Source: Paludibacter sp. (GTDB lineage Bacteria > Bacteroidota > Bacteroidia > Bacteroidales > Paludibacteraceae). Taken from it: a stretch of DNA of 64,000 nt. The notes below the pieces were generated by a model. It had not been told where the DNA came from, searched no databases, and was given only the letters and a program-made list of their open reading frames with translations. Each line of letters opens with the position of its first letter. Position 1 is the stretch's first letter. Of the stretch, positions 1 through 64,000 are shown piece after piece. Location: positions 1-64,000 of the forward strand of contig JAFLKK010000016.1 of NCBI GenBank assembly GCA_019163375.1. The letters run 5' to 3'. The position numbers were made by a program, and so were the translations under genes.

Positions 1-3000
1 CGGCCGCTGTTATATAACCTGCATTGTGAAGTTTTAGAACTGAGTTGTAAGCATCGGCAGCTTTAACCCACGATTGTGGAGCTGCATCAGCAGCAGTCCA
101 TTCTGCATTGGTAGGAAGACGCCACCCTGGCCCCAACTGAAGTAAACAAGGATCATTTTCTGCTAACCAATCACTGGTTTCATTAATCGAAGTTGCCCAA
201 ACCACCGGAGTACGAGGAGTCACAGGGGTATATTGATAACCCTGACTACGGTTGAACTGCCAGTACCAACCCATCGGTTCTTCGGTGATATCGGTAGCTG
301 AAGCTGCCTGTAAATCAGCTCCCAAATTCTTGGTGATCCAGCACAATGAGGATCCGGTAATATTGGAATTTATAGAATTATACGTTATTGTTTTATTATC
401 TACCGGTGAACCAGAAGCTAATTTATGGATTACAGTAAAAGTAGGACAAATCTTAAAGGTCTGCACTGCAGAATATGAAGTTCCACCAGCATTGGTAGCA
501 TAGGCGCGTACATAATAAGTAGGCCCCTCTATAAGCCCGGTAAGCATATCATTGAAACTACCAACACCAGTTCCTGAGGCCATCTTGTTATCTGTAACGA
601 CAGGCAAACCTGCAGTATTCCAGCACAAGCCACGATCTGTTACTACCGCACCTCCACCATCAGTTACAGTTGCTGACCAATTTGCAGTGGAAGAAGTCAT
701 ATTAGAGAGTACCAGTGAACCAACAGTTGGAGGCACAGGCAAAGCGGTCAAGATTACCTCATTACCATAAGATGTTCCTTGAGAACTTGTTGCATATGCT
801 CTCACAAAATAAGATGTAACCGGAAGCAAACCTATAATATTGCAGGTGAAATCACCAATGCCTCCTGCAGCTGCAACTGCATGGTTTCCAGTAGCAATAG
901 GTCCGGTTGTTGTGCTCCAGCAAACTCCGCGAACAGATACGGATGCACCACCATCACTACTGATATTTCCACCACAAACTGCGGAATTTGAGGTTACCGC
1001 TGTAACAGCTACAGTGGTCAAAGTTGGAGTAGTCAAAGTCGTAAAATTCTCCACACCACCATAAGTAGTTCCTACTGAATTTGTGGCATAAGCTCTAAGA
1101 TAGTATTTTACACCACCAGTCAAGCCTGCAATGTTACTTGTAAAGGCACCTGTACCTCCACTTGCATAAGCCAAGATATTATCTGCAATAGTAGGAAAAT
1201 CACTGGTACTCCAACATACACCACGTGCAGTTATAGTAGCTCCTCCATCACTTAAAACATTACCACCGGTACTTGCCGTTGTGCCGGTAATGCTCACTGG
1301 TTTAGTAGTGGTAATATTACCTAATAGTGGTGTTGTAAAAGTTGCAGGAGTAGCACTGTAACCGGTTCCAATATCACTTTTGGCATAAGCCCAAACATAG
1401 TATTTAGTTGCACCCACTAAGTTATCAATTTTTCCACCTATTGTGGTAGCAAAGTAACCGTTAGAGAGTGTATTATCAGCTTCGGTAGGAATAATTCCGG
1501 TTGTATTCCAACGAACACCACGATCGATAATTGTTCCTCCTTCGGTAGTAATTGTTGCAGCCGTCATGGCTGAGGTTCCTGTAACTGATGATATGGTAAC
1601 AGAACTCAATACAGGAACAGCACCCATTGTGATAAAACTTTGAAGTGTACCGTAAGATGTTCCCTGAAGAGTAACAGCAAAAGACCGTACATAATAAGTT
1701 GTATTTGGTAATAATCCCGTAAGTGTGTTACTAAAACTTGCACTACTACCACTACTGGTCGAAACTTTATTATTAGCAGTAGTTGGGTTTGTTGCTGTAT
1801 TCCAGCACACACCCCATGCAAGAATCTGAGATCCTCCATCATCAGTTATTTCTCCTCCAGTAAGTGCTGAATTACTGGTTATGGAACTTACCTCATTGGT
1901 AGTAAGAATTGCGTTAGAAAGAGTTGTGAAACTTAAAGTATTTCCGTAGCTGGTTCCCAAACTGCTAACTGCATACGAACGAACATAATAAGTTGTACGA
2001 CCATTTAGACCCGTAAGCGTTGCAACATAGCTTCCCGAACCACCCGACGCATCGTCAATATGACTATCATAAGAATAAGGAGGACTAACTGTACTCCAAC
2101 AAGTTCCACGCTTAGTAACGGGCGCTCCTCCTTCACTGGTTATATTACCACCACTTTTTGCGGTATTAAATGTGATTGTATTAACTGCTTTTGTAGTTAG
2201 CGCTGCCAGTGTTGGAGAGGTAAAGCTTATTGGCGAAGCACTATATCCTGTACCCCCACGATTGGTTCCATATGCCCATACATAATATCGGGTACCAGGT
2301 GTCAAGTTCGTAATAGTTCCATTTATAGTAGTACCAATAGTTGCATTGGGAACAGCATTAATCAACGATGGATCAATTCCGGTAGTATTCCAACAAAGTC
2401 CCATATCTGTTAATGCATCTCCCCCATTATCCGTCACAGTTGCAATACCTACTGCAGTATTAATGGTAAGACCCGAAATACTTGGTACACTTAATTTAGG
2501 TACCATTACCTGTGTTGTAAAACTCTTCACATCTCCATTAACTGTACCCACAGTATTAATGGCATATGCCTGCACATAATATTTAGTATTTGGTAATAAT
2601 CCGCTCAGGCTCGTTGTAAAAACACCCGAACCGCCCACAGCAGCGGGAACTTTAGTAAGCGGTGGATTTACTGTGCCCCAATATAATCCCCGTGAAGTTA
2701 CAGCCACTCCACCTTCATCCAACACTTCACCTCCGGCAGTAGCTGTGTTGCTGGTTATTGCGCTTGGAGTCGATGTAGTAATTGTGGGTAGCATCACATC
2801 GGCCGTGGTAAACGAAATTTCACTACCATAAGTCACTCCTACACTATTGGTGGCATACGATCTAACATAATACATTTTATTAGGAACTAAACCGGTCAGC
2901 TTCGCTATAAAACTACCGATTCCGGTGCTTGTATTATCTACTGTTTTGGTTGATAAAGCAATAGTTGGATTTCCATAAAGACTCCAACAAACACCACGTG

Positions 3001-6000
3001 TAAGTATCGGAGATCTGCCGTCATCTGTAATAAGACCACCACTGGTAGCAGTAGTTGTAAGAATGCTGGTAGCAGAAGCCGTACCCGAAAGTGTTGGTAA
3101 TGATGCTGTTTGCAATGTTGTTTCAAGCCCATAAGCTGTTCCAATATTATTGATGGCATAAGACCGTACATAGTATATCGTATTCGGAATTAATCCGGTC
3201 ATATTTCCTACATAACTACCTGTATCTTTGCCACACACAATTTTGCTATCTTTAGTTGTAGGATTTGACACAGTACTCCAGCAAATTCCCCGAGAAGTTA
3301 CCAGATCTCCTCCATCACTGGTTACTCTACCGGCACCAATGGCACTAACACCGGTAACCGAACTTGCAACTGTTGGGGCAAGTATAGGTGATGTAGGGAA
3401 TAAAGACATGTTAACCTGATTCCCGTAACCTGTTCCTGCACTGTTAGTTGCATAAGCCCTTACATAATAAGTAGTACTGGATTTTAAATTTAGAATATTA
3501 CTTACAAAAATTCCAGTACCGGCGCCATCAACTGTTTGAGCAACAGACACAGTATCGGGGTTGAAGTTTGCAATATTACTCCATCTTACTCCACGTGAAG
3601 TTACTGAAGCACCTCCGTTACTGGTTATTTCACCACCCGTAAGAATAGAATTGCTTGATGTACTTGAAGCATAAGTAGTAGAAAGTATTGGAACAGATGC
3701 CGGTGTTGTAAAAGTAGTTTCATCACCGTATGCTAAACCTAAATCATTAACAGCATAAGCACGTACATAGTAAGTTGTCAGAGGTGATAAACCTACGATT
3801 TTGCTCGTAAAAGAAGAACCATATCCCTGACTTGTTTTAGTAAATAATCCAACAGTAGGGTTTGGACCTACGCTCCAACAAACACCCCTATCGGAAACTG
3901 TCGACTGTCCGGTATTGACTATAGTACCACCACTCATGGCTGTGTAACCGGTAGCGCTTGCCCCAATTGGAACTGTAGCAAGAGTAGGAACACCTACGGT
4001 GGTAAAACTTACCTCATTTCCATAAGCAATACCTACTATATTCTGGCCATAAGCCCGCATATAGTAAGTCGTATTTTGTTTTAAAAGTGGAGTGGTGCAA
4101 TCAAATTCAGTTCTATAATTTCCGGTATAGTTTCCTGTTTCGGCAGTTTTATTCACAACAACCGTATCCGGTTTAAAGTTAGGAAATTCACTCCAAACAA
4201 CACCTCTGGTAGTGACAGGAGCTCCACCATCATTATTGATGTATCCACCCGCAGTAACAGTTGTATTCCAACGAACTATTTTTGTGGCTTTAGTAGTAAT
4301 GCTGGCAAAATCGGGCGGACTTGTAGTAAAACTAACCTGATTACCATAACTGGTACCTGCAATACTGCTTGCATAAGCACGTACATAATACTTTGTGCTT
4401 GCAACCAAAAAAGTCAATTTACTTACAAAGCTTCCCTTATCACCTCCATCAATTGTTTTGTTGGGAGATGAAATTTCAGGAACGAAATCGGGAGTTGTGC
4501 TCCATATGACTCCTCTGGAACTAATATAGGCCCCACCATCATCGGTTATATCGCCCCCACTACCGGCAGTATTGCTGGTTTGAGAAGATGCGTATACAGT
4601 GGTAAGTGTAGCGAGTTTAGGAGTTATAAAACTAACTTCGTTTCCATAAGCAACTCCAACACTATTAATTACATAAGCACGTACATAATATATTGTAGCC
4701 GGAGTAAGACCACTCATATCTGCGGTGAAATTTCCTGTAAAATAGCCGGTTTGTGCAGTTTTATTGGCAGTAACTGTCGAAGGATCAAAGTTCGGACTAA
4801 TACTCCAAACTAAACCTCGGGTAGTAACCATTGCACCTCCATCGCTGGAAATATTACCACCTACTCTGGCACTTGTGGAAGAATTAAGAGTTGGAACACC
4901 TGTGGTCAGGGTTGGAATTTCGGGAGGCATTGTGGTCATACTTTCAGTATTTCCATATGCAACCCCGACGCTATTGGTTGCATAAGCCCGCACATAATAT
5001 GTAGTGCTTCCCATTAAACCCGTCATGGTATGAATAAAACTACCGGTTCCTGTGCCAGCCGTCGTATGCCCATCAGCAACAGTTGGGTTTTCGGTAATAC
5101 TCCAACACAAACCACTTTTTGTAACCGTCGCTCCACCGTCGTTTGTAATATTGCCTTCGCCAATAGCTGTAGTTCTCAGAACCGTTGCAATGGGAGGAGT
5201 AGTTGTAGTAACCGTAGCTAATCTGGGCGTTGTGAAACTGGATTCATTATCGGCATAAGCAGTTCCGGCACTATTAACTGCAAATGCTTTGACATAATAA
5301 GTTGTTCCGGTACTTAACCCCGTAATGGTAATATCAAAAGTTCCGGTACCTGCTTTAGAAACCCTGTTTGAGAATACAGTTGACGGATCAAAATTTGGAG
5401 ATATGCTCCAACAAATACCCACTGATGTAATAATACCTCCACCATTGCTCGATACAATACCACCACTGGGAGCACTTACACCATCAGATCCACTGGTAGT
5501 TGGTTTTGTAGTAAGTGTAGCTAAAACAGGTGGCTTTGTTGTGAAAATCTGTTCATTACCATAGGCAGTTCCTGCGTTATTGGTAGCGTATGCTCTGATA
5601 TAATAGGTAGTATTTCCCAGTAATCCGGTAATACTATTAATAAATTCTCCAATACCGGTTCCAATGGTTGTATGCGTATCGGTTAGCGTAGGACTTCCCA
5701 CTGTATTCCAGCATATTCCGCTGGAAATTACCGGAACACCACCATCTTTTTCGATAAATCCACCACTTACAACAGAAGAACTGGTTATTGCAGTTGCGAC
5801 AGTTGTAGTAAGTGTTGGTGTTGTAAATGTAGAGAAGCTAAGTTCGTTTCCGTATGAAATGCCTTCGCTATTTACAGCAAATGCTCTTATGTAATATTTC
5901 GTTGTAGGTGTTAAGTCGATGATATCAACGTAAAAACTCCCACTTCCTTCACCTGCAAATATATAATTATCAGCTATTGTTGGGGTAGCAGAAGTGCTCC

Positions 6001-9000
6001 AACATACTCCACGAAGTGTTACATTTGCTCCACCATTACTAGATATAAAACCACCACTTCTGGCCGTTGTGCCGCCGACATTTGTAACTGTAGTTGTAGT
6101 AAGCGTAGGCAGAACCGGTGGTGCCGAAATAAAAGCTACTTCATCACCGTATGATGTACCCGCACTATTGATAGCATAAGCCCTCACATAATATCGGGTA
6201 CTACCCATCAAATCAATCATTTTACTTGTAAAATTTCCTGATCCAATGCCATTACTAACGTGATTATCATTGATAGTTGGACCGTTCAATGTACTCCAGC
6301 AAATTCCACGAGTGCTGTTTGGCTCACCACCATTATCAGTGATAGTTCCACCACTTGTAGCCGAAGTACTGGCAATGGCAGTTACTGCATTGGTTTTAAG
6401 GGTAGCCAAGGATGCTGGTCCTGTGAAAAAGCTCACCGTATTACCATAAGCAACACTGGTGCCATTTAACGTCACACCATTAGCTGCATAGGCTCTCACA
6501 TAATAAGTAGTATTAGCTAACAAGCCGGTCATATTACTTGTAAAACTTCCGGTGCCAGTACCTTCTTTTGTATTAGCACTATTAATTTCGGGAGCACTTG
6601 TGTAAAGACTCCAGCAAATTCCGCGTGAAGTTACCGGCATGCGTCCATCATTGTCAATATTTCCACCGGAAACGGCAGTAGTACTGGTTACACCGCTTAC
6701 CGGATTAGTAATAAGTGTAGGTTGAGTAGCAGTGATAAAAGTGTATTGATTTCCATATGCTGTACCTTTACTATTTGCCGCGTAAGCTCTAACGTAATAA
6801 GTTGTATTTGGTAATAGTCCTGTCATACTACTTGCAAAAACACCAAGTCCATCACTTGTAATAGCCTCTGAAGTTCTACGGTCCTCGCGAGTAGGATATT
6901 GATTGGTACTCCAGCAAATTCCTTTTGCTACAAGAGTAGCTTCAGTATTGCTTACTACCTCTCCACCACTGACAGCAGTTGTTCCCGTAATATTCGTTAC
7001 CGAAGCAGTAACCAGATTGGCCAATTGAGTTGTTGAAAATATACTCTCATCCGTGTAAGTAATTCCTTTACTATTTGCAGCATATCCATACACATAATAA
7101 GTTGTACCTTCCGTCAACCCAGTTAATTTAATATTATAGGTTCCTACGTCAGTGCTTTCATTAAAAGGAGCTGCAATATCATCCAAAGTTAGTCTATCCG
7201 TAGAAATTATTATCCCACGTGCAGTTACAGGTGCCCCACCATTACTACTTATTGTAAAATTAACCCCGGCTGAAATATTTGTAATATCTGTTACATTTAA
7301 TGCAGAAGAACTAAAGATTGGCTTAGTTACAGGCATAGTATTAAACTGAACAAGATCACCATAGGTCTTACCTACACTATTAACAGCATAAGCTCTTACA
7401 TAATAAGTAGTGTTTCCCAACAAATTGGTAAGCGCAACAGGCACACTACCTTCTGTTGTAGCATCAACAGTTTTTATTGCTGCAACATCATCCTTGGGAT
7501 CAAACAAATTACTCCAAATAATACCACGTTCTGTAACCGGAGCTCCACCGGTACTAACAAGATTACTTCCGGTGGCTGCAGTTTTATTGGTAATATTACT
7601 TGCATCGATAGTGGTAATAATTGGTGCAGTTGGTAACAGCAAAAATGTATAATCATTTCCATAAACAGTACCCACCTCGTTAGTAGCATAGGCTCTTAAA
7701 TGATAAGTAACATTTGGCGTGAGATTAGTCATCTCACTTGCAAATTGCCCGGTACCAGTACCGTTACGGGTATATCTGCTATGTCCATCACCAATTGCCG
7801 GATCTACCAGTGTACTCCAACATACTCCACGATCGGTAACCAACGACCTTCCGTCATCTGTGACATCACCTCCCGCATTGGCACTTAAGCTTACAAAAGA
7901 AGAAACCGGAATGGTAACAACAGTGGGATAATCAATAGTTGCTAAACTATCCAGATTACCATAAGAAATACCATGACTATTGACTGCGTATGCACGCAAA
8001 TAATAAACTGTATTTGGTGTTAAGCCTGAAAGATAACTGGAAAAAGCACCGGTACCTGCACCTGTTACAGACTGAGCCGTTTTTGTGGGGAGATCAACGG
8101 TTGGGTTCTTGGTGGTACTCCAACAAACTCCTCGTATCGAAATAGTTGCAGAACCAGAATTGGTGATTTCACCACCACTTCCTGCTGAGGTTCTATTAAC
8201 ACCTGTGGGTGGAGTAGTGACTAAAACAACATACGAAGTAGTAACAAAACTTGTAATACTACTGTAATTTGTGCCGGCCTTATTGGTGGCGTAACCCTTC
8301 ACGTAATAAGTAATACCTGATAATAAACCGTTGATAGTACTCGAGTACTTGCCAATGTCTGACACATTCACCGTTGTAGAAGGCACCTTTGTGAATGTCA
8401 CATTATCCTGACTCCACATAATTCCCCGTTCCAAAACAGGTGCTCCACCATTATTAAGAATCACAACGTCACCTACAGCCGATACATCTCCAATACTACT
8501 CATCTGAATATCAGACGAATTAAGAACAGGAGCCACCGCAGCCGGAGTGGTAAAACTTACCACATTTCCATAGGCAGTTCCATAGGCATTAACGGCATAA
8601 GCCTGAACATAATAGGTTGTCAATTCCAATAAACCGGTAAGTGTACTTGGAAATGGACCAACACCTGAACCGTCATGCGTAACAATTTTGTTTGCATCTG
8701 CCTGCGGATCGGTGGTGGTACTCCATACTATTCCTCTGGCGGTGATTTGCGCACCACCGTCACTTACAATATTACCACCACTCACCGTGGTAGTATTACT
8801 AATATCCGTTGCCGCCGAAGTAATAATCGTAGGTACTGTAACTGTAGTTTTGAAAACCTTGTCTTCTCCGTAAGTCACTCCTGCACTGGTTGTGGCAAAA
8901 GCGCGAACATGATAGGTAGTATTGGGTTGTAAATCTGTTAGATTACACGCAAAACTACCTACACCCGAACCCGGAAGAGTGGTTGTTGTACCCGAGACAA

Positions 9001-9718
9001 TATTCGGATTTACCGAGTTACCGATACATACCCCCTGAGTTAGTACAACCAGACCGGCTGTATTGGTTATCAAACCTCCGGTTGTTGCAGTCGTACTCGT
9101 AATATCTGTTGGCAAAACAGTGGAAATCACCACTCCACAATTTATATCCTTCCAAATAGAGCCATCATAAAACCGAATAGATTTGGTTGCTATATTTATA
9201 TACAAAGCACCGGCTGTAAGATTAGCCGGTGTAGGATCAATGTCTAAAATAGGGAGTTTAAATGTCTTTCTGGCCGAAAATCCAGTATTTTTAATAAAGT
9301 TAATACTTGAAATGTCAGAGACTTTAGACCAATCGCTTCCATTGTGAATCATCAAAGAGTTATTGGTCTTTGAATAATAGATTACACCTTGTTCTAACGG
9401 CCCAATAGTGGGGTTACTGGTTAATGATGGAATATAAGGAATTCCATTTTTGACTGCAACAAAATCCTTTGATGTTACCGTGTTCAAAGTACTGGAACAT
9501 AAATTTTCCCAACTGACACCGGTATAAATCATTGGCGTTTTATCCTGGGTGCTAAATACCAACATCCCGGGTTCGGGAGTAGTTATTGAGGCCGGGTCTA
9601 CCATGGGAAGATGTGGCAAACCTGAAAGAACTCGAAACTTGCTCTGTCCTAAAACAGAGCAAGTAACAGTAAATAATAGAAATAATACAATTTTCGATAT
9701 AGCGGGTAATCTTTTCAA
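1..9718 (-). CDS. Giant secreted repeat protein with about 29 FN3-like repeats and a FISUMP domain (C-terminus outside window)
   Basis: An open frame runs from a TTG at 9718 to the left edge without a stop, giving about 3239 codons in the window. The N-terminus reads MKRLPAISKIVLFLLF and ends in a signal-peptidase-like site after VLG, so the protein is exported. A unique region of about 200 aa follows, then about 29 repeats of about 100 aa. Each repeat carries recognisable variants of GVCWST, TYYVRAYA and AYGN..SFTT, the Bacteroidota version of a fibronectin-III-like fold. After the last repeat, at about 1-350, residues such as WITKNLGA, GWYWQFNR and GWRLPTNAEW mark a Fibrobacter-succinogenes major paralogous (FISUMP) domain. 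The role is probably a surface stalk or adhesin; this is inferred from architecture only. It lies 59 bp downstream of the S74 gene on the same strand. The start is uncertain: an ATG at 9741 in another frame would join this frame if one base were added in TTTT just before 9718. Confidence 0.85.
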   Translation of the reverse strand, partial: MKRLPAISKIVLFLLFTVTCSVLGQSKFRVLSGLPHLPMVDPASITTPEPGMLVFSTQDKTPMIYTGVSWENLCSSTLNTVTSKDFVAVKNGIPYIPSLTSNPTIGPLEQGVIYYSKTNNSLMIHNGSDWSKVSDISSINFIKNTGFSARKTFKLPILDIDPTPANLTAGALYINIATKSIRFYDGSIWKDINCGVVISTVLPTDITSTTATTGGLITNTAGLVVLTQGVCIGNSVNPNIVSGTTTTLPGSGVGSFACNLTDLQPNTTYHVRAFATTSAGVTYGEDKVFKTTVTVPTIITSAATDISNTTTVSGGNIVSDGGAQITARGIVWSTTTDPQADANKIVTHDGSGVGPFPSTLTGLLELTTYYVQAYAVNAYGTAYGNVVSFTTPAAVAPVLNSSDIQMSSIGDVSAVGDVVILNNGGAPVLERGIMWSQDNVTFTKVPSTTVNVSDIGKYSSTINGLLSGITYYVKGYATNKAGTNYSSITSFVTTSYVVLVTTPPTGVNRTSAGSGGEITNSGSATISIRGVCWSTTKNPTVDLPTKTAQSVTGAGTGAFSSYLSGLTPNTVYYLRAYAVNSHGISYGNLDSLATIDYPTVVTIPVSSFVSLSANAGGDVTDDGRSLVTDRGVCWSTLVDPAIGDGHSRYTRNGTGTGQFASEMTNLTPNVTYHLRAYATNEVGTVYGNDYTFLLLPTAPIITTIDASNITNKTAATGSNLVSTGGAPVTERGIIWSNLFDPKDDVAAIKTVDATTEGSVPVALTNLLGNTTYYVRAYAVNSVGKTYGDLVQFNTMPVTKPIFSSSALNVTDITNISAGVNFTISSNGGAPVTARGIIISTDRLTLDDIAAPFNESTDVGTYNIKLTGLTEGTTYYVYGYAANSKGITYTDESIFSTTQLANLVTASVTNITGTTAVSGGEVVSNTEATLVAKGICWSTNQYPTREDRRTSEAITSDGLGVFASSMTGLLPNTTYYVRAYAANSKGTAYGNQYTFITATQPTLITNPVSGVTSTTAVSGGNIDNDGRMPVTSRGICWSLYTSAPEINSANTKEGTGTGSFTSNMTGLLANTTYYVRAYAANGVTLNGTSVAYGNTVSFFTGPASLATLKTNAVTAIASTSATSGGTITDNGGEPNSTRGICWSTLNGPTINDNHVSNGIGSGNFTSKMIDLMGSTRYYVRAYAINSAGTSYGDEVAFISAPPVLPTLTTTTVTNVGGTTARSGGFISSNGGANVTLRGVCWSTSATPTIADNYIFAGEGSGSFYVDIIDLTPTTKYYIRAFAVNSEGISYGNELSFSTFTTPTLTTTVATAITSSSVVSGGFIEKDGGVPVISSGICWNTVGSPTLTDTHTTIGTGIGEFINSITGLLGNTTYYIRAYATNNAGTAYGNEQIFTTKPPVLATLTTKPTTSGSDGVSAPSGGIVSSNGGGIITSVGICWSISPNFDPSTVFSNRVSKAGTGTFDITITGLSTGTTYYVKAFAVNSAGTAYADNESSFTTPRLATVTTTTPPIATVLRTTAIGEGNITNDGGATVTKSGLCWSITENPTVADGHTTAGTGTGSFIHTMTGLMGSTTYYVRAYATNSVGVAYGNTESMTTMPPEIPTLTTGVPTLNSSTSARVGGNISSDGGAMVTTRGLVWSISPNFDPSTVTANKTAQTGYFTGNFTADMSGLTPATIYYVRAYVINSVGVAYGNEVSFITPKLATLTTVYASSQTSNTAGSGGDITDDGGAYISSRGVIWSTTPDFVPEISSPNKTIDGGDKGSFVSKLTFLVASTKYYVRAYASSIAGTSYGNQVSFTTSPPDFASITTKATKIVRWNTTVTAGGYINNDGGAPVTTRGVVWSEFPNFKPDTVVVNKTAETGNYTGNYRTEFDCTTPLLKQNTTYYMRAYGQNIVGIAYGNEVSFTTVGVPTLATVPIGASATGYTAMSGGTIVNTGQSTVSDRGVCWSVGPNPTVGLFTKTSQGYGSSFTSKIVGLSPLTTYYVRAYAVNDLGLAYGDETTFTTPASVPILSTTYASSTSSNSILTGGEITSNGGASVTSRGVRWSNIANFNPDTVSVAQTVDGAGTGIFVSNILNLKSSTTYYVRAYATNSAGTGYGNQVNMSLFPTSPILAPTVASSVTGVSAIGAGRVTSDGGDLVTSRGICWSTVSNPTTKDSKIVCGKDTGSYVGNMTGLIPNTIYYVRSYAINNIGTAYGLETTLQTASLPTLSGTASATSILTTTATSGGLITDDGRSPILTRGVCWSLYGNPTIALSTKTVDNTSTGIGSFIAKLTGLVPNKMYYVRSYATNSVGVTYGSEISFTTADVMLPTITTSTPSAITSNTATAGGEVLDEGGVAVTSRGLYWGTVNPPLTKVPAAVGGSGVFTTSLSGLLPNTKYYVQAYAINTVGTVNGDVKSFTTQVMVPKLSVPSISGLTINTAVGIATVTDNGGDALTDMGLCWNTTGIDPSLINAVPNATIGTTINGTITNLTPGTRYYVWAYGTNRGGTGYSASPISFTSPTLAALTTKAVNTITFNTAKSGGNITSEGGAPVTKRGTCWSTVSPPYSYDSHIDDASGGSGSYVATLTGLNGRTTYYVRSYAVSSLGTSYGNTLSFTTLSNAILTTNEVSSITSNSALTGGEITDDGGSQILAWGVCWNTATNPTTANNKVSTSSGSSASFSNTLTGLLPNTTYYVRSFAVTLQGTSYGTLQSFITMGAVPVLSSVTISSVTGTSAMTAATITTEGGTIIDRGVRWNTTGIIPTEADNTLSNGYFATTIGGKIDNLVGATKYYVWAYAKSDIGTGYSATPATFTTPLLGNITTTKPVSITGTTASTGGNVLSDGGATITARGVCWSTSDFPTIADNILAYASGGTGAFTSNIAGLTGGVKYYLRAYATNSVGTTYGGVENFTTLTTPTLTTVAVTAVTSNSAVCGGNISSDGGASVSVRGVCWSTTTGPIATGNHAVAAAGGIGDFTCNIIGLLPVTSYFVRAYATSSQGTSYGNEVILTALPVPPTVGSLVLSNMTSSTANWSATVTDGGGAVVTDRGLCWNTAGLPVVTDNKMASGTGVGSFNDMLTGLIEGPTYYVRAYATNAGGTSYSAVQTFKICPTFTVIHKLASGSPVDNKTITYNSINSNITGSSLCWITKNLGADLQAASATDITEEPMGWYWQFNRSQGYQYTPVTPRTPVVWATSINETSDWLAENDPCLLQLGPGWRLPTNAEWTAADAAPQSWVKAADAYNSVLKLHNAGYITAA
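505..8915 (-). repeat. About 29 tandem FN3-like coding repeats of about 300 bp
   Basis: The DNA encoding the (T)YYVRAYA-like strand recurs at about 505, 793, 1086, 1384, 1678, 1972, 2270, 2560, 2855, 3155, 3450, 3750, 4047, 4370, 4672, 4980, 5280, 5585, 5878, 6172, 6485, 6780, 7080, 7385, 7685, 7985, 8290, 8590 and 8895. The mean period is close to 300 bp (100 aa). The units are clearly diverged from one another in sequence, so this is an old array under selection for fold rather than a recent expansion. Confidence 0.85.
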
Positions 9719-9777
9719 AATCTTCTATTCAAGTTATTCATACATCTTAATTTGAAAACAAATACAATAGAATTAGT

Positions 9778-12700
9778 CTATTGTAATTTCTTCATAATCG
9801 CATCAATTTGTAGTTGCTGATTATTCATCATATCCTTCAAATTTTTAATCTCCAGTTGTTGTTGACTTATCTCATTTTGTTGCTCCTTGATGGCCTGTAT
9901 CAGAACACCGGTCAACTGAGTATAATCAACTTTTAAAAAGCCATCCTTACCCAAATTTACCATTTCGGGAAAAACGGTCTGTAGTTCTTGAGCAATAACA
10001 CCAATTTTAGGTCCTGTGGCATATTTCTTTTGATTTTTATACTCGAAACGTACTCCCCGAATCTGATCAATTGATTTAAGTACCGTTGTTAATGTTTCTA
10101 TATTTGTTTTCAACCTTCGATCCGATGGCGTGTAAAAGTTTCCATTAACGGTAAGATCTTTTGCAATAATGGCATTTTCGGTGGCATCAAAACTTAATCC
10201 TGCTCCTACTCCACCGCCATTACTTATGCTGAATGTTTGCATTTTCAAATTTGTAGTAGCAGTATGATTACCTAAATTGTCAGTACCTACCGCAACCCAA
10301 GTTGTTCCATTATAGGTATAAAGTCGGTTATCGACAGTGGAATAAAATGTATCGCCGGTTTGACCTGTTGCAGGTAAGGTTCCCCCATTCTGAGTTGTTG
10401 CCGTTTTTGCATCAACATATTTTTTAGTGGCAGCTTCCTGGTCGGCTGTAGGATCTAAAAGATTCGTTATTTTAAAGTTATTTGTTCCATTGCCCAATGA
10501 TATATTTGCTGTAGCAGCGCCAAAACCACTTATCGGAATTGAGCTCTTTGTAGTGGCTGTCGCAATCCCGGTTACACTTCCAACAAAGAACTGCCCATCG
10601 GCTAGAGCATTACCCACCGGCTGCCATGCTGAACCGGTGTAAACATAAAGTCGATTGTCTGTAGTTGAATAAAAGGTATCGCCCATTTGTCCAACAGCAG
10701 GCAGTGTACCACCGGTTTGAGTTGAAACAGATTTGGCATCTACGTATTTTTTTGTTGCTGCTTCCTGATCGGCTGTTGGATCGGCAAGGTTCGATATTTT
10801 AAAATTAGTGGTTCCATTACCCAATAAAATTCCAGCTGTAGCAGCACCAAAATCACTTATTGAGACTGTGTTTTTAGCTACAGGAGTAGCAAGATTCGTA
10901 GCGCTACCGACAAAGATAGAACCTGTTGGTAAAGCCAAAGAGCCGGCAACCGATGTCTTTGTGTCTACATATTTTTTGGTTGCCGCTTCCTGATCGTTTG
11001 TAGGATCTGCCAGATTCGTAATTTTATAATTCAATGTTCCGTTTCCAAATGCCACATCGGCATCGGCTGCTGCAAATCCGCTTAGTGCAATTGTATTTTT
11101 AGCTGTGGCAGTAGCAATACCCGAAGCATTTCCAACATATAATTGCCCGTTTGCTAACGAATTGTCTACAGGTACCCAAGAGGTTCCATTGTAAACATAT
11201 AGGCGATTGTCGGTGGTAGAATAGTAAGTATCAGAAACCTGCTGACCGCTCGAAGGTAATGTTCCTCCACTTTGAGTGGAAGCCGTTTTTGTATCCACAT
11301 ATTTTTTCGTGGCAGCTTCCTGATCGTTGGTTGGGTCTGCTAAGTTGGTAATTTTAAAATTAGATGTTCCATTTCCTAATGAAATATCTGTAGTGGCAAT
11401 TCCAAAATCACTAATTGGAATATTACTTTTAGGCACATCAGTTGCCTGATTGGAAGCATTACCAACATAAATAGATCCGGCTGAAAGCGTAAGAGCTCCG
11501 GGCCCGGCAATCTTTGAATCGACATAATTTTTTGTGGCTGCATCTTGTGCAAACAACGGTTCCGCCAAAAAGCTAATGTTGTACTGCGTTGCAGCATCGC
11601 CCATATTAATGGTAGCAGTTGCTTTGCCAAATGAACTTACCGGAATAGCACTGGTTGATGTTGACACTGCTTTTCCTGTCGCATTCCCTAGAAACATTTT
11701 CCCTGTAGCCAGAGCAAGACTGGTGGACGGAGTAGCGAATAAATCATCAATATATTTTTTTGTGGCTGCATCGTTATCAGCAAGTGGAGTAGCTAAATTA
11801 GTCAATTTGTAACTCCCAAAAGATATGTCAGCAGCTGCAGTTCCAAAACCGCTTAATGGGATAGCCGTTTTTAAAGTAGAAATGGCTTTCCCTGAGGCAT
11901 TTCCTAAAAACATGCTTTCTGAAGCAAGATTAAGACTGCTAGCATCAATCGTTTTAGAATCAACATAGTTTTTCGTTGCAACATCCTGGGCAGTTGCAGG
12001 ATCCGCCACATTTGTCAGTTTAAATCCTCCAAATGCAACATCAGTGGCAGCTGCACCAAAACCGCTGATAGCAATTGTGTTTTTTGCCACAGCTCCGGCT
12101 TTTCCGCTTGCATTCCCTAATAGTAAACTACCTGTTGCCAGAGTAATACTTACAGGATCAATAATTCTGTTATCGACATAGCTTTTTGTAGCTGCATCTT
12201 GTGCCACAAGGGGATTTGCAAGGTTCACAATTTTATTATTTGTTGTTCCATCTCCTAATGAAATATTAGCTGTTGCAGCTCCAAAACCGCTGATAGGAAT
12301 GGTGCTCTTAGCTGTTGCAACAGCTTTATTAGTAATATTCCCAACAAAAAAGTTGCCTGAAGCTAAAGTCAGTAAAGCCGTAGGATTTGTGAACAAAGCA
12401 TCCACATAATTTTTTGTAGCAGCATCCTGTGCACCTGTCGGATTGGCAAGATTGACAACCCTGTTATTAGTCGTTCCATCTCCGAATGAAACGTTATCGG
12501 TAGGATTGCCAAAACCACTAAGGGGAATATGTGTCTTATCTAATTTATCATCTGTTATTGCTTTATTCGCAACGGTAAGTTTACCACTATTGTTGATTGT
12601 AGCATCACCTGACATTGTAACCGGAGTAGCTACATTCGTAGAATTACCTACATACATCTGTCCATTTGGCAATATATTATCCGCCGGCATCCATACAGTA

Positions 12701-13536
12701 CCGTTATATACATAAAGCTTGTGATCAGAAGTATTGTAAAACAGACTACCTTCAGTAACCGTAACGGTTGCAGGATCAGGATTAAAAATACCACTAGGTA
12801 TAGAACCATTCGTCGAAATTTTAAGCCAAATGGTACCATTGTAAATATAGGAGGAATTATCTTCCGTATTAAAAAACATATCCCCTTTTGTAGCAGGATT
12901 TGTGAATTCTGTACTGGTTCCACTGGGCACCGTTCCACTTCCAACAGCCATCCATTGAGTACCATTATAAATATAGAGTTTCTTTTCGGTGGTATTATAG
13001 AAGCCTGCTCCAATATTTGGACTAGCAGGCATATCAGCAGCAGTACCAGAAGTAAATTTGGAAACATCATCATTAATACTCATAATTGCTGCATTTTGAA
13101 CGGCAACCATCAAAGCTGTATTTGGATAATTTGGATCAAATTTTGCTAAGCCGTATCCATTCGATGTTGGTCGATAGAGAGTTCCCACTCCGGGTACAGT
13201 TGGATATATATTCCATTCATCAATTGCACCTGAAAGGTATGTAACATCAAACTCGTTTATATCAGAAGATGAGTAGCCTGCAGTAGTAACAATATCTATT
13301 CGATACATCTTTCCATCAGAATCTACAACAACATCCCCTTTCTCAATCTCATTTGCAAAGTGTCCACCATCATCTTGATTAAAAGTTCCTTGAATTGTAT
13401 GGGTAGAATTAGTTGTTGTTGGATTTTCACTAAACCCGGTAAAGGTAAATCTACCATTAAGTAAAACTTGGGCTTCAGCATTAAATCCACAAAAAACAAA
13501 CATCAAAATCAATGCATAACAATTAAACATTTTCAT
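9778..13536 (-). CDS. Secreted tail-fibre-like repeat protein with C-terminal S74 self-cleaving chaperone domain
   Basis: This 1252-aa protein has a signal peptide (MKMFNCYALILMFVFCG, cleavage after NAEA). Residues about 150-300 hold three short units of the type LYIYNGT.W. Residues about 300-1045 hold nine units of about 65-110 aa, each ending in A(A)TKxYVD, a style typical of phage tail fibres. The last 115 residues are an intramolecular chaperone/peptidase S74 domain beginning SDRRLK, with Ser1138 and Lys1143 in the spacing of the catalytic dyad of endosialidase-type chaperones. A GVIAQELQ..FPE motif follows, then a C-terminal coiled coil. S74 domains trimerise the fibre and then cut themselves off; that the same happens here, outside the cell, is inference. 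The gene sits between two other repeat-protein genes with gaps of 59 and 48 bp, so co-transcription is likely. Confidence 0.88.
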   Translation of the reverse strand: MKMFNCYALILMFVFCGFNAEAQVLLNGRFTFTGFSENPTTTNSTHTIQGTFNQDDGGHFANEIEKGDVVVDSDGKMYRIDIVTTAGYSSSDINEFDVTYLSGAIDEWNIYPTVPGVGTLYRPTSNGYGLAKFDPNYPNTALMVAVQNAAIMSINDDVSKFTSGTAADMPASPNIGAGFYNTTEKKLYIYNGTQWMAVGSGTVPSGTSTEFTNPATKGDMFFNTEDNSSYIYNGTIWLKISTNGSIPSGIFNPDPATVTVTEGSLFYNTSDHKLYVYNGTVWMPADNILPNGQMYVGNSTNVATPVTMSGDATINNSGKLTVANKAITDDKLDKTHIPLSGFGNPTDNVSFGDGTTNNRVVNLANPTGAQDAATKNYVDALFTNPTALLTLASGNFFVGNITNKAVATAKSTIPISGFGAATANISLGDGTTNNKIVNLANPLVAQDAATKSYVDNRIIDPVSITLATGSLLLGNASGKAGAVAKNTIAISGFGAAATDVAFGGFKLTNVADPATAQDVATKNYVDSKTIDASSLNLASESMFLGNASGKAISTLKTAIPLSGFGTAAADISFGSYKLTNLATPLADNDAATKKYIDDLFATPSTSLALATGKMFLGNATGKAVSTSTSAIPVSSFGKATATINMGDAATQYNISFLAEPLFAQDAATKNYVDSKIAGPGALTLSAGSIYVGNASNQATDVPKSNIPISDFGIATTDISLGNGTSNFKITNLADPTNDQEAATKKYVDTKTASTQSGGTLPSSGQQVSDTYYSTTDNRLYVYNGTSWVPVDNSLANGQLYVGNASGIATATAKNTIALSGFAAADADVAFGNGTLNYKITNLADPTNDQEAATKKYVDTKTSVAGSLALPTGSIFVGSATNLATPVAKNTVSISDFGAATAGILLGNGTTNFKISNLADPTADQEAATKKYVDAKSVSTQTGGTLPAVGQMGDTFYSTTDNRLYVYTGSAWQPVGNALADGQFFVGSVTGIATATTKSSIPISGFGAATANISLGNGTNNFKITNLLDPTADQEAATKKYVDAKTATTQNGGTLPATGQTGDTFYSTVDNRLYTYNGTTWVAVGTDNLGNHTATTNLKMQTFSISNGGGVGAGLSFDATENAIIAKDLTVNGNFYTPSDRRLKTNIETLTTVLKSIDQIRGVRFEYKNQKKYATGPKIGVIAQELQTVFPEMVNLGKDGFLKVDYTQLTGVLIQAIKEQQNEISQQQLEIKNLKDMMNNQQLQIDAIMKKLQ
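10412..12410 (-). repeat. Nine tandem coding repeats ending in ATKxYVD
   Basis: The codons for the ATK(K/N/S)Y(V/I)D motif recur at about 12405, 12176, 11962, 11752, 11522, 11297, 10969, 10738 and 10412. The spacing is 210-230 bp in most of the array and about 325 bp where an extra LYVYNGT.W insert is present. Each unit also carries a (F/L)(V/L)GNA..KA segment and a (I/V)(P/S)(I/L)S.FG segment. Confidence 0.8.
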
Positions 13537-13543
13537 ATATAAA

Positions 13544-13548
13544 CCTCC
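13544..13548 (-). promoter_or_regulatory. Shine-Dalgarno-like GGAGG before the S74 gene
   Basis: GGAGG lies 7 nt before the ATG at 13536. Bacteroidota genes usually lack a strong Shine-Dalgarno sequence, so this canonical site stands out and fixes the start of the 1252-aa protein. Confidence 0.55.
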
Positions 13549-13584
13549 AATATTTTGTGAAAAATAATTGTATATTGATTAAAT

Positions 13585-16500
13585 TTAAAATCCTAATGCA
13601 ATAATCCATTTTTGAACAGCTGATGGAAATTGAAACATAGATTTCATTGTCTTGTTGGTTGGATCATCTAGTTTATATGTTGTCGTACCTGCAATTGGCA
13701 AAAATGTAGATTTTCCTGGCGTAAGACCTTTATTATAAGCAGATACAGAAACCGGTAATCGAGCATTTGTATAATCGTCATTTATATTATCTGTATAAAT
13801 AATGTCTACATTAATATATTGTGCAGCACCAAGTGCAAATCCTAGTAAGGTATAATCTCCAAAAATTTGTACGGACTGTATTAACACTCCTGTTGGCACA
13901 CTGATTTCGAACAGATTAGTAAATCCAGAGGCGGTACCATCGTCTTTCCTTCCTGCCTTTTGTATGACTGTAACACCCACTCCAGTTGCAGTGATAGTCA
14001 CATTTGTATTAGCACTTGGATGGTAAGTCTGAAGTGAGCTCCCTCCACCACCTCCCGTTGCAGGAGCAACCCATTCAGAAGTTCCGTCGGCTTTAGAAGT
14101 TAAAACTTGTGCTGCAGTAGTTGGGGGAGTTGGTATCTTACTCAGTTTTGTAAGATCTGCAGGTACCATCAAACCGGCATTTGTAGTTGTGGCTACAGGA
14201 ATAGTAGCAGCAGTTCCAGTGCTTGAATTTACTAAACCTTGAGTTGCAGAAGCTGTATATGTAATATTTGTGCCGGTGGGTGGTGCTACCCAAGTGGCAG
14301 CAGTACCCGCTCCATTAACCGTTAATACTTTGTTTGCATCTGACACACCGGCAATATTCGCAAACTTATCTAATTTTGATTTGTCGGTATTTATCATTAA
14401 CCCGGCTGTTGAAGATGTTGCTGCCGGAATGGTAGCAGCAATTCCGGTGCTGGAGTTTACAACACCTTGTGTCGCTGAAGTTGTATAAGTAAGATCTGTA
14501 GCCGCACCTCCTCCACCGGTTCCATTTGCTACAGTAGTTATACGTCCTTGAGCATCAACTGTAATATTAGCAGAAGTATAACTACCAGGAGTTACAGCTG
14601 TATTTGCCAACGCAATTGTAGGATTGTTTGACACACCATCACCATTGGTAACATTAATGCCAGTACCTGAAACTATTGTACGGGTTGCTACCGCTCCGGT
14701 TCCTGTTCTGGCAATCAATCCTGTTGTTGATAGTCCCACTAAAGCAGTAAGATTAGGATCGGTAACGGCAGCTGCAATTGTAATACTTGCAGTTCCGTCA
14801 AAAGCAACTCCATTAATGGTTCTTGGCGTGGTTAGTTTCGTTGCAGTTGCAGCTGATGCCACATTCTTACTTGCATCTGCCGTATTATCAACAAGATTTA
14901 ATCCTACATTTGTCTTTGTAATTCCGGTTGGATTATTTATCACCGGGTTTGTAAGTGTTTTATTCGTCAAGGTTTGCGTAGCAGTTAAGCCAACAACTTG
15001 CTCTGAAATATTAGCCACATCGTAAGTCGCTTTATTCATATCACCGGTTCCCGTTGCCGATCCCCAGGTAAATCCGCCACTCCCATTCGATGTTAATATT
15101 TGTCCGTTAGTCCCATTTGCACTAATATTGCTCAGTTTTGTTGCAGTAATGGTCTGATTAGCAATATCAGTAGCAGTAATAGTTCCATCTAGAATCTGAG
15201 TTGTTCCAACTTTACCCGTACCTATGCTAGCAGCAAATGAACCCATACCTGAACCAGTTACATCACCTGTAAGCGTTATCGTTTGGTCGCCTGTATTTAC
15301 TCCTGTTCCGGTAACATTTGTACCATTTATATATCCTGTTGCCGCTACAGAAGTTGGGGTGATAGCTCCCAATGAAAGTGTAATGGCCGGAGTGGCTGTT
15401 GAAGTTGCAGTACCACTAATACCATTAGCTGTTACTACTGAAACGCCGGTTACCGTTCCGGTTCCACCTCCGGTTGCACTCAGGGTGGTTCCTGTAAAAC
15501 TTAATCCTGCCCCTAAGCTAATCTCACTCAATGAAGTACCTGAAGCTCCTGACCCCAACAACTTACCGGCAGTCATAGCCTGCATTTTAGAATAAGTTAC
15601 TTTGTTAGCACCAATAGTTGCAGTAATTGCCCCTGTACCCGACCCTGTCATATCACCCGATAGTGTTATTGTCTGATCACCCGTATTAACTCCTGTGGTT
15701 GTTCCACTAATATTAGGCGCCGAAATGGTTCCTGTGGCTGTAATGTTGCCGGTCGATATATTTCCGGTAGTTGTTATATTTCCTGCCGTATTTATAGATG
15801 TTGGGGTGATAGCTCCCAATCCTAAGGTAATCAGAGGCGATGTAGTTGAACTTCCCACGGAGGCAGTAATACCACCATTTGCAATTACTGATACGCCGGT
15901 TACTGTTCCACCACCTGATGGAGCCGGCTGCCATAATGTAGCTGTACCTCCCGCGTTTACCGTCAGCACATTATTACCATTAGCAGAACTGTAAGCTGGA
16001 ACTTTAGTATCCACATACGTTTTAACTGCATTTTCAGTTGTATACTTTGTACTCGACGCCCCTGCTAAAGTTCCATCATTACTTTTATTCGTTTTATCCT
16101 CTTTTAATAATAAAGCGTTTATGGTAGCCGTACTCAATGGTTTTAATAAGTCGGTTGTATTATCAACATTTGATAAGCTGATATCAGCTTTTGTCAAAGT
16201 GATGTTCCCAATTTTTGAGTTTACCGATAGAACAGGTGAAGGTGCTGAGATTAATTCTTTCCAGTTACTTAAAATAGAAGCTGGTGTTTGAGACAAAACA
16301 TAGTTTTTCCCATCTCCGGTTATGATAGCTATACTTCCAACCACTGCGCCACTCAATGCAGTCATATCAGAAGCTAGTGGCAATACATCCACCGAGGAAA
16401 AAGAAATAGCCGGAATCTGATTGGAAGGAATCTTTCCGGTGCCGTCGAGTGTTGCTACTCCGTTATTAGCAGCTTTTTCCGACAAATCTATTTTTGTATT

Positions 16501-19500
16501 TAGGGCATTTTGTGTAAGCGTGCTGATAGGCTTGGCCAAATCACTTGTATTGCTTATCAGGTCTAATCCAAGATTTGCCTTAACCTGTGTAGGAGTCAAT
16601 TGTTGAAGTGTAGTTGAAGTAGCAGCAGCAATAAAGTTACCGGCTGTGTAAGACGTAATTCCTGTTCCGCCCTTAGTAACAGGAAGACTCGTAATCAGAG
16701 GTTCTTTTAGCAAAAGGCCTGGCACTGTAGGACTTGTACCCGTACCGCCTAAATCGCCTGTCATTTGAATGGTACCTAAAGTCGTTGAATTTGCCATTGG
16801 AACACCGCCTGCTGCAAGTACAGCAGCATCTACTCTTGTATCTACATAGGTTTTAATTGCATTAACCGTTGGATATTTTACATTTGATGTTGCATCTGTA
16901 GCAACATTAGTACTTTTGTTGGCTAGATTTTCTTTCAGAAGAAGAGCAGCTTGCGTTGCATCACTAATAACCTTCTCAGCATCAGTCGTATTTTGCACTT
17001 TATCTAAGCCTAGATCAACCTTAACTTCAGAAGGTGTTCTTTGCTGTAAAGTAGTTGAATTGCCGGCGTTTATATAGTTACCCGCTGTGTAGGAACCAAT
17101 TCCTGTTCCACCATTTGCAACGGGCAAAATACCGCTTATTGAACTTGCTGCAAGTAATTCCCAGGTGCCATTACCACTCAGATAAGTTGCAATAGAAGGT
17201 GTACCTGTTAAACTCATCGCATTTAAAGGAATATTTGATGTTCCATACCGTGCAGGGGGAATTGTTCCCGAAGTCAGGTTATCAGCATTTGTTTGATCAA
17301 AATTCTTTACATTTTCGAGCGATAATAACGTTTTTGTCTGAATTGAATTTAGTGCTGTCGGCACTGCACTTGCGCCGCTGTTATTTCCTAAAATAGTATT
17401 GTTGCCTATTGGAGCCAAACCAATCGTAGCATCACCGGTTAAACTACCACCGGCTAAACCCGACCCCGCAATAACACCTGTAATATCTCCAATTGTTCCG
17501 GTGATATTAAGTGCTCCACTTCCGTCAATGGCTAAACCTGATCCAACTTTAACACCACCTAAAGTTGTAGTCGAAGACATCGGCAGGGTATAATTCGTTA
17601 AACCATCAAGTTTATTTTTATCTGTAGCTGAAAAGAGGCCCGGATCGGTGCCGCTGGCAATTGGCAAAACAGATAATAATGATTTATTAACCCATTTCAA
17701 CCCATTCCAAATCAAAGCATCCTTATCTTGTTTTGCAGTAATTGAAACATCCAACAAATTATCTATATTAGCATCAGTAATACCATAAGCAGCAATAGTA
17801 GTTGGATTTGTACCTGAAATAACACGCCCCTGAGTATCTGTGGTAACAGATCTGTAAGTACTTGAAATTCCAACTGCTGGTAAACTTAATGGAGTAGTAT
17901 TTCCATCACCGTTTAATGTACCATCGTGCGATACAGCCGTCAGTCCTCCTGAAGCAGATGTTGAAATTTCGCCTTGCAATTCTTCCAGAGCTGCCTGTAC
18001 ATTGGTCGAGACTAATGATCCTGTTGGAGTAACCGGCACAGTAGAAGCTATTTGGTCGCCAGTGTTTGTTCCAGTTATGCCTGCAAGTGTTGATAACTGA
18101 GCATCGGTTACATATCTCTTATTTGAAGAATCTGCAATATCTGCAGTTGTAGCATCAGTTCCTGCAGTTACAAGCCCTTTTGTATCATAAGTAATTTTTG
18201 TTTTTGTTGCTCCTGTTATTGCCGCATTACCGGTCATTTTTGATGTAAGGCTTGTCGTATTCACATCAATTAAAGTCTTCAAGCCTTCCAATACTGTCTG
18301 AACATTTGTTCCGGTTACACCGGAAATTGCAGTTGTAGAAATACCCGAAGCCACGGAACTTCCTCCCGTAGCCGGAGCACCCCATGTACCATCACCTCTT
18401 AAATAGGTAGTTGCATCTCCATTACCTATAATAGCATTCACCGGTACAGTTGCACTCGCAAACCTTCCGGCTGGGATTGTCCCTGAAATTAAATTCGTTG
18501 CATTTGTTTGATCTACATCTTTCACATTTCCCAGTCCTACATCACTTTTAGTAAGTGCCAACATTGTTTTAATGTTGTTCATTGAAAGTGCCGTAGGATA
18601 CCCATAACTTGTAGAACTATTTCCAATAAGTGTATTTCCGGATATGGGAGCTATTTTCGTCAAAAGTAGACCACCATCATTTATTCCGACATTTGCAGTT
18701 CCACTATTTGTTGTCGATGATAATCCGCCAAAGGTAGTAACAGCAGTTAAACCACTTCCGGTTCCTGATCCCGAAGCAGGATCAGCCCAAACAAAGCTAC
18801 CGCCACCATTTGTTGTAAGAACCTGACCACTTGTTCCATTTGTACTTATTCCAGCTAATTTAAGAGGAGTTATGCCTTGGTTTGAGATACCTAACGGACT
18901 CGTTGAAGCTCCACTTCCGGTTAGTGTTGCATCGTGGGTCACAATCCCACTACCACTACCCGAAGATCCAAGTCCGGCCAATATACCTGCTAAATCTACA
19001 TGACTGTTTCTGGGACCGGAAATGGAAAGCACAGTTCCTGCAAGACTTAAAGATTGATTAAGATCGCTTAAGCTTACAGGGTACTTTCCGTTAATTGACA
19101 AATTATATGCAGCATCAAAAGTTAGAAATGGATCTGAACTTCCACCACCTGTTCCCGTTGAAAGTTTACTATCAACATACGATTTTGTTGCAGCATCCTG
19201 ACTCGATGTGGGATCGGCCAAATTGGTTATTCTGAAGTTGGTAAACCCATTACCCATCGAAATATTTGAATTAGGATAAGCAAAACCACTTAAAGGAATG
19301 GTATTTTTTGAAGTTGAAATAGCCTTGCCGTTCACATCACCAACATAAAATGACCCATTCTCTAATAATAATGGACCGGTTCCGGAACCGGCATCGGTAA
19401 TACCATAGCCCGCCAATGTTGTTGGTTTGTTTGTCAAATCTTTAAAACTACCTGTAAATGCAACAGTTGCAAGCGATGATGAACTTGCTTTAAGATCAAG

Positions 19501-19977
19501 TTGAGCAGTAATTTTATCTGACGACCAAGTGCTGGAACTTAAAACACGTGTATCCTGAATAACGGTACCTGAATTAGATCCGGCATTCGCAGCAAATAGT
19601 GCGTAAGGCACACTTAACAATTCACTTTCACCAACAACGGAATAATCACTTCCTCCCGTAGGGTCGGTTTCCGTTTTAATATAATGAGATCCTTTTGACC
19701 AATCAATAGCTGCAAAGGTTCCGGTTAAAGCAGTTCCGTTACCAATCGCAAAACTAACGAGACCATTATCATTGGTTATTGCATCATGCAATTCAACATA
19801 AACAGGAGTTTTATCCTGCAAAATGGTGATGATCATACTTACCTTCTTGTTTGTAATCAAAACTTTATTATTATTTCTGATTACAGCCTGATAGCTCATT
19901 TTCTTAGGAGCTTGAGCAAATACACTTGCAATGATGATCGTAAATATTAAATAAGTGTATAATTTCTTCATATTCAT
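13585..19977 (-). CDS. 2130-aa secreted phage-tail-fibre-like repeat protein
   Basis: The protein begins with a signal peptide (MNMKKLYTYLIFTIIIASVFA) and a roughly 110-aa head domain found in many Bacteroidota surface fibres. That domain is recognisable from MSYQAVIRNN, TNDNGLVSFAIGNG, TETDPTGGSDY and ELLSVPYALFA. The long middle (about 150-1960) is Gly/Thr/Ser/Asn-rich and consists of interleaved tail-fibre motifs: YLRGDGTW-type, NTGDQTITL.GD.TGSG, GLxxVxNTTD...KPIS, LPVANGGTGI and KYVTDAQL. The last 165 aa form a distinct predicted beta domain starting near SLQTYHPS and ending WIIALGF. There is no S74 domain and no obvious T9SS tail. The family style suggests a trimeric fibre; ligand and exact export route are unknown. 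Met3 at 19971 is an alternative start. Confidence 0.85.
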   Translation of the reverse strand: MNMKKLYTYLIFTIIIASVFAQAPKKMSYQAVIRNNNKVLITNKKVSMIITILQDKTPVYVELHDAITNDNGLVSFAIGNGTALTGTFAAIDWSKGSHYIKTETDPTGGSDYSVVGESELLSVPYALFAANAGSNSGTVIQDTRVLSSSTWSSDKITAQLDLKASSSSLATVAFTGSFKDLTNKPTTLAGYGITDAGSGTGPLLLENGSFYVGDVNGKAISTSKNTIPLSGFAYPNSNISMGNGFTNFRITNLADPTSSQDAATKSYVDSKLSTGTGGGSSDPFLTFDAAYNLSINGKYPVSLSDLNQSLSLAGTVLSISGPRNSHVDLAGILAGLGSSGSGSGIVTHDATLTGSGASTSPLGISNQGITPLKLAGISTNGTSGQVLTTNGGGSFVWADPASGSGTGSGLTAVTTFGGLSSTTNSGTANVGINDGGLLLTKIAPISGNTLIGNSSTSYGYPTALSMNNIKTMLALTKSDVGLGNVKDVDQTNATNLISGTIPAGRFASATVPVNAIIGNGDATTYLRGDGTWGAPATGGSSVASGISTTAISGVTGTNVQTVLEGLKTLIDVNTTSLTSKMTGNAAITGATKTKITYDTKGLVTAGTDATTADIADSSNKRYVTDAQLSTLAGITGTNTGDQIASTVPVTPTGSLVSTNVQAALEELQGEISTSASGGLTAVSHDGTLNGDGNTTPLSLPAVGISSTYRSVTTDTQGRVISGTNPTTIAAYGITDANIDNLLDVSITAKQDKDALIWNGLKWVNKSLLSVLPIASGTDPGLFSATDKNKLDGLTNYTLPMSSTTTLGGVKVGSGLAIDGSGALNITGTIGDITGVIAGSGLAGGSLTGDATIGLAPIGNNTILGNNSGASAVPTALNSIQTKTLLSLENVKNFDQTNADNLTSGTIPPARYGTSNIPLNAMSLTGTPSIATYLSGNGTWELLAASSISGILPVANGGTGIGSYTAGNYINAGNSTTLQQRTPSEVKVDLGLDKVQNTTDAEKVISDATQAALLLKENLANKSTNVATDATSNVKYPTVNAIKTYVDTRVDAAVLAAGGVPMANSTTLGTIQMTGDLGGTGTSPTVPGLLLKEPLITSLPVTKGGTGITSYTAGNFIAAATSTTLQQLTPTQVKANLGLDLISNTSDLAKPISTLTQNALNTKIDLSEKAANNGVATLDGTGKIPSNQIPAISFSSVDVLPLASDMTALSGAVVGSIAIITGDGKNYVLSQTPASILSNWKELISAPSPVLSVNSKIGNITLTKADISLSNVDNTTDLLKPLSTATINALLLKEDKTNKSNDGTLAGASSTKYTTENAVKTYVDTKVPAYSSANGNNVLTVNAGGTATLWQPAPSGGGTVTGVSVIANGGITASVGSSTTSPLITLGLGAITPTSINTAGNITTTGNISTGNITATGTISAPNISGTTTGVNTGDQTITLSGDMTGSGTGAITATIGANKVTYSKMQAMTAGKLLGSGASGTSLSEISLGAGLSFTGTTLSATGGGTGTVTGVSVVTANGISGTATSTATPAITLSLGAITPTSVAATGYINGTNVTGTGVNTGDQTITLTGDVTGSGMGSFAASIGTGKVGTTQILDGTITATDIANQTITATKLSNISANGTNGQILTSNGSGGFTWGSATGTGDMNKATYDVANISEQVVGLTATQTLTNKTLTNPVINNPTGITKTNVGLNLVDNTADASKNVASAATATKLTTPRTINGVAFDGTASITIAAAVTDPNLTALVGLSTTGLIARTGTGAVATRTIVSGTGINVTNGDGVSNNPTIALANTAVTPGSYTSANITVDAQGRITTVANGTGGGGAATDLTYTTSATQGVVNSSTGIAATIPAATSSTAGLMINTDKSKLDKFANIAGVSDANKVLTVNGAGTAATWVAPPTGTNITYTASATQGLVNSSTGTAATIPVATTTNAGLMVPADLTKLSKIPTPPTTAAQVLTSKADGTSEWVAPATGGGGGSSLQTYHPSANTNVTITATGVGVTVIQKAGRKDDGTASGFTNLFEISVPTGVLIQSVQIFGDYTLLGFALGAAQYINVDIIYTDNINDDYTNARLPVSVSAYNKGLTPGKSTFLPIAGTTTYKLDDPTNKTMKSMFQFPSAVQKWIIALGF

Positions 19978-20034
19978 TATTTTTGAATAGTTATATATCT
20001 ATATCTCTTTCAGATATTATCTTTTTAGATTATT

Positions 20035-20046
20035 GTTTTCGAAAAC
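20035..20046. promoter_or_regulatory. 12-bp perfect palindrome
   Basis: GTTTTCGAAAAC is a perfect palindrome about 60-70 bp upstream of the 2130-aa gene. It could be a dimeric regulator site, but nothing in the sequence shows which regulator, and one such palindrome in AT-rich DNA can arise by chance. Confidence 0.25.
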
Positions 20047-20101
20047 AGAATAAAACATTCATATTCCCACTTTTAGATAGTTCGAAAATTAATTATTTAT
20101 C

Positions 20102-20137
20102 TGGTAGGCACGCAAAGAGTATAACTACCATTTGCGT
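20102..20137 (-). promoter_or_regulatory. Two interlocked inverted repeats in the leader of the 2130-aa gene
   Basis: TGGTAG (20102-20107) pairs with CTACCA (20125-20130), and ACGCAAA (20110-20116) pairs with TTTGCGT (20131-20137). The halves alternate, so the two hairpins exclude each other in RNA. The connecting loops (none and 2 nt) look too short for a true pseudoknot. The element lies in the 318-bp gap between the T9SS gene and the 2130-aa gene. It may be an RNA switch, a DNA operator or chance. Confidence 0.35.
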
Positions 20138-20295
20138 ACTTAATGGAGTTTCCAATATCATGATAAAAAAAAATCAAGAATTTAGGATTAGCCTAGAAGG
20201 GCAATTCAAAATTTAAGGCTACATGTGGATCAGGTTAACTTGGAATTATATATCAATACAGACTATTATTATCGCTTTCAATCAAAAAAACTTTA

Positions 20296-20820
20296 TTATC
20301 TTGTGTTTTGAATAATTTTAAACACCTTGGTTTTTCGTGGCATTGTTTCATTTCGTTTTTGTATCACCTTAAGAGTATATGTCGACGAAATATACCCTAC
20401 CATCGATATCATCGTTTTTTTCTTTTCCACACTTCCTGTTGTCAATAGTTTACCTACAGCATCGTAAAGTGTATACTCGATCGTTTCATCAATATAATTT
20501 TCGACATGCAATGTTAGAAAATCAACCACAGGATTAGGATATGCAGAGCAGGTCAATGTCAAGTCTAATGCATCTCGTGGATCCGTTTCAACAGTTATTT
20601 CGTAAGGCTGCTGCACACCTTGTGCAACTGAATAGTTTCCGTCGAAATTGGTAGTATAAGCTATTTGTCCAACAGTATAATCTACAAAACCACCGCTCCC
20701 CACAGCCCTACCACCCGAAGTCGTAATTGCTTCTTGTGCATGTAAACCGGTGAATCCAAAACCTAAAACAAGCAAAACACTTGCTTTCATTATTATTTGT
20801 AACATTTCCACTCTTATCAT
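20296..20820 (-). CDS. Small secreted protein with T9SS type A C-terminal sorting domain
   Basis: The product is 174 aa. A signal peptide ends near GLHAQ. A short Gly-rich segment follows (SGGRAVGSGGFVDYTVGQI, then VAQGVQQPYEI), a pattern common in Bacteroidota proteins of this class. The last 80 aa are a type A Por/T9SS sorting domain: AYPNPVVDFLTLHV, then YTLYDAVGKLL and a terminal beta strand. The domain directs export through the T9SS and surface attachment. The protein has almost no cargo beyond this, so it may act as an anchor or accessory for the long fibre genes downstream; that is inference. Start candidates are 20820, 20805 and 20790; the last gives the most compact signal peptide. 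Confidence 0.8.
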   Translation of the reverse strand: MIRVEMLQIIMKASVLLVLGFGFTGLHAQEAITTSGGRAVGSGGFVDYTVGQIAYTTNFDGNYSVAQGVQQPYEITVETDPRDALDLTLTCSAYPNPVVDFLTLHVENYIDETIEYTLYDAVGKLLTTGSVEKKKTMISMVGYISSTYTLKVIQKRNETMPRKTKVFKIIQNTR

Positions 20821-20823
20821 TTA

Positions 20824-20837
20824 GTAACCTTCGTTAC
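20824..20837 (-). promoter_or_regulatory. GTAAC-cttc-GTTAC inverted repeat at the 5' end of the surface operon
   Basis: A perfect 5-bp inverted repeat with a 4-nt loop sits 4-17 bp before the ATG at 20820. As RNA it would form a small hairpin next to the translation start. As DNA it could be an operator. It may also be chance. Confidence 0.3.
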
Positions 20838-21085
20838 AAGTACCAAAAAAAAACAGGTTGCATTCTTCAAAAAAAAAAATATCCTATCCACAGTATTCAG
20901 GTCCTGTTTTTTTATTCATTGAAACTAATCGGCTTGAATTTAGTATTTAAAATCAATTTTTTCATTACAATTTCAGCTAGACTTTCCTCCGATTATTGTG
21001 AATAATCTTTCAATAAAATAGTTAATTATGCATTTCTAAGCCTTTTCAAATCACGCGTTTAATTCTTAATATTTTAACGACGAGA

Positions 21086-21093
21086 CAAAGATA
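21086..21093 (-). promoter_or_regulatory. Predicted -7 promoter element (TATCTTTG) for the surface operon
   Basis: TATCTTTG on the minus strand matches the Bacteroidota -7 consensus TAnnTTTG. No clear -33 TTTG is seen at the usual spacing. A start near 21079 would give a leader of about 260-290 nt before the T9SS-sorted protein. The TGTAGC cluster lies just upstream. Confidence 0.5.
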
Positions 21094-21125
21094 ATAATAA
21101 TATTTAATGTCATGAAAATCAGATT

Positions 21126-21167
21126 TGTAGCATATTCAAGCGCTACATACGTAGTTATTGCTACATG
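21126..21167. promoter_or_regulatory. TGTAGC/GCTACA motif cluster 1 (3 copies)
   Basis: TGTAGCA (21126-21132), GCTACAT (21142-21148) and GCTACATG (21160-21167). The first two form an inverted repeat with 10 nt between the hexamers. The cluster lies about 33-80 bp upstream of the predicted -7 element of the surface operon, a usual position for an activator site. Confidence 0.4.
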
Positions 21168-21568
21168 ATGAAATTATGTTCCGTTCTTATTTTAATTTAA
21201 CATATAAGTTATGTTTAAATTACATAATCCGTATAAATTATGTAAGATAGTTACTGTTTAAACACTTGCCTATATATATTATGAAAATAAATATTTTAAA
21301 AACATCAACAGTAAAATAATTTAAGAAATCCTCATTACTATCATTAAATAGCTATATCTTCCAGCTTAAGGTGTTATTATTTATAAATACAATTATTCAA
21401 TACATAAAACTATTTTATTGTTGTATAGTCATAACTAAGTAAAATATTGAGCCTTATCTTTAATAATACAACAAATCGGATGTTATTTATAAATAGATGA
21501 TATTTCTATTTTTTTCACTACTTCGACTAGTATTTGTCAACACTACAAAATCGAATTAACATTAATCA

Positions 21569-21601
21569 TGTAGCAATTTTAATGTAGCACTTTAAGCTAC
21601 A
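21569..21601. promoter_or_regulatory. TGTAGC/GCTACA motif cluster 2 (3 copies)
   Basis: TGTAGC (21569-21574), TGTAGC (21583-21588) and GCTACA (21596-21601). The last two form an inverted repeat. The cluster lies about 400 bp upstream of cluster 1 in the same non-coding region. Confidence 0.35.
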
Positions 21602-21812
21602 ATTGATATATATAATCTCATTTTAGAATTGAATACTAACAGTATTTTTATTGTATTTACATGCGAAAATATATGTTAAAGATTGCTATCGCAAATACAC
21701 GATAACAATATTTAACTAATTATCATAATTAAACTGTATTTTTTCTAATTAAGTTGTAACTATATTGAAATTTCGTTTCTAACAAAGCTTGTTGATGTCA
21801 ATTATAACGAAT

Positions 21813-21840
21813 AAAAAAAGTCTCAAACGAATTTGAGACT
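21813..21840 (-). terminator. Rho-independent terminator
   Basis: AGTCTCAAA, loop CGAA, TTTGAGACT at 21819-21840 form a perfect 9-bp stem. On the minus strand it is followed by a run of seven T. It lies about 80 bp beyond another terminator of the same polarity, with no gene between them. Confidence 0.75.
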
Positions 21841-21917
21841 GTCAAAAAGAAATGGTATTTATTCTATAACTTATTTCATGAACATAGCACTGATTGTCAT
21901 GATTCAATAGATGCAAA

Positions 21918-21949
21918 AAAAAGCCCCGAATAAAAATTCGAGGCTTTTT
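21918..21949 (-). terminator. Terminator of the 70-aa CC-motif gene
   Basis: A stem built around AGCCCCGAAT and ATTCGAGGCT with an AAAA loop and one mismatch. It is flanked by A and T runs, so it can work in both directions. It lies 19 bp after the stop at 21968. Confidence 0.85.
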
Positions 21950-21967
21950 GAATAGAATAAATTGAGA

Positions 21968-22180
21968 TTATTTTTTTGCAGCATCTTTGCAACAAGATTT
22001 TGATTCGGCTTTTTTTGCTTCGTCTTTGCAACAAGCTTTTTTGTCTTTAGCTTCGCCTTTGCAGCAAGCTTTAGTTTCAGTTTTAGCTTTTGCTTTAGCT
22101 TTTGCCGGTGCAGTTTGAGCAGATACAGAAGCAAATGATACGAAAATCGCAACCAGCGATAGAACAAGGACTTTTTTCAT
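21968..22180 (-). CDS. Small secreted Lys-rich protein with three CC motifs
   Basis: The product is 70 aa. A clear signal peptide (MKKVLVLSLVAIFVSFASVSA, ending AQ) is followed by a short mature region of about 48 residues that is almost only Lys, Ala, Glu and Cys. It holds three cysteine pairs in repeated contexts: KACCKGEAK, KACCKDEAK and KSCCKDAAK. Paired cysteines in a charged, unstructured exported peptide suggest periplasmic binding of soft metals or a thiol buffer. I do not recognise a named family, so this is inference. The metal-efflux operon on the same strand, starting 300 bp upstream, fits a metal role. Its own terminator follows. Confidence 0.75.
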   Translation of the reverse strand: MKKVLVLSLVAIFVSFASVSAQTAPAKAKAKAKTETKACCKGEAKDKKACCKDEAKKAESKSCCKDAAKK

Positions 22181-22481
22181 TTTTGTTTAATTTTAAAGAT
22201 TTGTTTGAAACGTTTGATAATTTTAAAAATTGAATAGCAAACATGTTGTATAGTATTACCACTCGCATCATGAACGAGTAGATCAAAAGATTTGTTTATT
22301 CTGTAAACTTAAAAAAAAATAATCCCCCTTAAGCAAAACAGTTTACGTTCTTACCTTTTAATTTGCTATGTAAAGATAGATTGTTTTCCTACATTCAATA
22401 TATAATTCAAAAAAAATTGATTTTTTTTAATGGTTTATTCATTCAATTGAAGATTTTTTTAGATTAAAGTCATCAGATTCT
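22181..22481. other. Non-coding region between ynfA and the CC-motif gene
   Basis: About 300 bp of AT-rich DNA. A weak inverted repeat (ACTCG...CGAGT, about 22260-22280) and long A/T runs are present. No credible gene and no exact TAnnTTTG promoter was found; CATGTTTG near 22240 on the minus strand is a one-mismatch candidate for the CC-motif gene. Confidence 0.5.
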
Positions 22482-22811
22482 TTATGTTCTTGGAGCGAAC
22501 ATAATAATCATCATACCTAAAAGAGCTATAGCACCACCAATAAGATCGTATCTGTCCGGAACGATTCCATCTACCTTCCAGCCCCAAAGAATAGCCATTG
22601 CAATAAATATTCCACCATACGCGGCATACACTCTACCAAAGTTTTCGGTTTGTAGGGTGGCCACTATACCGTATGCAACAAGAATCAGGCCACCTAAAAC
22701 TCCTACCCACCAGGGTTTTGCCTCGCGTAGCCAAAGCCAAACAAGATAACCCCCGCCTATTTCGCAAAGACCTGCCAGAATAAATATGCCTACTGATACT
22801 ATTATTCTCAT
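22482..22811 (-). CDS. ynfA: YnfA/UPF0060-family small membrane protein
   Basis: The product is 109 aa, the usual length of the family, with four predicted membrane helices. Family hallmarks are visible: [19 protein letters not shown] near the start, [11 protein letters not shown] in the middle and a DRYDLIGG segment before the last helix. UPF0060 proteins resemble small multidrug resistance transporters, but their substrate is not settled. The gene follows the adaptor lipoprotein gene by 42 bp and is probably the last gene of the metal-efflux operon. Confidence 0.88.
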
Positions 22812-22853
22812 AGAATGATTCTGTATTAATTTACAACCTACCCTTGTGGTTCG

Positions 22854-24029
22854 TTAACAACTCATTTCGCCGGCATTTTTCTTTGCCGAAAGCAAATTGT
22901 AAGCTCCTTTTATAATAAGTTTTGCATCTCTGTAGTTGAATCCTTCCGGCAATACAATTTCGGTAAACCCATCGGCCTCAACACCTTTCTGAATTTGAAT
23001 CATCCGATATTCAGTCATATTCTTTCCGTTTTCTACTTTATTTTTATCATGTACAAAAATATAGTCTTTATCATCAAAGCTAACAATAGATTCGGAAGGT
23101 ACTGAACTTACCTGATTACTTTTAGCCTGAATAACAGCATTTACATACATTCCCGGCAGCATGTTTTTACAGTGACCCACCACGTTTGCATACACTTTGT
23201 ATGTTTTATCGTTATTTATCGACTTAGCAGTTTGGTAGATAACGGCATCGTGTTGTTCGGTCTCATTATTGATGTAAAAACGAATTTTTTCACCGTTTGT
23301 AACCTTATCAGCATCTTTTTCGAACAAGGTAAGTTCGAGAAACAGTTTATCGCTGTTTACAATTTCGAACAAAACATCTGACGAAGATACCGATTTCCCG
23401 ATGCTCACATTTACTGCTTTTACATAACCCGAAATAGGCGATACCAATGTTACCGAACGACTAATTTTATCTTCGGTAAGCCTTGCCGGATTAATCCCGA
23501 TTAATTCAAGTTTTTGTTTGAATGCACTTACCAATGATTTCAAATTTTTGTACTCTGTCGTTACTTGTTGAAGGTTTTTTTGAGAATACACATCGTCCTT
23601 GTACAGTTCTTTGTGCCGTGTATATTCGGCTTCGGCATACTCCAGTTTATTTTTTGCCTCCAGGTAGTTTTGTTGGATATCAATAAATTCCGAGTTTTCG
23701 AGTATGGCCAGCGTTTGTCCTTTACGAACGGAATTACCCGGCATAAGGTTTGTACTTTTCACAAATCCTCCCATTGGCATGCTAACAGTTGCCAGATTTT
23801 GTGGTGCAACCGATACCGTACCACTCACTTTTAAGGTTCCACTCATCGACCGTAACTCTATTTTTCCGGTTTCTATATTAGCGAGTTTTATCTGATCTTC
23901 GCGAAGTTCCACAATATCTTCCGGCAAAACCTCTTCTTCGCCTTCTGCTTTTGTAGCCTTACCACATGATACAAAAGCTACAGCCAGCGCTGAAATTAAA
24001 ATGATTGATTTAAAATTATATCTTGTCAT
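22854..24029 (-). CDS. RND efflux periplasmic adaptor lipoprotein (CusB/CzcB type)
   Basis: The product is 391 aa. The N-terminus has a lipoprotein signal with Cys22 in VSCGK. A membrane-fusion-protein layout follows: a first beta strand set near GTLKVSGTVSVAP, a lipoyl half-motif with GGFVKSTNLMPGNSVRKGQTLAIL, a helical hairpin (about 110-175), the second lipoyl half (LVSPISGYVKAVNVSIGKSV), then beta-barrel and membrane-proximal domains. It bridges the inner-membrane pump and the outer-membrane duct in metal export. It lies 13 bp downstream of the pump gene, so they are one transcription unit. No Met-rich CusF-like segment is present. Confidence 0.9.
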   Translation of the reverse strand: MTRYNFKSIILISALAVAFVSCGKATKAEGEEEVLPEDIVELREDQIKLANIETGKIELRSMSGTLKVSGTVSVAPQNLATVSMPMGGFVKSTNLMPGNSVRKGQTLAILENSEFIDIQQNYLEAKNKLEYAEAEYTRHKELYKDDVYSQKNLQQVTTEYKNLKSLVSAFKQKLELIGINPARLTEDKISRSVTLVSPISGYVKAVNVSIGKSVSSSDVLFEIVNSDKLFLELTLFEKDADKVTNGEKIRFYINNETEQHDAVIYQTAKSINNDKTYKVYANVVGHCKNMLPGMYVNAVIQAKSNQVSSVPSESIVSFDDKDYIFVHDKNKVENGKNMTEYRMIQIQKGVEADGFTEIVLPEGFNYRDAKLIIKGAYNLLSAKKNAGEMSC

Positions 24030-24042
24030 AATGTTATTCCTT

Positions 24043-27000
24043 TTAAAATATTTTTCCTGTAATAAATTCTATTGAAATGATAGTTTGATTGTAGTCATTC
24101 ACAGCATCAAGATAATTTTGTTTTATAGTCAATGCACGGCTTAAACTCTGAATATAATCCAGATAATCAATAGCTCCTACTTTATAGCTTCTGGTTGCCT
24201 GATTGATAATTAAATCAGCTTCCGGTACAGCTTGTTTTTCGTAATAACTCAAACTATTGTTATATTTTGCATATTCGCCCAGCAAGGAATTATATTGACC
24301 CGAAAGCGATTTTGAATAATTCTCGGCACTAAATTGGCTCACTTTTTCCTTTAATCTGGCTGCTTTAATTTTGGCTGCACCGCTACCAAACCACAGTGGA
24401 ACAGCAATGCCTGCCTGAATACCCGTAAAACGGTCGCCTCCACCAAAAGTGCGCGGAACACCGTTTACAGTCTGCTCACCACGTATGGTCTGACTGAAAT
24501 AACCTATACTTATATCGGGCAATAGTTTACTTTTTTCCAGTTTTGTTTCAATGCGCGATAACTCAATTTGTTGCTGCGCTAAGCCCAACTGAGGATTTGC
24601 CAAAATTACAGCACTGTTCGCATCGGGCAAAAAATCTGCACGCTGTAACACCGTGTCTACAGGCAATACCGATTCATCCGAGTTTAAAAGCACTTGCAAC
24701 TTTTGATTAAAAATCAGAATATCAGCATTCACTTGTTGCAATTGGTTTCGCACTTCCATGCTTTGCGAACGAGCCGTAATCATCTCCAACTGATTGGTTT
24801 CACCTGTTTTCAAACGCAATTCGGCTGCGCGCTGAAAACCGGTATACAAACTATCCTGCCATACGAATAATTTTTGCTTTGAATGTAAATATGCTAACTG
24901 CCAATAAACCTGTTTCACTTGCGTAGCAATTTCAAGCTGAGCTGTTTTCAATTCCCACTCGCTGCTTTTTACATTCGCACTGGCCAGTTTATGCTGATTG
25001 GTATACACTGTTGGGAAAGCAAACGACTGTGAAATGGTAAAACTGTTATCCTTTGAATAGGAATTAAACTGTCCGAATTGCCCATCAATGCTTGTTTTTG
25101 GAATATCCCAGGCAGCTCCTTTCAACGTTTTCTGAACATCAACAGAATAAGCCGTCGAACGAACCGACAAGTTACTGTCCAGTGCCATTTGAATAGCTTG
25201 CTTTAAATTTAGTTTTCTCGAGGATTGTGCATGAGCAGTTGTTGATCCCAGGAATAAAAGAACGAGTAAAGCTGTAATTCCCGATTTACGTTTAAATATA
25301 TTCCTGAAACGATCGGACGAAAAGAAAATATAAAAAACAGGCAATACAATCAACGTAAGTAGTGTAGCAGATAGCAATCCACCAATAACTACTGTTGCCA
25401 ATGGCTTTTGAACCTCAGCTCCGGCCGAAGTGGACAACGCCATTGGCAAAAAGCCAAGTGAAGCAACGGCAGCCGTAATAATCACCGGCCGTAAACGCGT
25501 GTGTAATCCTTTTAACACCCGCTCTGTAATATCAGCGATTCCTTCTTTCTCGAGTCGGTTGAACTCGGCAATAAGCACGATTCCATTGAGTACTGCTATC
25601 CCAAATAATGCGATAAAACCAACTCCTGCCGATATAGAAAAATTCATGTCCCGTAACCAGAGTGCAAAGATGCCACCAATAAGCGACATGGGTACAGCCG
25701 TGTAAATCAGCAAGGCTTGTTTTACGGAATGAAACGTAAAAAACAACAGCACAAATATGAGCAGTAATGCCACCGGCACAGCAATAGCCAGACGAGCTTT
25801 GGCTGCCTGAAGGTTTTCGAACTGGCCGCCATACTTCACAAAATAACCTGTTGGCAATTGCACTTTTGCATCTATTTGCTTCGTAACGTCCGCTATAACG
25901 CTCTGTATATCGCGATTACGAACATTGAACCCTATAGTTATACGACGTTTAGTATCTTCGCGCGATACCTGTGCAGGGCCGGATTTAATCGCTACACTGG
26001 CTATTTGCTCCATAGGAATCTGTCCACCGCTGGGTAAAGCAACCGATAGATTTTTTACATCATCGATATTTTGACGATAATCTTTGTCCAATCGAACCAC
26101 CATTCCAAAGCGTTTTTCCTCGTCAAAAACAACCCCGGCCTCACTTCCGGCAAAAGCTGTGCGTAACACACGGTTCACTTCTTCAACCGAAAGTCCGTAT
26201 TGTGCCAACCGATCGCGGTTATATTCGACCTGAATCTGTGCCAGTCCGGTCACTTTCTCCACGTTTATGTCTTCAACACCTTTCACCTTTTGAATAATTT
26301 TCTCCACTTGCGAAGCTTTATCTGCAAGTGTATTCAGGTCATCACCAAATATTTTTACAGCAATATCCTGTTTAGATCCTGAAAGTAATTCATTGGTTCG
26401 CATCTGAATAGGTTGTTGAAACTCAAATTTAACACCCGCCAATGGAATCAATGCTTCTTCCATTTTCGCCACCAGTTCTTCACGGCTATCAGCCGAAGTC
26501 CATTCACTTTTATCTTTTAGCGTAATAATATAATCGCCGGTTTCCATGGGCGTAGGGTCGGTAGGTATCTCACCTGCACCAATTTTACAAACTGCATGCT
26601 TTATTTCCGGAAACTCAGCGAGCAATATTTTATTCGCTTTCTGCACCATTTCAACAGTATTGGAAAGCGACCCACCTTGCAACGTTATCACCGATGCTGC
26701 GAGATCACCTTCCTCAAGTTGTGGAATAAACTCTCCACCCAAACGGGCAAATACTCCCAAACTAATCAAAAATAGTACTATTGCCGAAACTGAAATCAAC
26801 AGTTTACGTCTGAGGGCAAAATGAATAACCGGCTGAAAAACTTTGTGAAAGAACTCCATTAGTCTATCGGAGAAATTGGGTTTGTGTTCGGTATTTTTAC
26901 TCAGAAACAAAGCCGAAGCCATTGGAACATAGGTTAGCGAAAGAATAAATGCACCTAAAATAGCAAATGTCACTACCTGCGCCATTGGCACAAACATTTT

Positions 27001-28422
27001 ACCTTCAATTCCAACTAAAAATAAAATTGGCATGTAAACGATAAGAATAATAATTTCGCCAAAAGTAGCTGCCGTTCTTATTCGGCTGGAAGCCTGATAA
27101 ACCTCCTCGTCCATTTGTTGCTGCGAAAGGCGCGCAATGCCCTGATGATGACTTTTACTCATTGATATCCGGTGCACCACACTTTCAACAATGATGACCG
27201 CCCCATCCACTATCAGTCCAAAGTCAATAGCACCGAGGCTCATTAAGTTACCCGTTACACCAAAAAAGTTCATCATGGATATGGCAAAAAGCATGGAAAG
27301 CGGAATCACCGATGCCACAATTAACCCGGCTCTGAAATTGCCTAAAAATAAAATTAGAATGAAAATCACTATTAAAGCTCCTTCAATCAGATTTCGCGAG
27401 ACCGTACCAATGGCACGTCCAACCAAATCGGAACGATTCAAAAACGGCTCAATTTTCACTCCCTGAGGTAACGATTTCTGAATAGTACGAATGCGGGTCT
27501 CAACATTTTTTGTTACCTCATTGGCATTTGCCCCTTTCAGCATCATCACCACTCCGCCTACAGCTTCGGCTGTATCCACAACAAATGCTCCATACCGAAT
27601 AGCACTGCCATACTGAACGGTTGCTACATCTCTGATCAGAACCGGAATACCCGAAGGATTAGTTTTTACAACAATTTTTTCAATGTCCTCCAATGATTTC
27701 ACCAACCCAATGCCACGAATAAAATAAGCAGTCGGTTTCTTATCAATGTAGGCACTACCGGTATTTTCGTTGTTTTTTTCGAGAGCGCTAAAAATATCAT
27801 TGAGGGTTAGATTCATCCCCCTGAGTCGTTCAGGGTTCACGGCAATTTCGTATTGTTTTACAAAACCACCGTAGCTATTAATATCGGCTACACCGGCAGT
27901 CCCCAACATCTCGCGGCGTACTACCCAATCCTGAATAGTGCGCAATTCCATGGGATTATATTTATGCTCAAACCCTTTGTCTACTGCAAGACGGTATTGA
28001 TATATTTCACCCAATCCGGTTGAAATGGGAGCTAAATCAATTTTAGCAATCCCTGGCGGAATCATATCCTCGGCCTCTTTGAGTCGTTCGTTAATTTGCT
28101 GTCTGGCCCAATACACATCTACATTGTCTTTAAATACAACGGTGATGACCGATAAACCCAATCGGGAAATGGAGCGAAGTTCAATAATGTTTGGAATGTT
28201 GGCTACAGCTACCTCTATGGGGGCGCTTATGGAGCTTTCCACTTCCTGCACCGCCAACGAAGGAGCAAGCGCAATAACCTGAACCTGATTGTTGGTTATG
28301 TCGGGAGTTGCATCAATTGGCAACTGAGTGAGCGAATACGTTCCCCAGCCTATAAGTGCAACAACAAATAAGCCAATAATAAACTTATTTTTGATGGAGA
28401 AATGAATGATACGTTCTATCAT
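24043..28422 (-). CDS. Heavy-metal RND pump (CzcA/CusA family) fused to a TolC-like outer-membrane factor
   Basis: From the ATG at 28422 the protein is 1459 aa. Residues 1 to about 1035 are a full heavy-metal RND transporter: MIERIIHFSIKNKF start, PDITNNQVQV, and the charged helix-4 motif GAIDFGLIVDGAVIIVES with both Asp and the Glu used in proton coupling. PIQMRTNELLSG in the porter domain looks more like divalent-metal (Zn/Co/Cd/Ni) pumps than Cu/Ag pumps, but substrate is inference. At about 1040-1062 lies a hydrophobic stretch ending TTAHAQ, which resembles an internal signal peptide. Residues about 1063-1459 are an outer-membrane factor domain (LNLKQAIQMALDSNLS, coiled-coil repeats). Such fusions are known in Bacteroidota. 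An upstream start at 28503 is less likely because MIER is the family start. Confidence 0.9.
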   Translation of the reverse strand: MIERIIHFSIKNKFIIGLFVVALIGWGTYSLTQLPIDATPDITNNQVQVIALAPSLAVQEVESSISAPIEVAVANIPNIIELRSISRLGLSVITVVFKDNVDVYWARQQINERLKEAEDMIPPGIAKIDLAPISTGLGEIYQYRLAVDKGFEHKYNPMELRTIQDWVVRREMLGTAGVADINSYGGFVKQYEIAVNPERLRGMNLTLNDIFSALEKNNENTGSAYIDKKPTAYFIRGIGLVKSLEDIEKIVVKTNPSGIPVLIRDVATVQYGSAIRYGAFVVDTAEAVGGVVMMLKGANANEVTKNVETRIRTIQKSLPQGVKIEPFLNRSDLVGRAIGTVSRNLIEGALIVIFILILFLGNFRAGLIVASVIPLSMLFAISMMNFFGVTGNLMSLGAIDFGLIVDGAVIIVESVVHRISMSKSHHQGIARLSQQQMDEEVYQASSRIRTAATFGEIIILIVYMPILFLVGIEGKMFVPMAQVVTFAILGAFILSLTYVPMASALFLSKNTEHKPNFSDRLMEFFHKVFQPVIHFALRRKLLISVSAIVLFLISLGVFARLGGEFIPQLEEGDLAASVITLQGGSLSNTVEMVQKANKILLAEFPEIKHAVCKIGAGEIPTDPTPMETGDYIITLKDKSEWTSADSREELVAKMEEALIPLAGVKFEFQQPIQMRTNELLSGSKQDIAVKIFGDDLNTLADKASQVEKIIQKVKGVEDINVEKVTGLAQIQVEYNRDRLAQYGLSVEEVNRVLRTAFAGSEAGVVFDEEKRFGMVVRLDKDYRQNIDDVKNLSVALPSGGQIPMEQIASVAIKSGPAQVSREDTKRRITIGFNVRNRDIQSVIADVTKQIDAKVQLPTGYFVKYGGQFENLQAAKARLAIAVPVALLLIFVLLFFTFHSVKQALLIYTAVPMSLIGGIFALWLRDMNFSISAGVGFIALFGIAVLNGIVLIAEFNRLEKEGIADITERVLKGLHTRLRPVIITAAVASLGFLPMALSTSAGAEVQKPLATVVIGGLLSATLLTLIVLPVFYIFFSSDRFRNIFKRKSGITALLVLLFLGSTTAHAQSSRKLNLKQAIQMALDSNLSVRSTAYSVDVQKTLKGAAWDIPKTSIDGQFGQFNSYSKDNSFTISQSFAFPTVYTNQHKLASANVKSSEWELKTAQLEIATQVKQVYWQLAYLHSKQKLFVWQDSLYTGFQRAAELRLKTGETNQLEMITARSQSMEVRNQLQQVNADILIFNQKLQVLLNSDESVLPVDTVLQRADFLPDANSAVILANPQLGLAQQQIELSRIETKLEKSKLLPDISIGYFSQTIRGEQTVNGVPRTFGGGDRFTGIQAGIAVPLWFGSGAAKIKAARLKEKVSQFSAENYSKSLSGQYNSLLGEYAKYNNSLSYYEKQAVPEADLIINQATRSYKVGAIDYLDYIQSLSRALTIKQNYLDAVNDYNQTIISIEFITGKIF

Positions 28423-28519
28423 AAAATATAAATAATAAAAGTAATTTGATTGAATAGTATGCAACAAAAACGTGCAAACAAAAAAACTTTGCTTGCAAAA
28501 CATATTACAAAATAAATAA

Positions 28520-28972
28520 TCAAATCAGCAGAACGGCGTGAAGTGTAATTATCTCTCTTCCAGAAGAAAAGAAACAATAATCAGGAGGAGGGGAAACACT
28601 GAGTGTGGGAAACAATGACCTTAGGGTCAAATTATTTTGAAATATGTAGAACAAATCGACACTGTTAATTGTATTATCTACAGTAGATGATTTTGTAATC
28701 ACAGAAGGAGTATCAATATACAGTCTTAACAGATGACAACTTTCGGGCTGATGCTCTATATTCGAGCAAGCTATATCGTTACCTTGATGATTGTTTTTTA
28801 AGTTTGATGAATGGTCATGTACATCTTCACACGACCCATGAGCTAAAGCCTCGATTCCGACATCGGCACAAGAATTGCAACAATACTTTATCACATTAAA
28901 ACCGGTTCCGGCCAACAGAAAGTAAGTTGCAAATAAAATCGTAACAATATATAAGATTCCCTTTTTCACCAT
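28520..28972 (-). CDS. Small exported Cys/His protein, HYC_CC_PP-like, heading the metal-efflux operon
   Basis: From the ATG at 28972 the protein is 150 aa. A hydrophobic N-terminus (MVKKGILYIVTILFATYFLL) is followed by FNVIKYCCNSC, a His/Cys/Asp-rich middle (HGSCEDVHDHSS, HQGND, HQPESCH) and a late SPPPDYC. Cys pairs, His clusters and a Pro run match the HYC_CC_PP group of small proteins often beside Bacteroidota metal pumps; that family name is from memory. It probably binds or senses metal in the periplasm. It lies 97 bp upstream of the pump gene with no clear promoter between. A longer frame reaching a TTG at 29152 is rejected because the promoter element lies at 28981-28988. Confidence 0.72.
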   Translation of the reverse strand: MVKKGILYIVTILFATYFLLAGTGFNVIKYCCNSCADVGIEALAHGSCEDVHDHSSNLKNNHQGNDIACSNIEHQPESCHLLRLYIDTPSVITKSSTVDNTINSVDLFYIFQNNLTLRSLFPTLSVSPPPDYCFFSSGREIITLHAVLLI

Positions 28973-28980
28973 ATTTTTTA

Positions 28981-28988
28981 CAAAGATA
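28981..28988 (-). promoter_or_regulatory. -7 promoter element (TATCTTTG) of the metal-efflux operon
   Basis: TATCTTTG on the minus strand ends 8 nt before the ATG at 28972. A start about 7 nt downstream would give a leader of only a few bases, so translation may be nearly leaderless. Confidence 0.55.
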
Positions 28989-29051
28989 CGAGAATTATAA
29001 ATAATCCGATTTTTTTTTGCAAATTTTTTAGATATATGTCTGTTTATATTG

Positions 29052-29059
29052 TAAATTTG
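29052..29059 (+). promoter_or_regulatory. -7 promoter element (TAAATTTG) of the DUF3298-type lipoprotein gene
   Basis: TAAATTTG matches TAnnTTTG and lies 28 bp before the ATG at 29088. It is divergent from, and about 65 bp away from, the metal-operon promoter. Confidence 0.5.
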
Positions 29060-29087
29060 TTCCGTAAATAAAATAAAGTATTTGATT

Positions 29088-29936
29088 ATGAAAAAGCAAA
29101 CTATTCTACTATCATTAAGCATTTTAGCCTCATCAATGTTTTTCTCCTGCAAACAAAATACAGTAAAAACGGAAGAAAAAGATTATACAAGAAAATGCTT
29201 TTTAACCTCCGACACCACTAAAGGAGCCTTAAATGTGGATATTCACGTTGAAATTCCCGTTGCATTTGCCGATAAAAAGGTTCTGGATTCCATTCGCGCA
29301 ACGATTATTTCAAATTTATTTGGCGACGATTTTATTGCACACCCCAACGATTCCCTTGTTTTATTATTTACAAATAGTTTGCAAGCCGATTACAGAGATA
29401 ACAATGCCCCTCTGGTAAATTCATTAGATAGTGCCAGTAAGTATTCATTCAACAATGAACACACAGTTGAAGGATTTAGTTTATTGAGCGACAAAAAAAT
29501 ATACTCATATGGGATTGACAGATACGTATTTATGGGTGGTGCTCATGGATTAAGCAATCGTAATTATTTCAATTTCGATTTAAAAACAGGAAAGCTCATC
29601 ACTGAAAAAGAGCTGTATGTTGCCAACTACCAAACAGCATTGTCCGAACTGATCAAAACACGCATTATCGAGGAAAGTAAGGAAGCAAAAGGAAAAGATG
29701 CCGATCCGATTATGAATATGGAAGACACCGATTTTTGGACGGAGGCGATTAAACCCAATGGCAACTTTTATATTACCGACGAAAGCATTAATTATGTGTT
29801 CAATCCTTACGAAATAGCGCCTTACTATATGGGACAAACTGAGGTAACTATTCCTTTCGGTAGAATCAGAAATATTTTAAAACCGAACAGTATTGTTCAA
29901 TACCTTGCCGACAAACAATTAAACAGCAACAAATAA
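29088..29936 (+). CDS. DUF4163/DUF3298 (RsiV-like) lipoprotein
   Basis: The product is 282 aa from the ATG at 29088. A lipoprotein signal is present (MKKQTILLSLSILASSMFFSC, Cys21). The N-terminal half matches the DUF4163-type region, and the C-terminal half has DUF3298 features: YSYGIDRYVFMGGAHGLSNR, FDLKTGKLITEKEL, then FYITDESINYVFNPYEIAPYY and a late VTIPF. DUF3298 is the RsiV domain that binds lysozyme in Firmicutes; function in Bacteroidota is not established. It is divergent from the metal operon and is followed by a nitroreductase gene 45 bp away. Confidence 0.8.
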   Translation: MKKQTILLSLSILASSMFFSCKQNTVKTEEKDYTRKCFLTSDTTKGALNVDIHVEIPVAFADKKVLDSIRATIISNLFGDDFIAHPNDSLVLLFTNSLQADYRDNNAPLVNSLDSASKYSFNNEHTVEGFSLLSDKKIYSYGIDRYVFMGGAHGLSNRNYFNFDLKTGKLITEKELYVANYQTALSELIKTRIIEESKEAKGKDADPIMNMEDTDFWTEAIKPNGNFYITDESINYVFNPYEIAPYYMGQTEVTIPFGRIRNILKPNSIVQYLADKQLNSNK

Positions 29937-29981
29937 ACCACATACAGTTACTTCACTATTTCGAAGAGGCAACATAGATAT

Positions 29982-30509
29982 ATGAACACATTCACCGAAC
30001 TATTAAAGACACGCAGAAGCATCCGCAAATACCTGACAAAAGCGGTGGAACCTGAAAAAATCAAACAAATCGTGTCTGCGGCTTTAATGTCACCGGCTTC
30101 AAAACGAAGTAATCCATGGGAATTTATCGTAGTTCAGGATGCCGCTATATTGGCCGAATTAGCAGATAGCCGACCGCACGGATCTCAATTACTGGCAGAT
30201 GCTCCACTGGGTATTGTTGTTATTGCCGACACTACCAAGAGTGACGTTTGGATTGAAGATGCATCAATTGCTGCCATCATCATTCAACTTCAGGCACATG
30301 ATTTAGGACTGGGTAGTTGCTGGGTACAAGTATACAAACGCGATAAAGACGAAAGTACAACTACTGAAGCGTTTGTGCGTCAACTGTTAGGTATCCCATC
30401 GCATTATGCTGTACTTAACGTTGTTTCTATTGGCTATCCAAACGAAGAACGCAAAGCATTTGACATGGAAAAATTGGCGTTTGATAAGGTTCACACCGAA
30501 ATGTTTTAA
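29982..30509 (+). CDS. Nitroreductase family FMN-dependent oxidoreductase
   Basis: The product is 175 aa, typical for the compact nitroreductase group. The FMN-phosphate segment is at the start (LLKTRRSIRKYL), followed by ALMSPASKRSNPWEFIVV. The middle carries DASIAAIIIQLQAHDLGLGSCWVQV, and GYPNEERKAF closes the fold. These enzymes use NAD(P)H to reduce nitro, quinone or related groups; the natural substrate cannot be read from sequence. Confidence 0.88.
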   Translation: MNTFTELLKTRRSIRKYLTKAVEPEKIKQIVSAALMSPASKRSNPWEFIVVQDAAILAELADSRPHGSQLLADAPLGIVVIADTTKSDVWIEDASIAAIIIQLQAHDLGLGSCWVQVYKRDKDESTTTEAFVRQLLGIPSHYAVLNVVSIGYPNEERKAFDMEKLAFDKVHTEMF

Positions 30510-30591
30510 ATTTACGGTTCTCAAATCGGGATATAATTAGTAATTAGCAATGACAAAAACTAATTATGTGTTATTTATCAATAATTCTATC

Positions 30592-30599
30592 TATTTTTG
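30592..30599 (+). promoter_or_regulatory. -7 promoter element (TATTTTTG)
   Basis: Matches TAnnTTTG, 73 bp before the ATG at 30672. Its position argues against an upstream start at 30597 for the membrane protein. Confidence 0.45.
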
Positions 30600-30671
30600 T
30601 ATCAACTTAAATTTGTAAATTCACACCACGTACTACGAACAACTTTCTATCCATCTACCTATTATAAAAAT

Positions 30672-30992
30672 ATGGCTACAAAAAAAAATGATAATCGTTT
30701 AGCATGGGGAGTAACCCTTTTGGTGTTTGGCTGTTTATTTTTAATTCGCCAACTTCACATTATGCCGGCTGAATTAGCAAATATCGTCTTCGATTTTAAA
30801 AACTACCCTTTAATTATCGGCATAATATTTTTACTCTGCCACTCCAATAAAAATATCGGATTTGTATTGATTGCAGTCGGATTACTGTTTCGCCTATCCG
30901 ATATAATTCATTGGACAAGAAATGTTTCTGATTTTATCTGGCCTGTTCTGCTAATTACCGCTGGAGCACTTTTGGTTTTTCGAAAGAAATAG
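30672..30992 (+). CDS. Small LiaI/LiaF-like membrane protein
   Basis: From the ATG at 30672 the protein is 106 aa. A charged start (MATKKNDNRLAWG) is followed by about four hydrophobic segments, with a Trp-Pro-containing last pair (DFIWPVLLITAGALLVF). This is the layout of LiaI/LiaF-like (DUF5668-type) transmembrane regions, often linked to envelope-stress responses. The family call is tentative because the sequence is short. Confidence 0.6.
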   Translation: MATKKNDNRLAWGVTLLVFGCLFLIRQLHIMPAELANIVFDFKNYPLIIGIIFLLCHSNKNIGFVLIAVGLLFRLSDIIHWTRNVSDFIWPVLLITAGALLVFRKK

Positions 30993-31037
30993 CGGTCATT
31001 GCTCTATTGCTAATTTAACTTTAGACAACTATATTTT

Positions 31038-31889
31038 ATGAAAGCAGTAATTATTGGTTCAGGTAATGTGGCCACACATTTGGCGTTGGCTTTTCAGAAA
31101 AAAGGAATTATCATAAGTCAGGTTTACAGCCGAACTTCGGCCAATGCTGAGCTTTTAGCCCAAAAACTCAACACTTCTTTCACCACCCACACATCAGGTA
31201 TTGATAGAAACGCTGACATCTATATTTACGCTCTGAAAGATAGTTCATTTCTAAATCTTCTAAAGAGATTTGACCTTCCGAAAGCCATACATATTCACAC
31301 TTCGGGCAGCATCCCCATGAAAGATTTTTATGGATATACCGAAAGATATGGCGTTTTTTATCCGCTACAAACTTTTTCCATAAATAAAGAAATTGATTTT
31401 AGTAATGTGCCCATTTGCATTGAAGCCAACAGTGAAAAGTTAGAAAACGAACTGATTGAACTCGCCAAATTACTCACAACTAAAACATATATTCTAAGTT
31501 CGGAACAACGTAGAAGAGTACACCTGGCAGCCGTTTTTGCTTGCAATTTCACAAACTACATGTACGACATAGCCCACGACATTGTTTTGGGAGCAGGAAT
31601 CGAATTCGACATTCTCAAACCATTGATTATGGAAACTGCCGACAAAATAAATACATTACCACCAAGAGAAGCACAAACCGGGCCCGCTATCCGGTACGAC
31701 GAAAATATTATAAACAAGCATCTTATCATGCTTGATAATAGAAAAAACTGGAAAACAATTTATAAAAAACTGACTAAATATATTCACGCCAGACACGCGA
31801 AGAACAAAGATGAGGGTTTCTTCAAAAAAGGCGTTAACATACTAATGAAAAAAGCAAGATATATTATTGCAAAATTCAAAAAACAATGA
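31038..31889 (+). CDS. Rossmann-fold + DUF2520 protein
   Basis: The product is 283 aa. The N-terminus is an NAD(P)-type Rossmann fold (MKAVIIGSGNVATHLALAF), and YGVFYPLQTF marks the linker region. The C-terminal half is a DUF2520 helical domain with RRRVHLAAVFACNFTNYMY. It resembles ProC and F420-dependent reductases, but the substrate is unknown. A basic tail (KKGVNILMKKARYIIAKFKK) follows. It overlaps the start of the UbiA-like gene by 4 bp, so the two are translationally coupled. Confidence 0.85.
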   Translation: MKAVIIGSGNVATHLALAFQKKGIIISQVYSRTSANAELLAQKLNTSFTTHTSGIDRNADIYIYALKDSSFLNLLKRFDLPKAIHIHTSGSIPMKDFYGYTERYGVFYPLQTFSINKEIDFSNVPICIEANSEKLENELIELAKLLTTKTYILSSEQRRRVHLAAVFACNFTNYMYDIAHDIVLGAGIEFDILKPLIMETADKINTLPPREAQTGPAIRYDENIINKHLIMLDNRKNWKTIYKKLTKYIHARHAKNKDEGFFKKGVNILMKKARYIIAKFKKQ

Positions 31890-32872
31890 CTCAATACCTA
31901 AAACTTATCAGGCTTCAAAACCTTCTTTTTATAGCTCTCATTCAATTTTTAATGAGTGAAGTGGTGATAGTGCCTATTCTGCAAGCTTTTGGGTTTGATA
32001 CGGGGTTTGATGCTCTCAAATTATGCCTGCTAATTAGCTCAACAGTATTAATTGCTGCCGGAGGGTATATTTTAAACGATTATTTTGATATAAAAATTGA
32101 CATCATCAACAGACCAACGAAACAAATTGTTGGAAGTAAAATACCAAGACGTACTGCCATGCTTTTGCATCAGGTTCTTACAGGCGTGGGTGTTTTTTCA
32201 GGTCTGCTATTGGCCTTTTTCGCACACAGTTTTACGCTGGCATTTATTTATATCGTCGTTCCCGGTTTGTTGTGGTTCTACTCAGCAAGCTATAAGCGCC
32301 AGTTCATTATTGGTAATTTGGTTATTGCTTTTGTAGCAGGACTTACTGTCTTAATCGTTGGCATTGCACAATTGGCTTTTTTGCAAAAAGAATACGGACG
32401 GCTCATTTTCGAAACTCCAATTCCCCGACAGTTTTATGGTTGGATTGGTGGCTTTGCACTTTTCTCTTTTCTTTGTACATGGGTTCGGGAAATTATCAAA
32501 GACCTTGAAGACGAAAAAGGAGACAGAGAAATGGAGTGCAGAACTATGGCAATAAAATGGGGAACTTCCAAAACTAAAATAGTCATATATGCACTAGTAA
32601 CATTAACTATTTCAACACTTTACATCTTCGATTCATTTCTAATTCCTTTCGAAGGGAGTCTTACTACACGTTACATTTTTTGGGGACTAACACTACCGTT
32701 TGGAGCATTGGCTTATTTGATTTACGCTGCTAAAACTCCCGGGGACTATCATCAAGCTTCTACGCTTACAAAATTTATAATGGTTATTGGAGTGTGTTAC
32801 AGCTTCATTTTTTACTATTTGCAGGCCAAAGCTTTTGGAATTAGCCTGTTCAATATTTTCACCGTAAAATAA
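31886..32872 (+). CDS. UbiA-family prenyltransferase, geranylgeranylglycerol-phosphate geranylgeranyltransferase-like
   Basis: A 328-aa integral membrane protein with about eight helices. Both Asp-rich metal/pyrophosphate motifs of the UbiA superfamily are intact: NDYFDIKIDIINRP near residue 64, and EIIKDLEDEKGDREME near residue 205. Bacteroidota members are usually labelled geranylgeranylglycerol-phosphate geranylgeranyltransferase, but the real prenyl acceptor is uncertain. It is coupled to the DUF2520 gene by a 4-bp overlap and followed by maf. Confidence 0.85.
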   Translation: MTQYLKLIRLQNLLFIALIQFLMSEVVIVPILQAFGFDTGFDALKLCLLISSTVLIAAGGYILNDYFDIKIDIINRPTKQIVGSKIPRRTAMLLHQVLTGVGVFSGLLLAFFAHSFTLAFIYIVVPGLLWFYSASYKRQFIIGNLVIAFVAGLTVLIVGIAQLAFLQKEYGRLIFETPIPRQFYGWIGGFALFSFLCTWVREIIKDLEDEKGDREMECRTMAIKWGTSKTKIVIYALVTLTISTLYIFDSFLIPFEGSLTTRYIFWGLTLPFGALAYLIYAAKTPGDYHQASTLTKFIMVIGVCYSFIFYYLQAKAFGISLFNIFTVK

Positions 32873-32957
32873 ACGACTAATATTTCTTAATCAAAATACT
32901 AATTTGGTTAGTTCGTGGTTTAATACACACAACTAAAATTCTATCAACATTTTATAT

Positions 32958-33542
32958 ATGCTTTCACATCTAAAAAACTATAATATAATTCTGGCTTCAC
33001 AATCTCCCCGTCGTCAAGAACTTTTAAGCGGACTGAATATTCCTTTCGAAGTGAAAGTTATTGACGTGGAAGAAACCTATCCCCGCGAACTTGTCGGCGT
33101 AGACATCCCTATGTATCTGGCTGAAAAAAAGGCAAACGCTTACAAAGATATTATGGATGACAATACCTTATTAATAACTGCTGACACCATTGTTTGGCAC
33201 GAGGGTAAAGTGTACAATAAACCAAAGGATAAGGTCGAGGCAACTGCTATGCTCAAAGCATTATCAGGCAAAACACACCAGGTAATTACCGGAGTGTGCT
33301 TATGTACAAAAACGAAGCGTAAAGTGTTTCACGTTATGTCCGAAGTTCGGTTTGCAAGACTTAGCCCTCAGGAAATTAGCTATTATTTAGAAAATTATGA
33401 TCCATACGACAAAGCCGGCGCTTATGGCGTACAGGAATGGATTGGTTATATAGGTGTTGAATTTATCGAAGGCTCCTACTTCAACGTGATGGGCTTGCCC
33501 ATTCAACGATTATACAATGAACTAAAACGTTGGAAAGTTTAA
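32958..33542 (+). CDS. maf: Maf-family nucleotide pyrophosphatase
   Basis: The product is 194 aa. The Maf signature is present at the start (IILASQSPRRQELL), with TADTIVW in the middle and YDPYDKAGAYGVQEWIG later. Maf proteins hydrolyse (d)TTP, UTP or modified nucleotides and limit their incorporation. The gene ends at a hairpin that separates it from the convergent mntH. Confidence 0.93.
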   Translation: MLSHLKNYNIILASQSPRRQELLSGLNIPFEVKVIDVEETYPRELVGVDIPMYLAEKKANAYKDIMDDNTLLITADTIVWHEGKVYNKPKDKVEATAMLKALSGKTHQVITGVCLCTKTKRKVFHVMSEVRFARLSPQEISYYLENYDPYDKAGAYGVQEWIGYIGVEFIEGSYFNVMGLPIQRLYNELKRWKV

Positions 33543-33543
33543 A

Positions 33544-33578
33544 AAACGGGAGAGGGTATTATCTACCCATCTCCGTTT
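33544..33578. terminator. Bidirectional terminator between maf and mntH
   Basis: AAACGGGAGAGGGTA pairs, with two small bulges, with TACCCATCTCCGTTT across a short loop. An A run on one side favours termination of mntH on the minus strand. Confidence 0.7.
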
Positions 33579-34836
33579 AAAAGAAACTGACAAATAAGGC
33601 AATATTCAACACGGTTACCAAACCGCCCAGCGAATAAAGCAGAATTTTTGACCCTGTTGAGTTTTTATATTTGCCCATAACTTTTTCTGACGAAGTAAGA
33701 TAGACTTGCAGAAAAATAGTGAATGGTAATTGAATACTCAAGATCATTTGAGAGAATATAAGACCTTTAAAAGGATTGGGAATAATATAAATAATACCCA
33801 ACGCCAAAATCAACGAGATAGCTACACCCATACGCGAGTGATTATCTTTTATGTCATAGGGTTCCTTATACATTCCAGCAAATATACTCCCCGCTGCCAT
33901 TCCTGAAGTGATAGTCGATGCCACCCCCGCAAACAATAACGCAACTGCAAATACTACTGCGGCATTATTGCCTAGCAATGGTACTAATAAATGATTTGCT
34001 TGCTGCAACTCCGACACTGGAGTTTTCGTTCTGAAAAAAGTAGCTGCAGCCAACAATATCATGGCACTATTTATAGCCCAACCGATAAGCATTGAAACCA
34101 ATGTATCCAAAAATTCATACCGTAGCTGCTTTTTAATAACCTTTTCGTTTTGGCGGTTCCATTGCCTGCTTTGAATAACTTCGGAGTGTAGAAACAAATT
34201 ATGAGGCATTACAACAGCTCCCAGCACACTCATTATCACTATCATGGAGCCAGGAGGAAAACTTGGCGTTACCCAACCATACACAGCGCTATTCCAATCG
34301 ATGTTTACCAGCGACAATTCATACAAAAAGGATAAACCAATAACCGACACAAAAGCAATGATCCACTTTTCAATAAGTTTATATGAATTGGTATAAAGCA
34401 TTATAAACACAAAAATAGTGACTAATAACGCTCCGGCTCTAATGGGAATGTTGAATAACATATTAAGAGCTATCCCACCACCCAGTATTTCGGCCAGGGA
34501 GGTAGATATAGAAGCTAGCATAGCCGACGAAAGCAGCATTTTCGAATACCTTGGTTTAAGATGTGTAGCTGCAGCTTCCGACAAACAAAGTCCGGTAGCA
34601 ATGCCTAAGTGAGCAACGTTATGTTGCAGAAAAATAAGCATGATGGTCGATAGAGTAACCATCCACAGCAACGCATATCCATAATCGGCACCTGCTGCCA
34701 GGTTCGATGCCCAATTTCCCGGATCAATAAACCCCACTGTTACAAGTAATCCGGGGCCAATAAATTTAAAAATTTCTAAACCGCCATATTTCGGCTTATA
34801 TGATTTATTATCTATGTTTTTAAAAAGTTTGAACAT
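33577..34836 (-). CDS. mntH: Nramp-family divalent metal transporter
   Basis: The product is 419 aa with about eleven predicted membrane helices. Both Nramp metal-site motifs are present: DPGNWASNLAAGADYGY in helix 1 and VVMPHNLFLHS in helix 6. The family imports Mn2+ or Fe2+ with protons. No regulator gene is adjacent. A terminator separates it from the upstream permease, so it has its own promoter in the 34837-34872 gap. Confidence 0.92.
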   Translation of the reverse strand: MFKLFKNIDNKSYKPKYGGLEIFKFIGPGLLVTVGFIDPGNWASNLAAGADYGYALLWMVTLSTIMLIFLQHNVAHLGIATGLCLSEAAATHLKPRYSKMLLSSAMLASISTSLAEILGGGIALNMLFNIPIRAGALLVTIFVFIMLYTNSYKLIEKWIIAFVSVIGLSFLYELSLVNIDWNSAVYGWVTPSFPPGSMIVIMSVLGAVVMPHNLFLHSEVIQSRQWNRQNEKVIKKQLRYEFLDTLVSMLIGWAINSAMILLAAATFFRTKTPVSELQQANHLLVPLLGNNAAVVFAVALLFAGVASTITSGMAAGSIFAGMYKEPYDIKDNHSRMGVAISLILALGIIYIIPNPFKGLIFSQMILSIQLPFTIFLQVYLTSSEKVMGKYKNSTGSKILLYSLGGLVTVLNIALFVSFF

Positions 34837-34872
34837 ATATAGTTTTTGTAGATTTTATTAATAATTTCAAAT

Positions 34873-34909
34873 AAAAAACGTTGTCTAATATAATTAAACA
34901 ACGTTTTTT
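34873..34909 (-). terminator. Terminator of the amino acid permease gene
   Basis: A stem of AAAAAACGTTGT with ACAACGTTTTTT around an AT loop, about 33 bp after the permease stop. Confidence 0.8.
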
Positions 34910-34941
34910 GTTTCTTAATGTTCGGAGATAATTCGAACTTC

Positions 34942-36402
34942 TTACTCCCTATTTTTTCTTTTTAGTCGGGCATGACTATGTTTACGCCCATACATAAAAT
35001 AGATTGCAAAACCGATCACCATCCAACCGATTAACCGTATCCATGTATCGAGTGGCAAAGCAGCCATTTGAGCAAAACAAACCACTGCTCCAAGTATCGG
35101 AACAACAGGAACCCATGGTGTTTTAAATCCACGTACCGCATCCGGTTCCGATTTGCGCAAAAGAATGATACCGACCGAAACAATAACAAATGCTAGTAAA
35201 GTACCGATAGAAACCATTTCGCCCAATAAACCAATAGGAAAAAAACCTGCAAAAAAAGCAGCAACACCACCCGTTACAATGGTTGTAACATGCGGAGTTT
35301 TAAATTTTGGGTGAGTTTTAGCAAAGCTTTTCCATAATAATCCGTCGCTCGCCATAGTAAAGAATACACGCGACTGACCTAACAAAAGTACCAGCACCAC
35401 AGAACTTAAACCGGCAATAGCACCAATTTTTATAATCGGACGTAACCAGGCTAAACTGGGTCCTGCACTATTTATTGCCAATGCTATTGGAGCTTCAACA
35501 TTCAAAAATTTATAATTCAAAATACCTGTCAATACTAAGCTTACGCCTATATACAAAATGGTACAAATAAGCAACGAGAAAAGAATTCCACGAGGCACAT
35601 CGCGTTTCGGATTAATAGCTTCCTGAGAAGTCGTAGATACCGCATCGAAGCCAACGTACGCAAAAAACACAACAGCAGCACCTGTCAAAACACCCAACCA
35701 ACCAAAATGGCCATCTACCGTACGCTCAGGAACAAATGGGGTCCAATTGGCAACATCTATATGCGAAATACCAAAACCGATAAACAGAAGAATAACGGTT
35801 ACTTTTATCAACACAATAATGTTATTGAATTTAGCTGATTCCTTAATCCCAACAACCAATAATGTAGTCATTAATACAACAATAAAAATGGCCGGAAAAT
35901 TAATAATATTACCCGACATATGTAAGCCCGTGGTGTCGTAAACGAACGGACTTTGCGATATAGAAGCTGGAATTACAATTCCAAAATCGGCTAAAAAACT
36001 CGTCACATATCCAGCCCAACCAACAGCTACAGTTGCCGAACCGAAAAGATATTCCAAAATCAAATCCCAACCAATAATCCATGCAACAAATTCACCCATA
36101 GTAGCGTAGCCGTAAGTATACGCACTACCTGAAACAGGAATCATAGATGCAAATTCGGCATAACAGAGTCCGGCCAGCAAACAACCAAACGCAGAAATGA
36201 CAAATGATAATGCTACTGCCGGTCCGGCATGTGTTGCTGCCGCCGTACCTGTTAACACAAAAATCCCGGCACCAATTACACACCCTACTCCTAACAACGT
36301 AAGATTTAGCGCACTTAAATGTCGTTTTAAACCGTTGTGATTACTATCAGCCTGCTCTTCAAGCTCCGCGAGCGTTTTTCTAATAAATAAGTCTTTATAC
36401 AT
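34942..36402 (-). CDS. APC-family amino acid permease (cationic amino acid transporter-like)
   Basis: From the ATG at 36402 the protein is 486 aa with about twelve helices. Residues GVGCVIGAGIFVLTGTAA form the substrate-binding helix 1 of APC permeases. PVSGSAYTYGYATMGEFVAWIIGWDLILEY and FFAYVGFDAVSTTSQEAINP follow, as in CAT/YfnA-type permeases. An upstream start at 36492 is unlikely because a promoter element lies at 36490-36497 and the family begins near RKTLAELEEQ. Confidence 0.9.
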   Translation of the reverse strand: MYKDLFIRKTLAELEEQADSNHNGLKRHLSALNLTLLGVGCVIGAGIFVLTGTAAATHAGPAVALSFVISAFGCLLAGLCYAEFASMIPVSGSAYTYGYATMGEFVAWIIGWDLILEYLFGSATVAVGWAGYVTSFLADFGIVIPASISQSPFVYDTTGLHMSGNIINFPAIFIVVLMTTLLVVGIKESAKFNNIIVLIKVTVILLFIGFGISHIDVANWTPFVPERTVDGHFGWLGVLTGAAVVFFAYVGFDAVSTTSQEAINPKRDVPRGILFSLLICTILYIGVSLVLTGILNYKFLNVEAPIALAINSAGPSLAWLRPIIKIGAIAGLSSVVLVLLLGQSRVFFTMASDGLLWKSFAKTHPKFKTPHVTTIVTGGVAAFFAGFFPIGLLGEMVSIGTLLAFVIVSVGIILLRKSEPDAVRGFKTPWVPVVPILGAVVCFAQMAALPLDTWIRLIGWMVIGFAIYFMYGRKHSHARLKRKNRE

Positions 36403-36489
36403 AAATAAAATGAAGTGTAGTAGCAAAGAAAAACTATTCACTTTGATAGTAATAATTGCCTTTTGCTTTATAAGTGATATATTTTGACG

Positions 36490-36497
36490 CAAATTTA
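36490..36497 (-). promoter_or_regulatory. -7 promoter element (TAAATTTG) of the permease gene
   Basis: TAAATTTG on the minus strand gives a predicted start near 36483 and an 80-nt leader to the ATG at 36402. Confidence 0.5.
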
Positions 36498-36569
36498 GGC
36501 ATTTTCATTCAATTGTCAACTACACTAGCCTGTTATATACAAAGAAAATTTTCAGCAATCGCTAAATAA

Positions 36570-36602
36570 AAAGGGTCATCCAGCATTGCCGAATAACCCT
36601 TT
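36570..36602 (-). terminator. Terminator after the gyrA-TPR unit
   Basis: AAAGGGT and ACCCTTT form a stem with a long loop. A T run follows on the minus strand, about 30 bp after the TPR stop. Confidence 0.7.
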
Positions 36603-36630
36603 CCAAAAAATGTAAATAAATGAGTTCTGA

Positions 36631-37854
36631 TTACATTGCGTCAATTTCTTTTTTGATAGCTTCGAAATCAGCATCCATTTTCAATCTGTAATATAAGTTT
36701 TTGAGTGTTTTTTTGTACTCAACTTCTTTTGGGTTCAATTCTGCTGCTTTTTTGAAGAAAGGCACAGATTGTTTAAACACTTCTTCAATTTTCTTTACTT
36801 CAGCATTATACGTTTTCACATCTTTGATTGTATTAGCAATTTCAGCCATTTTAACAGCTCTATTGTAATAAAGACGACCTTTACCTGCATGAGCTTCAGC
36901 CAATGTTGGATCTAACTCAATGGCTTTATCAAATGCAGCAATTGCAGCATCAGTATTACCCAATGATTCATCCAAATTACCTTTCACAAAGCGATATTGT
37001 GCCATTTTAGGTTCACGCTCAATAGCAGTATTCAAATACACCAAAGCATCTGCAGATTTGCCACTATAAATCAATTGATTGATCAGATTTTGTAAAAACC
37101 ATGCTTCCGAAGGGAATTTTTCAAATCCTTCTTTAAGTGCTTTTACATAATTCACTGTATCTTTCATGGCATAATATTGCTCGTATAACAGTTGGTAAAC
37201 AGTCAATGTTTCGTAATTTTCGCTCTTCAAACTGTTCAACAATGCTAAAGCTTTGTCATTCTTGCTCGCATTTTTAGCAGCAATAGCGGCATAATACTTA
37301 ATCATTTTATACGAAGAGTCTGTCATCGAAATTTCATTATTCATCAATGGCAATTTTGGGATTTCCAAATAAGTTTCAAAGACCTGCAATGCACCTTCAT
37401 AATTTTTCTTATCGTAAAGAGTTGCTCCGTAAGAAATTAGGTTTTGAGGCACTTTGTAGTAATCTGTCAAACTTGCTTTGATATCTTTTGCAAATTTAGG
37501 TTTTACTTTACCTTTTGCATCTGGCAATTTGTCTAGTTTAATAGCTTCCAAATAATAAGCATACGACTCTAAAATAGCTTTTCCTTTTACATCAGCGTCA
37601 AATGGTTGCGCTAACACAGCTTTTTGGTACAAAAGATCATTTTCTTTGTTTCCAATTAATCCGGCTACGAACCATGTTTCAGCAAGGTTTTTAGTAGTTG
37701 AATCCTGCAATGCAAGTTTAATCGCTTCGCGTGCACCGGCAAAATCCGGATTTTCCATTAAAGCTTTATTTTTTGCTTTCGAAACATTGGCTTTCTGTGC
37801 AAAAGTAAATGTAAAGCTTATCACCAAAATCAGGGATAAAATAAGTTTTTTCAT
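36631..37854 (-). CDS. Secreted or periplasmic TPR protein downstream of gyrA
   Basis: The product is 407 aa. A signal peptide (MKKLILSLILVISFTFTFAQ) is followed by TPR-like helical repeats along most of the length. The clearest is NTDAAIAAFDKAIELDPTLAEAHAGKGRLYYNRA near residue 300, with KPVS-like ELNPKEVEYKKTLKNLYYRL near the end. TPR proteins are scaffolds, and the partner is unknown. It follows gyrA by 76 bp on the same strand with no terminator between, so it is probably co-transcribed. Confidence 0.85.
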   Translation of the reverse strand: MKKLILSLILVISFTFTFAQKANVSKAKNKALMENPDFAGAREAIKLALQDSTTKNLAETWFVAGLIGNKENDLLYQKAVLAQPFDADVKGKAILESYAYYLEAIKLDKLPDAKGKVKPKFAKDIKASLTDYYKVPQNLISYGATLYDKKNYEGALQVFETYLEIPKLPLMNNEISMTDSSYKMIKYYAAIAAKNASKNDKALALLNSLKSENYETLTVYQLLYEQYYAMKDTVNYVKALKEGFEKFPSEAWFLQNLINQLIYSGKSADALVYLNTAIEREPKMAQYRFVKGNLDESLGNTDAAIAAFDKAIELDPTLAEAHAGKGRLYYNRAVKMAEIANTIKDVKTYNAEVKKIEEVFKQSVPFFKKAAELNPKEVEYKKTLKNLYYRLKMDADFEAIKKEIDAM

Positions 37855-37930
37855 GATGAGTAATATTAATGTTAGTAGTTTTTATTTAATAAGTAAACAG
37901 GCATCATCTTGCCTGTTTACTCTTTTTGAT

Positions 37931-40540
37931 TTATTCTTCTGTTGTATCTTCCAAATCGGCAACAGGACTTTCAGTTACTTCGTCACCAACTTCCGGCACA
38001 ATACCATCTGCTGCTTCTTCTACAACTTCTTCATCTGCCACTTCCGACAAAACTTTACAAACCGAAGCTATCTCGTCGTTACGTTTCTCTAAATTGATTA
38101 ATCGAACTCCTTGTGTGGCACGTCCCATTATTCTAAAGTCTGCAACTTTTATACGAATAGTAATACCCGATTTATTGATAATCATCAAGTCGTTTTCATC
38201 GGTAACACTCTTGATAGTTACCAACTTGCCTGTTTTATCGGTAATATTCATGGTTTTCACACCTTTTCCACCACGATTGGTAACACGATACACTGCAACC
38301 GGCTCTCCGTTTTCGAGAACTAAATCGCCATTTTCGTCAACCTCATCAAGTAAAGTACGCTTACCATAACCTTGTTGAGAAACAACCATTATGCTTTCTT
38401 TCTCAGCCTTATTTACACAAATCATGCCAACCACTTCGTCTTCACCATCTTCGTCGAGGGTCATTCCACGCACTCCGGTAGCTGTACGACCCATTTCACG
38501 CACTTTCGATTCGTGGAAACGAATAGCACGACCGTTACGATTGGCCATCAACACCTCTGAATTACCATCGGTTAAACGAACCTGAATCACCTGATCGTCT
38601 TCACGAATGGTAATGGCATTTACACCATTTTGACGTGGACGAGAGTAAGCTTCCAACGATGTTTTTTTGATAACACCATTTTTAGTTCCAAAAATCAGAT
38701 AATGCGAATTGATATATTCTTCGTCTGTCAGACCTTTCACGCGGATAAACGCATTCACTTTGTCCGAACCATCAATGTTCAACATATTTTGAATGGCACG
38801 TCCTTTTGAATTTTTACTTCCTTCCGGAATATCGTACACTTTCAACCAATAACATTTTCCTTTTTGTGTAAAGAACAACATGGTATTGTGCATCGAAGCC
38901 GGATAGATGTATTCGATAAAGTCTTCGTCGCGCGAATCGCTACCTTTTGAACCTACTCCACCACGATTTTGTGATCTGAATTCGGTCAATGCAGTACGTT
39001 TGATATATCCCAAATGCGAAATGGTTATAATCATTTCATCATCAGCATAGAAATCTTCTGGATTGAATTCTTCGGAAGAATAAACAATTTGCGTGCGACG
39101 AACGTCACCGTATTTAGCTTTTACTTCTAACAATTCATCTTTAATAATTTGCATACGTAATTCCACATTGGCAAGAATTTCTTTCAAACGTGCAATCAGA
39201 GCCATTACTTCTTCGTATTCAGCACGTAATTTATCTTGCTCCATGCCTGTTAATTGACGCAAACGCATCTCAACTACCGCACGCGACTGGATATCAGACA
39301 GACCAAAACGTTCCATCAAGCCATTACGAGCTTCTTCGGGTGTTTTAGAATTACGGATAATTTTGATAGCTTCATCCAGATTATCAAGAATAATCATGAA
39401 ACCTTCCAATAAATGAGCGCGTCTTTCAGCCTCACCCAATTCGAACTGAGTACGGCGAATAACCACTTCATGACGGTGCTCAACAAAGTAGTGAATCAAA
39501 TCCTTCACATTCAACATGCGTGGACGACCCTTTACCAATGCAATATTATTTACGCTAAACGAAGTTTGTAAAGCAGTGTATTTGAATAATTTATTCAATA
39601 CAACACTTGAGTTGGCATCACGTTTAATATCAACTACGATACGCATACCTTCACGGTCAGACTCATCATTGATATGCGCGATACCTTCAATTTTTTTATC
39701 GACAACTAAAGCTACAACCGCTTTAATAAGTTCTACTTTATTTACCTGATAAGGTATCTCGTTGATAATAATTTTTTCACGTCCCGAAGCATCCGTTTCG
39801 ATCTCCACTTTCGAACGTACAACAATACGACCACGTCCGGTTTCTAAGGCATCTTTCACGCCTGCATAACCGTAAATAATACCACCGGTAGGAAAATCGG
39901 GAGCTTTGATATATTTAATAATCTCAGAAATTTCGATATCCGGATTCTCAATATAGGCAATGGTTCCATCAACCACTTCGGTTAAGTTATGTGGTGCCAT
40001 GTTGGTAGCCATACCTACGGCAATACCTGATGAACCATTAATCAACAAGTTAGGAATACGTGTTGGAAGAACTACCGGTTCTTTCAAGGTATCATCAAAG
40101 TTTAATTGGAAATCAACAGTGTCTTTGTTGATATCAATCAACATATCCTCCGATAGTTTGCGCAAACGTGCTTCGGTATAACGCATCGCTGCAGGGCTAT
40201 CACCATCGACCGAACCAAAGTTTCCTTGTCCGTCGACCAATGGATAACGCATAGACCAATGTTGTGCCATGCGCACCAGGGTACCGTAAATGGACGAATC
40301 ACCATGTGGGTGATACTTACCCATTACTTCCCCGACAATTCTGGCAGATTTTTTATAGGGTTTATCGGAATTATTACCCAATTCGTTCATTCCAAATAAC
40401 ACCCTGCGGTGTACAGGCTTAAAACCATCACGCACATCGGGCAATGCACGCGAAACTATCACCGACATTGAATAATCGATGTACGAAGATTTCATCTCTT
40501 CGTCAATGTTTACCTTAATAATTCTGTCTTGATCAATCAT
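37931..40540 (-). CDS. gyrA: DNA gyrase subunit A
   Basis: The product is 869 aa, normal for Bacteroidota GyrA. The catalytic tyrosine is Tyr121 in [10 protein letters not shown]. The quinolone-resistance region reads [20 protein letters not shown]: Ser82 matches E. coli Ser83, and Gly86 stands where E. coli has Asp87. The C-terminal half has the beta-pinwheel repeats and a GyrA-box-like [10 protein letters not shown]. An acidic Glu/Asp-rich tail ends the protein. The enzyme introduces negative supercoils together with GyrB. Confidence 0.97.
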
Positions 40541-40575
40541 CTATAATTAATTTTGTTACTATCTAAAAAATCGCA

Positions 40576-40606
40576 CTAAAGTACTGCTTTTTGTTGGATT
40601 AGACAA
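40576..40606 (-). promoter_or_regulatory. Predicted gyrA promoter
   Basis: TTG (40606-40604) and TACTTTAG (40583-40576) on the minus strand are separated by 20 bp. This matches the Bacteroidota -33/-7 spacing, although the -7 box is one base off TAnnTTTG. Confidence 0.4.
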
Positions 40607-40692
40607 GTGTTTTTACAAAAAATATGATTCGCTAAACCTATTACATTTAAGAATTTTTTGCAAGTAAAAACACCGAGTTGCGAAACTCTATA

Positions 40693-41511
40693 TTACTCTA
40701 ACATTCCTCCTGCCACAAAACAGTCAGCAAACGCATCTGTTCGCTCTGGTTCCGACTCAAAAATACCAAAAACCGATGAACCCGAACCTGACATGGAAGC
40801 ATAAACTGCACCCATATCATACAAGTTGGATTTGATATTTTCGATGGCCGGATGGTTTGCAAAAACAGATTTTTCGAAATCATTTTTCATACATGTTTTC
40901 CACTCCGAAAGTGGTTTTTGTATTATTTCCAACAATGACATCTCCGGTTTTTGAGGAATAATGAGCGAATAGGCTTCGGGAGTAGAAACATGAATATCCG
41001 GTTTTATCAGCACCAAAAAATAGCCACGCAACGAAAATTTAATGGGCGTAAAGACATTACCGATACCGGTAGCGAAAACCGGTTTATTTTTGATAAAAAC
41101 AGGACAATCGGCACCTAATTTAGCCGCCAGACTCTCTAATTTTCGTTTGGTTATTTTAAGTTCGAACAATTCATTCAATCCTTTGAGCATAAACGCTGCA
41201 TCGGCCGATCCCCCACCCAAACCGGCACCAAAAGGTATTTGCTTGCAGAGCGAAATATCGATAGCAGGGAACTGATACTGAGAGCGAAGCAACCGGTAAG
41301 CCTTAACAATAAGATTCTCTTCCGGATCGCCCGAAAGTGGAATACCCGAAGCAGAGAAACTATAGTCGGTACAGGTTTCGGAAGGTTCAATTTCCAGCAC
41401 ATCGCTTATACCAATGGGATAGAAAACAGTTTCAATATTATGATAACCGTCCGGGCGACGTTCGATAACGTTCAACCCAAGATTAATTTTTGCATTGGGA
41501 AAAAGAAGCAT
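40693..41511 (-). CDS. ispE: 4-diphosphocytidyl-2-C-methyl-D-erythritol kinase
   Basis: From the ATG at 41511 the protein is 272 aa. Family landmarks are FPNAKINLGLNVIERRPDGYHNIETVF at the start, the GHMP ATP-binding loop PFGAGLGGGSADAAF near residue 95, and the late SMSGSGSSVFGIF. It phosphorylates CDP-ME in the MEP isoprenoid pathway. A TTG at 41550 would precede the predicted transcription start, so 41511 is preferred. Confidence 0.93.
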   Translation of the reverse strand: MLLFPNAKINLGLNVIERRPDGYHNIETVFYPIGISDVLEIEPSETCTDYSFSASGIPLSGDPEENLIVKAYRLLRSQYQFPAIDISLCKQIPFGAGLGGGSADAAFMLKGLNELFELKITKRKLESLAAKLGADCPVFIKNKPVFATGIGNVFTPIKFSLRGYFLVLIKPDIHVSTPEAYSLIIPQKPEMSLLEIIQKPLSEWKTCMKNDFEKSVFANHPAIENIKSNLYDMGAVYASMSGSGSSVFGIFESEPERTDAFADCFVAGGMLE

Positions 41512-41547
41512 TTGCTTAATGAGTTTAGGAGTCCGGAGTACTTGCTC

Positions 41548-41555
41548 CAAACTTA
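41548..41555 (-). promoter_or_regulatory. -7 promoter element (TAAGTTTG) of ispE
   Basis: Matches TAnnTTTG on the minus strand. The predicted start near 41541 gives a leader of about 30 nt to the ATG at 41511. Confidence 0.5.
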
Positions 41556-41731
41556 GTTAATTAGTCAACCGGTTGAATTAGCTAACCAAACACAGTTATA
41601 TTTAAATCCAACTCAAAGATAATCATTTTCGGTATTAAGACAAAACACAAACCTGCATTTTAATAAAATCAGCAGATTAATTGTGGATAAACTGTTGAAA
41701 AATTTAATATGATAGTCTCGAAAATCTTTTG

Positions 41732-41739
41732 TACTTTTG
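41732..41739 (+). promoter_or_regulatory. -7 promoter element (TACTTTTG) of dnaB
   Basis: Matches TAnnTTTG, about 50 bp before the ATG at 41789. No -33 TTTG is visible at the usual distance. Confidence 0.5.
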
Positions 41740-41788
41740 AATCCCGCAATTACGACTCATTAATTGTGATTTATTAACTAATATTGAG

Positions 41789-43339
41789 ATGGCTGAAAAA
41801 CGCAATTATACTAAAAAAACTACAGGGCCTACTCCTATCCCGGCCAACGAATTTGGCAAATTACCACCTCAGGCTCCCGAACTGGAAGAAGCCGTATTAG
41901 GTGCCATCATGATTGAAAAAGATGCCTACTCACTCATCTCGGAAATATTAAAACCGGAGAGTTTTTACAAAGTAGCGCATCAAAAAATATTTGAAGCTAT
42001 CATGACGTTGGCAATGCATCAGCAACCTATTGACATGCATACGGTTACCGAGCAATTGCGCAAAAGCGGAACGATTGATGATATTGGCGGTCCGTATTAC
42101 ATCACATTGCTTACCGCCAAGGTTTCGTCGGCTGCCCACCTCGAGTACCACGCCCGCATTATTATGCAGAAATTCCTGGCTCGTGAGTTGATACGCATTT
42201 CGAGCGAGATTCAAACCAAGGCCTTTGATGACAAATCGGACGTTGAAGACCTGATGCAGGAAGCCGAGGGAATGCTTTTTGAAGTTACACAACGCAACAC
42301 CAAAAAAGATGTAACTCAGATTAGCCCGGTTATCGATGAAGCCTTAAAACGAATGCAAGAGGCTGCTGGCAAGCAAGGATCGAGCGGTGTGGCAACAGGC
42401 TTTCATAGCTTGGATAAAATTACTTCCGGATGGCAAAAATCCGATTTAATCATTATCGCCGCCCGTCCCGCGATGGGAAAGACAGCTTTTATTCTTTCTA
42501 TGGCCAAAAATATGGGGGTTGACTACAACCAACCGGTAGCCGTATTCTCGCTAGAAATGTCCAACGTCCAGCTAGTCAATCGTTTGATTATGAATGTTTG
42601 CGAATTGGAAGGTGAAAAGGTAAAAAACGGACAGCTAGATCAAGCCGAATGGGCAAAACTGGACATAGACATTAAGAATTTAATTGACGCGCCGATATAT
42701 GTGGATGATACGCCCAGTTTATCTGTTTTCGAGCTACGAAGCAAAGCACGTCGACTGGTAAAAGAACACAAAGTTCAAATTATCATCATTGACTACCTGC
42801 AACTTATGAATGCAAACGGGATGGGATTTGGAAGTCGTGAGCAAGAGGTAAGTATCATTTCACGTTCGCTCAAAGGATTGGCCAAAGAACTGGATATTCC
42901 TATCATTGCCCTTTCGCAGCTGAATCGTGGTGTGGAAGGCCGTTCGGGATTGGAAGGTAAGCGTCCGCAGCTTTCGGATTTACGTGAGTCGGGTGCTATT
43001 GAGCAGGATGCCGATATGGTATGCTTTATTCACCGCCCTGAATATTATCATTTAACCGAGGATGCACAAGGAAATTCATTGCTTGGAATTGCAGAAATCA
43101 TCATTGCAAAACACCGTAATGGTGCAACCGGTGACGTTCAATTGAAATTTAAGGGCGCCTACGCTAAGTTTATGAATAAGGATGATAAAGACAAAGATGA
43201 CAATGAATTTGGTGGTTATCAGGTAATTTCGTCAAAAATGAACGATGGCGGAGCAGGTTTCTATGGCGAAACAGCTGCACTTCCTACCACCGGGAATCCA
43301 TTTTTGGGTGGTGGATCGAGCAGCGACGTACCATTTTAA
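41789..43339 (+). CDS. dnaB: Replicative DNA helicase DnaB
   Basis: The product is 516 aa with no intein. The N-terminal domain starts PPQAPELEEAVLGAIMIEKDAY. The RecA-like helicase domain has Walker A in IIAARPAMGKTAFILSMA (about residue 224), Walker B in VQIIIIDYLQLM and the arginine-finger region near LRESGAIEQDADMVCFIHRPEYY. A Gly-rich, acidic C-terminal tail is normal for the phylum. It unwinds DNA at the replication fork. Confidence 0.97.
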   Translation: MAEKRNYTKKTTGPTPIPANEFGKLPPQAPELEEAVLGAIMIEKDAYSLISEILKPESFYKVAHQKIFEAIMTLAMHQQPIDMHTVTEQLRKSGTIDDIGGPYYITLLTAKVSSAAHLEYHARIIMQKFLARELIRISSEIQTKAFDDKSDVEDLMQEAEGMLFEVTQRNTKKDVTQISPVIDEALKRMQEAAGKQGSSGVATGFHSLDKITSGWQKSDLIIIAARPAMGKTAFILSMAKNMGVDYNQPVAVFSLEMSNVQLVNRLIMNVCELEGEKVKNGQLDQAEWAKLDIDIKNLIDAPIYVDDTPSLSVFELRSKARRLVKEHKVQIIIIDYLQLMNANGMGFGSREQEVSIISRSLKGLAKELDIPIIALSQLNRGVEGRSGLEGKRPQLSDLRESGAIEQDADMVCFIHRPEYYHLTEDAQGNSLLGIAEIIIAKHRNGATGDVQLKFKGAYAKFMNKDDKDKDDNEFGGYQVISSKMNDGGAGFYGETAALPTTGNPFLGGGSSSDVPF

Positions 43340-43367
43340 TAGCCGGTAATCAGCACATTATCAAAAT

Positions 43368-43406
43368 AAAATGCGGATAGAATTAAGTTTCTACCCGCAT
43401 TTTTTT
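43368..43406. terminator. Bidirectional terminator between dnaB and nupG
   Basis: AAAATGCGGATAGAA pairs, with one mismatch, with TTCTACCCGCATTTT. A T run follows on the plus strand and an A run precedes it, so both convergent genes can use it. Confidence 0.85.
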
Positions 43407-44658
43407 AATGCTTTATTTCCTGTAATTTATTTGGCTCGTGTTTGTGTTTAAAAAATACTGCAAACAGAACAGCTACCACCAACGAATAAGCGGCAAAGGT
43501 GAGCCATATTGAGTGCCAATCTTTCAATCCATCATGTGTAAAATAGTTTTGGATCACAAATCCACTTACACTACTTCCAATAATTGCTCCAAAACCGTTT
43601 GTCATCATCATAAACAAACCCTGCGCGCTCGATCGCATTGAGGGATCTGTTGTTGTCTCCACAAAAAGAGATCCCGAGATATTGAAAAAGTCGAATGCCA
43701 TACCGTAAACAATGCACGAAAGAATGATCATCCAAAGTCCTTCAGCAGGATTACCCAAGCCAAACAACCCAAAACGAAGTACCCAGGCTAACATACTTAT
43801 CAACATCACATTTTTAATCCCAAATCGTTTTAGGAAAAACGGAATAGCCAAGATAAATAATGTTTCTGAAATCTGAGATATAGACATGATAATGGTAGAA
43901 TATCTGATTACAAACGAGTTGGCATATTCAGGTATATTTTTAAAATCATCCAAATAAACATCTCCGTATGCATTGGTCAACTGCAAAGCAGCTCCCAAAC
44001 ACATGGAGAAAAGGAAAAACAGCGCCATCTTTCTATTCTTGAACAAGCCAAACGCATCCAAACCAAGGATTTGCGACACTGTTTTTTTACCTTCGGCATG
44101 CGCCAATGGCGGACATTTTGGCAACGACAATGCATATACGCCCAGCAGAAACGAAGCGGCAGAAGCAATATAAAACTGATTAGCTGAACTTTTATTTCCG
44201 GTCAGGTTTACGATCCACATAGCTACAATAAAACCCACTGTACCCCAAACCCGAATGGGCGGAAAATCCTTCACCACATCATAATCACCATTTTTCAGGG
44301 CAGTATAAGCAATGGAATTGGCTAACGCAATGGTGGGCATATAAAAAACCATGGAGAGCAAAATTCCCCAAAAAAACGTTACCGGGTTATTTATCTGCGG
44401 GATAAGAAACAAAGATGCCGCACCTAAAATATGTAAAATGGAATATAATTTCTCAGCATTTACCCATCTATCCGCAATCACACCAATAATGGCCGGCATA
44501 AATAAGGATGCAATACCCATCGTTGAAAAAATAACGCCAAACTCAGCGCCCGACCATTGTTTTGTTTGAAACCAATAGTTACCAATAGTAATGAGCCACG
44601 AACCCCAAATAAAGAACTGCAGGAAGTTCATTAGTGTCAAACGATACTTTAATGCCAT
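43405..44658 (-). CDS. nupG: NupG-type nucleoside:H+ symporter (MFS)
   Basis: A 417-aa major-facilitator protein with twelve predicted helices. NupG/XapB landmarks include LTLMNFLQFFIWGSWLITIGNYW at the start, GVIADRWVNAEK after helix 2, and FPPIRVWGTVGFIVAMWIV in the middle. It imports nucleosides. It lies 51 bp downstream of the bifunctional-nuclease gene on the same strand, likely one operon for nucleotide salvage. Confidence 0.88.
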   Translation of the reverse strand: MALKYRLTLMNFLQFFIWGSWLITIGNYWFQTKQWSGAEFGVIFSTMGIASLFMPAIIGVIADRWVNAEKLYSILHILGAASLFLIPQINNPVTFFWGILLSMVFYMPTIALANSIAYTALKNGDYDVVKDFPPIRVWGTVGFIVAMWIVNLTGNKSSANQFYIASAASFLLGVYALSLPKCPPLAHAEGKKTVSQILGLDAFGLFKNRKMALFFLFSMCLGAALQLTNAYGDVYLDDFKNIPEYANSFVIRYSTIIMSISQISETLFILAIPFFLKRFGIKNVMLISMLAWVLRFGLFGLGNPAEGLWMIILSCIVYGMAFDFFNISGSLFVETTTDPSMRSSAQGLFMMMTNGFGAIIGSSVSGFVIQNYFTHDGLKDWHSIWLTFAAYSLVVAVLFAVFFKHKHEPNKLQEIKH

Positions 44659-44709
44659 GATTATCTTGTTAGTAGTATAATTATTATTTACAAAACGTGA
44701 ATCTGAAAT

Positions 44710-45297
44710 TTATTTTTTCCGCTCAATAGCATCTCTAATGCTCACTGCTAATTCATATTTTTCTTCAGCAACAGCCGTTCTGAGCAATTCTTCCAAAACA
44801 TCTAAAGACAGAGCATTCAAGTCCTCCGACGAAATAGTATCTATATCAACCTGCGTACTTTCCTTTGTTTCTTCCACTTCGGGAAGCTCTACTTCGGTAC
44901 CTACTATTTCTAATATTTCGGATTTTATATAAATCGGACACTCCGAACGGACAGCCAGCGCCACGGCATCAGAAGTACGCGCATCAACAATAAGTGTTTT
45001 ATCCTCCCGTTGTATGTGTAACTCGGAATAAAAAACATCGTTCACCATATCATAAATCACCACCTTAAAAAGCTCAGCATCAAAAACACCTAACAAATTT
45101 TTAATCAAGTCATGCGTCAACGGTCGAGGCGATTTCTTATTATTCATCTTCAAAGCAATCGACTGAGCTTCAGGCTCGCCAATCATAACTGAGAACCTAC
45201 GATTTCCCTCCTCTTCACTCAACACAAGTCCATAGGTTCCAACCACAGTTTGATTGTAGACCAAAGCCGTAATCTTTAACTTTATTTCCGATTCCAT
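44710..45297 (-). CDS. Bifunctional nuclease family protein (DUF151) with UVR motif
   Basis: The product is 195 aa. The DUF151/BFN core is seen in GEPEAQSIALKMNNKKSPRPLTHDL and DARTSDAVALAVRSECPIYI. An acidic linker leads to a C-terminal UvrB/UvrC-type motif (LEELLRTAVAEEKYELAVSI). Plant and bacterial BFN proteins have been reported to act on RNA and DNA; activity here is inferred. It is transcribed together with nupG. Confidence 0.88.
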   Translation of the reverse strand: MESEIKLKITALVYNQTVVGTYGLVLSEEEGNRRFSVMIGEPEAQSIALKMNNKKSPRPLTHDLIKNLLGVFDAELFKVVIYDMVNDVFYSELHIQREDKTLIVDARTSDAVALAVRSECPIYIKSEILEIVGTEVELPEVEETKESTQVDIDTISSEDLNALSLDVLEELLRTAVAEEKYELAVSIRDAIERKK

Positions 45298-45360
45298 AGT
45301 TAATATATCAATTTATAATTGTTCATCGTACGTAGTTTAACCACGATTTTTTAAAGACAA

Positions 45361-45368
45361 CAAATATA
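45361..45368 (-). promoter_or_regulatory. -7 promoter element (TATATTTG) of the BFN-nupG operon
   Basis: Matches TAnnTTTG on the minus strand, 64 bp before the ATG at 45297. Confidence 0.45.
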
Positions 45369-45546
45369 CTGATATTTTTAAAAGTAAAAATCATATTTAA
45401 ATAAAACTTGCCGCCTGTTTGTAAAAAAAATGCATAAAAAAACGAGCTGATAGCTTTGTGGAGGGGATAATAAATTGATATTAGTTCCAAGCTTAGATGG
45501 ATCAACTTAGTATAGCGAATTATAGCACGAAAAAGAAAAATAGTTG

Positions 45547-45554
45547 TACTTTTG
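45547..45554 (+). promoter_or_regulatory. -7 promoter element (TACTTTTG)
   Basis: Matches TAnnTTTG, 15 bp before the ATG at 45569. It shows that an upstream start at 45497 is not the real one. Confidence 0.5.
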
Positions 45555-45568
45555 TCAGCCGTATAAAA

Positions 45569-46138
45569 ATGAAAAGAAAAATAAAAAAAATAGTTCAACG
45601 ACCATGGGAGTTACTAACCTCAACTCCAGCTACTTGGGATAAAATTGCATCTGTAAAGATTTCAAAGAATGAAGTCAGAAATCGTTTTGTATTCCCATGG
45701 ATAATGGTTTGCGTGCTGACGACTTTTATTTTTAAGAGTTTATATTCACCGAACAAGTCAATCGAAACCGGTTTCATCAACTCAATTATTAGCACCGTAA
45801 CACTTTTTGGAGCCTATTTTCTTTCCAAAGCCGTATGTTTTTGGTATCTTCGTAAACATTATCAGGAAAAATACTCGGTTATTATCGCCGAAATAATTGT
45901 AGGTTACTCATTTACAGTTACTTTTATAATTGAGATAATTACTACTATTTTGCCCGGTTTGTTTTATCTCCAAATTTTAAATATATACACAGCCTATTTA
46001 ATCTGGGAAGCATGCAGGGCTATTTTACAATTAAATGAAGACGAAAGAGGAAACATTGTATTGGTTTTCACATCGGCAATCATTCTTTCACCACTGATTA
46101 TCAATAAAATAATCCATCTAATGCTTCCAAATGCCTAA
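45569..46138 (+). CDS. Yip1/DUF1282-family membrane protein
   Basis: From the ATG at 45569 the protein is 189 aa. A basic N-terminus with [17 protein letters not shown] is followed by about five hydrophobic helices. This pattern matches the Yip1-domain (DUF1282) proteins of Bacteroidota. Function is unknown. It lies 27 bp upstream of smpB, so the two may be co-transcribed. Confidence 0.65.
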
Positions 46139-46164
46139 ATAATCCGAAAAAAATTTCTTTACCA

Positions 46165-46620
46165 ATGTTCAAAAAATCAAACATAGTTATAAAAAATAAG
46201 CGTGCCACATTCGACTACGAAATAATCGACCGATTTGTGGCAGGTATTCAACTTTATGGCACCGAAATAAAATCAATTCGCGACGGGAAAGCCGGATTGA
46301 GTGATACCTATTGCCTGTTTATCAACGGGGAGTTATGGGTAAAAAACATGCACATTTCCACCTACTTTTTTGGCACTTACAATAACCACGATGTGCGCAG
46401 AGATCGAAAACTGTTACTCAACAAGCGCGAACTCAATAAACTAAGCCGCGCCACAAAAGAAACAGGCAACACCATCGTGCCCACCAAGCTTTTTATAAAC
46501 GAAAAAGGGTTGGCCAAACTTGAGATTGGAGTTGCCAAAGGAAAGAAGAACTACGACAAACGTCAGTCGCTCAAAGAGAAAGAAGACAAAAGAGACATTG
46601 CCAGAGAAATGAAGAAGTAG
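46165..46620 (+). CDS. smpB: SsrA-binding protein SmpB
   Basis: The product is 151 aa. SmpB motifs are complete: [28 protein letters not shown] at the start, [13 protein letters not shown] in the middle and the basic tail [20 protein letters not shown]. It delivers tmRNA to stalled ribosomes. The tmRNA gene is not seen in this window. Confidence 0.95.
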
Positions 46621-46649
46621 ATAGAAATCGGTTATTCAACAGATTCAGT

Positions 46650-48335
46650 CTACTTCTTATCCGTTTTTTTGTCGGATTTTTTTGTATATAAAAACCGCTT
46701 GATTTTTTGTGAAGCTGTCTTTTCAAACGGTTCATCAATAATATCTACCCGCTTAATCTGAGAAACACGATTCAATTTTGCGTTCACTTCCTTCGTAAAA
46801 TTTTGTTTCCAAAGCAGATGTTTTTCCTTTTTATCCTCAATAACCGATTTAAAATGCTCAATACTTTTTTCGAGATGATCTAAATCAACGAGCACCTTTG
46901 CCACCAAAAAGCCATCTTCTTCTATTACCAACGATTCAACGACAAACTGTTGATTGTTAATCACCGTTTCAATATCTTCAGGATATATATTCTCCCCACT
47001 CGCCCCTACAATCGTATTCTTCATACGGCCTTTGACATACAGTCGTTTATGCGAATCAAAACGACCATAATCGCCGGTTTTAAACCAGCCATCTTTGGTT
47101 AATACTTCGCTCGTTGCTTCAGCATTTTTATAATAGCCCTGCATTACGTTGGGGCCTTTTGCCCAAATCTCCCCTACTCCTTTTTTATCAGGATTATTTA
47201 ATTTCAACTGAACACCCTGCACGGCAAATCCCGTCGACTGCAATTTGGTTTGATGAGTACCGGCACCGGCAAGAAGTGGTGCTGTTTCGGTCAGCCCGTA
47301 ACCAATGGCATAGGGAAAACGAGCTTCCTTTAGGAACCGCTCAACCCGCGAATCGAGTTTTGCGCCACCAATACCAAAGAATTTCAAGCGCCCACCAAAG
47401 GTCTGGAAAAGTTTTTTACCCGCAATGCGATGAATGAGAACACGAAAAAACGGCGTTTTATAAATCATCCGTTTAAAACCATTTTTCACAAACTTACTTT
47501 GAATCTGAGACTTATACAGTTTCTCCATGATAAGAGGTACCGCAAGCATCATGGTAGGACGTATTTTGGCAAGAGCCGGCATAAGTGCCGCCGCGGTGGG
47601 TGGTTTTTCGAGATAAAAAATTGAAGCACCGTATATTACCGGATAAATCATCCCAATCGTATTCTCGTAAGTGTGCGACAGAGGCAGCAAGGACAAAAAC
47701 ACATCCGAACTATCGATGGACTGGAATGTATAGGATTGCATGGCTGTAAAAGCCAAATTCCGGTGCGACAACATCACACCCTTAGAACGACCGGTAGTAC
47801 CCGATGTATAAATAATAGCTGCCGTATCGTCTTCCTGAATTTTTATTTCGGGGAGCTTTGCATTCAACGAAAAACCACAACTGTCGTCTACCGAGGAAAA
47901 AGTATCAAGCAAAATGGTAGCTTCTAACAGCGGAAGCTCTAAACCTTCTACTCTCGACAATAATTTTTCGCTAATAAACATTGCCTTTGATTCGGAATGA
48001 ATCAACACATTCTCTATTTCTTCGCGGGTAAAATCGGGTAGAATCGGAACAATAATCAGTCCGTTGGCCACAACCGAAAAATAGGCTATCACCCAATTAG
48101 GCATATTATGACTCAGCAGCGCCACTTTGTCGCCCTTGCTCAAACCGAGTGAGAACAACATGGCCGAAATCTCCTCCATTTTCTCACCCAGCTCACTATA
48201 CGTGATGGGGGTACCATCCACAAAAGATACAGCAGGACATTTTGAGAATTTACTAACAGAGAAATTGATTATCGTCTGAAGAGTAAGTGGCTTTGGTTCA
48301 ATCTTTTTATGCATAAGTACTTTTTCAAAACTCAT
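46650..48335 (-). CDS. Long-chain fatty-acid-CoA ligase (AMP-binding)
   Basis: The product is 561 aa. The adenylation-domain P-loop is AIIYTSGTTGRSKGVMLSHRN. Other core motifs are YGLTETAPLLAGAG and GWFKTGDYGRFDSHKRLYVKGRMKNTIVGASGENIYPEDIE. This is the FadD/AAS-like group, which forms acyl-AMP and then acyl-CoA (or loads another acceptor). A Lys-rich tail ends the protein. It is convergent with smpB, 29 bp apart. Confidence 0.88.
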   Translation of the reverse strand: MSFEKVLMHKKIEPKPLTLQTIINFSVSKFSKCPAVSFVDGTPITYSELGEKMEEISAMLFSLGLSKGDKVALLSHNMPNWVIAYFSVVANGLIIVPILPDFTREEIENVLIHSESKAMFISEKLLSRVEGLELPLLEATILLDTFSSVDDSCGFSLNAKLPEIKIQEDDTAAIIYTSGTTGRSKGVMLSHRNLAFTAMQSYTFQSIDSSDVFLSLLPLSHTYENTIGMIYPVIYGASIFYLEKPPTAAALMPALAKIRPTMMLAVPLIMEKLYKSQIQSKFVKNGFKRMIYKTPFFRVLIHRIAGKKLFQTFGGRLKFFGIGGAKLDSRVERFLKEARFPYAIGYGLTETAPLLAGAGTHQTKLQSTGFAVQGVQLKLNNPDKKGVGEIWAKGPNVMQGYYKNAEATSEVLTKDGWFKTGDYGRFDSHKRLYVKGRMKNTIVGASGENIYPEDIETVINNQQFVVESLVIEEDGFLVAKVLVDLDHLEKSIEHFKSVIEDKKEKHLLWKQNFTKEVNAKLNRVSQIKRVDIIDEPFEKTASQKIKRFLYTKKSDKKTDKK

Positions 48336-48450
48336 TTCAACAAGAAACGGACTGTAAAAGTAAGATTTTATCTGTCAAGTTGGGAAAATGACGAGTTAAT
48401 TTAGCGTAAGCCATTATGACAAATTAGTACACAGAGCAAAAAGATGCAAA

Positions 48451-48470
48451 AAGGCGAGTTGCCCCGCCTT
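48451..48470 (-). terminator. Terminator after the 64-aa gene
   Basis: AAGGCG and CGCCTT form a short GC stem, followed by five T on the minus strand. It lies about 90 bp beyond the stop at 48561 and supports that small gene being transcribed. Confidence 0.65.
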
Positions 48471-48560
48471 AAATGTTTTCACAACGGAATAATCCTTATT
48501 GCTGTTTATCAGATCAAAGATACAATTTTTTGAAAGCAAATCAAAATGGGGTACTAATAA

Positions 48561-48755
48561 TTATAAATCAGTCTGTTCCGCAGAAGTTGATGGTTTCGGG
48601 AATGTATTTGCAGCCTCTAATATCAGAGTTTTCAAACATCTTGGGTTAGATTGTTTCTTTTCTTCCTCCAATAGCCTCATAAGTTCATTGTACTGCTCGT
48701 CCGTTAAGTTCACTTGCGCGTGTGCTGTTCCTAGCTTGATACAAATTGTTTTCAT
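48561..48755 (-). CDS. Small hypothetical protein (64 aa)
   Basis: MKTICIKLGTAHAQVNLTDE, then a helical stretch (YNELMRLLEEEKKQ) and a short polar tail. The amino-acid make-up is that of a real soluble protein, and a terminator follows on the same strand. The pattern of a short beta start then a helix could fit a small DNA-binding or antitoxin-like protein, but no partner toxin is seen. I do not recognise it. Confidence 0.5.
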   Translation of the reverse strand: MKTICIKLGTAHAQVNLTDEQYNELMRLLEEEKKQSNPRCLKTLILEAANTFPKPSTSAEQTDL

Positions 48756-48861
48756 CTTAGATTATGTCTGGTATTTTAGGCAAAGTTGATTCTATATAAC
48801 ATTGCGGAGTATATATTTTCCCGCTAATCTCTTAAAATCAATCTTTGAAAATCATAACAAC

Positions 48862-49563
48862 TTACTTATAAATCAAAAATATGCACGGGCGCTTGCTTAA
48901 ATCGGGTAATTGAGTTTTCCACTCTTTCACCGTCTTTGTTTTGATAAATTCTGTTTCTAAGGTGATATCTACCGCGATGCAAAGACGGGTATTGGGTTGG
49001 CAAACCTGCAGAATTTCCTCTAACATTTTCATGTTACGATAAGGGGTTTCGATAAAAATTTGCGATTGATTTTCGGTGTATGCTCTATTTTCGAGTTTAC
49101 GCAGCATTTTAGCGCGGTCGGCAGGTTGTATGGGTAAATATCCCACGAAGGCAAAACTTTGACCATTGAAGCCCGAAGCCATAAGAGAAAGCAGTATGGA
49201 GGATGGTCCAACAAGCGGCACAACGGTAAAATTATTCTTCTGCGCCATAGCTACCACATCGGCACCAGGATCGGCAATGGCCGGACAACCCGCTTCCGAC
49301 AACACCCCCAGATCATGCCCGGCAAACATTGGACTTAAAAAGCTGCTCAGCTCTTCGGGTGTGGTGTGTTGGTTCAACACGTAAAAAGTCAGGTCATTGA
49401 TTTCAATGGCAGGATTTGCCTTTTTGAGAAATCTACGGGCTGTACGCACATCCTCCACCACAAAATGTTTCAAATCAGTTACTATCTGAGTATTTTGAGC
49501 CGGTAATATCTTATCAAATGAACATTCGCCCAAAGAAGTGGGTATTAAATATAATGTTGCCAT
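48862..49563 (-). CDS. RsmI-like SAM-dependent methyltransferase (tetrapyrrole methylase fold)
   Basis: The product is 233 aa. It begins ATLYLIPTSLGE and carries LGVLSEAGCPAIADPGADVV, VVPLVGPSSILLSLMASGFNGQSFAFVGYLP and QIFIETPYRN, the order seen in RsmI (16S rRNA C1402 2'-O-methyltransferase). It differs from the RsmI consensus (SEAGCP in place of SDAGTP), so it may be the short Bacteroidota paralogue rather than RsmI itself. Confidence 0.82.
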   Translation of the reverse strand: MATLYLIPTSLGECSFDKILPAQNTQIVTDLKHFVVEDVRTARRFLKKANPAIEINDLTFYVLNQHTTPEELSSFLSPMFAGHDLGVLSEAGCPAIADPGADVVAMAQKNNFTVVPLVGPSSILLSLMASGFNGQSFAFVGYLPIQPADRAKMLRKLENRAYTENQSQIFIETPYRNMKMLEEILQVCQPNTRLCIAVDITLETEFIKTKTVKEWKTQLPDLSKRPCIFLIYK

Positions 49564-49604
49564 TGGTTAGTTTGATTGTTGTGAAATTGATGATATACAG
49601 AAAA

Positions 49605-51545
49605 TTAGATTTCAGCAGTCAATTCTTCGAGCTCTTCGCTCAGTAATTCCCACTCGTATACTTTTTGTTCCAATTCGCGTTTCTTTCGTTGGTAAAGTTG
49701 AATATATTCGTTGTCCGAGGCTTTTTCGGGTTTTTCAAGTTGTCGATCCATTTCAGCTATTTCCTCTTCAAACTTAGAAATGAGTTTTTCCATTTCTTCC
49801 ACAGCTCTTTCGGCCTTTTTTATCTTTTTATTCAGTTCCTTGCGCGCTTCATAGCTCAACTTATTATCGGACACCGATTTATCAACAGAGGCAGCAGCAG
49901 ATTTCAGTGAAGTAGATATTTCCAATTCGCGAAGCGTATCCATTTTTTTATATTGCAAAAACTCATAAATACCACCTAAATGCTCACGAACTTTTTTATT
50001 GCCAAACTCATAGACTTTAGTTACAAGTCCGTTCAAAAACTCGCGGTCGTGCGACACCACGATCACCGTTCCGTCAAAAGCTTTGATGGCTTCTTTCAGC
50101 ACATCTTTCGATTTCATATCCAGGTGATTGGTAGGCTCATCGAGAATAAGTAAGTTCACCGGTTCAAGCAGCAGTCTGATCATTGCCAAACGACTGCGCT
50201 CCCCTCCCGAAAGTACTTGTACTTTTTTATCGGACGCCTCGCCTCCAAACATAAATGCGCCGAGAATATCACGAATTTTGGTTCGAATATCACCCACTGC
50301 CACATAATCAATCGTTTCAAAAACAGTACGTTCACCATCTAATAATGATGCCTGATTTTGTGCAAAATAACCAATTTTTACATTATGCCCCAATTTTAAC
50401 GTGCCTGAATAGCTAATTTCGTCCATGATACACTTCACAAGCGTACTCTTTCCCTCGCCATTTTTACCTACAAAAGCGACCTTTTCGCCACGGTTGATAA
50501 TCATTCCGATATTATCAAGAATGACTTGATCGCCATAAGCTTTGGATAAATGTTCTATTTCTACAGGAATACTACCCGATCGGGGCGCCGGTGGAAACTT
50601 AAGGCTTAAGCGGGAATTATCTTCCAAATCCACCTCCAAACGAACCAATTTGTCGAGCTGTTTGGAACGCGACTGCACCTGCACAGCTTTGGTAGCTTTA
50701 TAGCGAAAACGCTCAATAAACTCCTCTGTTTCCTGAATTTGTTTTTGTTGATTCTCGTAGGCGCGCACCTGTTGCTCGTGACGTTCCACACGAAGTACAA
50801 GGTATTTCGAGTAATTTACATTATAATCATAAATTTTTCCAAGCGAAATTTCGATGGTGCGAGTGGTTACAGCATCAATAAATGCACGGTCGTGCGACAC
50901 TAACAAAATAGCACTACTTGAAGTGGTAAGGAAATTCTCGAGCCATTGAATAGATTCAATATCAAGGTGATTGGTAGGCTCATCGAGCAACAAAACATCC
51001 GGACGTTGCAACAGAATTTTAGCTAATTCCACCCGCATACGCCATCCCCCACTAAACTCCGAACACTGGCGATCAAAATCGGTTCTCAAAAAACCTAAAC
51101 CCATTAGGGTCTTTTCTATATCGCCATAAAAATTACCATTTCCGATGATTTGAAGATGTTCATTATCATGAGTCAGCTTATCAATAAGTTGTTGGTATCC
51201 TGCGCTTTCGTAATCGGTTCGTTCTGCCAGCTCAATATTCATTCGTTCAATCTCGGCTTGCAAATCGGTAATATGTTCGAATGCTTTCTCGGCTTCTTGC
51301 ATCACCGTAGTGCCTTCGTTATGAATCATATGTTGAGGTAAATAGCCAATAGTGAGGTCTTTGGGAATGGTTACACGCCCACGGGTTGGAGCTTGTTTTC
51401 CTGAAAATATTTTTAAAAGCGTGGTTTTTCCGGCTCCATTTTTTCCAACTAAAGCTATTTTTTCTTTTGGATTAACCAAAAAGCTAACTTCATCAAAAAG
51501 CGGTGATCCACCAAATTCAACAGTAAGTTGTTCTACAGAAATCAT
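49605..51545 (-). CDS. ABC-F family ATPase
   Basis: The product is 646 aa with two ATPase domains and no membrane segments. Walker A motifs are VGKNGAGKTTLLKIF (about residue 35) and VGKNGEGKSTLVKCI (about 350). Signatures are FSGGWRMRVELAKIL and LSGGERSRLAMIRLL, and both LLLDEPTNHLD boxes are present. A Lys/Glu-rich coiled coil occupies the last 80 aa, as in Uup/YheS-like members. ABC-F proteins act on ribosomes in translation or antibiotic protection; the exact subfamily is not fixed here. Confidence 0.92.
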   Translation of the reverse strand: MISVEQLTVEFGGSPLFDEVSFLVNPKEKIALVGKNGAGKTTLLKIFSGKQAPTRGRVTIPKDLTIGYLPQHMIHNEGTTVMQEAEKAFEHITDLQAEIERMNIELAERTDYESAGYQQLIDKLTHDNEHLQIIGNGNFYGDIEKTLMGLGFLRTDFDRQCSEFSGGWRMRVELAKILLQRPDVLLLDEPTNHLDIESIQWLENFLTTSSSAILLVSHDRAFIDAVTTRTIEISLGKIYDYNVNYSKYLVLRVERHEQQVRAYENQQKQIQETEEFIERFRYKATKAVQVQSRSKQLDKLVRLEVDLEDNSRLSLKFPPAPRSGSIPVEIEHLSKAYGDQVILDNIGMIINRGEKVAFVGKNGEGKSTLVKCIMDEISYSGTLKLGHNVKIGYFAQNQASLLDGERTVFETIDYVAVGDIRTKIRDILGAFMFGGEASDKKVQVLSGGERSRLAMIRLLLEPVNLLILDEPTNHLDMKSKDVLKEAIKAFDGTVIVVSHDREFLNGLVTKVYEFGNKKVREHLGGIYEFLQYKKMDTLRELEISTSLKSAAASVDKSVSDNKLSYEARKELNKKIKKAERAVEEMEKLISKFEEEIAEMDRQLEKPEKASDNEYIQLYQRKKRELEQKVYEWELLSEELEELTAEI

Positions 51546-51573
51546 ATAAGGGCGAAAATAATTGAAAGGTTAT

Positions 51574-51609
51574 AAAAAAGCTAACAGCCGACTGAAACCA
51601 ATCGACTGT
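51574..51609 (-). terminator. Terminator of the CapD-like gene
   Basis: ACAGCCGA and TCGACTGT form a stem with one mismatch. A T run follows on the minus strand, about 43 bp after the stop at 51652. Confidence 0.6.
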
Positions 51610-51651
51610 CAACTATATAATTGTTACTGAAACTGTTCACCTGATTAGCGA

Positions 51652-53589
51652 CTAGACATCCAATCGTTCGTATTGAGAATTTTTACTCAAGAATTCGGGC
51701 ACAATTTTTTTCATCAATGAAACAGTAAGAAAATTTTTACAAAGGAAACTATATTGAATCAGCTCATCAATTTTTGGTGACACAAGATCATATTCGTAAG
51801 TTTGCACTGTTGCAATCATGATCTTCGGGTGATAGGTAGGCTGAGTGGTTTCTTTGTGGTTTAGCAGTTCTTCGTACAACTTTTCGCCCGGACGAAGGCC
51901 TGTAAATTCAATTTTAATATCCACTTCGGGAACAAACCCGGCCAAACGAATCATTTTACGAGCCAGGTTTACAATTTTCACCGGACTTCCCATATCGAAA
52001 ATAAAGATTTCACCGCCATCGCCCATTGTACCCGCCTCAAGCACCAGCATACAAGCTTCGGGGATGGTCATAAAGTAGCGGATTATGTCGGGATGCGTAA
52101 CGGTAACCGGACCACCCTTTTCAATCTGACTTTTAAAATGCGGAATTACAGAACCGTTAGAACCAAGCACATTACCGAAACGAGTGGTGATAAATTTAGT
52201 AGTACAATTACCACTAGCACACAGTTTTCGGAATAAAGATTGTACATAAATTTCGGCAATACGTTTCGAAGCACCCATCACATTGGTTGGATTCACCGCT
52301 TTATCGGTCGAAACCATCACAAAACGTTCTACTTTATATTTTACAGCCAAATCGGACATAATTTTAGTCCCTTTAACATTCACCTGAATACTTTCCACCG
52401 GATTATCTTCCATTAATGGAACGTGTTTATAAGCCGCAGCGTGGTAAATGTAATCAGGTCGGTACATATCCATCATGTATTCCATGCGCTCTTTATTACG
52501 CACATCGCCCAAAAACGGACTAAAATTCTGATCGGGATATTGTTCTTCGAGTTCTAACCTCAAGGTATGCATCGGCGATTCTGCCTGATCCAGCAAAACA
52601 ATGAGACTCGGCTTAAATTTTACTACCTGGCGTACAATTTCACTACCGATAGAGCCGGCCGCACCTGTAATCAGAATCACTTTCGATTGTAGTTGTTTTG
52701 CAATATTATCTGATGAAATATCGATAGTGGGTCTGTCGAGCAAGTCTTCAATCTGGATGGATTTGATTTGTTTGATAGTAGGCATGTCATTTTTCCAAAT
52801 GCTCATAGGAGGCGAAGTAAGTACCGCCAGATTTGAATTTAAGAAAATATCCAAATCAACATTTGGGTTTATCTGAGCAAGTTTTACCGGAGACACAATG
52901 ATAGCTTTGGCCTTTTTAACCACAATTCTTTCTATCGTTTCTTCGTCAAGTTTATAGACTTTCACGCCCATAATAACCCTTTCGGAAGCGTTTTTATCAT
53001 CATCGATAAATCCGACTAATTTATATTTATTGTCCGGCGAAGAACGAAGCATTTTCGCAATTCCAATGGCAGCCGATTGGGTTCCATAAATCATTACCGG
53101 CACAATTTGTCCTGAATTTTGAGTAAAATAATCGTAAATAGTTTTCACACCTAATCTCAAGCAAAACAGAAGCAAAAAGGCAATTACACCATAAATAAAC
53201 AACGCAACATAGTAAAACATTAGCATTGAGGTAACCTGATAAAGAAGAAAGTTACCAAGAGATAAAATAGCTATATTGGACGATACAGCAAACAAAAGTT
53301 TCGTTGCATCAACATAGCCGGAATAACGCAATACGCCTGAATAAGTATGAAAAAGCCAGAAAAAGATGACCTGAAGAGACAGAATTATACTCATTCGTTG
53401 GAAGTAAGTAAAAACTCTATCATCGTGATGATTAGAATAAAACCGGGAGGAAATGTAGAAAGCGATATAAAAAGCTACAAAACAAAGGATTAAATCAACA
53501 GCCAGCACTAACCAACGTGGTATATATTTGAGATTAGTAATGTGCGAAAAAATATCCGTATTCTGCAAAAAGCCATATTTATCTTTCAT
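51652..53589 (-). CDS. Membrane-bound nucleotide-sugar 4,6-dehydratase/epimerase (CapD/FlaA1/WbpM family)
   Basis: The product is 645 aa. Four membrane helices fill about the first 150 residues. A CoA-binding-like domain follows (MIYGTQSAAIGIAKML). The SDR catalytic domain begins near 305 with VILITGAAGSIGSEIVRQV. DVRNKERMEYMMDMYRPDYIYHAAAYKHVPLMED and VERFVMVSTDKAVNPTNVMGASKR are typical of the family. It makes modified UDP sugars for capsule, O-antigen or glycoprotein glycans. No other polysaccharide gene is nearby, so the pathway is not shown. Confidence 0.9.
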   Translation of the reverse strand: MKDKYGFLQNTDIFSHITNLKYIPRWLVLAVDLILCFVAFYIAFYISSRFYSNHHDDRVFTYFQRMSIILSLQVIFFWLFHTYSGVLRYSGYVDATKLLFAVSSNIAILSLGNFLLYQVTSMLMFYYVALFIYGVIAFLLLFCLRLGVKTIYDYFTQNSGQIVPVMIYGTQSAAIGIAKMLRSSPDNKYKLVGFIDDDKNASERVIMGVKVYKLDEETIERIVVKKAKAIIVSPVKLAQINPNVDLDIFLNSNLAVLTSPPMSIWKNDMPTIKQIKSIQIEDLLDRPTIDISSDNIAKQLQSKVILITGAAGSIGSEIVRQVVKFKPSLIVLLDQAESPMHTLRLELEEQYPDQNFSPFLGDVRNKERMEYMMDMYRPDYIYHAAAYKHVPLMEDNPVESIQVNVKGTKIMSDLAVKYKVERFVMVSTDKAVNPTNVMGASKRIAEIYVQSLFRKLCASGNCTTKFITTRFGNVLGSNGSVIPHFKSQIEKGGPVTVTHPDIIRYFMTIPEACMLVLEAGTMGDGGEIFIFDMGSPVKIVNLARKMIRLAGFVPEVDIKIEFTGLRPGEKLYEELLNHKETTQPTYHPKIMIATVQTYEYDLVSPKIDELIQYSFLCKNFLTVSLMKKIVPEFLSKNSQYERLDV

Positions 53590-53637
53590 TTTTAATTAAA
53601 ATTCTACGGTTAATAATAGGTATAACAAAACAGTTTG

Positions 53638-53645
53638 CAAAGATA
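53638..53645 (-). promoter_or_regulatory. -7 promoter element (TATCTTTG) of the CapD-like gene
   Basis: Matches TAnnTTTG on the minus strand, 49 bp before the ATG at 53589. Confidence 0.5.
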
Positions 53646-53781
53646 AGTTTTAATTATGAAAAATGTAATAAAATAGGTCAAATATCGATTTGTAATAACT
53701 AAAAATAGTAATTGTAAGCTAACCTTTTCACACAATCCAACTCTTAACGACAAAATCGAAATAAAATTGTAAATATATACA

Positions 53782-53789
53782 TATCTTTG
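53782..53789 (+). promoter_or_regulatory. -7 promoter element (TATCTTTG) of panB
   Basis: Matches TAnnTTTG, 30 bp before the ATG at 53819. Confidence 0.55.
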
Positions 53790-53818
53790 CAAGCTAAAAT
53801 TCAAAAAAAAAGAAACAC

Positions 53819-54637
53819 ATGTCGATACATAGCGAAGACTCAAGACGAGTAACCACACAGCGATTGTTAGAAATGAAACAACGCGGTGAAAAAATCAGTA
53901 TGCTGACAGCTTATGATTTCACAATGGGCACCATTGTAGATAAAGCCGGAGTAGATATTATATTAGTAGGCGATTCTGCATCGAATGTGATGTGTGGGAA
54001 CATAACCACATTGCCCATTACACTCGATCAAATGATCTTTTTGGCTAAATCGGTGGTAAGGGGTGTGAAACGCGCATTGGTAGTGGTTGATATGCCCTTT
54101 GGAAGTTATCAGGGAAACTCCAAAGAAGCACTTGCTTCTGCCATTCGAATTATGAAAGAAACGCATGGCGATTGTCTGAAAGTGGAGGGTGGAGAAGAAA
54201 TTCTGGAGTCGGTAAAACGTGTTTTAAGCGCAGGAATACCGGTAATGGGACACTTGGGTTTAATGCCACAGTCGATAAACAAATATGGTTCATACGCGGT
54301 AAGAGCCAAAGAAGGCGATGAAGCCGAGAAACTTATCCGCGATGCGCATTTATTGGAAGAGGCCGGTTGTTTCGCCATTGTTTTGGAAAAAATTCCGGCA
54401 GAATTAGCACAACGTGTAGCAGAAGAGCTTACGATTCCGATCATTGGAATTGGTGCCGGTGGTGGCGTGGATGGTCAGGTGCTGGTTTTGCACGATATGA
54501 TCGGTCTAACACAAGACTTCTCACCACGTTTTCTTCGCAGATACGCCAATGTTCAGGCGATAATGAACGAAGCTATCGAACATTACGTTGAAGACGTAAA
54601 ATCGGGTGATTTCCCTAATTTAAAAGAACAGTACTAA
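53819..54637 (+). CDS. panB: 3-methyl-2-oxobutanoate hydroxymethyltransferase
   Basis: The product is 272 aa. PanB landmarks are complete: [50 protein letters not shown]-type [23 protein letters not shown] and [21 protein letters not shown]. It makes ketopantoate for pantothenate and CoA synthesis. panC and panD are not next to it. Confidence 0.96.
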
Positions 54638-54659
54638 ACCCGGTATATAGAATATAAAG

Positions 54660-54690
54660 AAATGCCTCCGATGAATCATCGGAGGCATTT
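54660..54690. terminator. Bidirectional terminator between panB and yebC
   Basis: AAATGCCTCCGATGA pairs perfectly with TCATCGGAGGCATTT. It lies between convergent genes. Confidence 0.9.
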
Positions 54691-54713
54691 CTTTATATAT
54701 CAATTTTCGATAG

Positions 54714-55430
54714 CTATTCAATCATGTTATGAAACACATTTTGAACGTCTTCATCATCTTCAATTTTATCAAGCAATTTCACTACTTGCGCTTTTTGTTC
54801 TTCGTTCAATTCTTTCATATCGTTAGGAATACGTTCGAATTCAGCACTGAAAATTTCAAAACCATTCTCTTCCAGGTATTTTTGGATTGAAGAATAGGAT
54901 TGAAATTCGCCATACAAAACAATTCCACCATCTTCGTCTTCAACTAACTCATCTACACCGAAGTCAATCAATTCCAATTCCAGATCTTCGATAGAAACAT
55001 CCGGTTTTGCTGCAATTTTAAAAACACACTTATGATCGAACAAAAACTGAAGACAACCTGAAGTACCCAGTGAGCCGCCATTACGAGTTAAATAACTTCT
55101 AATGTTAGCAACGGTACGGGTAGGATTATCGGTTGCAGTTTCGATAACAATGGCAATACCATTCGGGCCATAGCCTTCGTACACCATTTCTTTATAGTCC
55201 GCTTCATCCTTCGAAATCGCTTTTTTGACTGCACGCTCCACATTTTCTTTGGGCATGTTTTCTTTTTTCGATTGTTGAATCAATACCCTCAAACGTGGAT
55301 TTGTATCGGGATCCGGTCCACTTTCGCGAACTGCAATAGTGATTTGTTTTCCTAATTTTGTGAATACGCGAGCCATATTGCCCCAACGTTTCATTTTCGT
55401 AGCCTTTCTATATTCAAACGCTCTTCCCAT
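54714..55430 (-). CDS. yebC: YebC/PmpR-family protein
   Basis: The product is 238 aa. The family start is clear (MGRAFEYRKATKMKRWGNMA, then FTKLGKQITIAVRESGPDPDTNPRLR), with YEGYGPNGIAIVIE and RNGGSLGTSGCLQFLF further on. YebC proteins were described as transcription regulators and more recently as translation factors for difficult peptides. The call between these roles cannot be made from sequence. Confidence 0.95.
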   Translation of the reverse strand: MGRAFEYRKATKMKRWGNMARVFTKLGKQITIAVRESGPDPDTNPRLRVLIQQSKKENMPKENVERAVKKAISKDEADYKEMVYEGYGPNGIAIVIETATDNPTRTVANIRSYLTRNGGSLGTSGCLQFLFDHKCVFKIAAKPDVSIEDLELELIDFGVDELVEDEDGGIVLYGEFQSYSSIQKYLEENGFEIFSAEFERIPNDMKELNEEQKAQVVKLLDKIEDDEDVQNVFHNMIE

Positions 55431-55521
55431 ATTATTTATTTACTGTTATCTGATTTTCAATTCTATCCAACATTAGAGACCCATGAACGGCAACAAATAT
55501 CAGCCAATTCATTTCGTTCCG

Positions 55522-55529
55522 CAAAAGTA
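55522..55529 (-). promoter_or_regulatory. -7 promoter element (TACTTTTG) of yebC
   Basis: Matches TAnnTTTG on the minus strand, about 92 bp before the ATG at 55430. Confidence 0.45.
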
Positions 55530-55575
55530 TTAAAACACTTGCAAAGAACCATCATTTTTCTCTATTTTTTTGAAA

Positions 55576-55604
55576 TAAAAAAGGAGTTGCTTTCACAACT
55601 CCTT
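55576..55604 (-). terminator. Terminator of the TSP3-OmpA gene
   Basis: AAGGAGTTG and CAACTCCTT form a 9-bp stem, with a T run on the minus strand, 20 bp after the stop at 55624. Confidence 0.85.
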
Positions 55605-55623
55605 CGTTTTACATTATCATCAT

Positions 55624-58152
55624 TTATTCAAATGAGGTTTCTTCAAACGTTATTACAAATTCTACTCGTCGGTTTTTAGCTTTTCCAGCCGTTGTTGTGT
55701 TTTCGGCTACCGGTTTTGTATCACCATATCCGTGCGAAGTCATTCTACTATCATTTACTCCCTTTTTAATCAGATAGTCTCTAACAGCCGCAGCACGTTT
55801 ATCGGATAAGATTAAATTCGAAGCCGGCTTACCTACATTATCAGTGTGCCCTTGTATCTCAATCAGATAGGTTGGGTTCGCATTCAACACCTGCGCTATT
55901 TGATTCAAGATAGGGAACGAACTTGTTTTAATCGTCGACACACCTGTTTGGAACTGAATGCCTTGCAACGCTTTTTGGAAAAGTTTTTTTACCTCTTTCT
56001 TGATTTCCGGACATCCATGATTAGAAATAACTCCTGCTACCCTTGGACAATTATCCAGGTAATCAAAAATTCCATCAGCATCGGTATCAAGCGGACAACC
56101 TTTGTCGTCCACCATCCCACGAGCTTCGGCCGGAGTATTCGGACATTTATCCAGATAATCAGCAACGCCATCACCATCCGAATCGAGCGGACAGCCATTC
56201 TTATCTACCGTAGCACGTGCTTCAACAGGCGTATTCGGGCATTTGTCCAGATAATCGGCAACGTTATCGCTATCCTTGTCGAACGGACAACCGGCTTCAT
56301 CAACCATTCCACGGGCTGCTATCGGAGTACCGGGACATTTATCAAGATAATCAGGCACACCGTCACCATCTTTATCCAACGGACAACCGAGAGAATCGAC
56401 AGTTGCTTTTGCAGGGGTATTCGGACATTTATCCAGGTAATCGAAAACACCATCGCCATCCGAATCTAATGAACAACCATCTTTATCTACAAGCCCAATA
56501 GATTTCGTTGGCGTATCAAGACATTTGTCTAAATAATCCGGCACTCCATCTCTATCCGAATCTAATGGACAACCATTGAGATCAATCTTTCCATAGGCTT
56601 CCGCAGGCGTATCGGGACATTGGTCAAGATAATCGGGCACTCCGTCGCCATCGGTATCGATAGGGCAACCTTTTTTGTCGACTTTGATTTTTAGAGGAGT
56701 TTCAGGACATTTATCTTTTCGGTCTACAACACCATCTTTATCGGCATCTTTTCGGTTACCAAACACAAAATTCAGCCCCATAGCTACATTCATTCCTTTT
56801 GTATTATTGGGAACAGGAATCTTAACTCCATTGGAAGTATATGAATCATAATACAATGGAATATAATCGGCCGCAACAAAATAACTGATAAAACCAAGTC
56901 GGAAACCTAAACCGGCACCTATATTACTTGTTCTGCCATTAAGAACAGAATACGACGCAGAAAGATTGAACCAACTCGTAGGACGCCCATTGACAGAAGC
57001 TGTTAACTCTTCGTAATAGGCACTGTTGCGTTTCGTGGTTCTTGACAACAGACCCAAAGACATCTTATTGTTAAAAAAAGCGTATTCAACTCCAACATTC
57101 AGCTTAGGAGACGTGTAAGTAGTATATTTTTTTGCCGTTTGTGTTGAAGTAGCCGATTTCTTAAATCCTTCATAAATGGAATCGGACAGCTGTTCTGCAT
57201 CAATATCATCAGATGCATTAATGCTAGCTCCTTCAAACTTATAATCAACATTATAAGCAATATTATTCATATTTTTATTCCAACGTATCATTCCAAGGTC
57301 GATAAGTGCAGCCGACAGTGTTACATTAGAAACCGGTTTGAAGGTTACACCCAGATCAACACCTCCACCCAATCCGGATGGTTTTATCCAGTCCGAATTA
57401 TTACTTGGTGAAGAATAATCCAACGTACTAAGATTATCCCCAACAGTAAGTACGCCCGGCAGCGAAGCATTGATAGAACCTTTGCCTTTCAGCGTCCAGT
57501 TATCCATTCCCGCCACAAGATCCAGGTTCTCATTTACCAACGAAACATTCGCAGTACCAAGCAATGCCTTGAACTTAAGACCATACGACCATTGATCGTT
57601 TATCTTTTTGGCATAACCTAAACCAACTTCGGTATACGCTGTTCCACCCATTTCAAGATTCTTTAAATTATAAAGATTATTATCTATCTCGGGGGTACCG
57701 TACAATAATAGCTTCATAAAATCCTTGGGAATTGCAAATTTCCCTTCCACCTTTTCTGTTATCGAAAAATTCCAATAGGCTCTACCTGTTCTAAAACCAA
57801 AATCCAATAAGTTGAGCTGCGATTCGGCAGCAAACAAAGTGGTCGGTCGTAAGGCATTGTAAAACTTATTCTTATCGCCATTGGGGTGTAAAAAAGTAAT
57901 GGTTTGAGTTCCATTCTTATAAACAAAATCTCTCAACGTCAGCGAATTATTGCCCACATTGAACTGCGAGAAACCTACAGCCGGAAAACCCAGGTAAAAA
58001 TTACTCAAGGGTTGAAATGCAGGGTTCAAGAAATTGCGAACCGGTACATTTTCCATAAAATACAGCGTATTTACCTGCTGTGCTCTAACCATACCGCCTG
58101 CAAAAACGATACAAAGAGCCAGTATTGCTTTAAATATATTCTTTCTTTTCAT
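55624..58152 (-). CDS. DUF5723 outer-membrane protein with thrombospondin type 3 repeats and OmpA domain
   Basis: The product is 842 aa. A signal peptide (MKRKNIFKAILALCIVFAGG, cleaved near VRAQ) leads into a DUF5723-type barrel of about 440 aa, with QQVNTLYFMENVPVRNFLNPAFQP at the start. Residues about 464-705 hold eight calcium-binding type 3 repeats (D.DGDGVPDYLDKCP.TP). The last 120 aa are an OmpA peptidoglycan-binding domain with EIQGHTDNVG, LSDKRAAAVRDYLIKKGV and GKAKNRRVEFVI. It likely joins the outer membrane to the cell wall through a calcium-stiffened stalk. It lies 13 bp after its partner lipoprotein gene. Confidence 0.88.
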   Translation of the reverse strand: MKRKNIFKAILALCIVFAGGMVRAQQVNTLYFMENVPVRNFLNPAFQPLSNFYLGFPAVGFSQFNVGNNSLTLRDFVYKNGTQTITFLHPNGDKNKFYNALRPTTLFAAESQLNLLDFGFRTGRAYWNFSITEKVEGKFAIPKDFMKLLLYGTPEIDNNLYNLKNLEMGGTAYTEVGLGYAKKINDQWSYGLKFKALLGTANVSLVNENLDLVAGMDNWTLKGKGSINASLPGVLTVGDNLSTLDYSSPSNNSDWIKPSGLGGGVDLGVTFKPVSNVTLSAALIDLGMIRWNKNMNNIAYNVDYKFEGASINASDDIDAEQLSDSIYEGFKKSATSTQTAKKYTTYTSPKLNVGVEYAFFNNKMSLGLLSRTTKRNSAYYEELTASVNGRPTSWFNLSASYSVLNGRTSNIGAGLGFRLGFISYFVAADYIPLYYDSYTSNGVKIPVPNNTKGMNVAMGLNFVFGNRKDADKDGVVDRKDKCPETPLKIKVDKKGCPIDTDGDGVPDYLDQCPDTPAEAYGKIDLNGCPLDSDRDGVPDYLDKCLDTPTKSIGLVDKDGCSLDSDGDGVFDYLDKCPNTPAKATVDSLGCPLDKDGDGVPDYLDKCPGTPIAARGMVDEAGCPFDKDSDNVADYLDKCPNTPVEARATVDKNGCPLDSDGDGVADYLDKCPNTPAEARGMVDDKGCPLDTDADGIFDYLDNCPRVAGVISNHGCPEIKKEVKKLFQKALQGIQFQTGVSTIKTSSFPILNQIAQVLNANPTYLIEIQGHTDNVGKPASNLILSDKRAAAVRDYLIKKGVNDSRMTSHGYGDTKPVAENTTTAGKAKNRRVEFVITFEETSFE
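56040..56760 (-). repeat. Eight thrombospondin type 3 coding repeats
   Basis: Eight units of about 30-36 codons encode D.DxDGVxDYxDKCPxTP and a following GCP. Six are close to the consensus. The first (VVDRKDKCPETP) and last (IFDYLDNCPRVAG) are degenerate ends of the array. DNA similarity between neighbours could allow copy-number change. Confidence 0.9.
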
Positions 58153-58165
58153 AACGATTTTCGGT

Positions 58166-59824
58166 TTAGTTGTTGCTTAAATTTCTAACGGTATTGCCCT
58201 TTACAAAAACTCCTAATCTCACGATAAAACTATCATCAGTAGTAAAATGTATAGCCGTAGAACTATCCTTTCCATCAGCAGTAACATTAAATATTACGCT
58301 TTTAGCTTTCTTTATGTCTTCAAATTGAGTTTTGGACACATTCACCTTAATCGTTTGAGCAACAATGCTGCTGACAACAACCTTACCATCCGAAGCAATA
58401 GTTGGAGCGTTAATCACGTAACTGGTATCGTCCAAAGTGGTGTTGATTTTCGCACCATTCGAATCAAGTAGCGAAAAACGAAGAGTGGCCTTAATTGGAA
58501 GCCCATTACTTACCTTAAACACAAGTACCGAGCTATCAATTACCGAATTATCAATTTTATCACCAATAGTTCCACCATCGATATATAGTGTATCGTTCCA
58601 GTTTACATTACTACCTGCATTTAAATAGAGCGGTATTTTTATCTTTATTTTGGTTTTAATCATTCCGGTAGATGGGAAGAAAAGTGGCACTAATGGATGT
58701 GCATCTAACGAATCCTGATTGACGTATGTACTAAACTGATACTCGAGCACATCCGGTCTGATAATGTTATTAAACAGCAAATCGGTTCTGGCATTCTGAC
58801 TATTAAATGTAACGGTCTTTGAAATAGAATCTCCAAAAGTAGCCGGTTTTGGTAAATTGAAATCATAATAGTCTTTACCACTAAAACTAGCTTTTGCTTC
58901 TGAAGCTATAGGATTCGATTTTAAAAATGCTTTTATATAGTCTATTCTAAACTTAACATAAGTACCAACATTGGTTTTAGCGGTAATAGTAGCCTGTGGA
59001 TTGGCAAACTTCAAGAATGCGTCAGGTAAATACGAAGAAACATCCAACGGAATTTGTTCTGTTTTTGAGACAATCACCGCCGGTTTAAAAAAGCCATATA
59101 CAACGCTGAAATTGAACTGAGTAAATCTAAGGGTAGCATTAATGGTAGATGCCGCACTAATCGTTTGAGCAGTATTTCCATTTTTGGCATCGATCTTTAT
59201 ATTTACGGGTATTGAAGTTGCATTAGCAGGCATATTTACCGTAAAATTCAAAATATCAACGTTTGAATTTAATCCGGTTGGTACAAATGATATTGAACTT
59301 GTTCCATTTGCCAGGGTAACTCTATCGGTTGGGAAAGTCAAAGTAACCGTCATATTGGCCGGAAGTAGGTTTAAACTTGTAAAGTTTAAACCTAGATTTA
59401 AAGTTGCTTTAGTGACAAGTATTTTATCAACTCGTTCATTTGTCACATCGGAATTTAAACCTAAATCAAATGATGTGGATAAATTCACACTGGGTATTGT
59501 CGAATTTGCCGGCACAGAAACTGAACCACCTGGTGAAGGTTGTAATGAAACAACTGTCTGGGCACTATTCTTTAGTAAACTGATATCCCTGAAATCATAA
59601 TCATAATTTTCTTCCTTTTCAAAATAGATTTCAGTTCCCTGTCCTGCAGGGTCAGTAGTAACCTGATTATCTGTAGACAGTTTTTGCAGCAATTCCTTTA
59701 TCTTAATTGTATCCACACCAATTGGAACAACAAGTGATTCATCTATCAATATTTCTTTCGAAACATTCGACAGTTCTACATCGGACATACAAGCAGTAAA
59801 AATCATGGAACATATCCAAAGCAT
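58166..59824 (-). CDS. Paralogous surface lipoprotein of module 2, with signal peptide apparently broken by a frameshift
   Basis: The product is 552 aa in the open frame, which starts MLWICSMIFTACMSD and so lacks a basic n-region. Just upstream, an ATG at 59856 begins MKTSLF in a different frame and runs into a TGA. Adding one base in the A5 run at 59837-59841 (T5 on the coding strand) would give a continuous, textbook lipoprotein signal ending ...FTAC. The rest (CMSDVELSNVS, then beta-rich Ser/Thr/Asn sequence) matches the module 1 lipoprotein. A -7 element at 59909-59916 suits the 59856 start. The family is unnamed to me; a role as partner of the DUF5723 barrel is inferred from the repeated gene order. 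Confidence 0.72.
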   Translation of the reverse strand: MLWICSMIFTACMSDVELSNVSKEILIDESLVVPIGVDTIKIKELLQKLSTDNQVTTDPAGQGTEIYFEKEENYDYDFRDISLLKNSAQTVVSLQPSPGGSVSVPANSTIPSVNLSTSFDLGLNSDVTNERVDKILVTKATLNLGLNFTSLNLLPANMTVTLTFPTDRVTLANGTSSISFVPTGLNSNVDILNFTVNMPANATSIPVNIKIDAKNGNTAQTISAASTINATLRFTQFNFSVVYGFFKPAVIVSKTEQIPLDVSSYLPDAFLKFANPQATITAKTNVGTYVKFRIDYIKAFLKSNPIASEAKASFSGKDYYDFNLPKPATFGDSISKTVTFNSQNARTDLLFNNIIRPDVLEYQFSTYVNQDSLDAHPLVPLFFPSTGMIKTKIKIKIPLYLNAGSNVNWNDTLYIDGGTIGDKIDNSVIDSSVLVFKVSNGLPIKATLRFSLLDSNGAKINTTLDDTSYVINAPTIASDGKVVVSSIVAQTIKVNVSKTQFEDIKKAKSVIFNVTADGKDSSTAIHFTTDDSFIVRLGVFVKGNTVRNLSNN

Positions 59825-59856
59825 GGATAAGGTCTTAAAAAGAGACTTGTTTTCAT

Positions 59857-60170
59857 AATTCGTTTTTTTACATTAGACAAAATTCCTAAACATATTCAAT
59901 CAATAACACAAAAATAGTAAATTTTATTCATTAAATGACCTCAATTGCACAAAATATGTAAAAATAGATTGAATTTAATCTACAAAAATCACAACTGATT
60001 CTGTGCAACATATCCTAACATATTAACAGTACTGACTAATGGAAATGAATTTCGAGATTTGCAAATCGCTACATCTTATTAAACGAAAAATTTATTTATC
60101 AGTACGTTTTGCATAGAATACAAAACAATGCTAACAACCATTATAAAAACAATAAGTAACTTTTGATTTG
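59857..60170. other. Intergenic region between the two modules
   Basis: About 314 bp of AT-rich DNA. Apart from the promoter element at 59909-59916, no gene, RNA or strong hairpin is seen. Confidence 0.6.
59909..59916 (-). promoter_or_regulatory. -7 promoter element (TATTTTTG) of module 2
   Basis: Matches TAnnTTTG on the minus strand. The predicted start near 59902 gives a leader of about 46 nt to the ATG at 59856. Confidence 0.45.
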
Positions 60171-61631
60171 CTAAAGACAATTGCAAGCCTTATTAGCTCC
60201 TTTTTTATGAAGTCCGGCAGTTCGGACTATTCGATCGAAGACAAGATTAATACCCAAAGCCAAATTAAAGGTTTTGGTATTATACGGAATGGGAATACCC
60301 TGATAAGTAGACAATTGGAAAGGAATATAATCGGCCGCCAGTGTCCAGTGAACAAAGCCGGTGCGCAAGCCCACCCCTGCTCCTACTGAACCAAGGCGCC
60401 CTTCGAAAAATGAAGTACTGAGAGAGGTGTTGAAACGATCGGTAGGTCGGGCGTTGACCGATAAAGTAATTTCTTCGCTGACAATATTTTTAAAAAATTG
60501 AGTACGTGAAAGTAAGCCTACACTCATTATTTTATTCAGGAAAGTATATTCTGCACCCATATTGAGTATTGCAGGCGTAAAAGTGCTGTAGGATGTTTTG
60601 GTGCTACCGTAAGTTGAAGCAGAGTCTAAAGCAGTAACGATAGAGTCGGTTAACGAATTACCGGATATATTGAGATTTGAACTCGACAAATCTATCCCTT
60701 TAATACCATCGAATGTATAATTGGTTTTATAATTCACCTTTAATGCATTCTTCTTCCAGTGGATAAAGCCAAGATCGAGAAGAGCTGCCGAAAATGTCAG
60801 ATGGGGTGTTGAAACATAAGTAACACCCAAATCGATTCCTGTTCCGGCACCCGAACGTTTTAGCCAGTCATTCGTATTTTTGGGCAAAATGTAAGTCATC
60901 GATTTAAAATCCGGGGCAATGCTTACTGCTACCGGGCTTGAATAGTATGCATTTCCTCCGCCTACCAACGTCCATTGATCTATTCCGGCATTCATTTTAA
61001 TCATTGTATTGGTATTCGAAAAATTGGCCGAACCAAACAAACACTTCAACTTAGCACCTACCGACCATTTCTTGTTCAACACCTTTGCATACCCTAAAGC
61101 TGCCTCGGTATAAAGCGATTCATCGGTTTCAAGCTTTGTCAGGTTGAACTTATTATCCAATAATAACGGGGTTCCGTACAAAGCCAGATTAAATGCATCC
61201 CTGGGTATAGCAATTGAGCTATTGAATTTTTCGGTAAGTGTAAAACTCCAAAAAGCCGTTTTGTGCCGAAATCCGAACGAGAGTAAATTGGTTTCGAAAC
61301 TGCTACTAATTAAACCCGTGGATTGCAATGTACGATAAAATTTATCAACACTGCCACCATCAGGGTGTAGAAAACTAACGGTTTGTCCATTGAATTTATA
61401 AATTACATCCTTCAATGCTACGGAATTATTGCCAACACTCATTTGCGTGAAACCGATAACAGGAAGGCCAATATAGACATCCTGAACAGGCTGAAAAGCC
61501 GGATTTAAGGTATGACGAAAAGGCACATTATCCATAAAATAGAGTGTATTCACCTGCTGAGCCGAAGAGAGTGAAGAAACAACACAAAAAATGGTTAGAA
61601 CCACTAAATTCCGTTTAATAGACTTAAACAT
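60171..61631 (-). CDS. DUF5723-family outer-membrane protein
   Basis: From the ATG at 61631 the protein is 486 aa. A signal peptide (MFKSIKRNLVVLTIFCVVSS, cleaved near SSAQ) precedes the DUF5723 domain, with QQVNTLYFMDNVPFRHTLNPAFQP at the start. It contains the same barrel landmarks as the 842-aa protein (FWSFTLTEKF, GAKLKCLFGSANF, LGLLSRT-type SVGLLSRT, VGAGVGLRTGFVHWTLAADYIP) but has no type 3 repeats and no OmpA domain. It is predicted to be an outer-membrane barrel. It lies 30 bp after its partner lipoprotein gene. Confidence 0.85.
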   Translation of the reverse strand: MFKSIKRNLVVLTIFCVVSSLSSAQQVNTLYFMDNVPFRHTLNPAFQPVQDVYIGLPVIGFTQMSVGNNSVALKDVIYKFNGQTVSFLHPDGGSVDKFYRTLQSTGLISSSFETNLLSFGFRHKTAFWSFTLTEKFNSSIAIPRDAFNLALYGTPLLLDNKFNLTKLETDESLYTEAALGYAKVLNKKWSVGAKLKCLFGSANFSNTNTMIKMNAGIDQWTLVGGGNAYYSSPVAVSIAPDFKSMTYILPKNTNDWLKRSGAGTGIDLGVTYVSTPHLTFSAALLDLGFIHWKKNALKVNYKTNYTFDGIKGIDLSSSNLNISGNSLTDSIVTALDSASTYGSTKTSYSTFTPAILNMGAEYTFLNKIMSVGLLSRTQFFKNIVSEEITLSVNARPTDRFNTSLSTSFFEGRLGSVGAGVGLRTGFVHWTLAADYIPFQLSTYQGIPIPYNTKTFNLALGINLVFDRIVRTAGLHKKGANKACNCL

Positions 61632-61661
61632 AAAAAAGATAGGATGTAATATTTTCAATGG

Positions 61662-63317
61662 CTATCGATCTAATTTTGTCTTAACAAGTAAACCTAATTT
61701 TAAATTTAAGCTGTTTGATGTTGAAAAGAATATCTTTGAATCTACGTCAGCACCTTCAACTCTGACTTGAAATTCTAAATTATTGGCCTTTTTAATTTGG
61801 AGAAGCTCATCTCGTGTTACCGAAATAGTTAGTTGCTGAGGCTCGGTACCGGGTATAATCTTGCCTTTCATACTCACTTTACCGGCAGCAATCTCATATT
61901 TTTTATTAAAACTATCCGACATTTTCACCTCTGTACCCTCAGCATCCAAAAATCGAAAGGCCAATATCGACTTTACAGGCAGATTATTGAGGATTGTAAA
62001 CACAAAAGTAGCTTTTTCTACCTTATTCAAAACATCATCTCCAAGAATTTTAGAGGAGGGATCAAATAAATTAGTAATGGTATCGGCATACTGATAATAA
62101 CTTCCGGCATTGAATTGCATAGGGATGGTCGTTTTCAGATACACTTTAATTTGGCCGTCAGGTGTCAGATAGCTGGGTGTCTGATCGGCAATATCAACAA
62201 AAGGAGTAGCTTTGAATTCAAAAAAAGTAGGCATAATTTCAAACAGCTTATCGGTTTCGCCCCACATTCTATCAAAGGTTTTAAAGTCTACATTTACCGT
62301 TTGACCCGGAATCAGAGGTCTTGTTGCAAAATCCTGCGTCAGTGTCTCTTTTCCATCAAAATGTGCATAAATACTGCTTACGTTAGAACGCGACTTGAAA
62401 TAATCCAATTTGAACCCCATCTTCATCCCAACATTACTTATTGCCGAAATATTTATTTGGGGGTTCGAGAACTTAAATGCCCCATTGAGGATATTTGTAT
62501 TGAGACCTACCGGTATTTCCTGAACGGAAGTGGCAAGGCTCGACATGTCGAACTGACCATACAATACCTGCCAATCGAGTTTATTAAAGCTAAATTCAAT
62601 ATCTAATTTTGAATTTTGATTCAATAAAATCGGCGAGCTACCTGTTTGTGCTTCTAAATCTATTTTTAGAGGAATAGAAGATATGCCTCCGGAAACATCA
62701 ATAATAAAGTTTTGAATAGCAGATTGTTCCGGTGTATTAAAACCGGTGGGTTGAACGATCAACACGCTTGGCGTTCCATCAAGTTTTCGCAATTTTCCGT
62801 TGCCAAATGTGACAGTAACTTTGAGTTTCGACGGATCAAGATTAGCAACATTGGTCGACACACGAACACTTAATACCGCCTTAGAAACTTTTATACTGTC
62901 TATTCTTTCTTTTGCTCCTGCTCCATTTATTCCCAAATCGAAATTCTGATGGATAGTAACTGATGGCAAAGTAGTATTAGCGGGAACCGGAACCGGATAA
63001 AAGGGAGAACTCGGCAATAGAGCAATTGATTTAGTAACCACCGGTATATTGCCGGCAATATCAATTTTCGGGTATGAAAATATCATGCTATCGACACGTT
63101 GATAGGTAATTTCGGCTAAATCAGTCGACAGAATTTTATCCGAGTCGTTAGCAGCGATAACATCCCCCAGGTTTACTGTTACGCTGCCCATCGGCATCAC
63201 CAAAGTTGGGTCGATACTTATTTCACCCGAGATATTAGACAGCTCAATGTCCGACATACACGAAAAAAACGACAAGGAGAGGAAAATCAAAATTGCTTTT
63301 AGAAACCGAATAGACAT
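61662..63317 (-). CDS. Surface lipoprotein of module 1
   Basis: The product is 551 aa. A lipoprotein signal is present (MSIRFLKAILIFLSLSFFSC, Cys20), followed by MSDIELSNISGE. The mature part is beta-rich with repeated Ser/Asn/Val stretches and shows no known enzymatic motif. It is a paralogue of the 58166-59824 product and sits directly upstream of a DUF5723 gene, as that copy does. The family is not named by me; a structural or assembly partner of the barrel is the simplest reading. Confidence 0.8.
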   Translation of the reverse strand: MSIRFLKAILIFLSLSFFSCMSDIELSNISGEISIDPTLVMPMGSVTVNLGDVIAANDSDKILSTDLAEITYQRVDSMIFSYPKIDIAGNIPVVTKSIALLPSSPFYPVPVPANTTLPSVTIHQNFDLGINGAGAKERIDSIKVSKAVLSVRVSTNVANLDPSKLKVTVTFGNGKLRKLDGTPSVLIVQPTGFNTPEQSAIQNFIIDVSGGISSIPLKIDLEAQTGSSPILLNQNSKLDIEFSFNKLDWQVLYGQFDMSSLATSVQEIPVGLNTNILNGAFKFSNPQINISAISNVGMKMGFKLDYFKSRSNVSSIYAHFDGKETLTQDFATRPLIPGQTVNVDFKTFDRMWGETDKLFEIMPTFFEFKATPFVDIADQTPSYLTPDGQIKVYLKTTIPMQFNAGSYYQYADTITNLFDPSSKILGDDVLNKVEKATFVFTILNNLPVKSILAFRFLDAEGTEVKMSDSFNKKYEIAAGKVSMKGKIIPGTEPQQLTISVTRDELLQIKKANNLEFQVRVEGADVDSKIFFSTSNSLNLKLGLLVKTKLDR

Positions 63318-63455
63318 ACTACCAACTTAAATAGTTATTTGTTGCAATTAAAATCCATTATTGGAGAAAACCTGATTGCAAACAAAATGGTATTGTTGGA
63401 AAAAGATTAAACAATTATTCAATAACTTCTTTTACATTTTATAATAAAACGATTA

Positions 63456-63463
63456 CAAATATA
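63456..63463 (-). promoter_or_regulatory. -7 promoter element (TATATTTG) of module 1
   Basis: Matches TAnnTTTG on the minus strand. It gives a predicted leader of about 130 nt before the ATG at 63317. Confidence 0.4.
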
Positions 63464-63596
63464 ACCTTTTCCCATATGTAGTAATTTGCTGATTTACTGT
63501 CATATTTTGTACTCAAAAACCTAAATATTTACTACAGTATTTGGTTTTAAATTTTGTAAGAAATCCCTTTGTTTTTAAGGCTAACAGCATATAAAT

Positions 63597-63630
63597 AATT
63601 TCATATCCTGATAATCAGAATATGAAATTT
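63597..63630. terminator. Probable terminator hairpin after the helicase-like gene
   Basis: AATTTCATAT-C-CTGA pairs with TCAG-A-ATATGAAATT around TAA, with one mismatch. It lies about 234 bp beyond the helicase stop. The following T run is weak on both strands. Confidence 0.45.
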
Positions 63631-63863
63631 CTATTTTTTATAATGAGCAATAGATGCAGGACTTTGGGACATTTAGATTTGTAGCAGAAAGTACCAACTA
63701 CAAACTAAAAAAACATTCAACCTGCAATTATTTTAAGTAAAGGGGGAAGAAACAAGGGGGAAAGAAGCGCTAAAAATTAAACAACATTGTTTTTTATTGG
63801 CTTAAAAACGAAACATTATTCCACTCGAAAGCCCTGTGAACGCCAAAATTGTATACAAAATGG

Positions 63864-64000
63864 CTATTTGTCCGAAAAACTTTTATCGGGAAAGTTGACC
63901 AGATACACTGTTTCGGTGGCACGTGTGAGTGCGGTATAGAGCCAACGATAGAAGTCGCTATTGAGTTGGTCATCGGCTATTTGACCCGGATCAATAAATA
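63864..64000 (-). CDS. C-terminal end of a UvrD/RecD-like helicase (partial)
   Basis: The last 45 codons of a frame entering from the right edge read FIDPGQIADDQLNSDFYRWL, then YTALTRATETVYLVNF and end FPDKSFSDK. YTALTRATE is helicase motif VI, and a following VYLVNF is typical of RecD2/UvrD-like proteins of Bacteroidota. The rest of the gene lies outside the window, so the subtype is not fixed. Confidence 0.75.
   Translation of the reverse strand, partial: FIDPGQIADDQLNSDFYRWLYTALTRATETVYLVNFPDKSFSDK

Follow-up and report, generated by a model that had tools for sequence, protein, structure and literature searches.

A small T9SS-sorted protein is encoded beside MAT-like fibre genes in a probable surface-fibre locus of Paludibacter and across its class

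Genes for small T9SS-sorted proteins, of the type here called p4, are found next to genes for long fibre proteins in genomes throughout the sampled class; the N-terminal domain of these fibres (MAT_N-like domain) is related to that of the mosaic adhesive trimer (MAT) fibres of Bdellovibrio. The window, i.e. the whole stretch of 64,000 nucleotides analyzed here, contains one such pair, p4 and p3, followed by two further genes, p2 and p1 (Table 1). The locus may be read, with moderate probability, as encoding MAT-type adhesive surface fibres together with a dedicated T9SS partner, p4, which would act as their dock.

Table 1. Position of the cluster genes, and of their main domains, within the window
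Feature	Position	Strand	Description
p4	20296..20820	minus	174 aa; signal peptide, N-domain p4N, type-A T9SS sorting domain
p4N (small N-domain of p4)	~residues 28-76, 20590-20736	minus	placed by p4N domain search
Type-A T9SS sorting domain of p4	residues 94-164	minus	PF18962, TIGR04183
p3 fibre protein	13585..19977	minus	2130 aa; signal peptide, MAT_N-like domain, long repetitive shaft, C-terminal tip
MAT_N-like N-domain of p3	19579..19914	minus	NF053851, E 1.1e-9, 38.2 bits
C-terminal tip of p3	13588..14052	minus	predicted beta-sandwich, low to middling confidence
p2 fibre protein	9778..13536	minus	1252 aa; phage-fibre-like repeats, C-terminal S74
S74 domain of p2	9958-10125	minus	SDRRLK (= SDxxxK) at residue 1138
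p1 giant FN3-repeat protein	2..9718	minus	at least 3239 aa, TTG start, no stop; cut within FISUMP/Lcl_C-like C-terminal region

The four minus-strand open reading frames announced in a preliminary description of this DNA are all in place, and each product begins, as claimed there, with a signal peptide, as judged by eye. In the order p4-p3-p2-p1, the genes are separated by 318, 48 and 59 bp. Base 1 of the window is also the first base of the contig: p1 is therefore cut, and its left neighbour is unreadable in this assembly. A scan for sigma-70 sites gave chance-level results (44 found, 44.4 expected), and terminator-like sites numbered 10, where 8.4 were expected. One Bacteroidota-type -7-like motif is located upstream of p4, at 21093, while none is present in the three intergenic gaps.

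The identification of p4 as a small T9SS-sorted protein, made in the preliminary description, holds: its sorting domain exceeds both curated type-A cut-offs (PF18962, 31.5 bits with a cut-off of 27; TIGR04183, 24.5 bits with a cut-off of 23), and the genome is endowed with a T9SS, SprA being matched at 2820 bits. For p3, no Pfam match is found up to E 1. Once the signal peptide is removed, its mature N-terminus matches, over model positions 13-80 of 162, the NCBIfam family NF053851, which describes the N-domain of the Bdellovibrio MAT fibres. The score is significant but the cut-off of 60 bits is not reached; p3 is therefore to be regarded as a homologue, by sequence comparison of the N-domain, and not as a formal MAT member. 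The p3 N-domain model, predicted from a single sequence, is of too low confidence to be used (pLDDT 35.5). The tip was modelled better (pLDDT 66.5, pTM 0.68), with no PDB or viral structure matching it at E <= 0.001; PDB profile searches with tip and N-domain gave no credible match.

MAT_N-like domains are present in 69 of the 119 sampled genomes of the class and in 13 of 30 genomes of the genus of the window, its own included; none of 14 control genomes is matched. SprA is found in 114 of the 119 class genomes, and MAT_N in 68 of these, versus one of the only five SprA-negative genomes (P = 0.16).

The pairing was evaluated by following all the matches to p4N alone: 56, from 36 of the 119 class genomes. 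In 43 of them a MAT_N-like gene of the same orientation is met at most 2 kb downstream, versus 0.06 such neighbours expected by chance; 39 of these cases come from gene listings and four (L140, L143, L144, L148) from fetched stretches, with only the start of the fibre gene on the contig in L144 and L148. In four more the MAT_N-like gene is upstream, adjacent in L142, L146 and L185 and about 1.1 kb off in L141; in one (L150) it comes after a type-B gene and a PorP/SprF gene of the same cluster; six matches are cut off by the contig end. No MAT_N gene was seen for the remaining two: one (G142:C126) adjoins a PorP/SprF gene, in the 14 kb read, the other (G187:C184) lies on a short contig, beside a fragment with a lectin-like end. 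When only strong matches are considered (E <= 1e-8, n = 28), 25 are paired and three fall at contig ends. Over the 36 loci measured, the median distance between the p4 stop and the start of the fibre gene is 5 bp, and 32 of these loci fall within 60 bp; the gap found in the window is the longest of the 36. At the genome level, MAT_N occurs in 35 of the 36 genomes with p4, versus 34 of the 83 without (P = 8e-10). Within the genus of the window, seven of 24 further MAT_N matches were opened and p4 is directly upstream in all seven, although in two of these loci the contig starts there, and only the C-terminal part or the sorting domain of p4 is included.

The converse relation is looser. No p4 match is found in 34 of the 69 genomes with MAT_N, and genes other than p4 precede MAT_N in opened loci of at least two genomes (G202, G122). 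Part of the p4-less cases depends on model sensitivity, since a wider p4 model also picks up p4 in L155, and next to each of the three MAT_N genes present in L171. p4 is thus tied to MAT_N far more strictly than MAT_N to p4. What is new in this analysis is that small T9SS cargo proteins and MAT-like fibres are paired class-wide. Among the titles and abstract openings listed by searches of the open-access PMC literature, none describes this pairing.

The sorting domain of p4 is not always of type A. Four p4 proteins (L138, L142, L145, L185) carry a type-B domain, over cut-off, and in all four a PorP/SprF gene, also over cut-off, is located in the cluster. In L138 this gene (3419-4825), fused to an OmpA-like C-terminal domain, is interposed between p4 and the MAT_N fibre gene. 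Type-B p4 still adjoins MAT_N in L138, L142 and L185; L145 is the above-mentioned G142 case. The delivery route of p4 therefore changes, while its MAT_N partner is kept in three of the four. Type-B substrates of Flavobacterium johnsoniae depend on the matching PorP/SprF proteins (PMC12618676), for which an anchoring role is presumed (PMC9143113).

The fibres were characterized on a set of 51 proteins, comprising all stop-codon-bearing MAT_N proteins of the fetched stretches, minus one without a suitable start; the set is a non-random sample, because most stretches were chosen for having p4, and 20 for having no p4 match. NF053851 matches all 51 isolated N-domains (E <= 0.01) and 47 of the 51 full-length proteins (E <= 0.001). 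Beyond the N-domain these proteins are mosaic, with variable tips. Among 25 of the 28 Pfam families found, which are those listed, collagen repeats and Lcl_C each occur in 14 proteins, S74 in 8, Fib_succ_major and phage fibre repeats in 3 each, the YadA head in 2 and a C-type lectin (Lectin_C) in one; S74 and non-S74 tips thus coexist, as in the MAT superfamily. In none of the 51 complete fibres was a T9SS sorting domain detected, either by NCBIfam or by a type-A model of our own, and none is present among the Pfam families listed for them. Searches of p2 and p3 of the window for such a domain, by Pfam and NCBIfam, were equally negative.

In the reading proposed, the sorting domain of p4 would direct it through the T9SS to the surface, where it would be retained, as a type-A protein in the window and as a type-B one, with PorP/SprF, in the variants. 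There the MAT_N-like base of a presumably trimeric p3 would dock onto p4N; p3, having no T9SS signal of its own, would then extend from the docked base outward, with its shaft and an exchangeable, putatively adhesive tip. p2 may be a second fibre, matured by S74, and p1 an FN3 stalk of giant size with a lectin-like C-terminal region, both serving as companion adhesins and probably encoded in the same operon as p4 and p3. Against docking count the unusable model of the p3 N-domain, the MAT_N genomes without p4, the opened loci where another gene precedes MAT_N, the NF053851 score of p3 below the cut-off, and the p4-p3 gap of the window, longer than any other. Bdellovibrio is not known to have a T9SS; its display of MAT fibres indicates that p4 does not answer a universal need.

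The same pairing data, together with the absence of sorting domains from the 51 fibres and with the abutting or overlapping p4 and fibre genes, as expected for co-folding partners, may also be taken to mean that p4 binds the signal-less fibre in the periplasm, and that the T9SS carries both out, p4 being a ticket rather than, or besides, an anchor. This is a rather unlikely alternative: MAT_N genes with no detected p4 exist, Bdellovibrio fibres are not known to use a T9SS, and in two T9SS papers no precedent was found for piggyback export or co-secretion of a CTD-less protein.

In a distance-matrix test on 42 pairs, p4N correlates with MAT_N (r = 0.66) more than the p4 sorting domain does (r = 0.56; partial correlations 0.50 vs 0.31), yet zero lies inside the bootstrap interval for this difference (-0.02 to 0.24): coevolution of p4N and MAT_N is suggested, but is not significant. 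This result leaves some room for p4 and the fibre being co-regulated neighbours used in the same niche, with p4 a separate small surface protein making no contact. Such a view is improbable, as the pairing spans many genera with near-zero gaps, and persists across the change in p4 CTD type.

The gene order of the cluster, which the preliminary description had proposed to look for in other Bacteroidota, is found again, enlarged by a further fibre gene, in G033, G078 and G093, three genomes from a different genus of this family. A gene order restricted to close relatives, named there as a refuting result, is therefore not what is observed. The order here is p4, a MAT_N fibre of 1120-1281 aa (f1), a second fibre of 1797-1826 aa (f2), the S74 fibre and the giant; in all three genomes p4 and f1 overlap by 4 bp. 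The giant of G033 is complete, with 6762 aa. In G078 the S74 fibre gene (L035, 12295-16460) is split into two pieces in different frames, of 342 and 1019 aa, which may reflect decay or an assembly error. In G093 (L043, G093:C2:36000-52400) a further giant FN3/FISUMP-like gene, of at least 4259 aa, lies downstream of the first; the giant thus appears to be duplicated there, in a region with assembly gaps. Long matches to p2 are confined to these three among the 119 other genomes of the family sample; matches of any kind occur in 25 of 120 family genomes and, the long ones apart, are all short. Since the long S74 protein is otherwise absent from the sampled family, the four-gene set is patchy.

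A model of the p3 tip, built from the tips of the window, Arcticibacter and Pedobacter, matches, as a more distant relative, the tip of f2 of G033, G078 and G093 (E 1.5e-10 to 9e-18, 33-57 bits; 6.8 bits for the best of 150 shuffled controls), and no f1 of the same genomes. With its tip found in f2 and MAT_N in f1, p3 of the window appears as a mosaic, formed by an f1-type N-domain on an f2-type tip. This tip is a distinct, conserved type, which also ends a neighbouring fibre in Arcticibacter and in Pedobacter BAL39, as revealed by a scan of named genomes able to detect close relatives only. In both, the fibre with the p3-type tip adjoins an S74 fibre, the best p2 segments being 64 and 55% identical, respectively, while its N-terminus is of another type than MAT_N. 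No p4 was seen within the 23-24 kb examined, and both stretches include a type-B sorting-domain gene with PorP/SprF. Compared with the window, N-domain and T9SS partner thus differ together, and tip and S74 fibre are kept; this is a single contrast. The p3-like fibre of Pedobacter BAL39 (L032, 4768-9957) also features a collagen-like GEKGDKG insert near its N-terminus.

As for the other two genes, the S74 chaperone previously assigned to p2 is evident (PF13884, 62.9 bits with a cut-off of 22) and includes the SDxxxK motif. The FN3 part of p1 is likewise clear (fn3, 131.6 bits), whereas its description as a FISUMP protein is weaker: Pfam gives no PF09603 match in the cut copy of the window, and the copies of two relatives score 17.7 and 27.6 bits, under the cut-off of 33.9. 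No T9SS sorting domain was recognized by eye at the end of the complete p1 of G033. Judged by their domains, p2 is likely a fibre in its own right, matured by S74, and p1 a stalk of giant size. S74 by itself is ordinary in the class, occurring in 80 of 119 genomes. The preliminary description regarded all four proteins as possible parts of one apparatus. What is shown for the set as a whole is neighbourhood; the strongly supported unit is formed by p4 and the MAT_N-type fibre, and p2 and p1 are its variable companions. The genome contains two other S74 genes (L039, L040; G000:C8:1000-40000), amid fibre-like genes; one of them is followed by a Skp-like gene, named by eye, a type-B sorting-domain gene, PorP/SprF and an OmpA/PD40 gene resembling PorE.

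The phage-like features of the locus are largely limited to p2. Its shaft and S74 domain are matched in part by 599 phage records, always over less than 80% of the query, and p2 matches 49 PHROG families, versus 6, weakly, for the p3 shaft. The earlier idea of reused phage fibre parts is modified accordingly: p2 resembles phage fibres, the p3 shaft weakly so, whereas the N-domain of p3, a MAT homologue, does not look like a phage part. The repeats and S74 of p2, and the contig end within the cluster, which leaves its left side unseen, are what may suggest a decayed prophage, or a phage-derived contractile (eCIS-like) particle, of which only the fibre genes are visible. This is highly improbable. 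All four proteins have signal peptides, by eye; none of the 10 open reading frames to the right of the cluster (out of 40 defined mechanically) matches a phage family, one having no match at all; no contractile sheath gene is present in the genome. To the right of the cluster, the readable side, no gene for phage structure, lysis or integration was seen, in agreement with the preliminary description. In G033 the cluster is flanked on both sides by ordinary non-phage genes, named by eye. None of 50,697 phage records matches the p3 tip, and three scans of IMG/VR returned a single contig with a MAT_N domain; in the 6.4 kb of it that were inspected by eye there is an hsdM-like gene, and no gene for a phage structural protein was recognized. 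A phage origin of the whole locus is therefore rejected, given the tip absent from phages, the lack of a sheath, the neighbours and the almost empty IMG/VR result. The general picture of a surface-fibre locus with no signs of a phage, tied to a small T9SS protein, is reinforced by the conserved gene set and by the p4 pairing, surface display being inferred.

Elsewhere in the window, a minus-strand 70-aa open reading frame (21968-22180), with a signal-peptide-like start and repeated Lys/Cys-Cys motifs, may encode a metal-binding secreted peptide; to its right follows an efflux set of the heavy-metal type (CusB-like, 22854-24029). A single minus-strand frame of 1486 aa (24043-28503) joins an RND pump (ACR_tran) to an outer-membrane factor (OEP). 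A further minus-strand gene (55624-58152) combines DUF5723, thrombospondin type 3 repeats and OmpA, and contains a 96-bp tandem repeat (56045-56388).

Several known systems resemble the cluster or its relatives. The MAT fibres of Bdellovibrio bacteriovorus (PMC10769870) share with p3-type proteins a signal peptide, a homologous N-domain and a long body, and with the MAT_N relatives tips that vary at the C-terminus, S74 and C-type-lectin folds being among them. p3 differs in scoring below the NF053851 cut-off, over a part of the model only, and in being paired with a T9SS cargo; neither "Bacteroidetes" nor "Bacteroidota" appears in the main text of that report. Type-B adhesins with PorP/SprF, such as SprB-SprF and PG1035-PorP, are described as surface-anchored sorting-domain proteins genetically linked to PorP/SprF (PMC9143113, PMC12618676); the same linkage is observed around the type-B variants of p4, as well as in the loci of Arcticibacter and Pedobacter. 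Unlike in the SprB-SprF type, p4 is a small T9SS protein, and the long fibre, in which no T9SS signal could be recognized, is encoded separately. Phage tail fibres and endosialidase-type spikes share with p2 the fibre repeats and an S74 domain with SDxxxK, but p2 has a signal peptide, no phage genes around, and is conserved beside a secreted surface protein. Finally, the Legionella collagen-like adhesin Lcl is resembled by the MAT_N relatives with Lcl_C tips and by those with collagen repeats, each 14 of 51; p3 of the window, in contrast, matches neither in Pfam.

According to Caulton et al. 2024 (PMC10769870), it is still to be established which surface element the conserved MAT N-domain binds. 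p4, encoded beside the homologous domain class-wide, is a direct candidate for this missing partner. If p4 docks or exports the fibres, it would account for the display, by Bacteroidota, of fibres devoid of a T9SS signal, and MAT-like adhesins would be extended from a predatory bacterium to a major phylum. A broader view, in which p4 is a general adaptor both exporting and docking tip-swapping MAT-like fibres, as a two-part adhesin system of Bacteroidota, is offered as a doubtful, tentative one; if true, the T9SS would deliver proteins which carry no T9SS signal.
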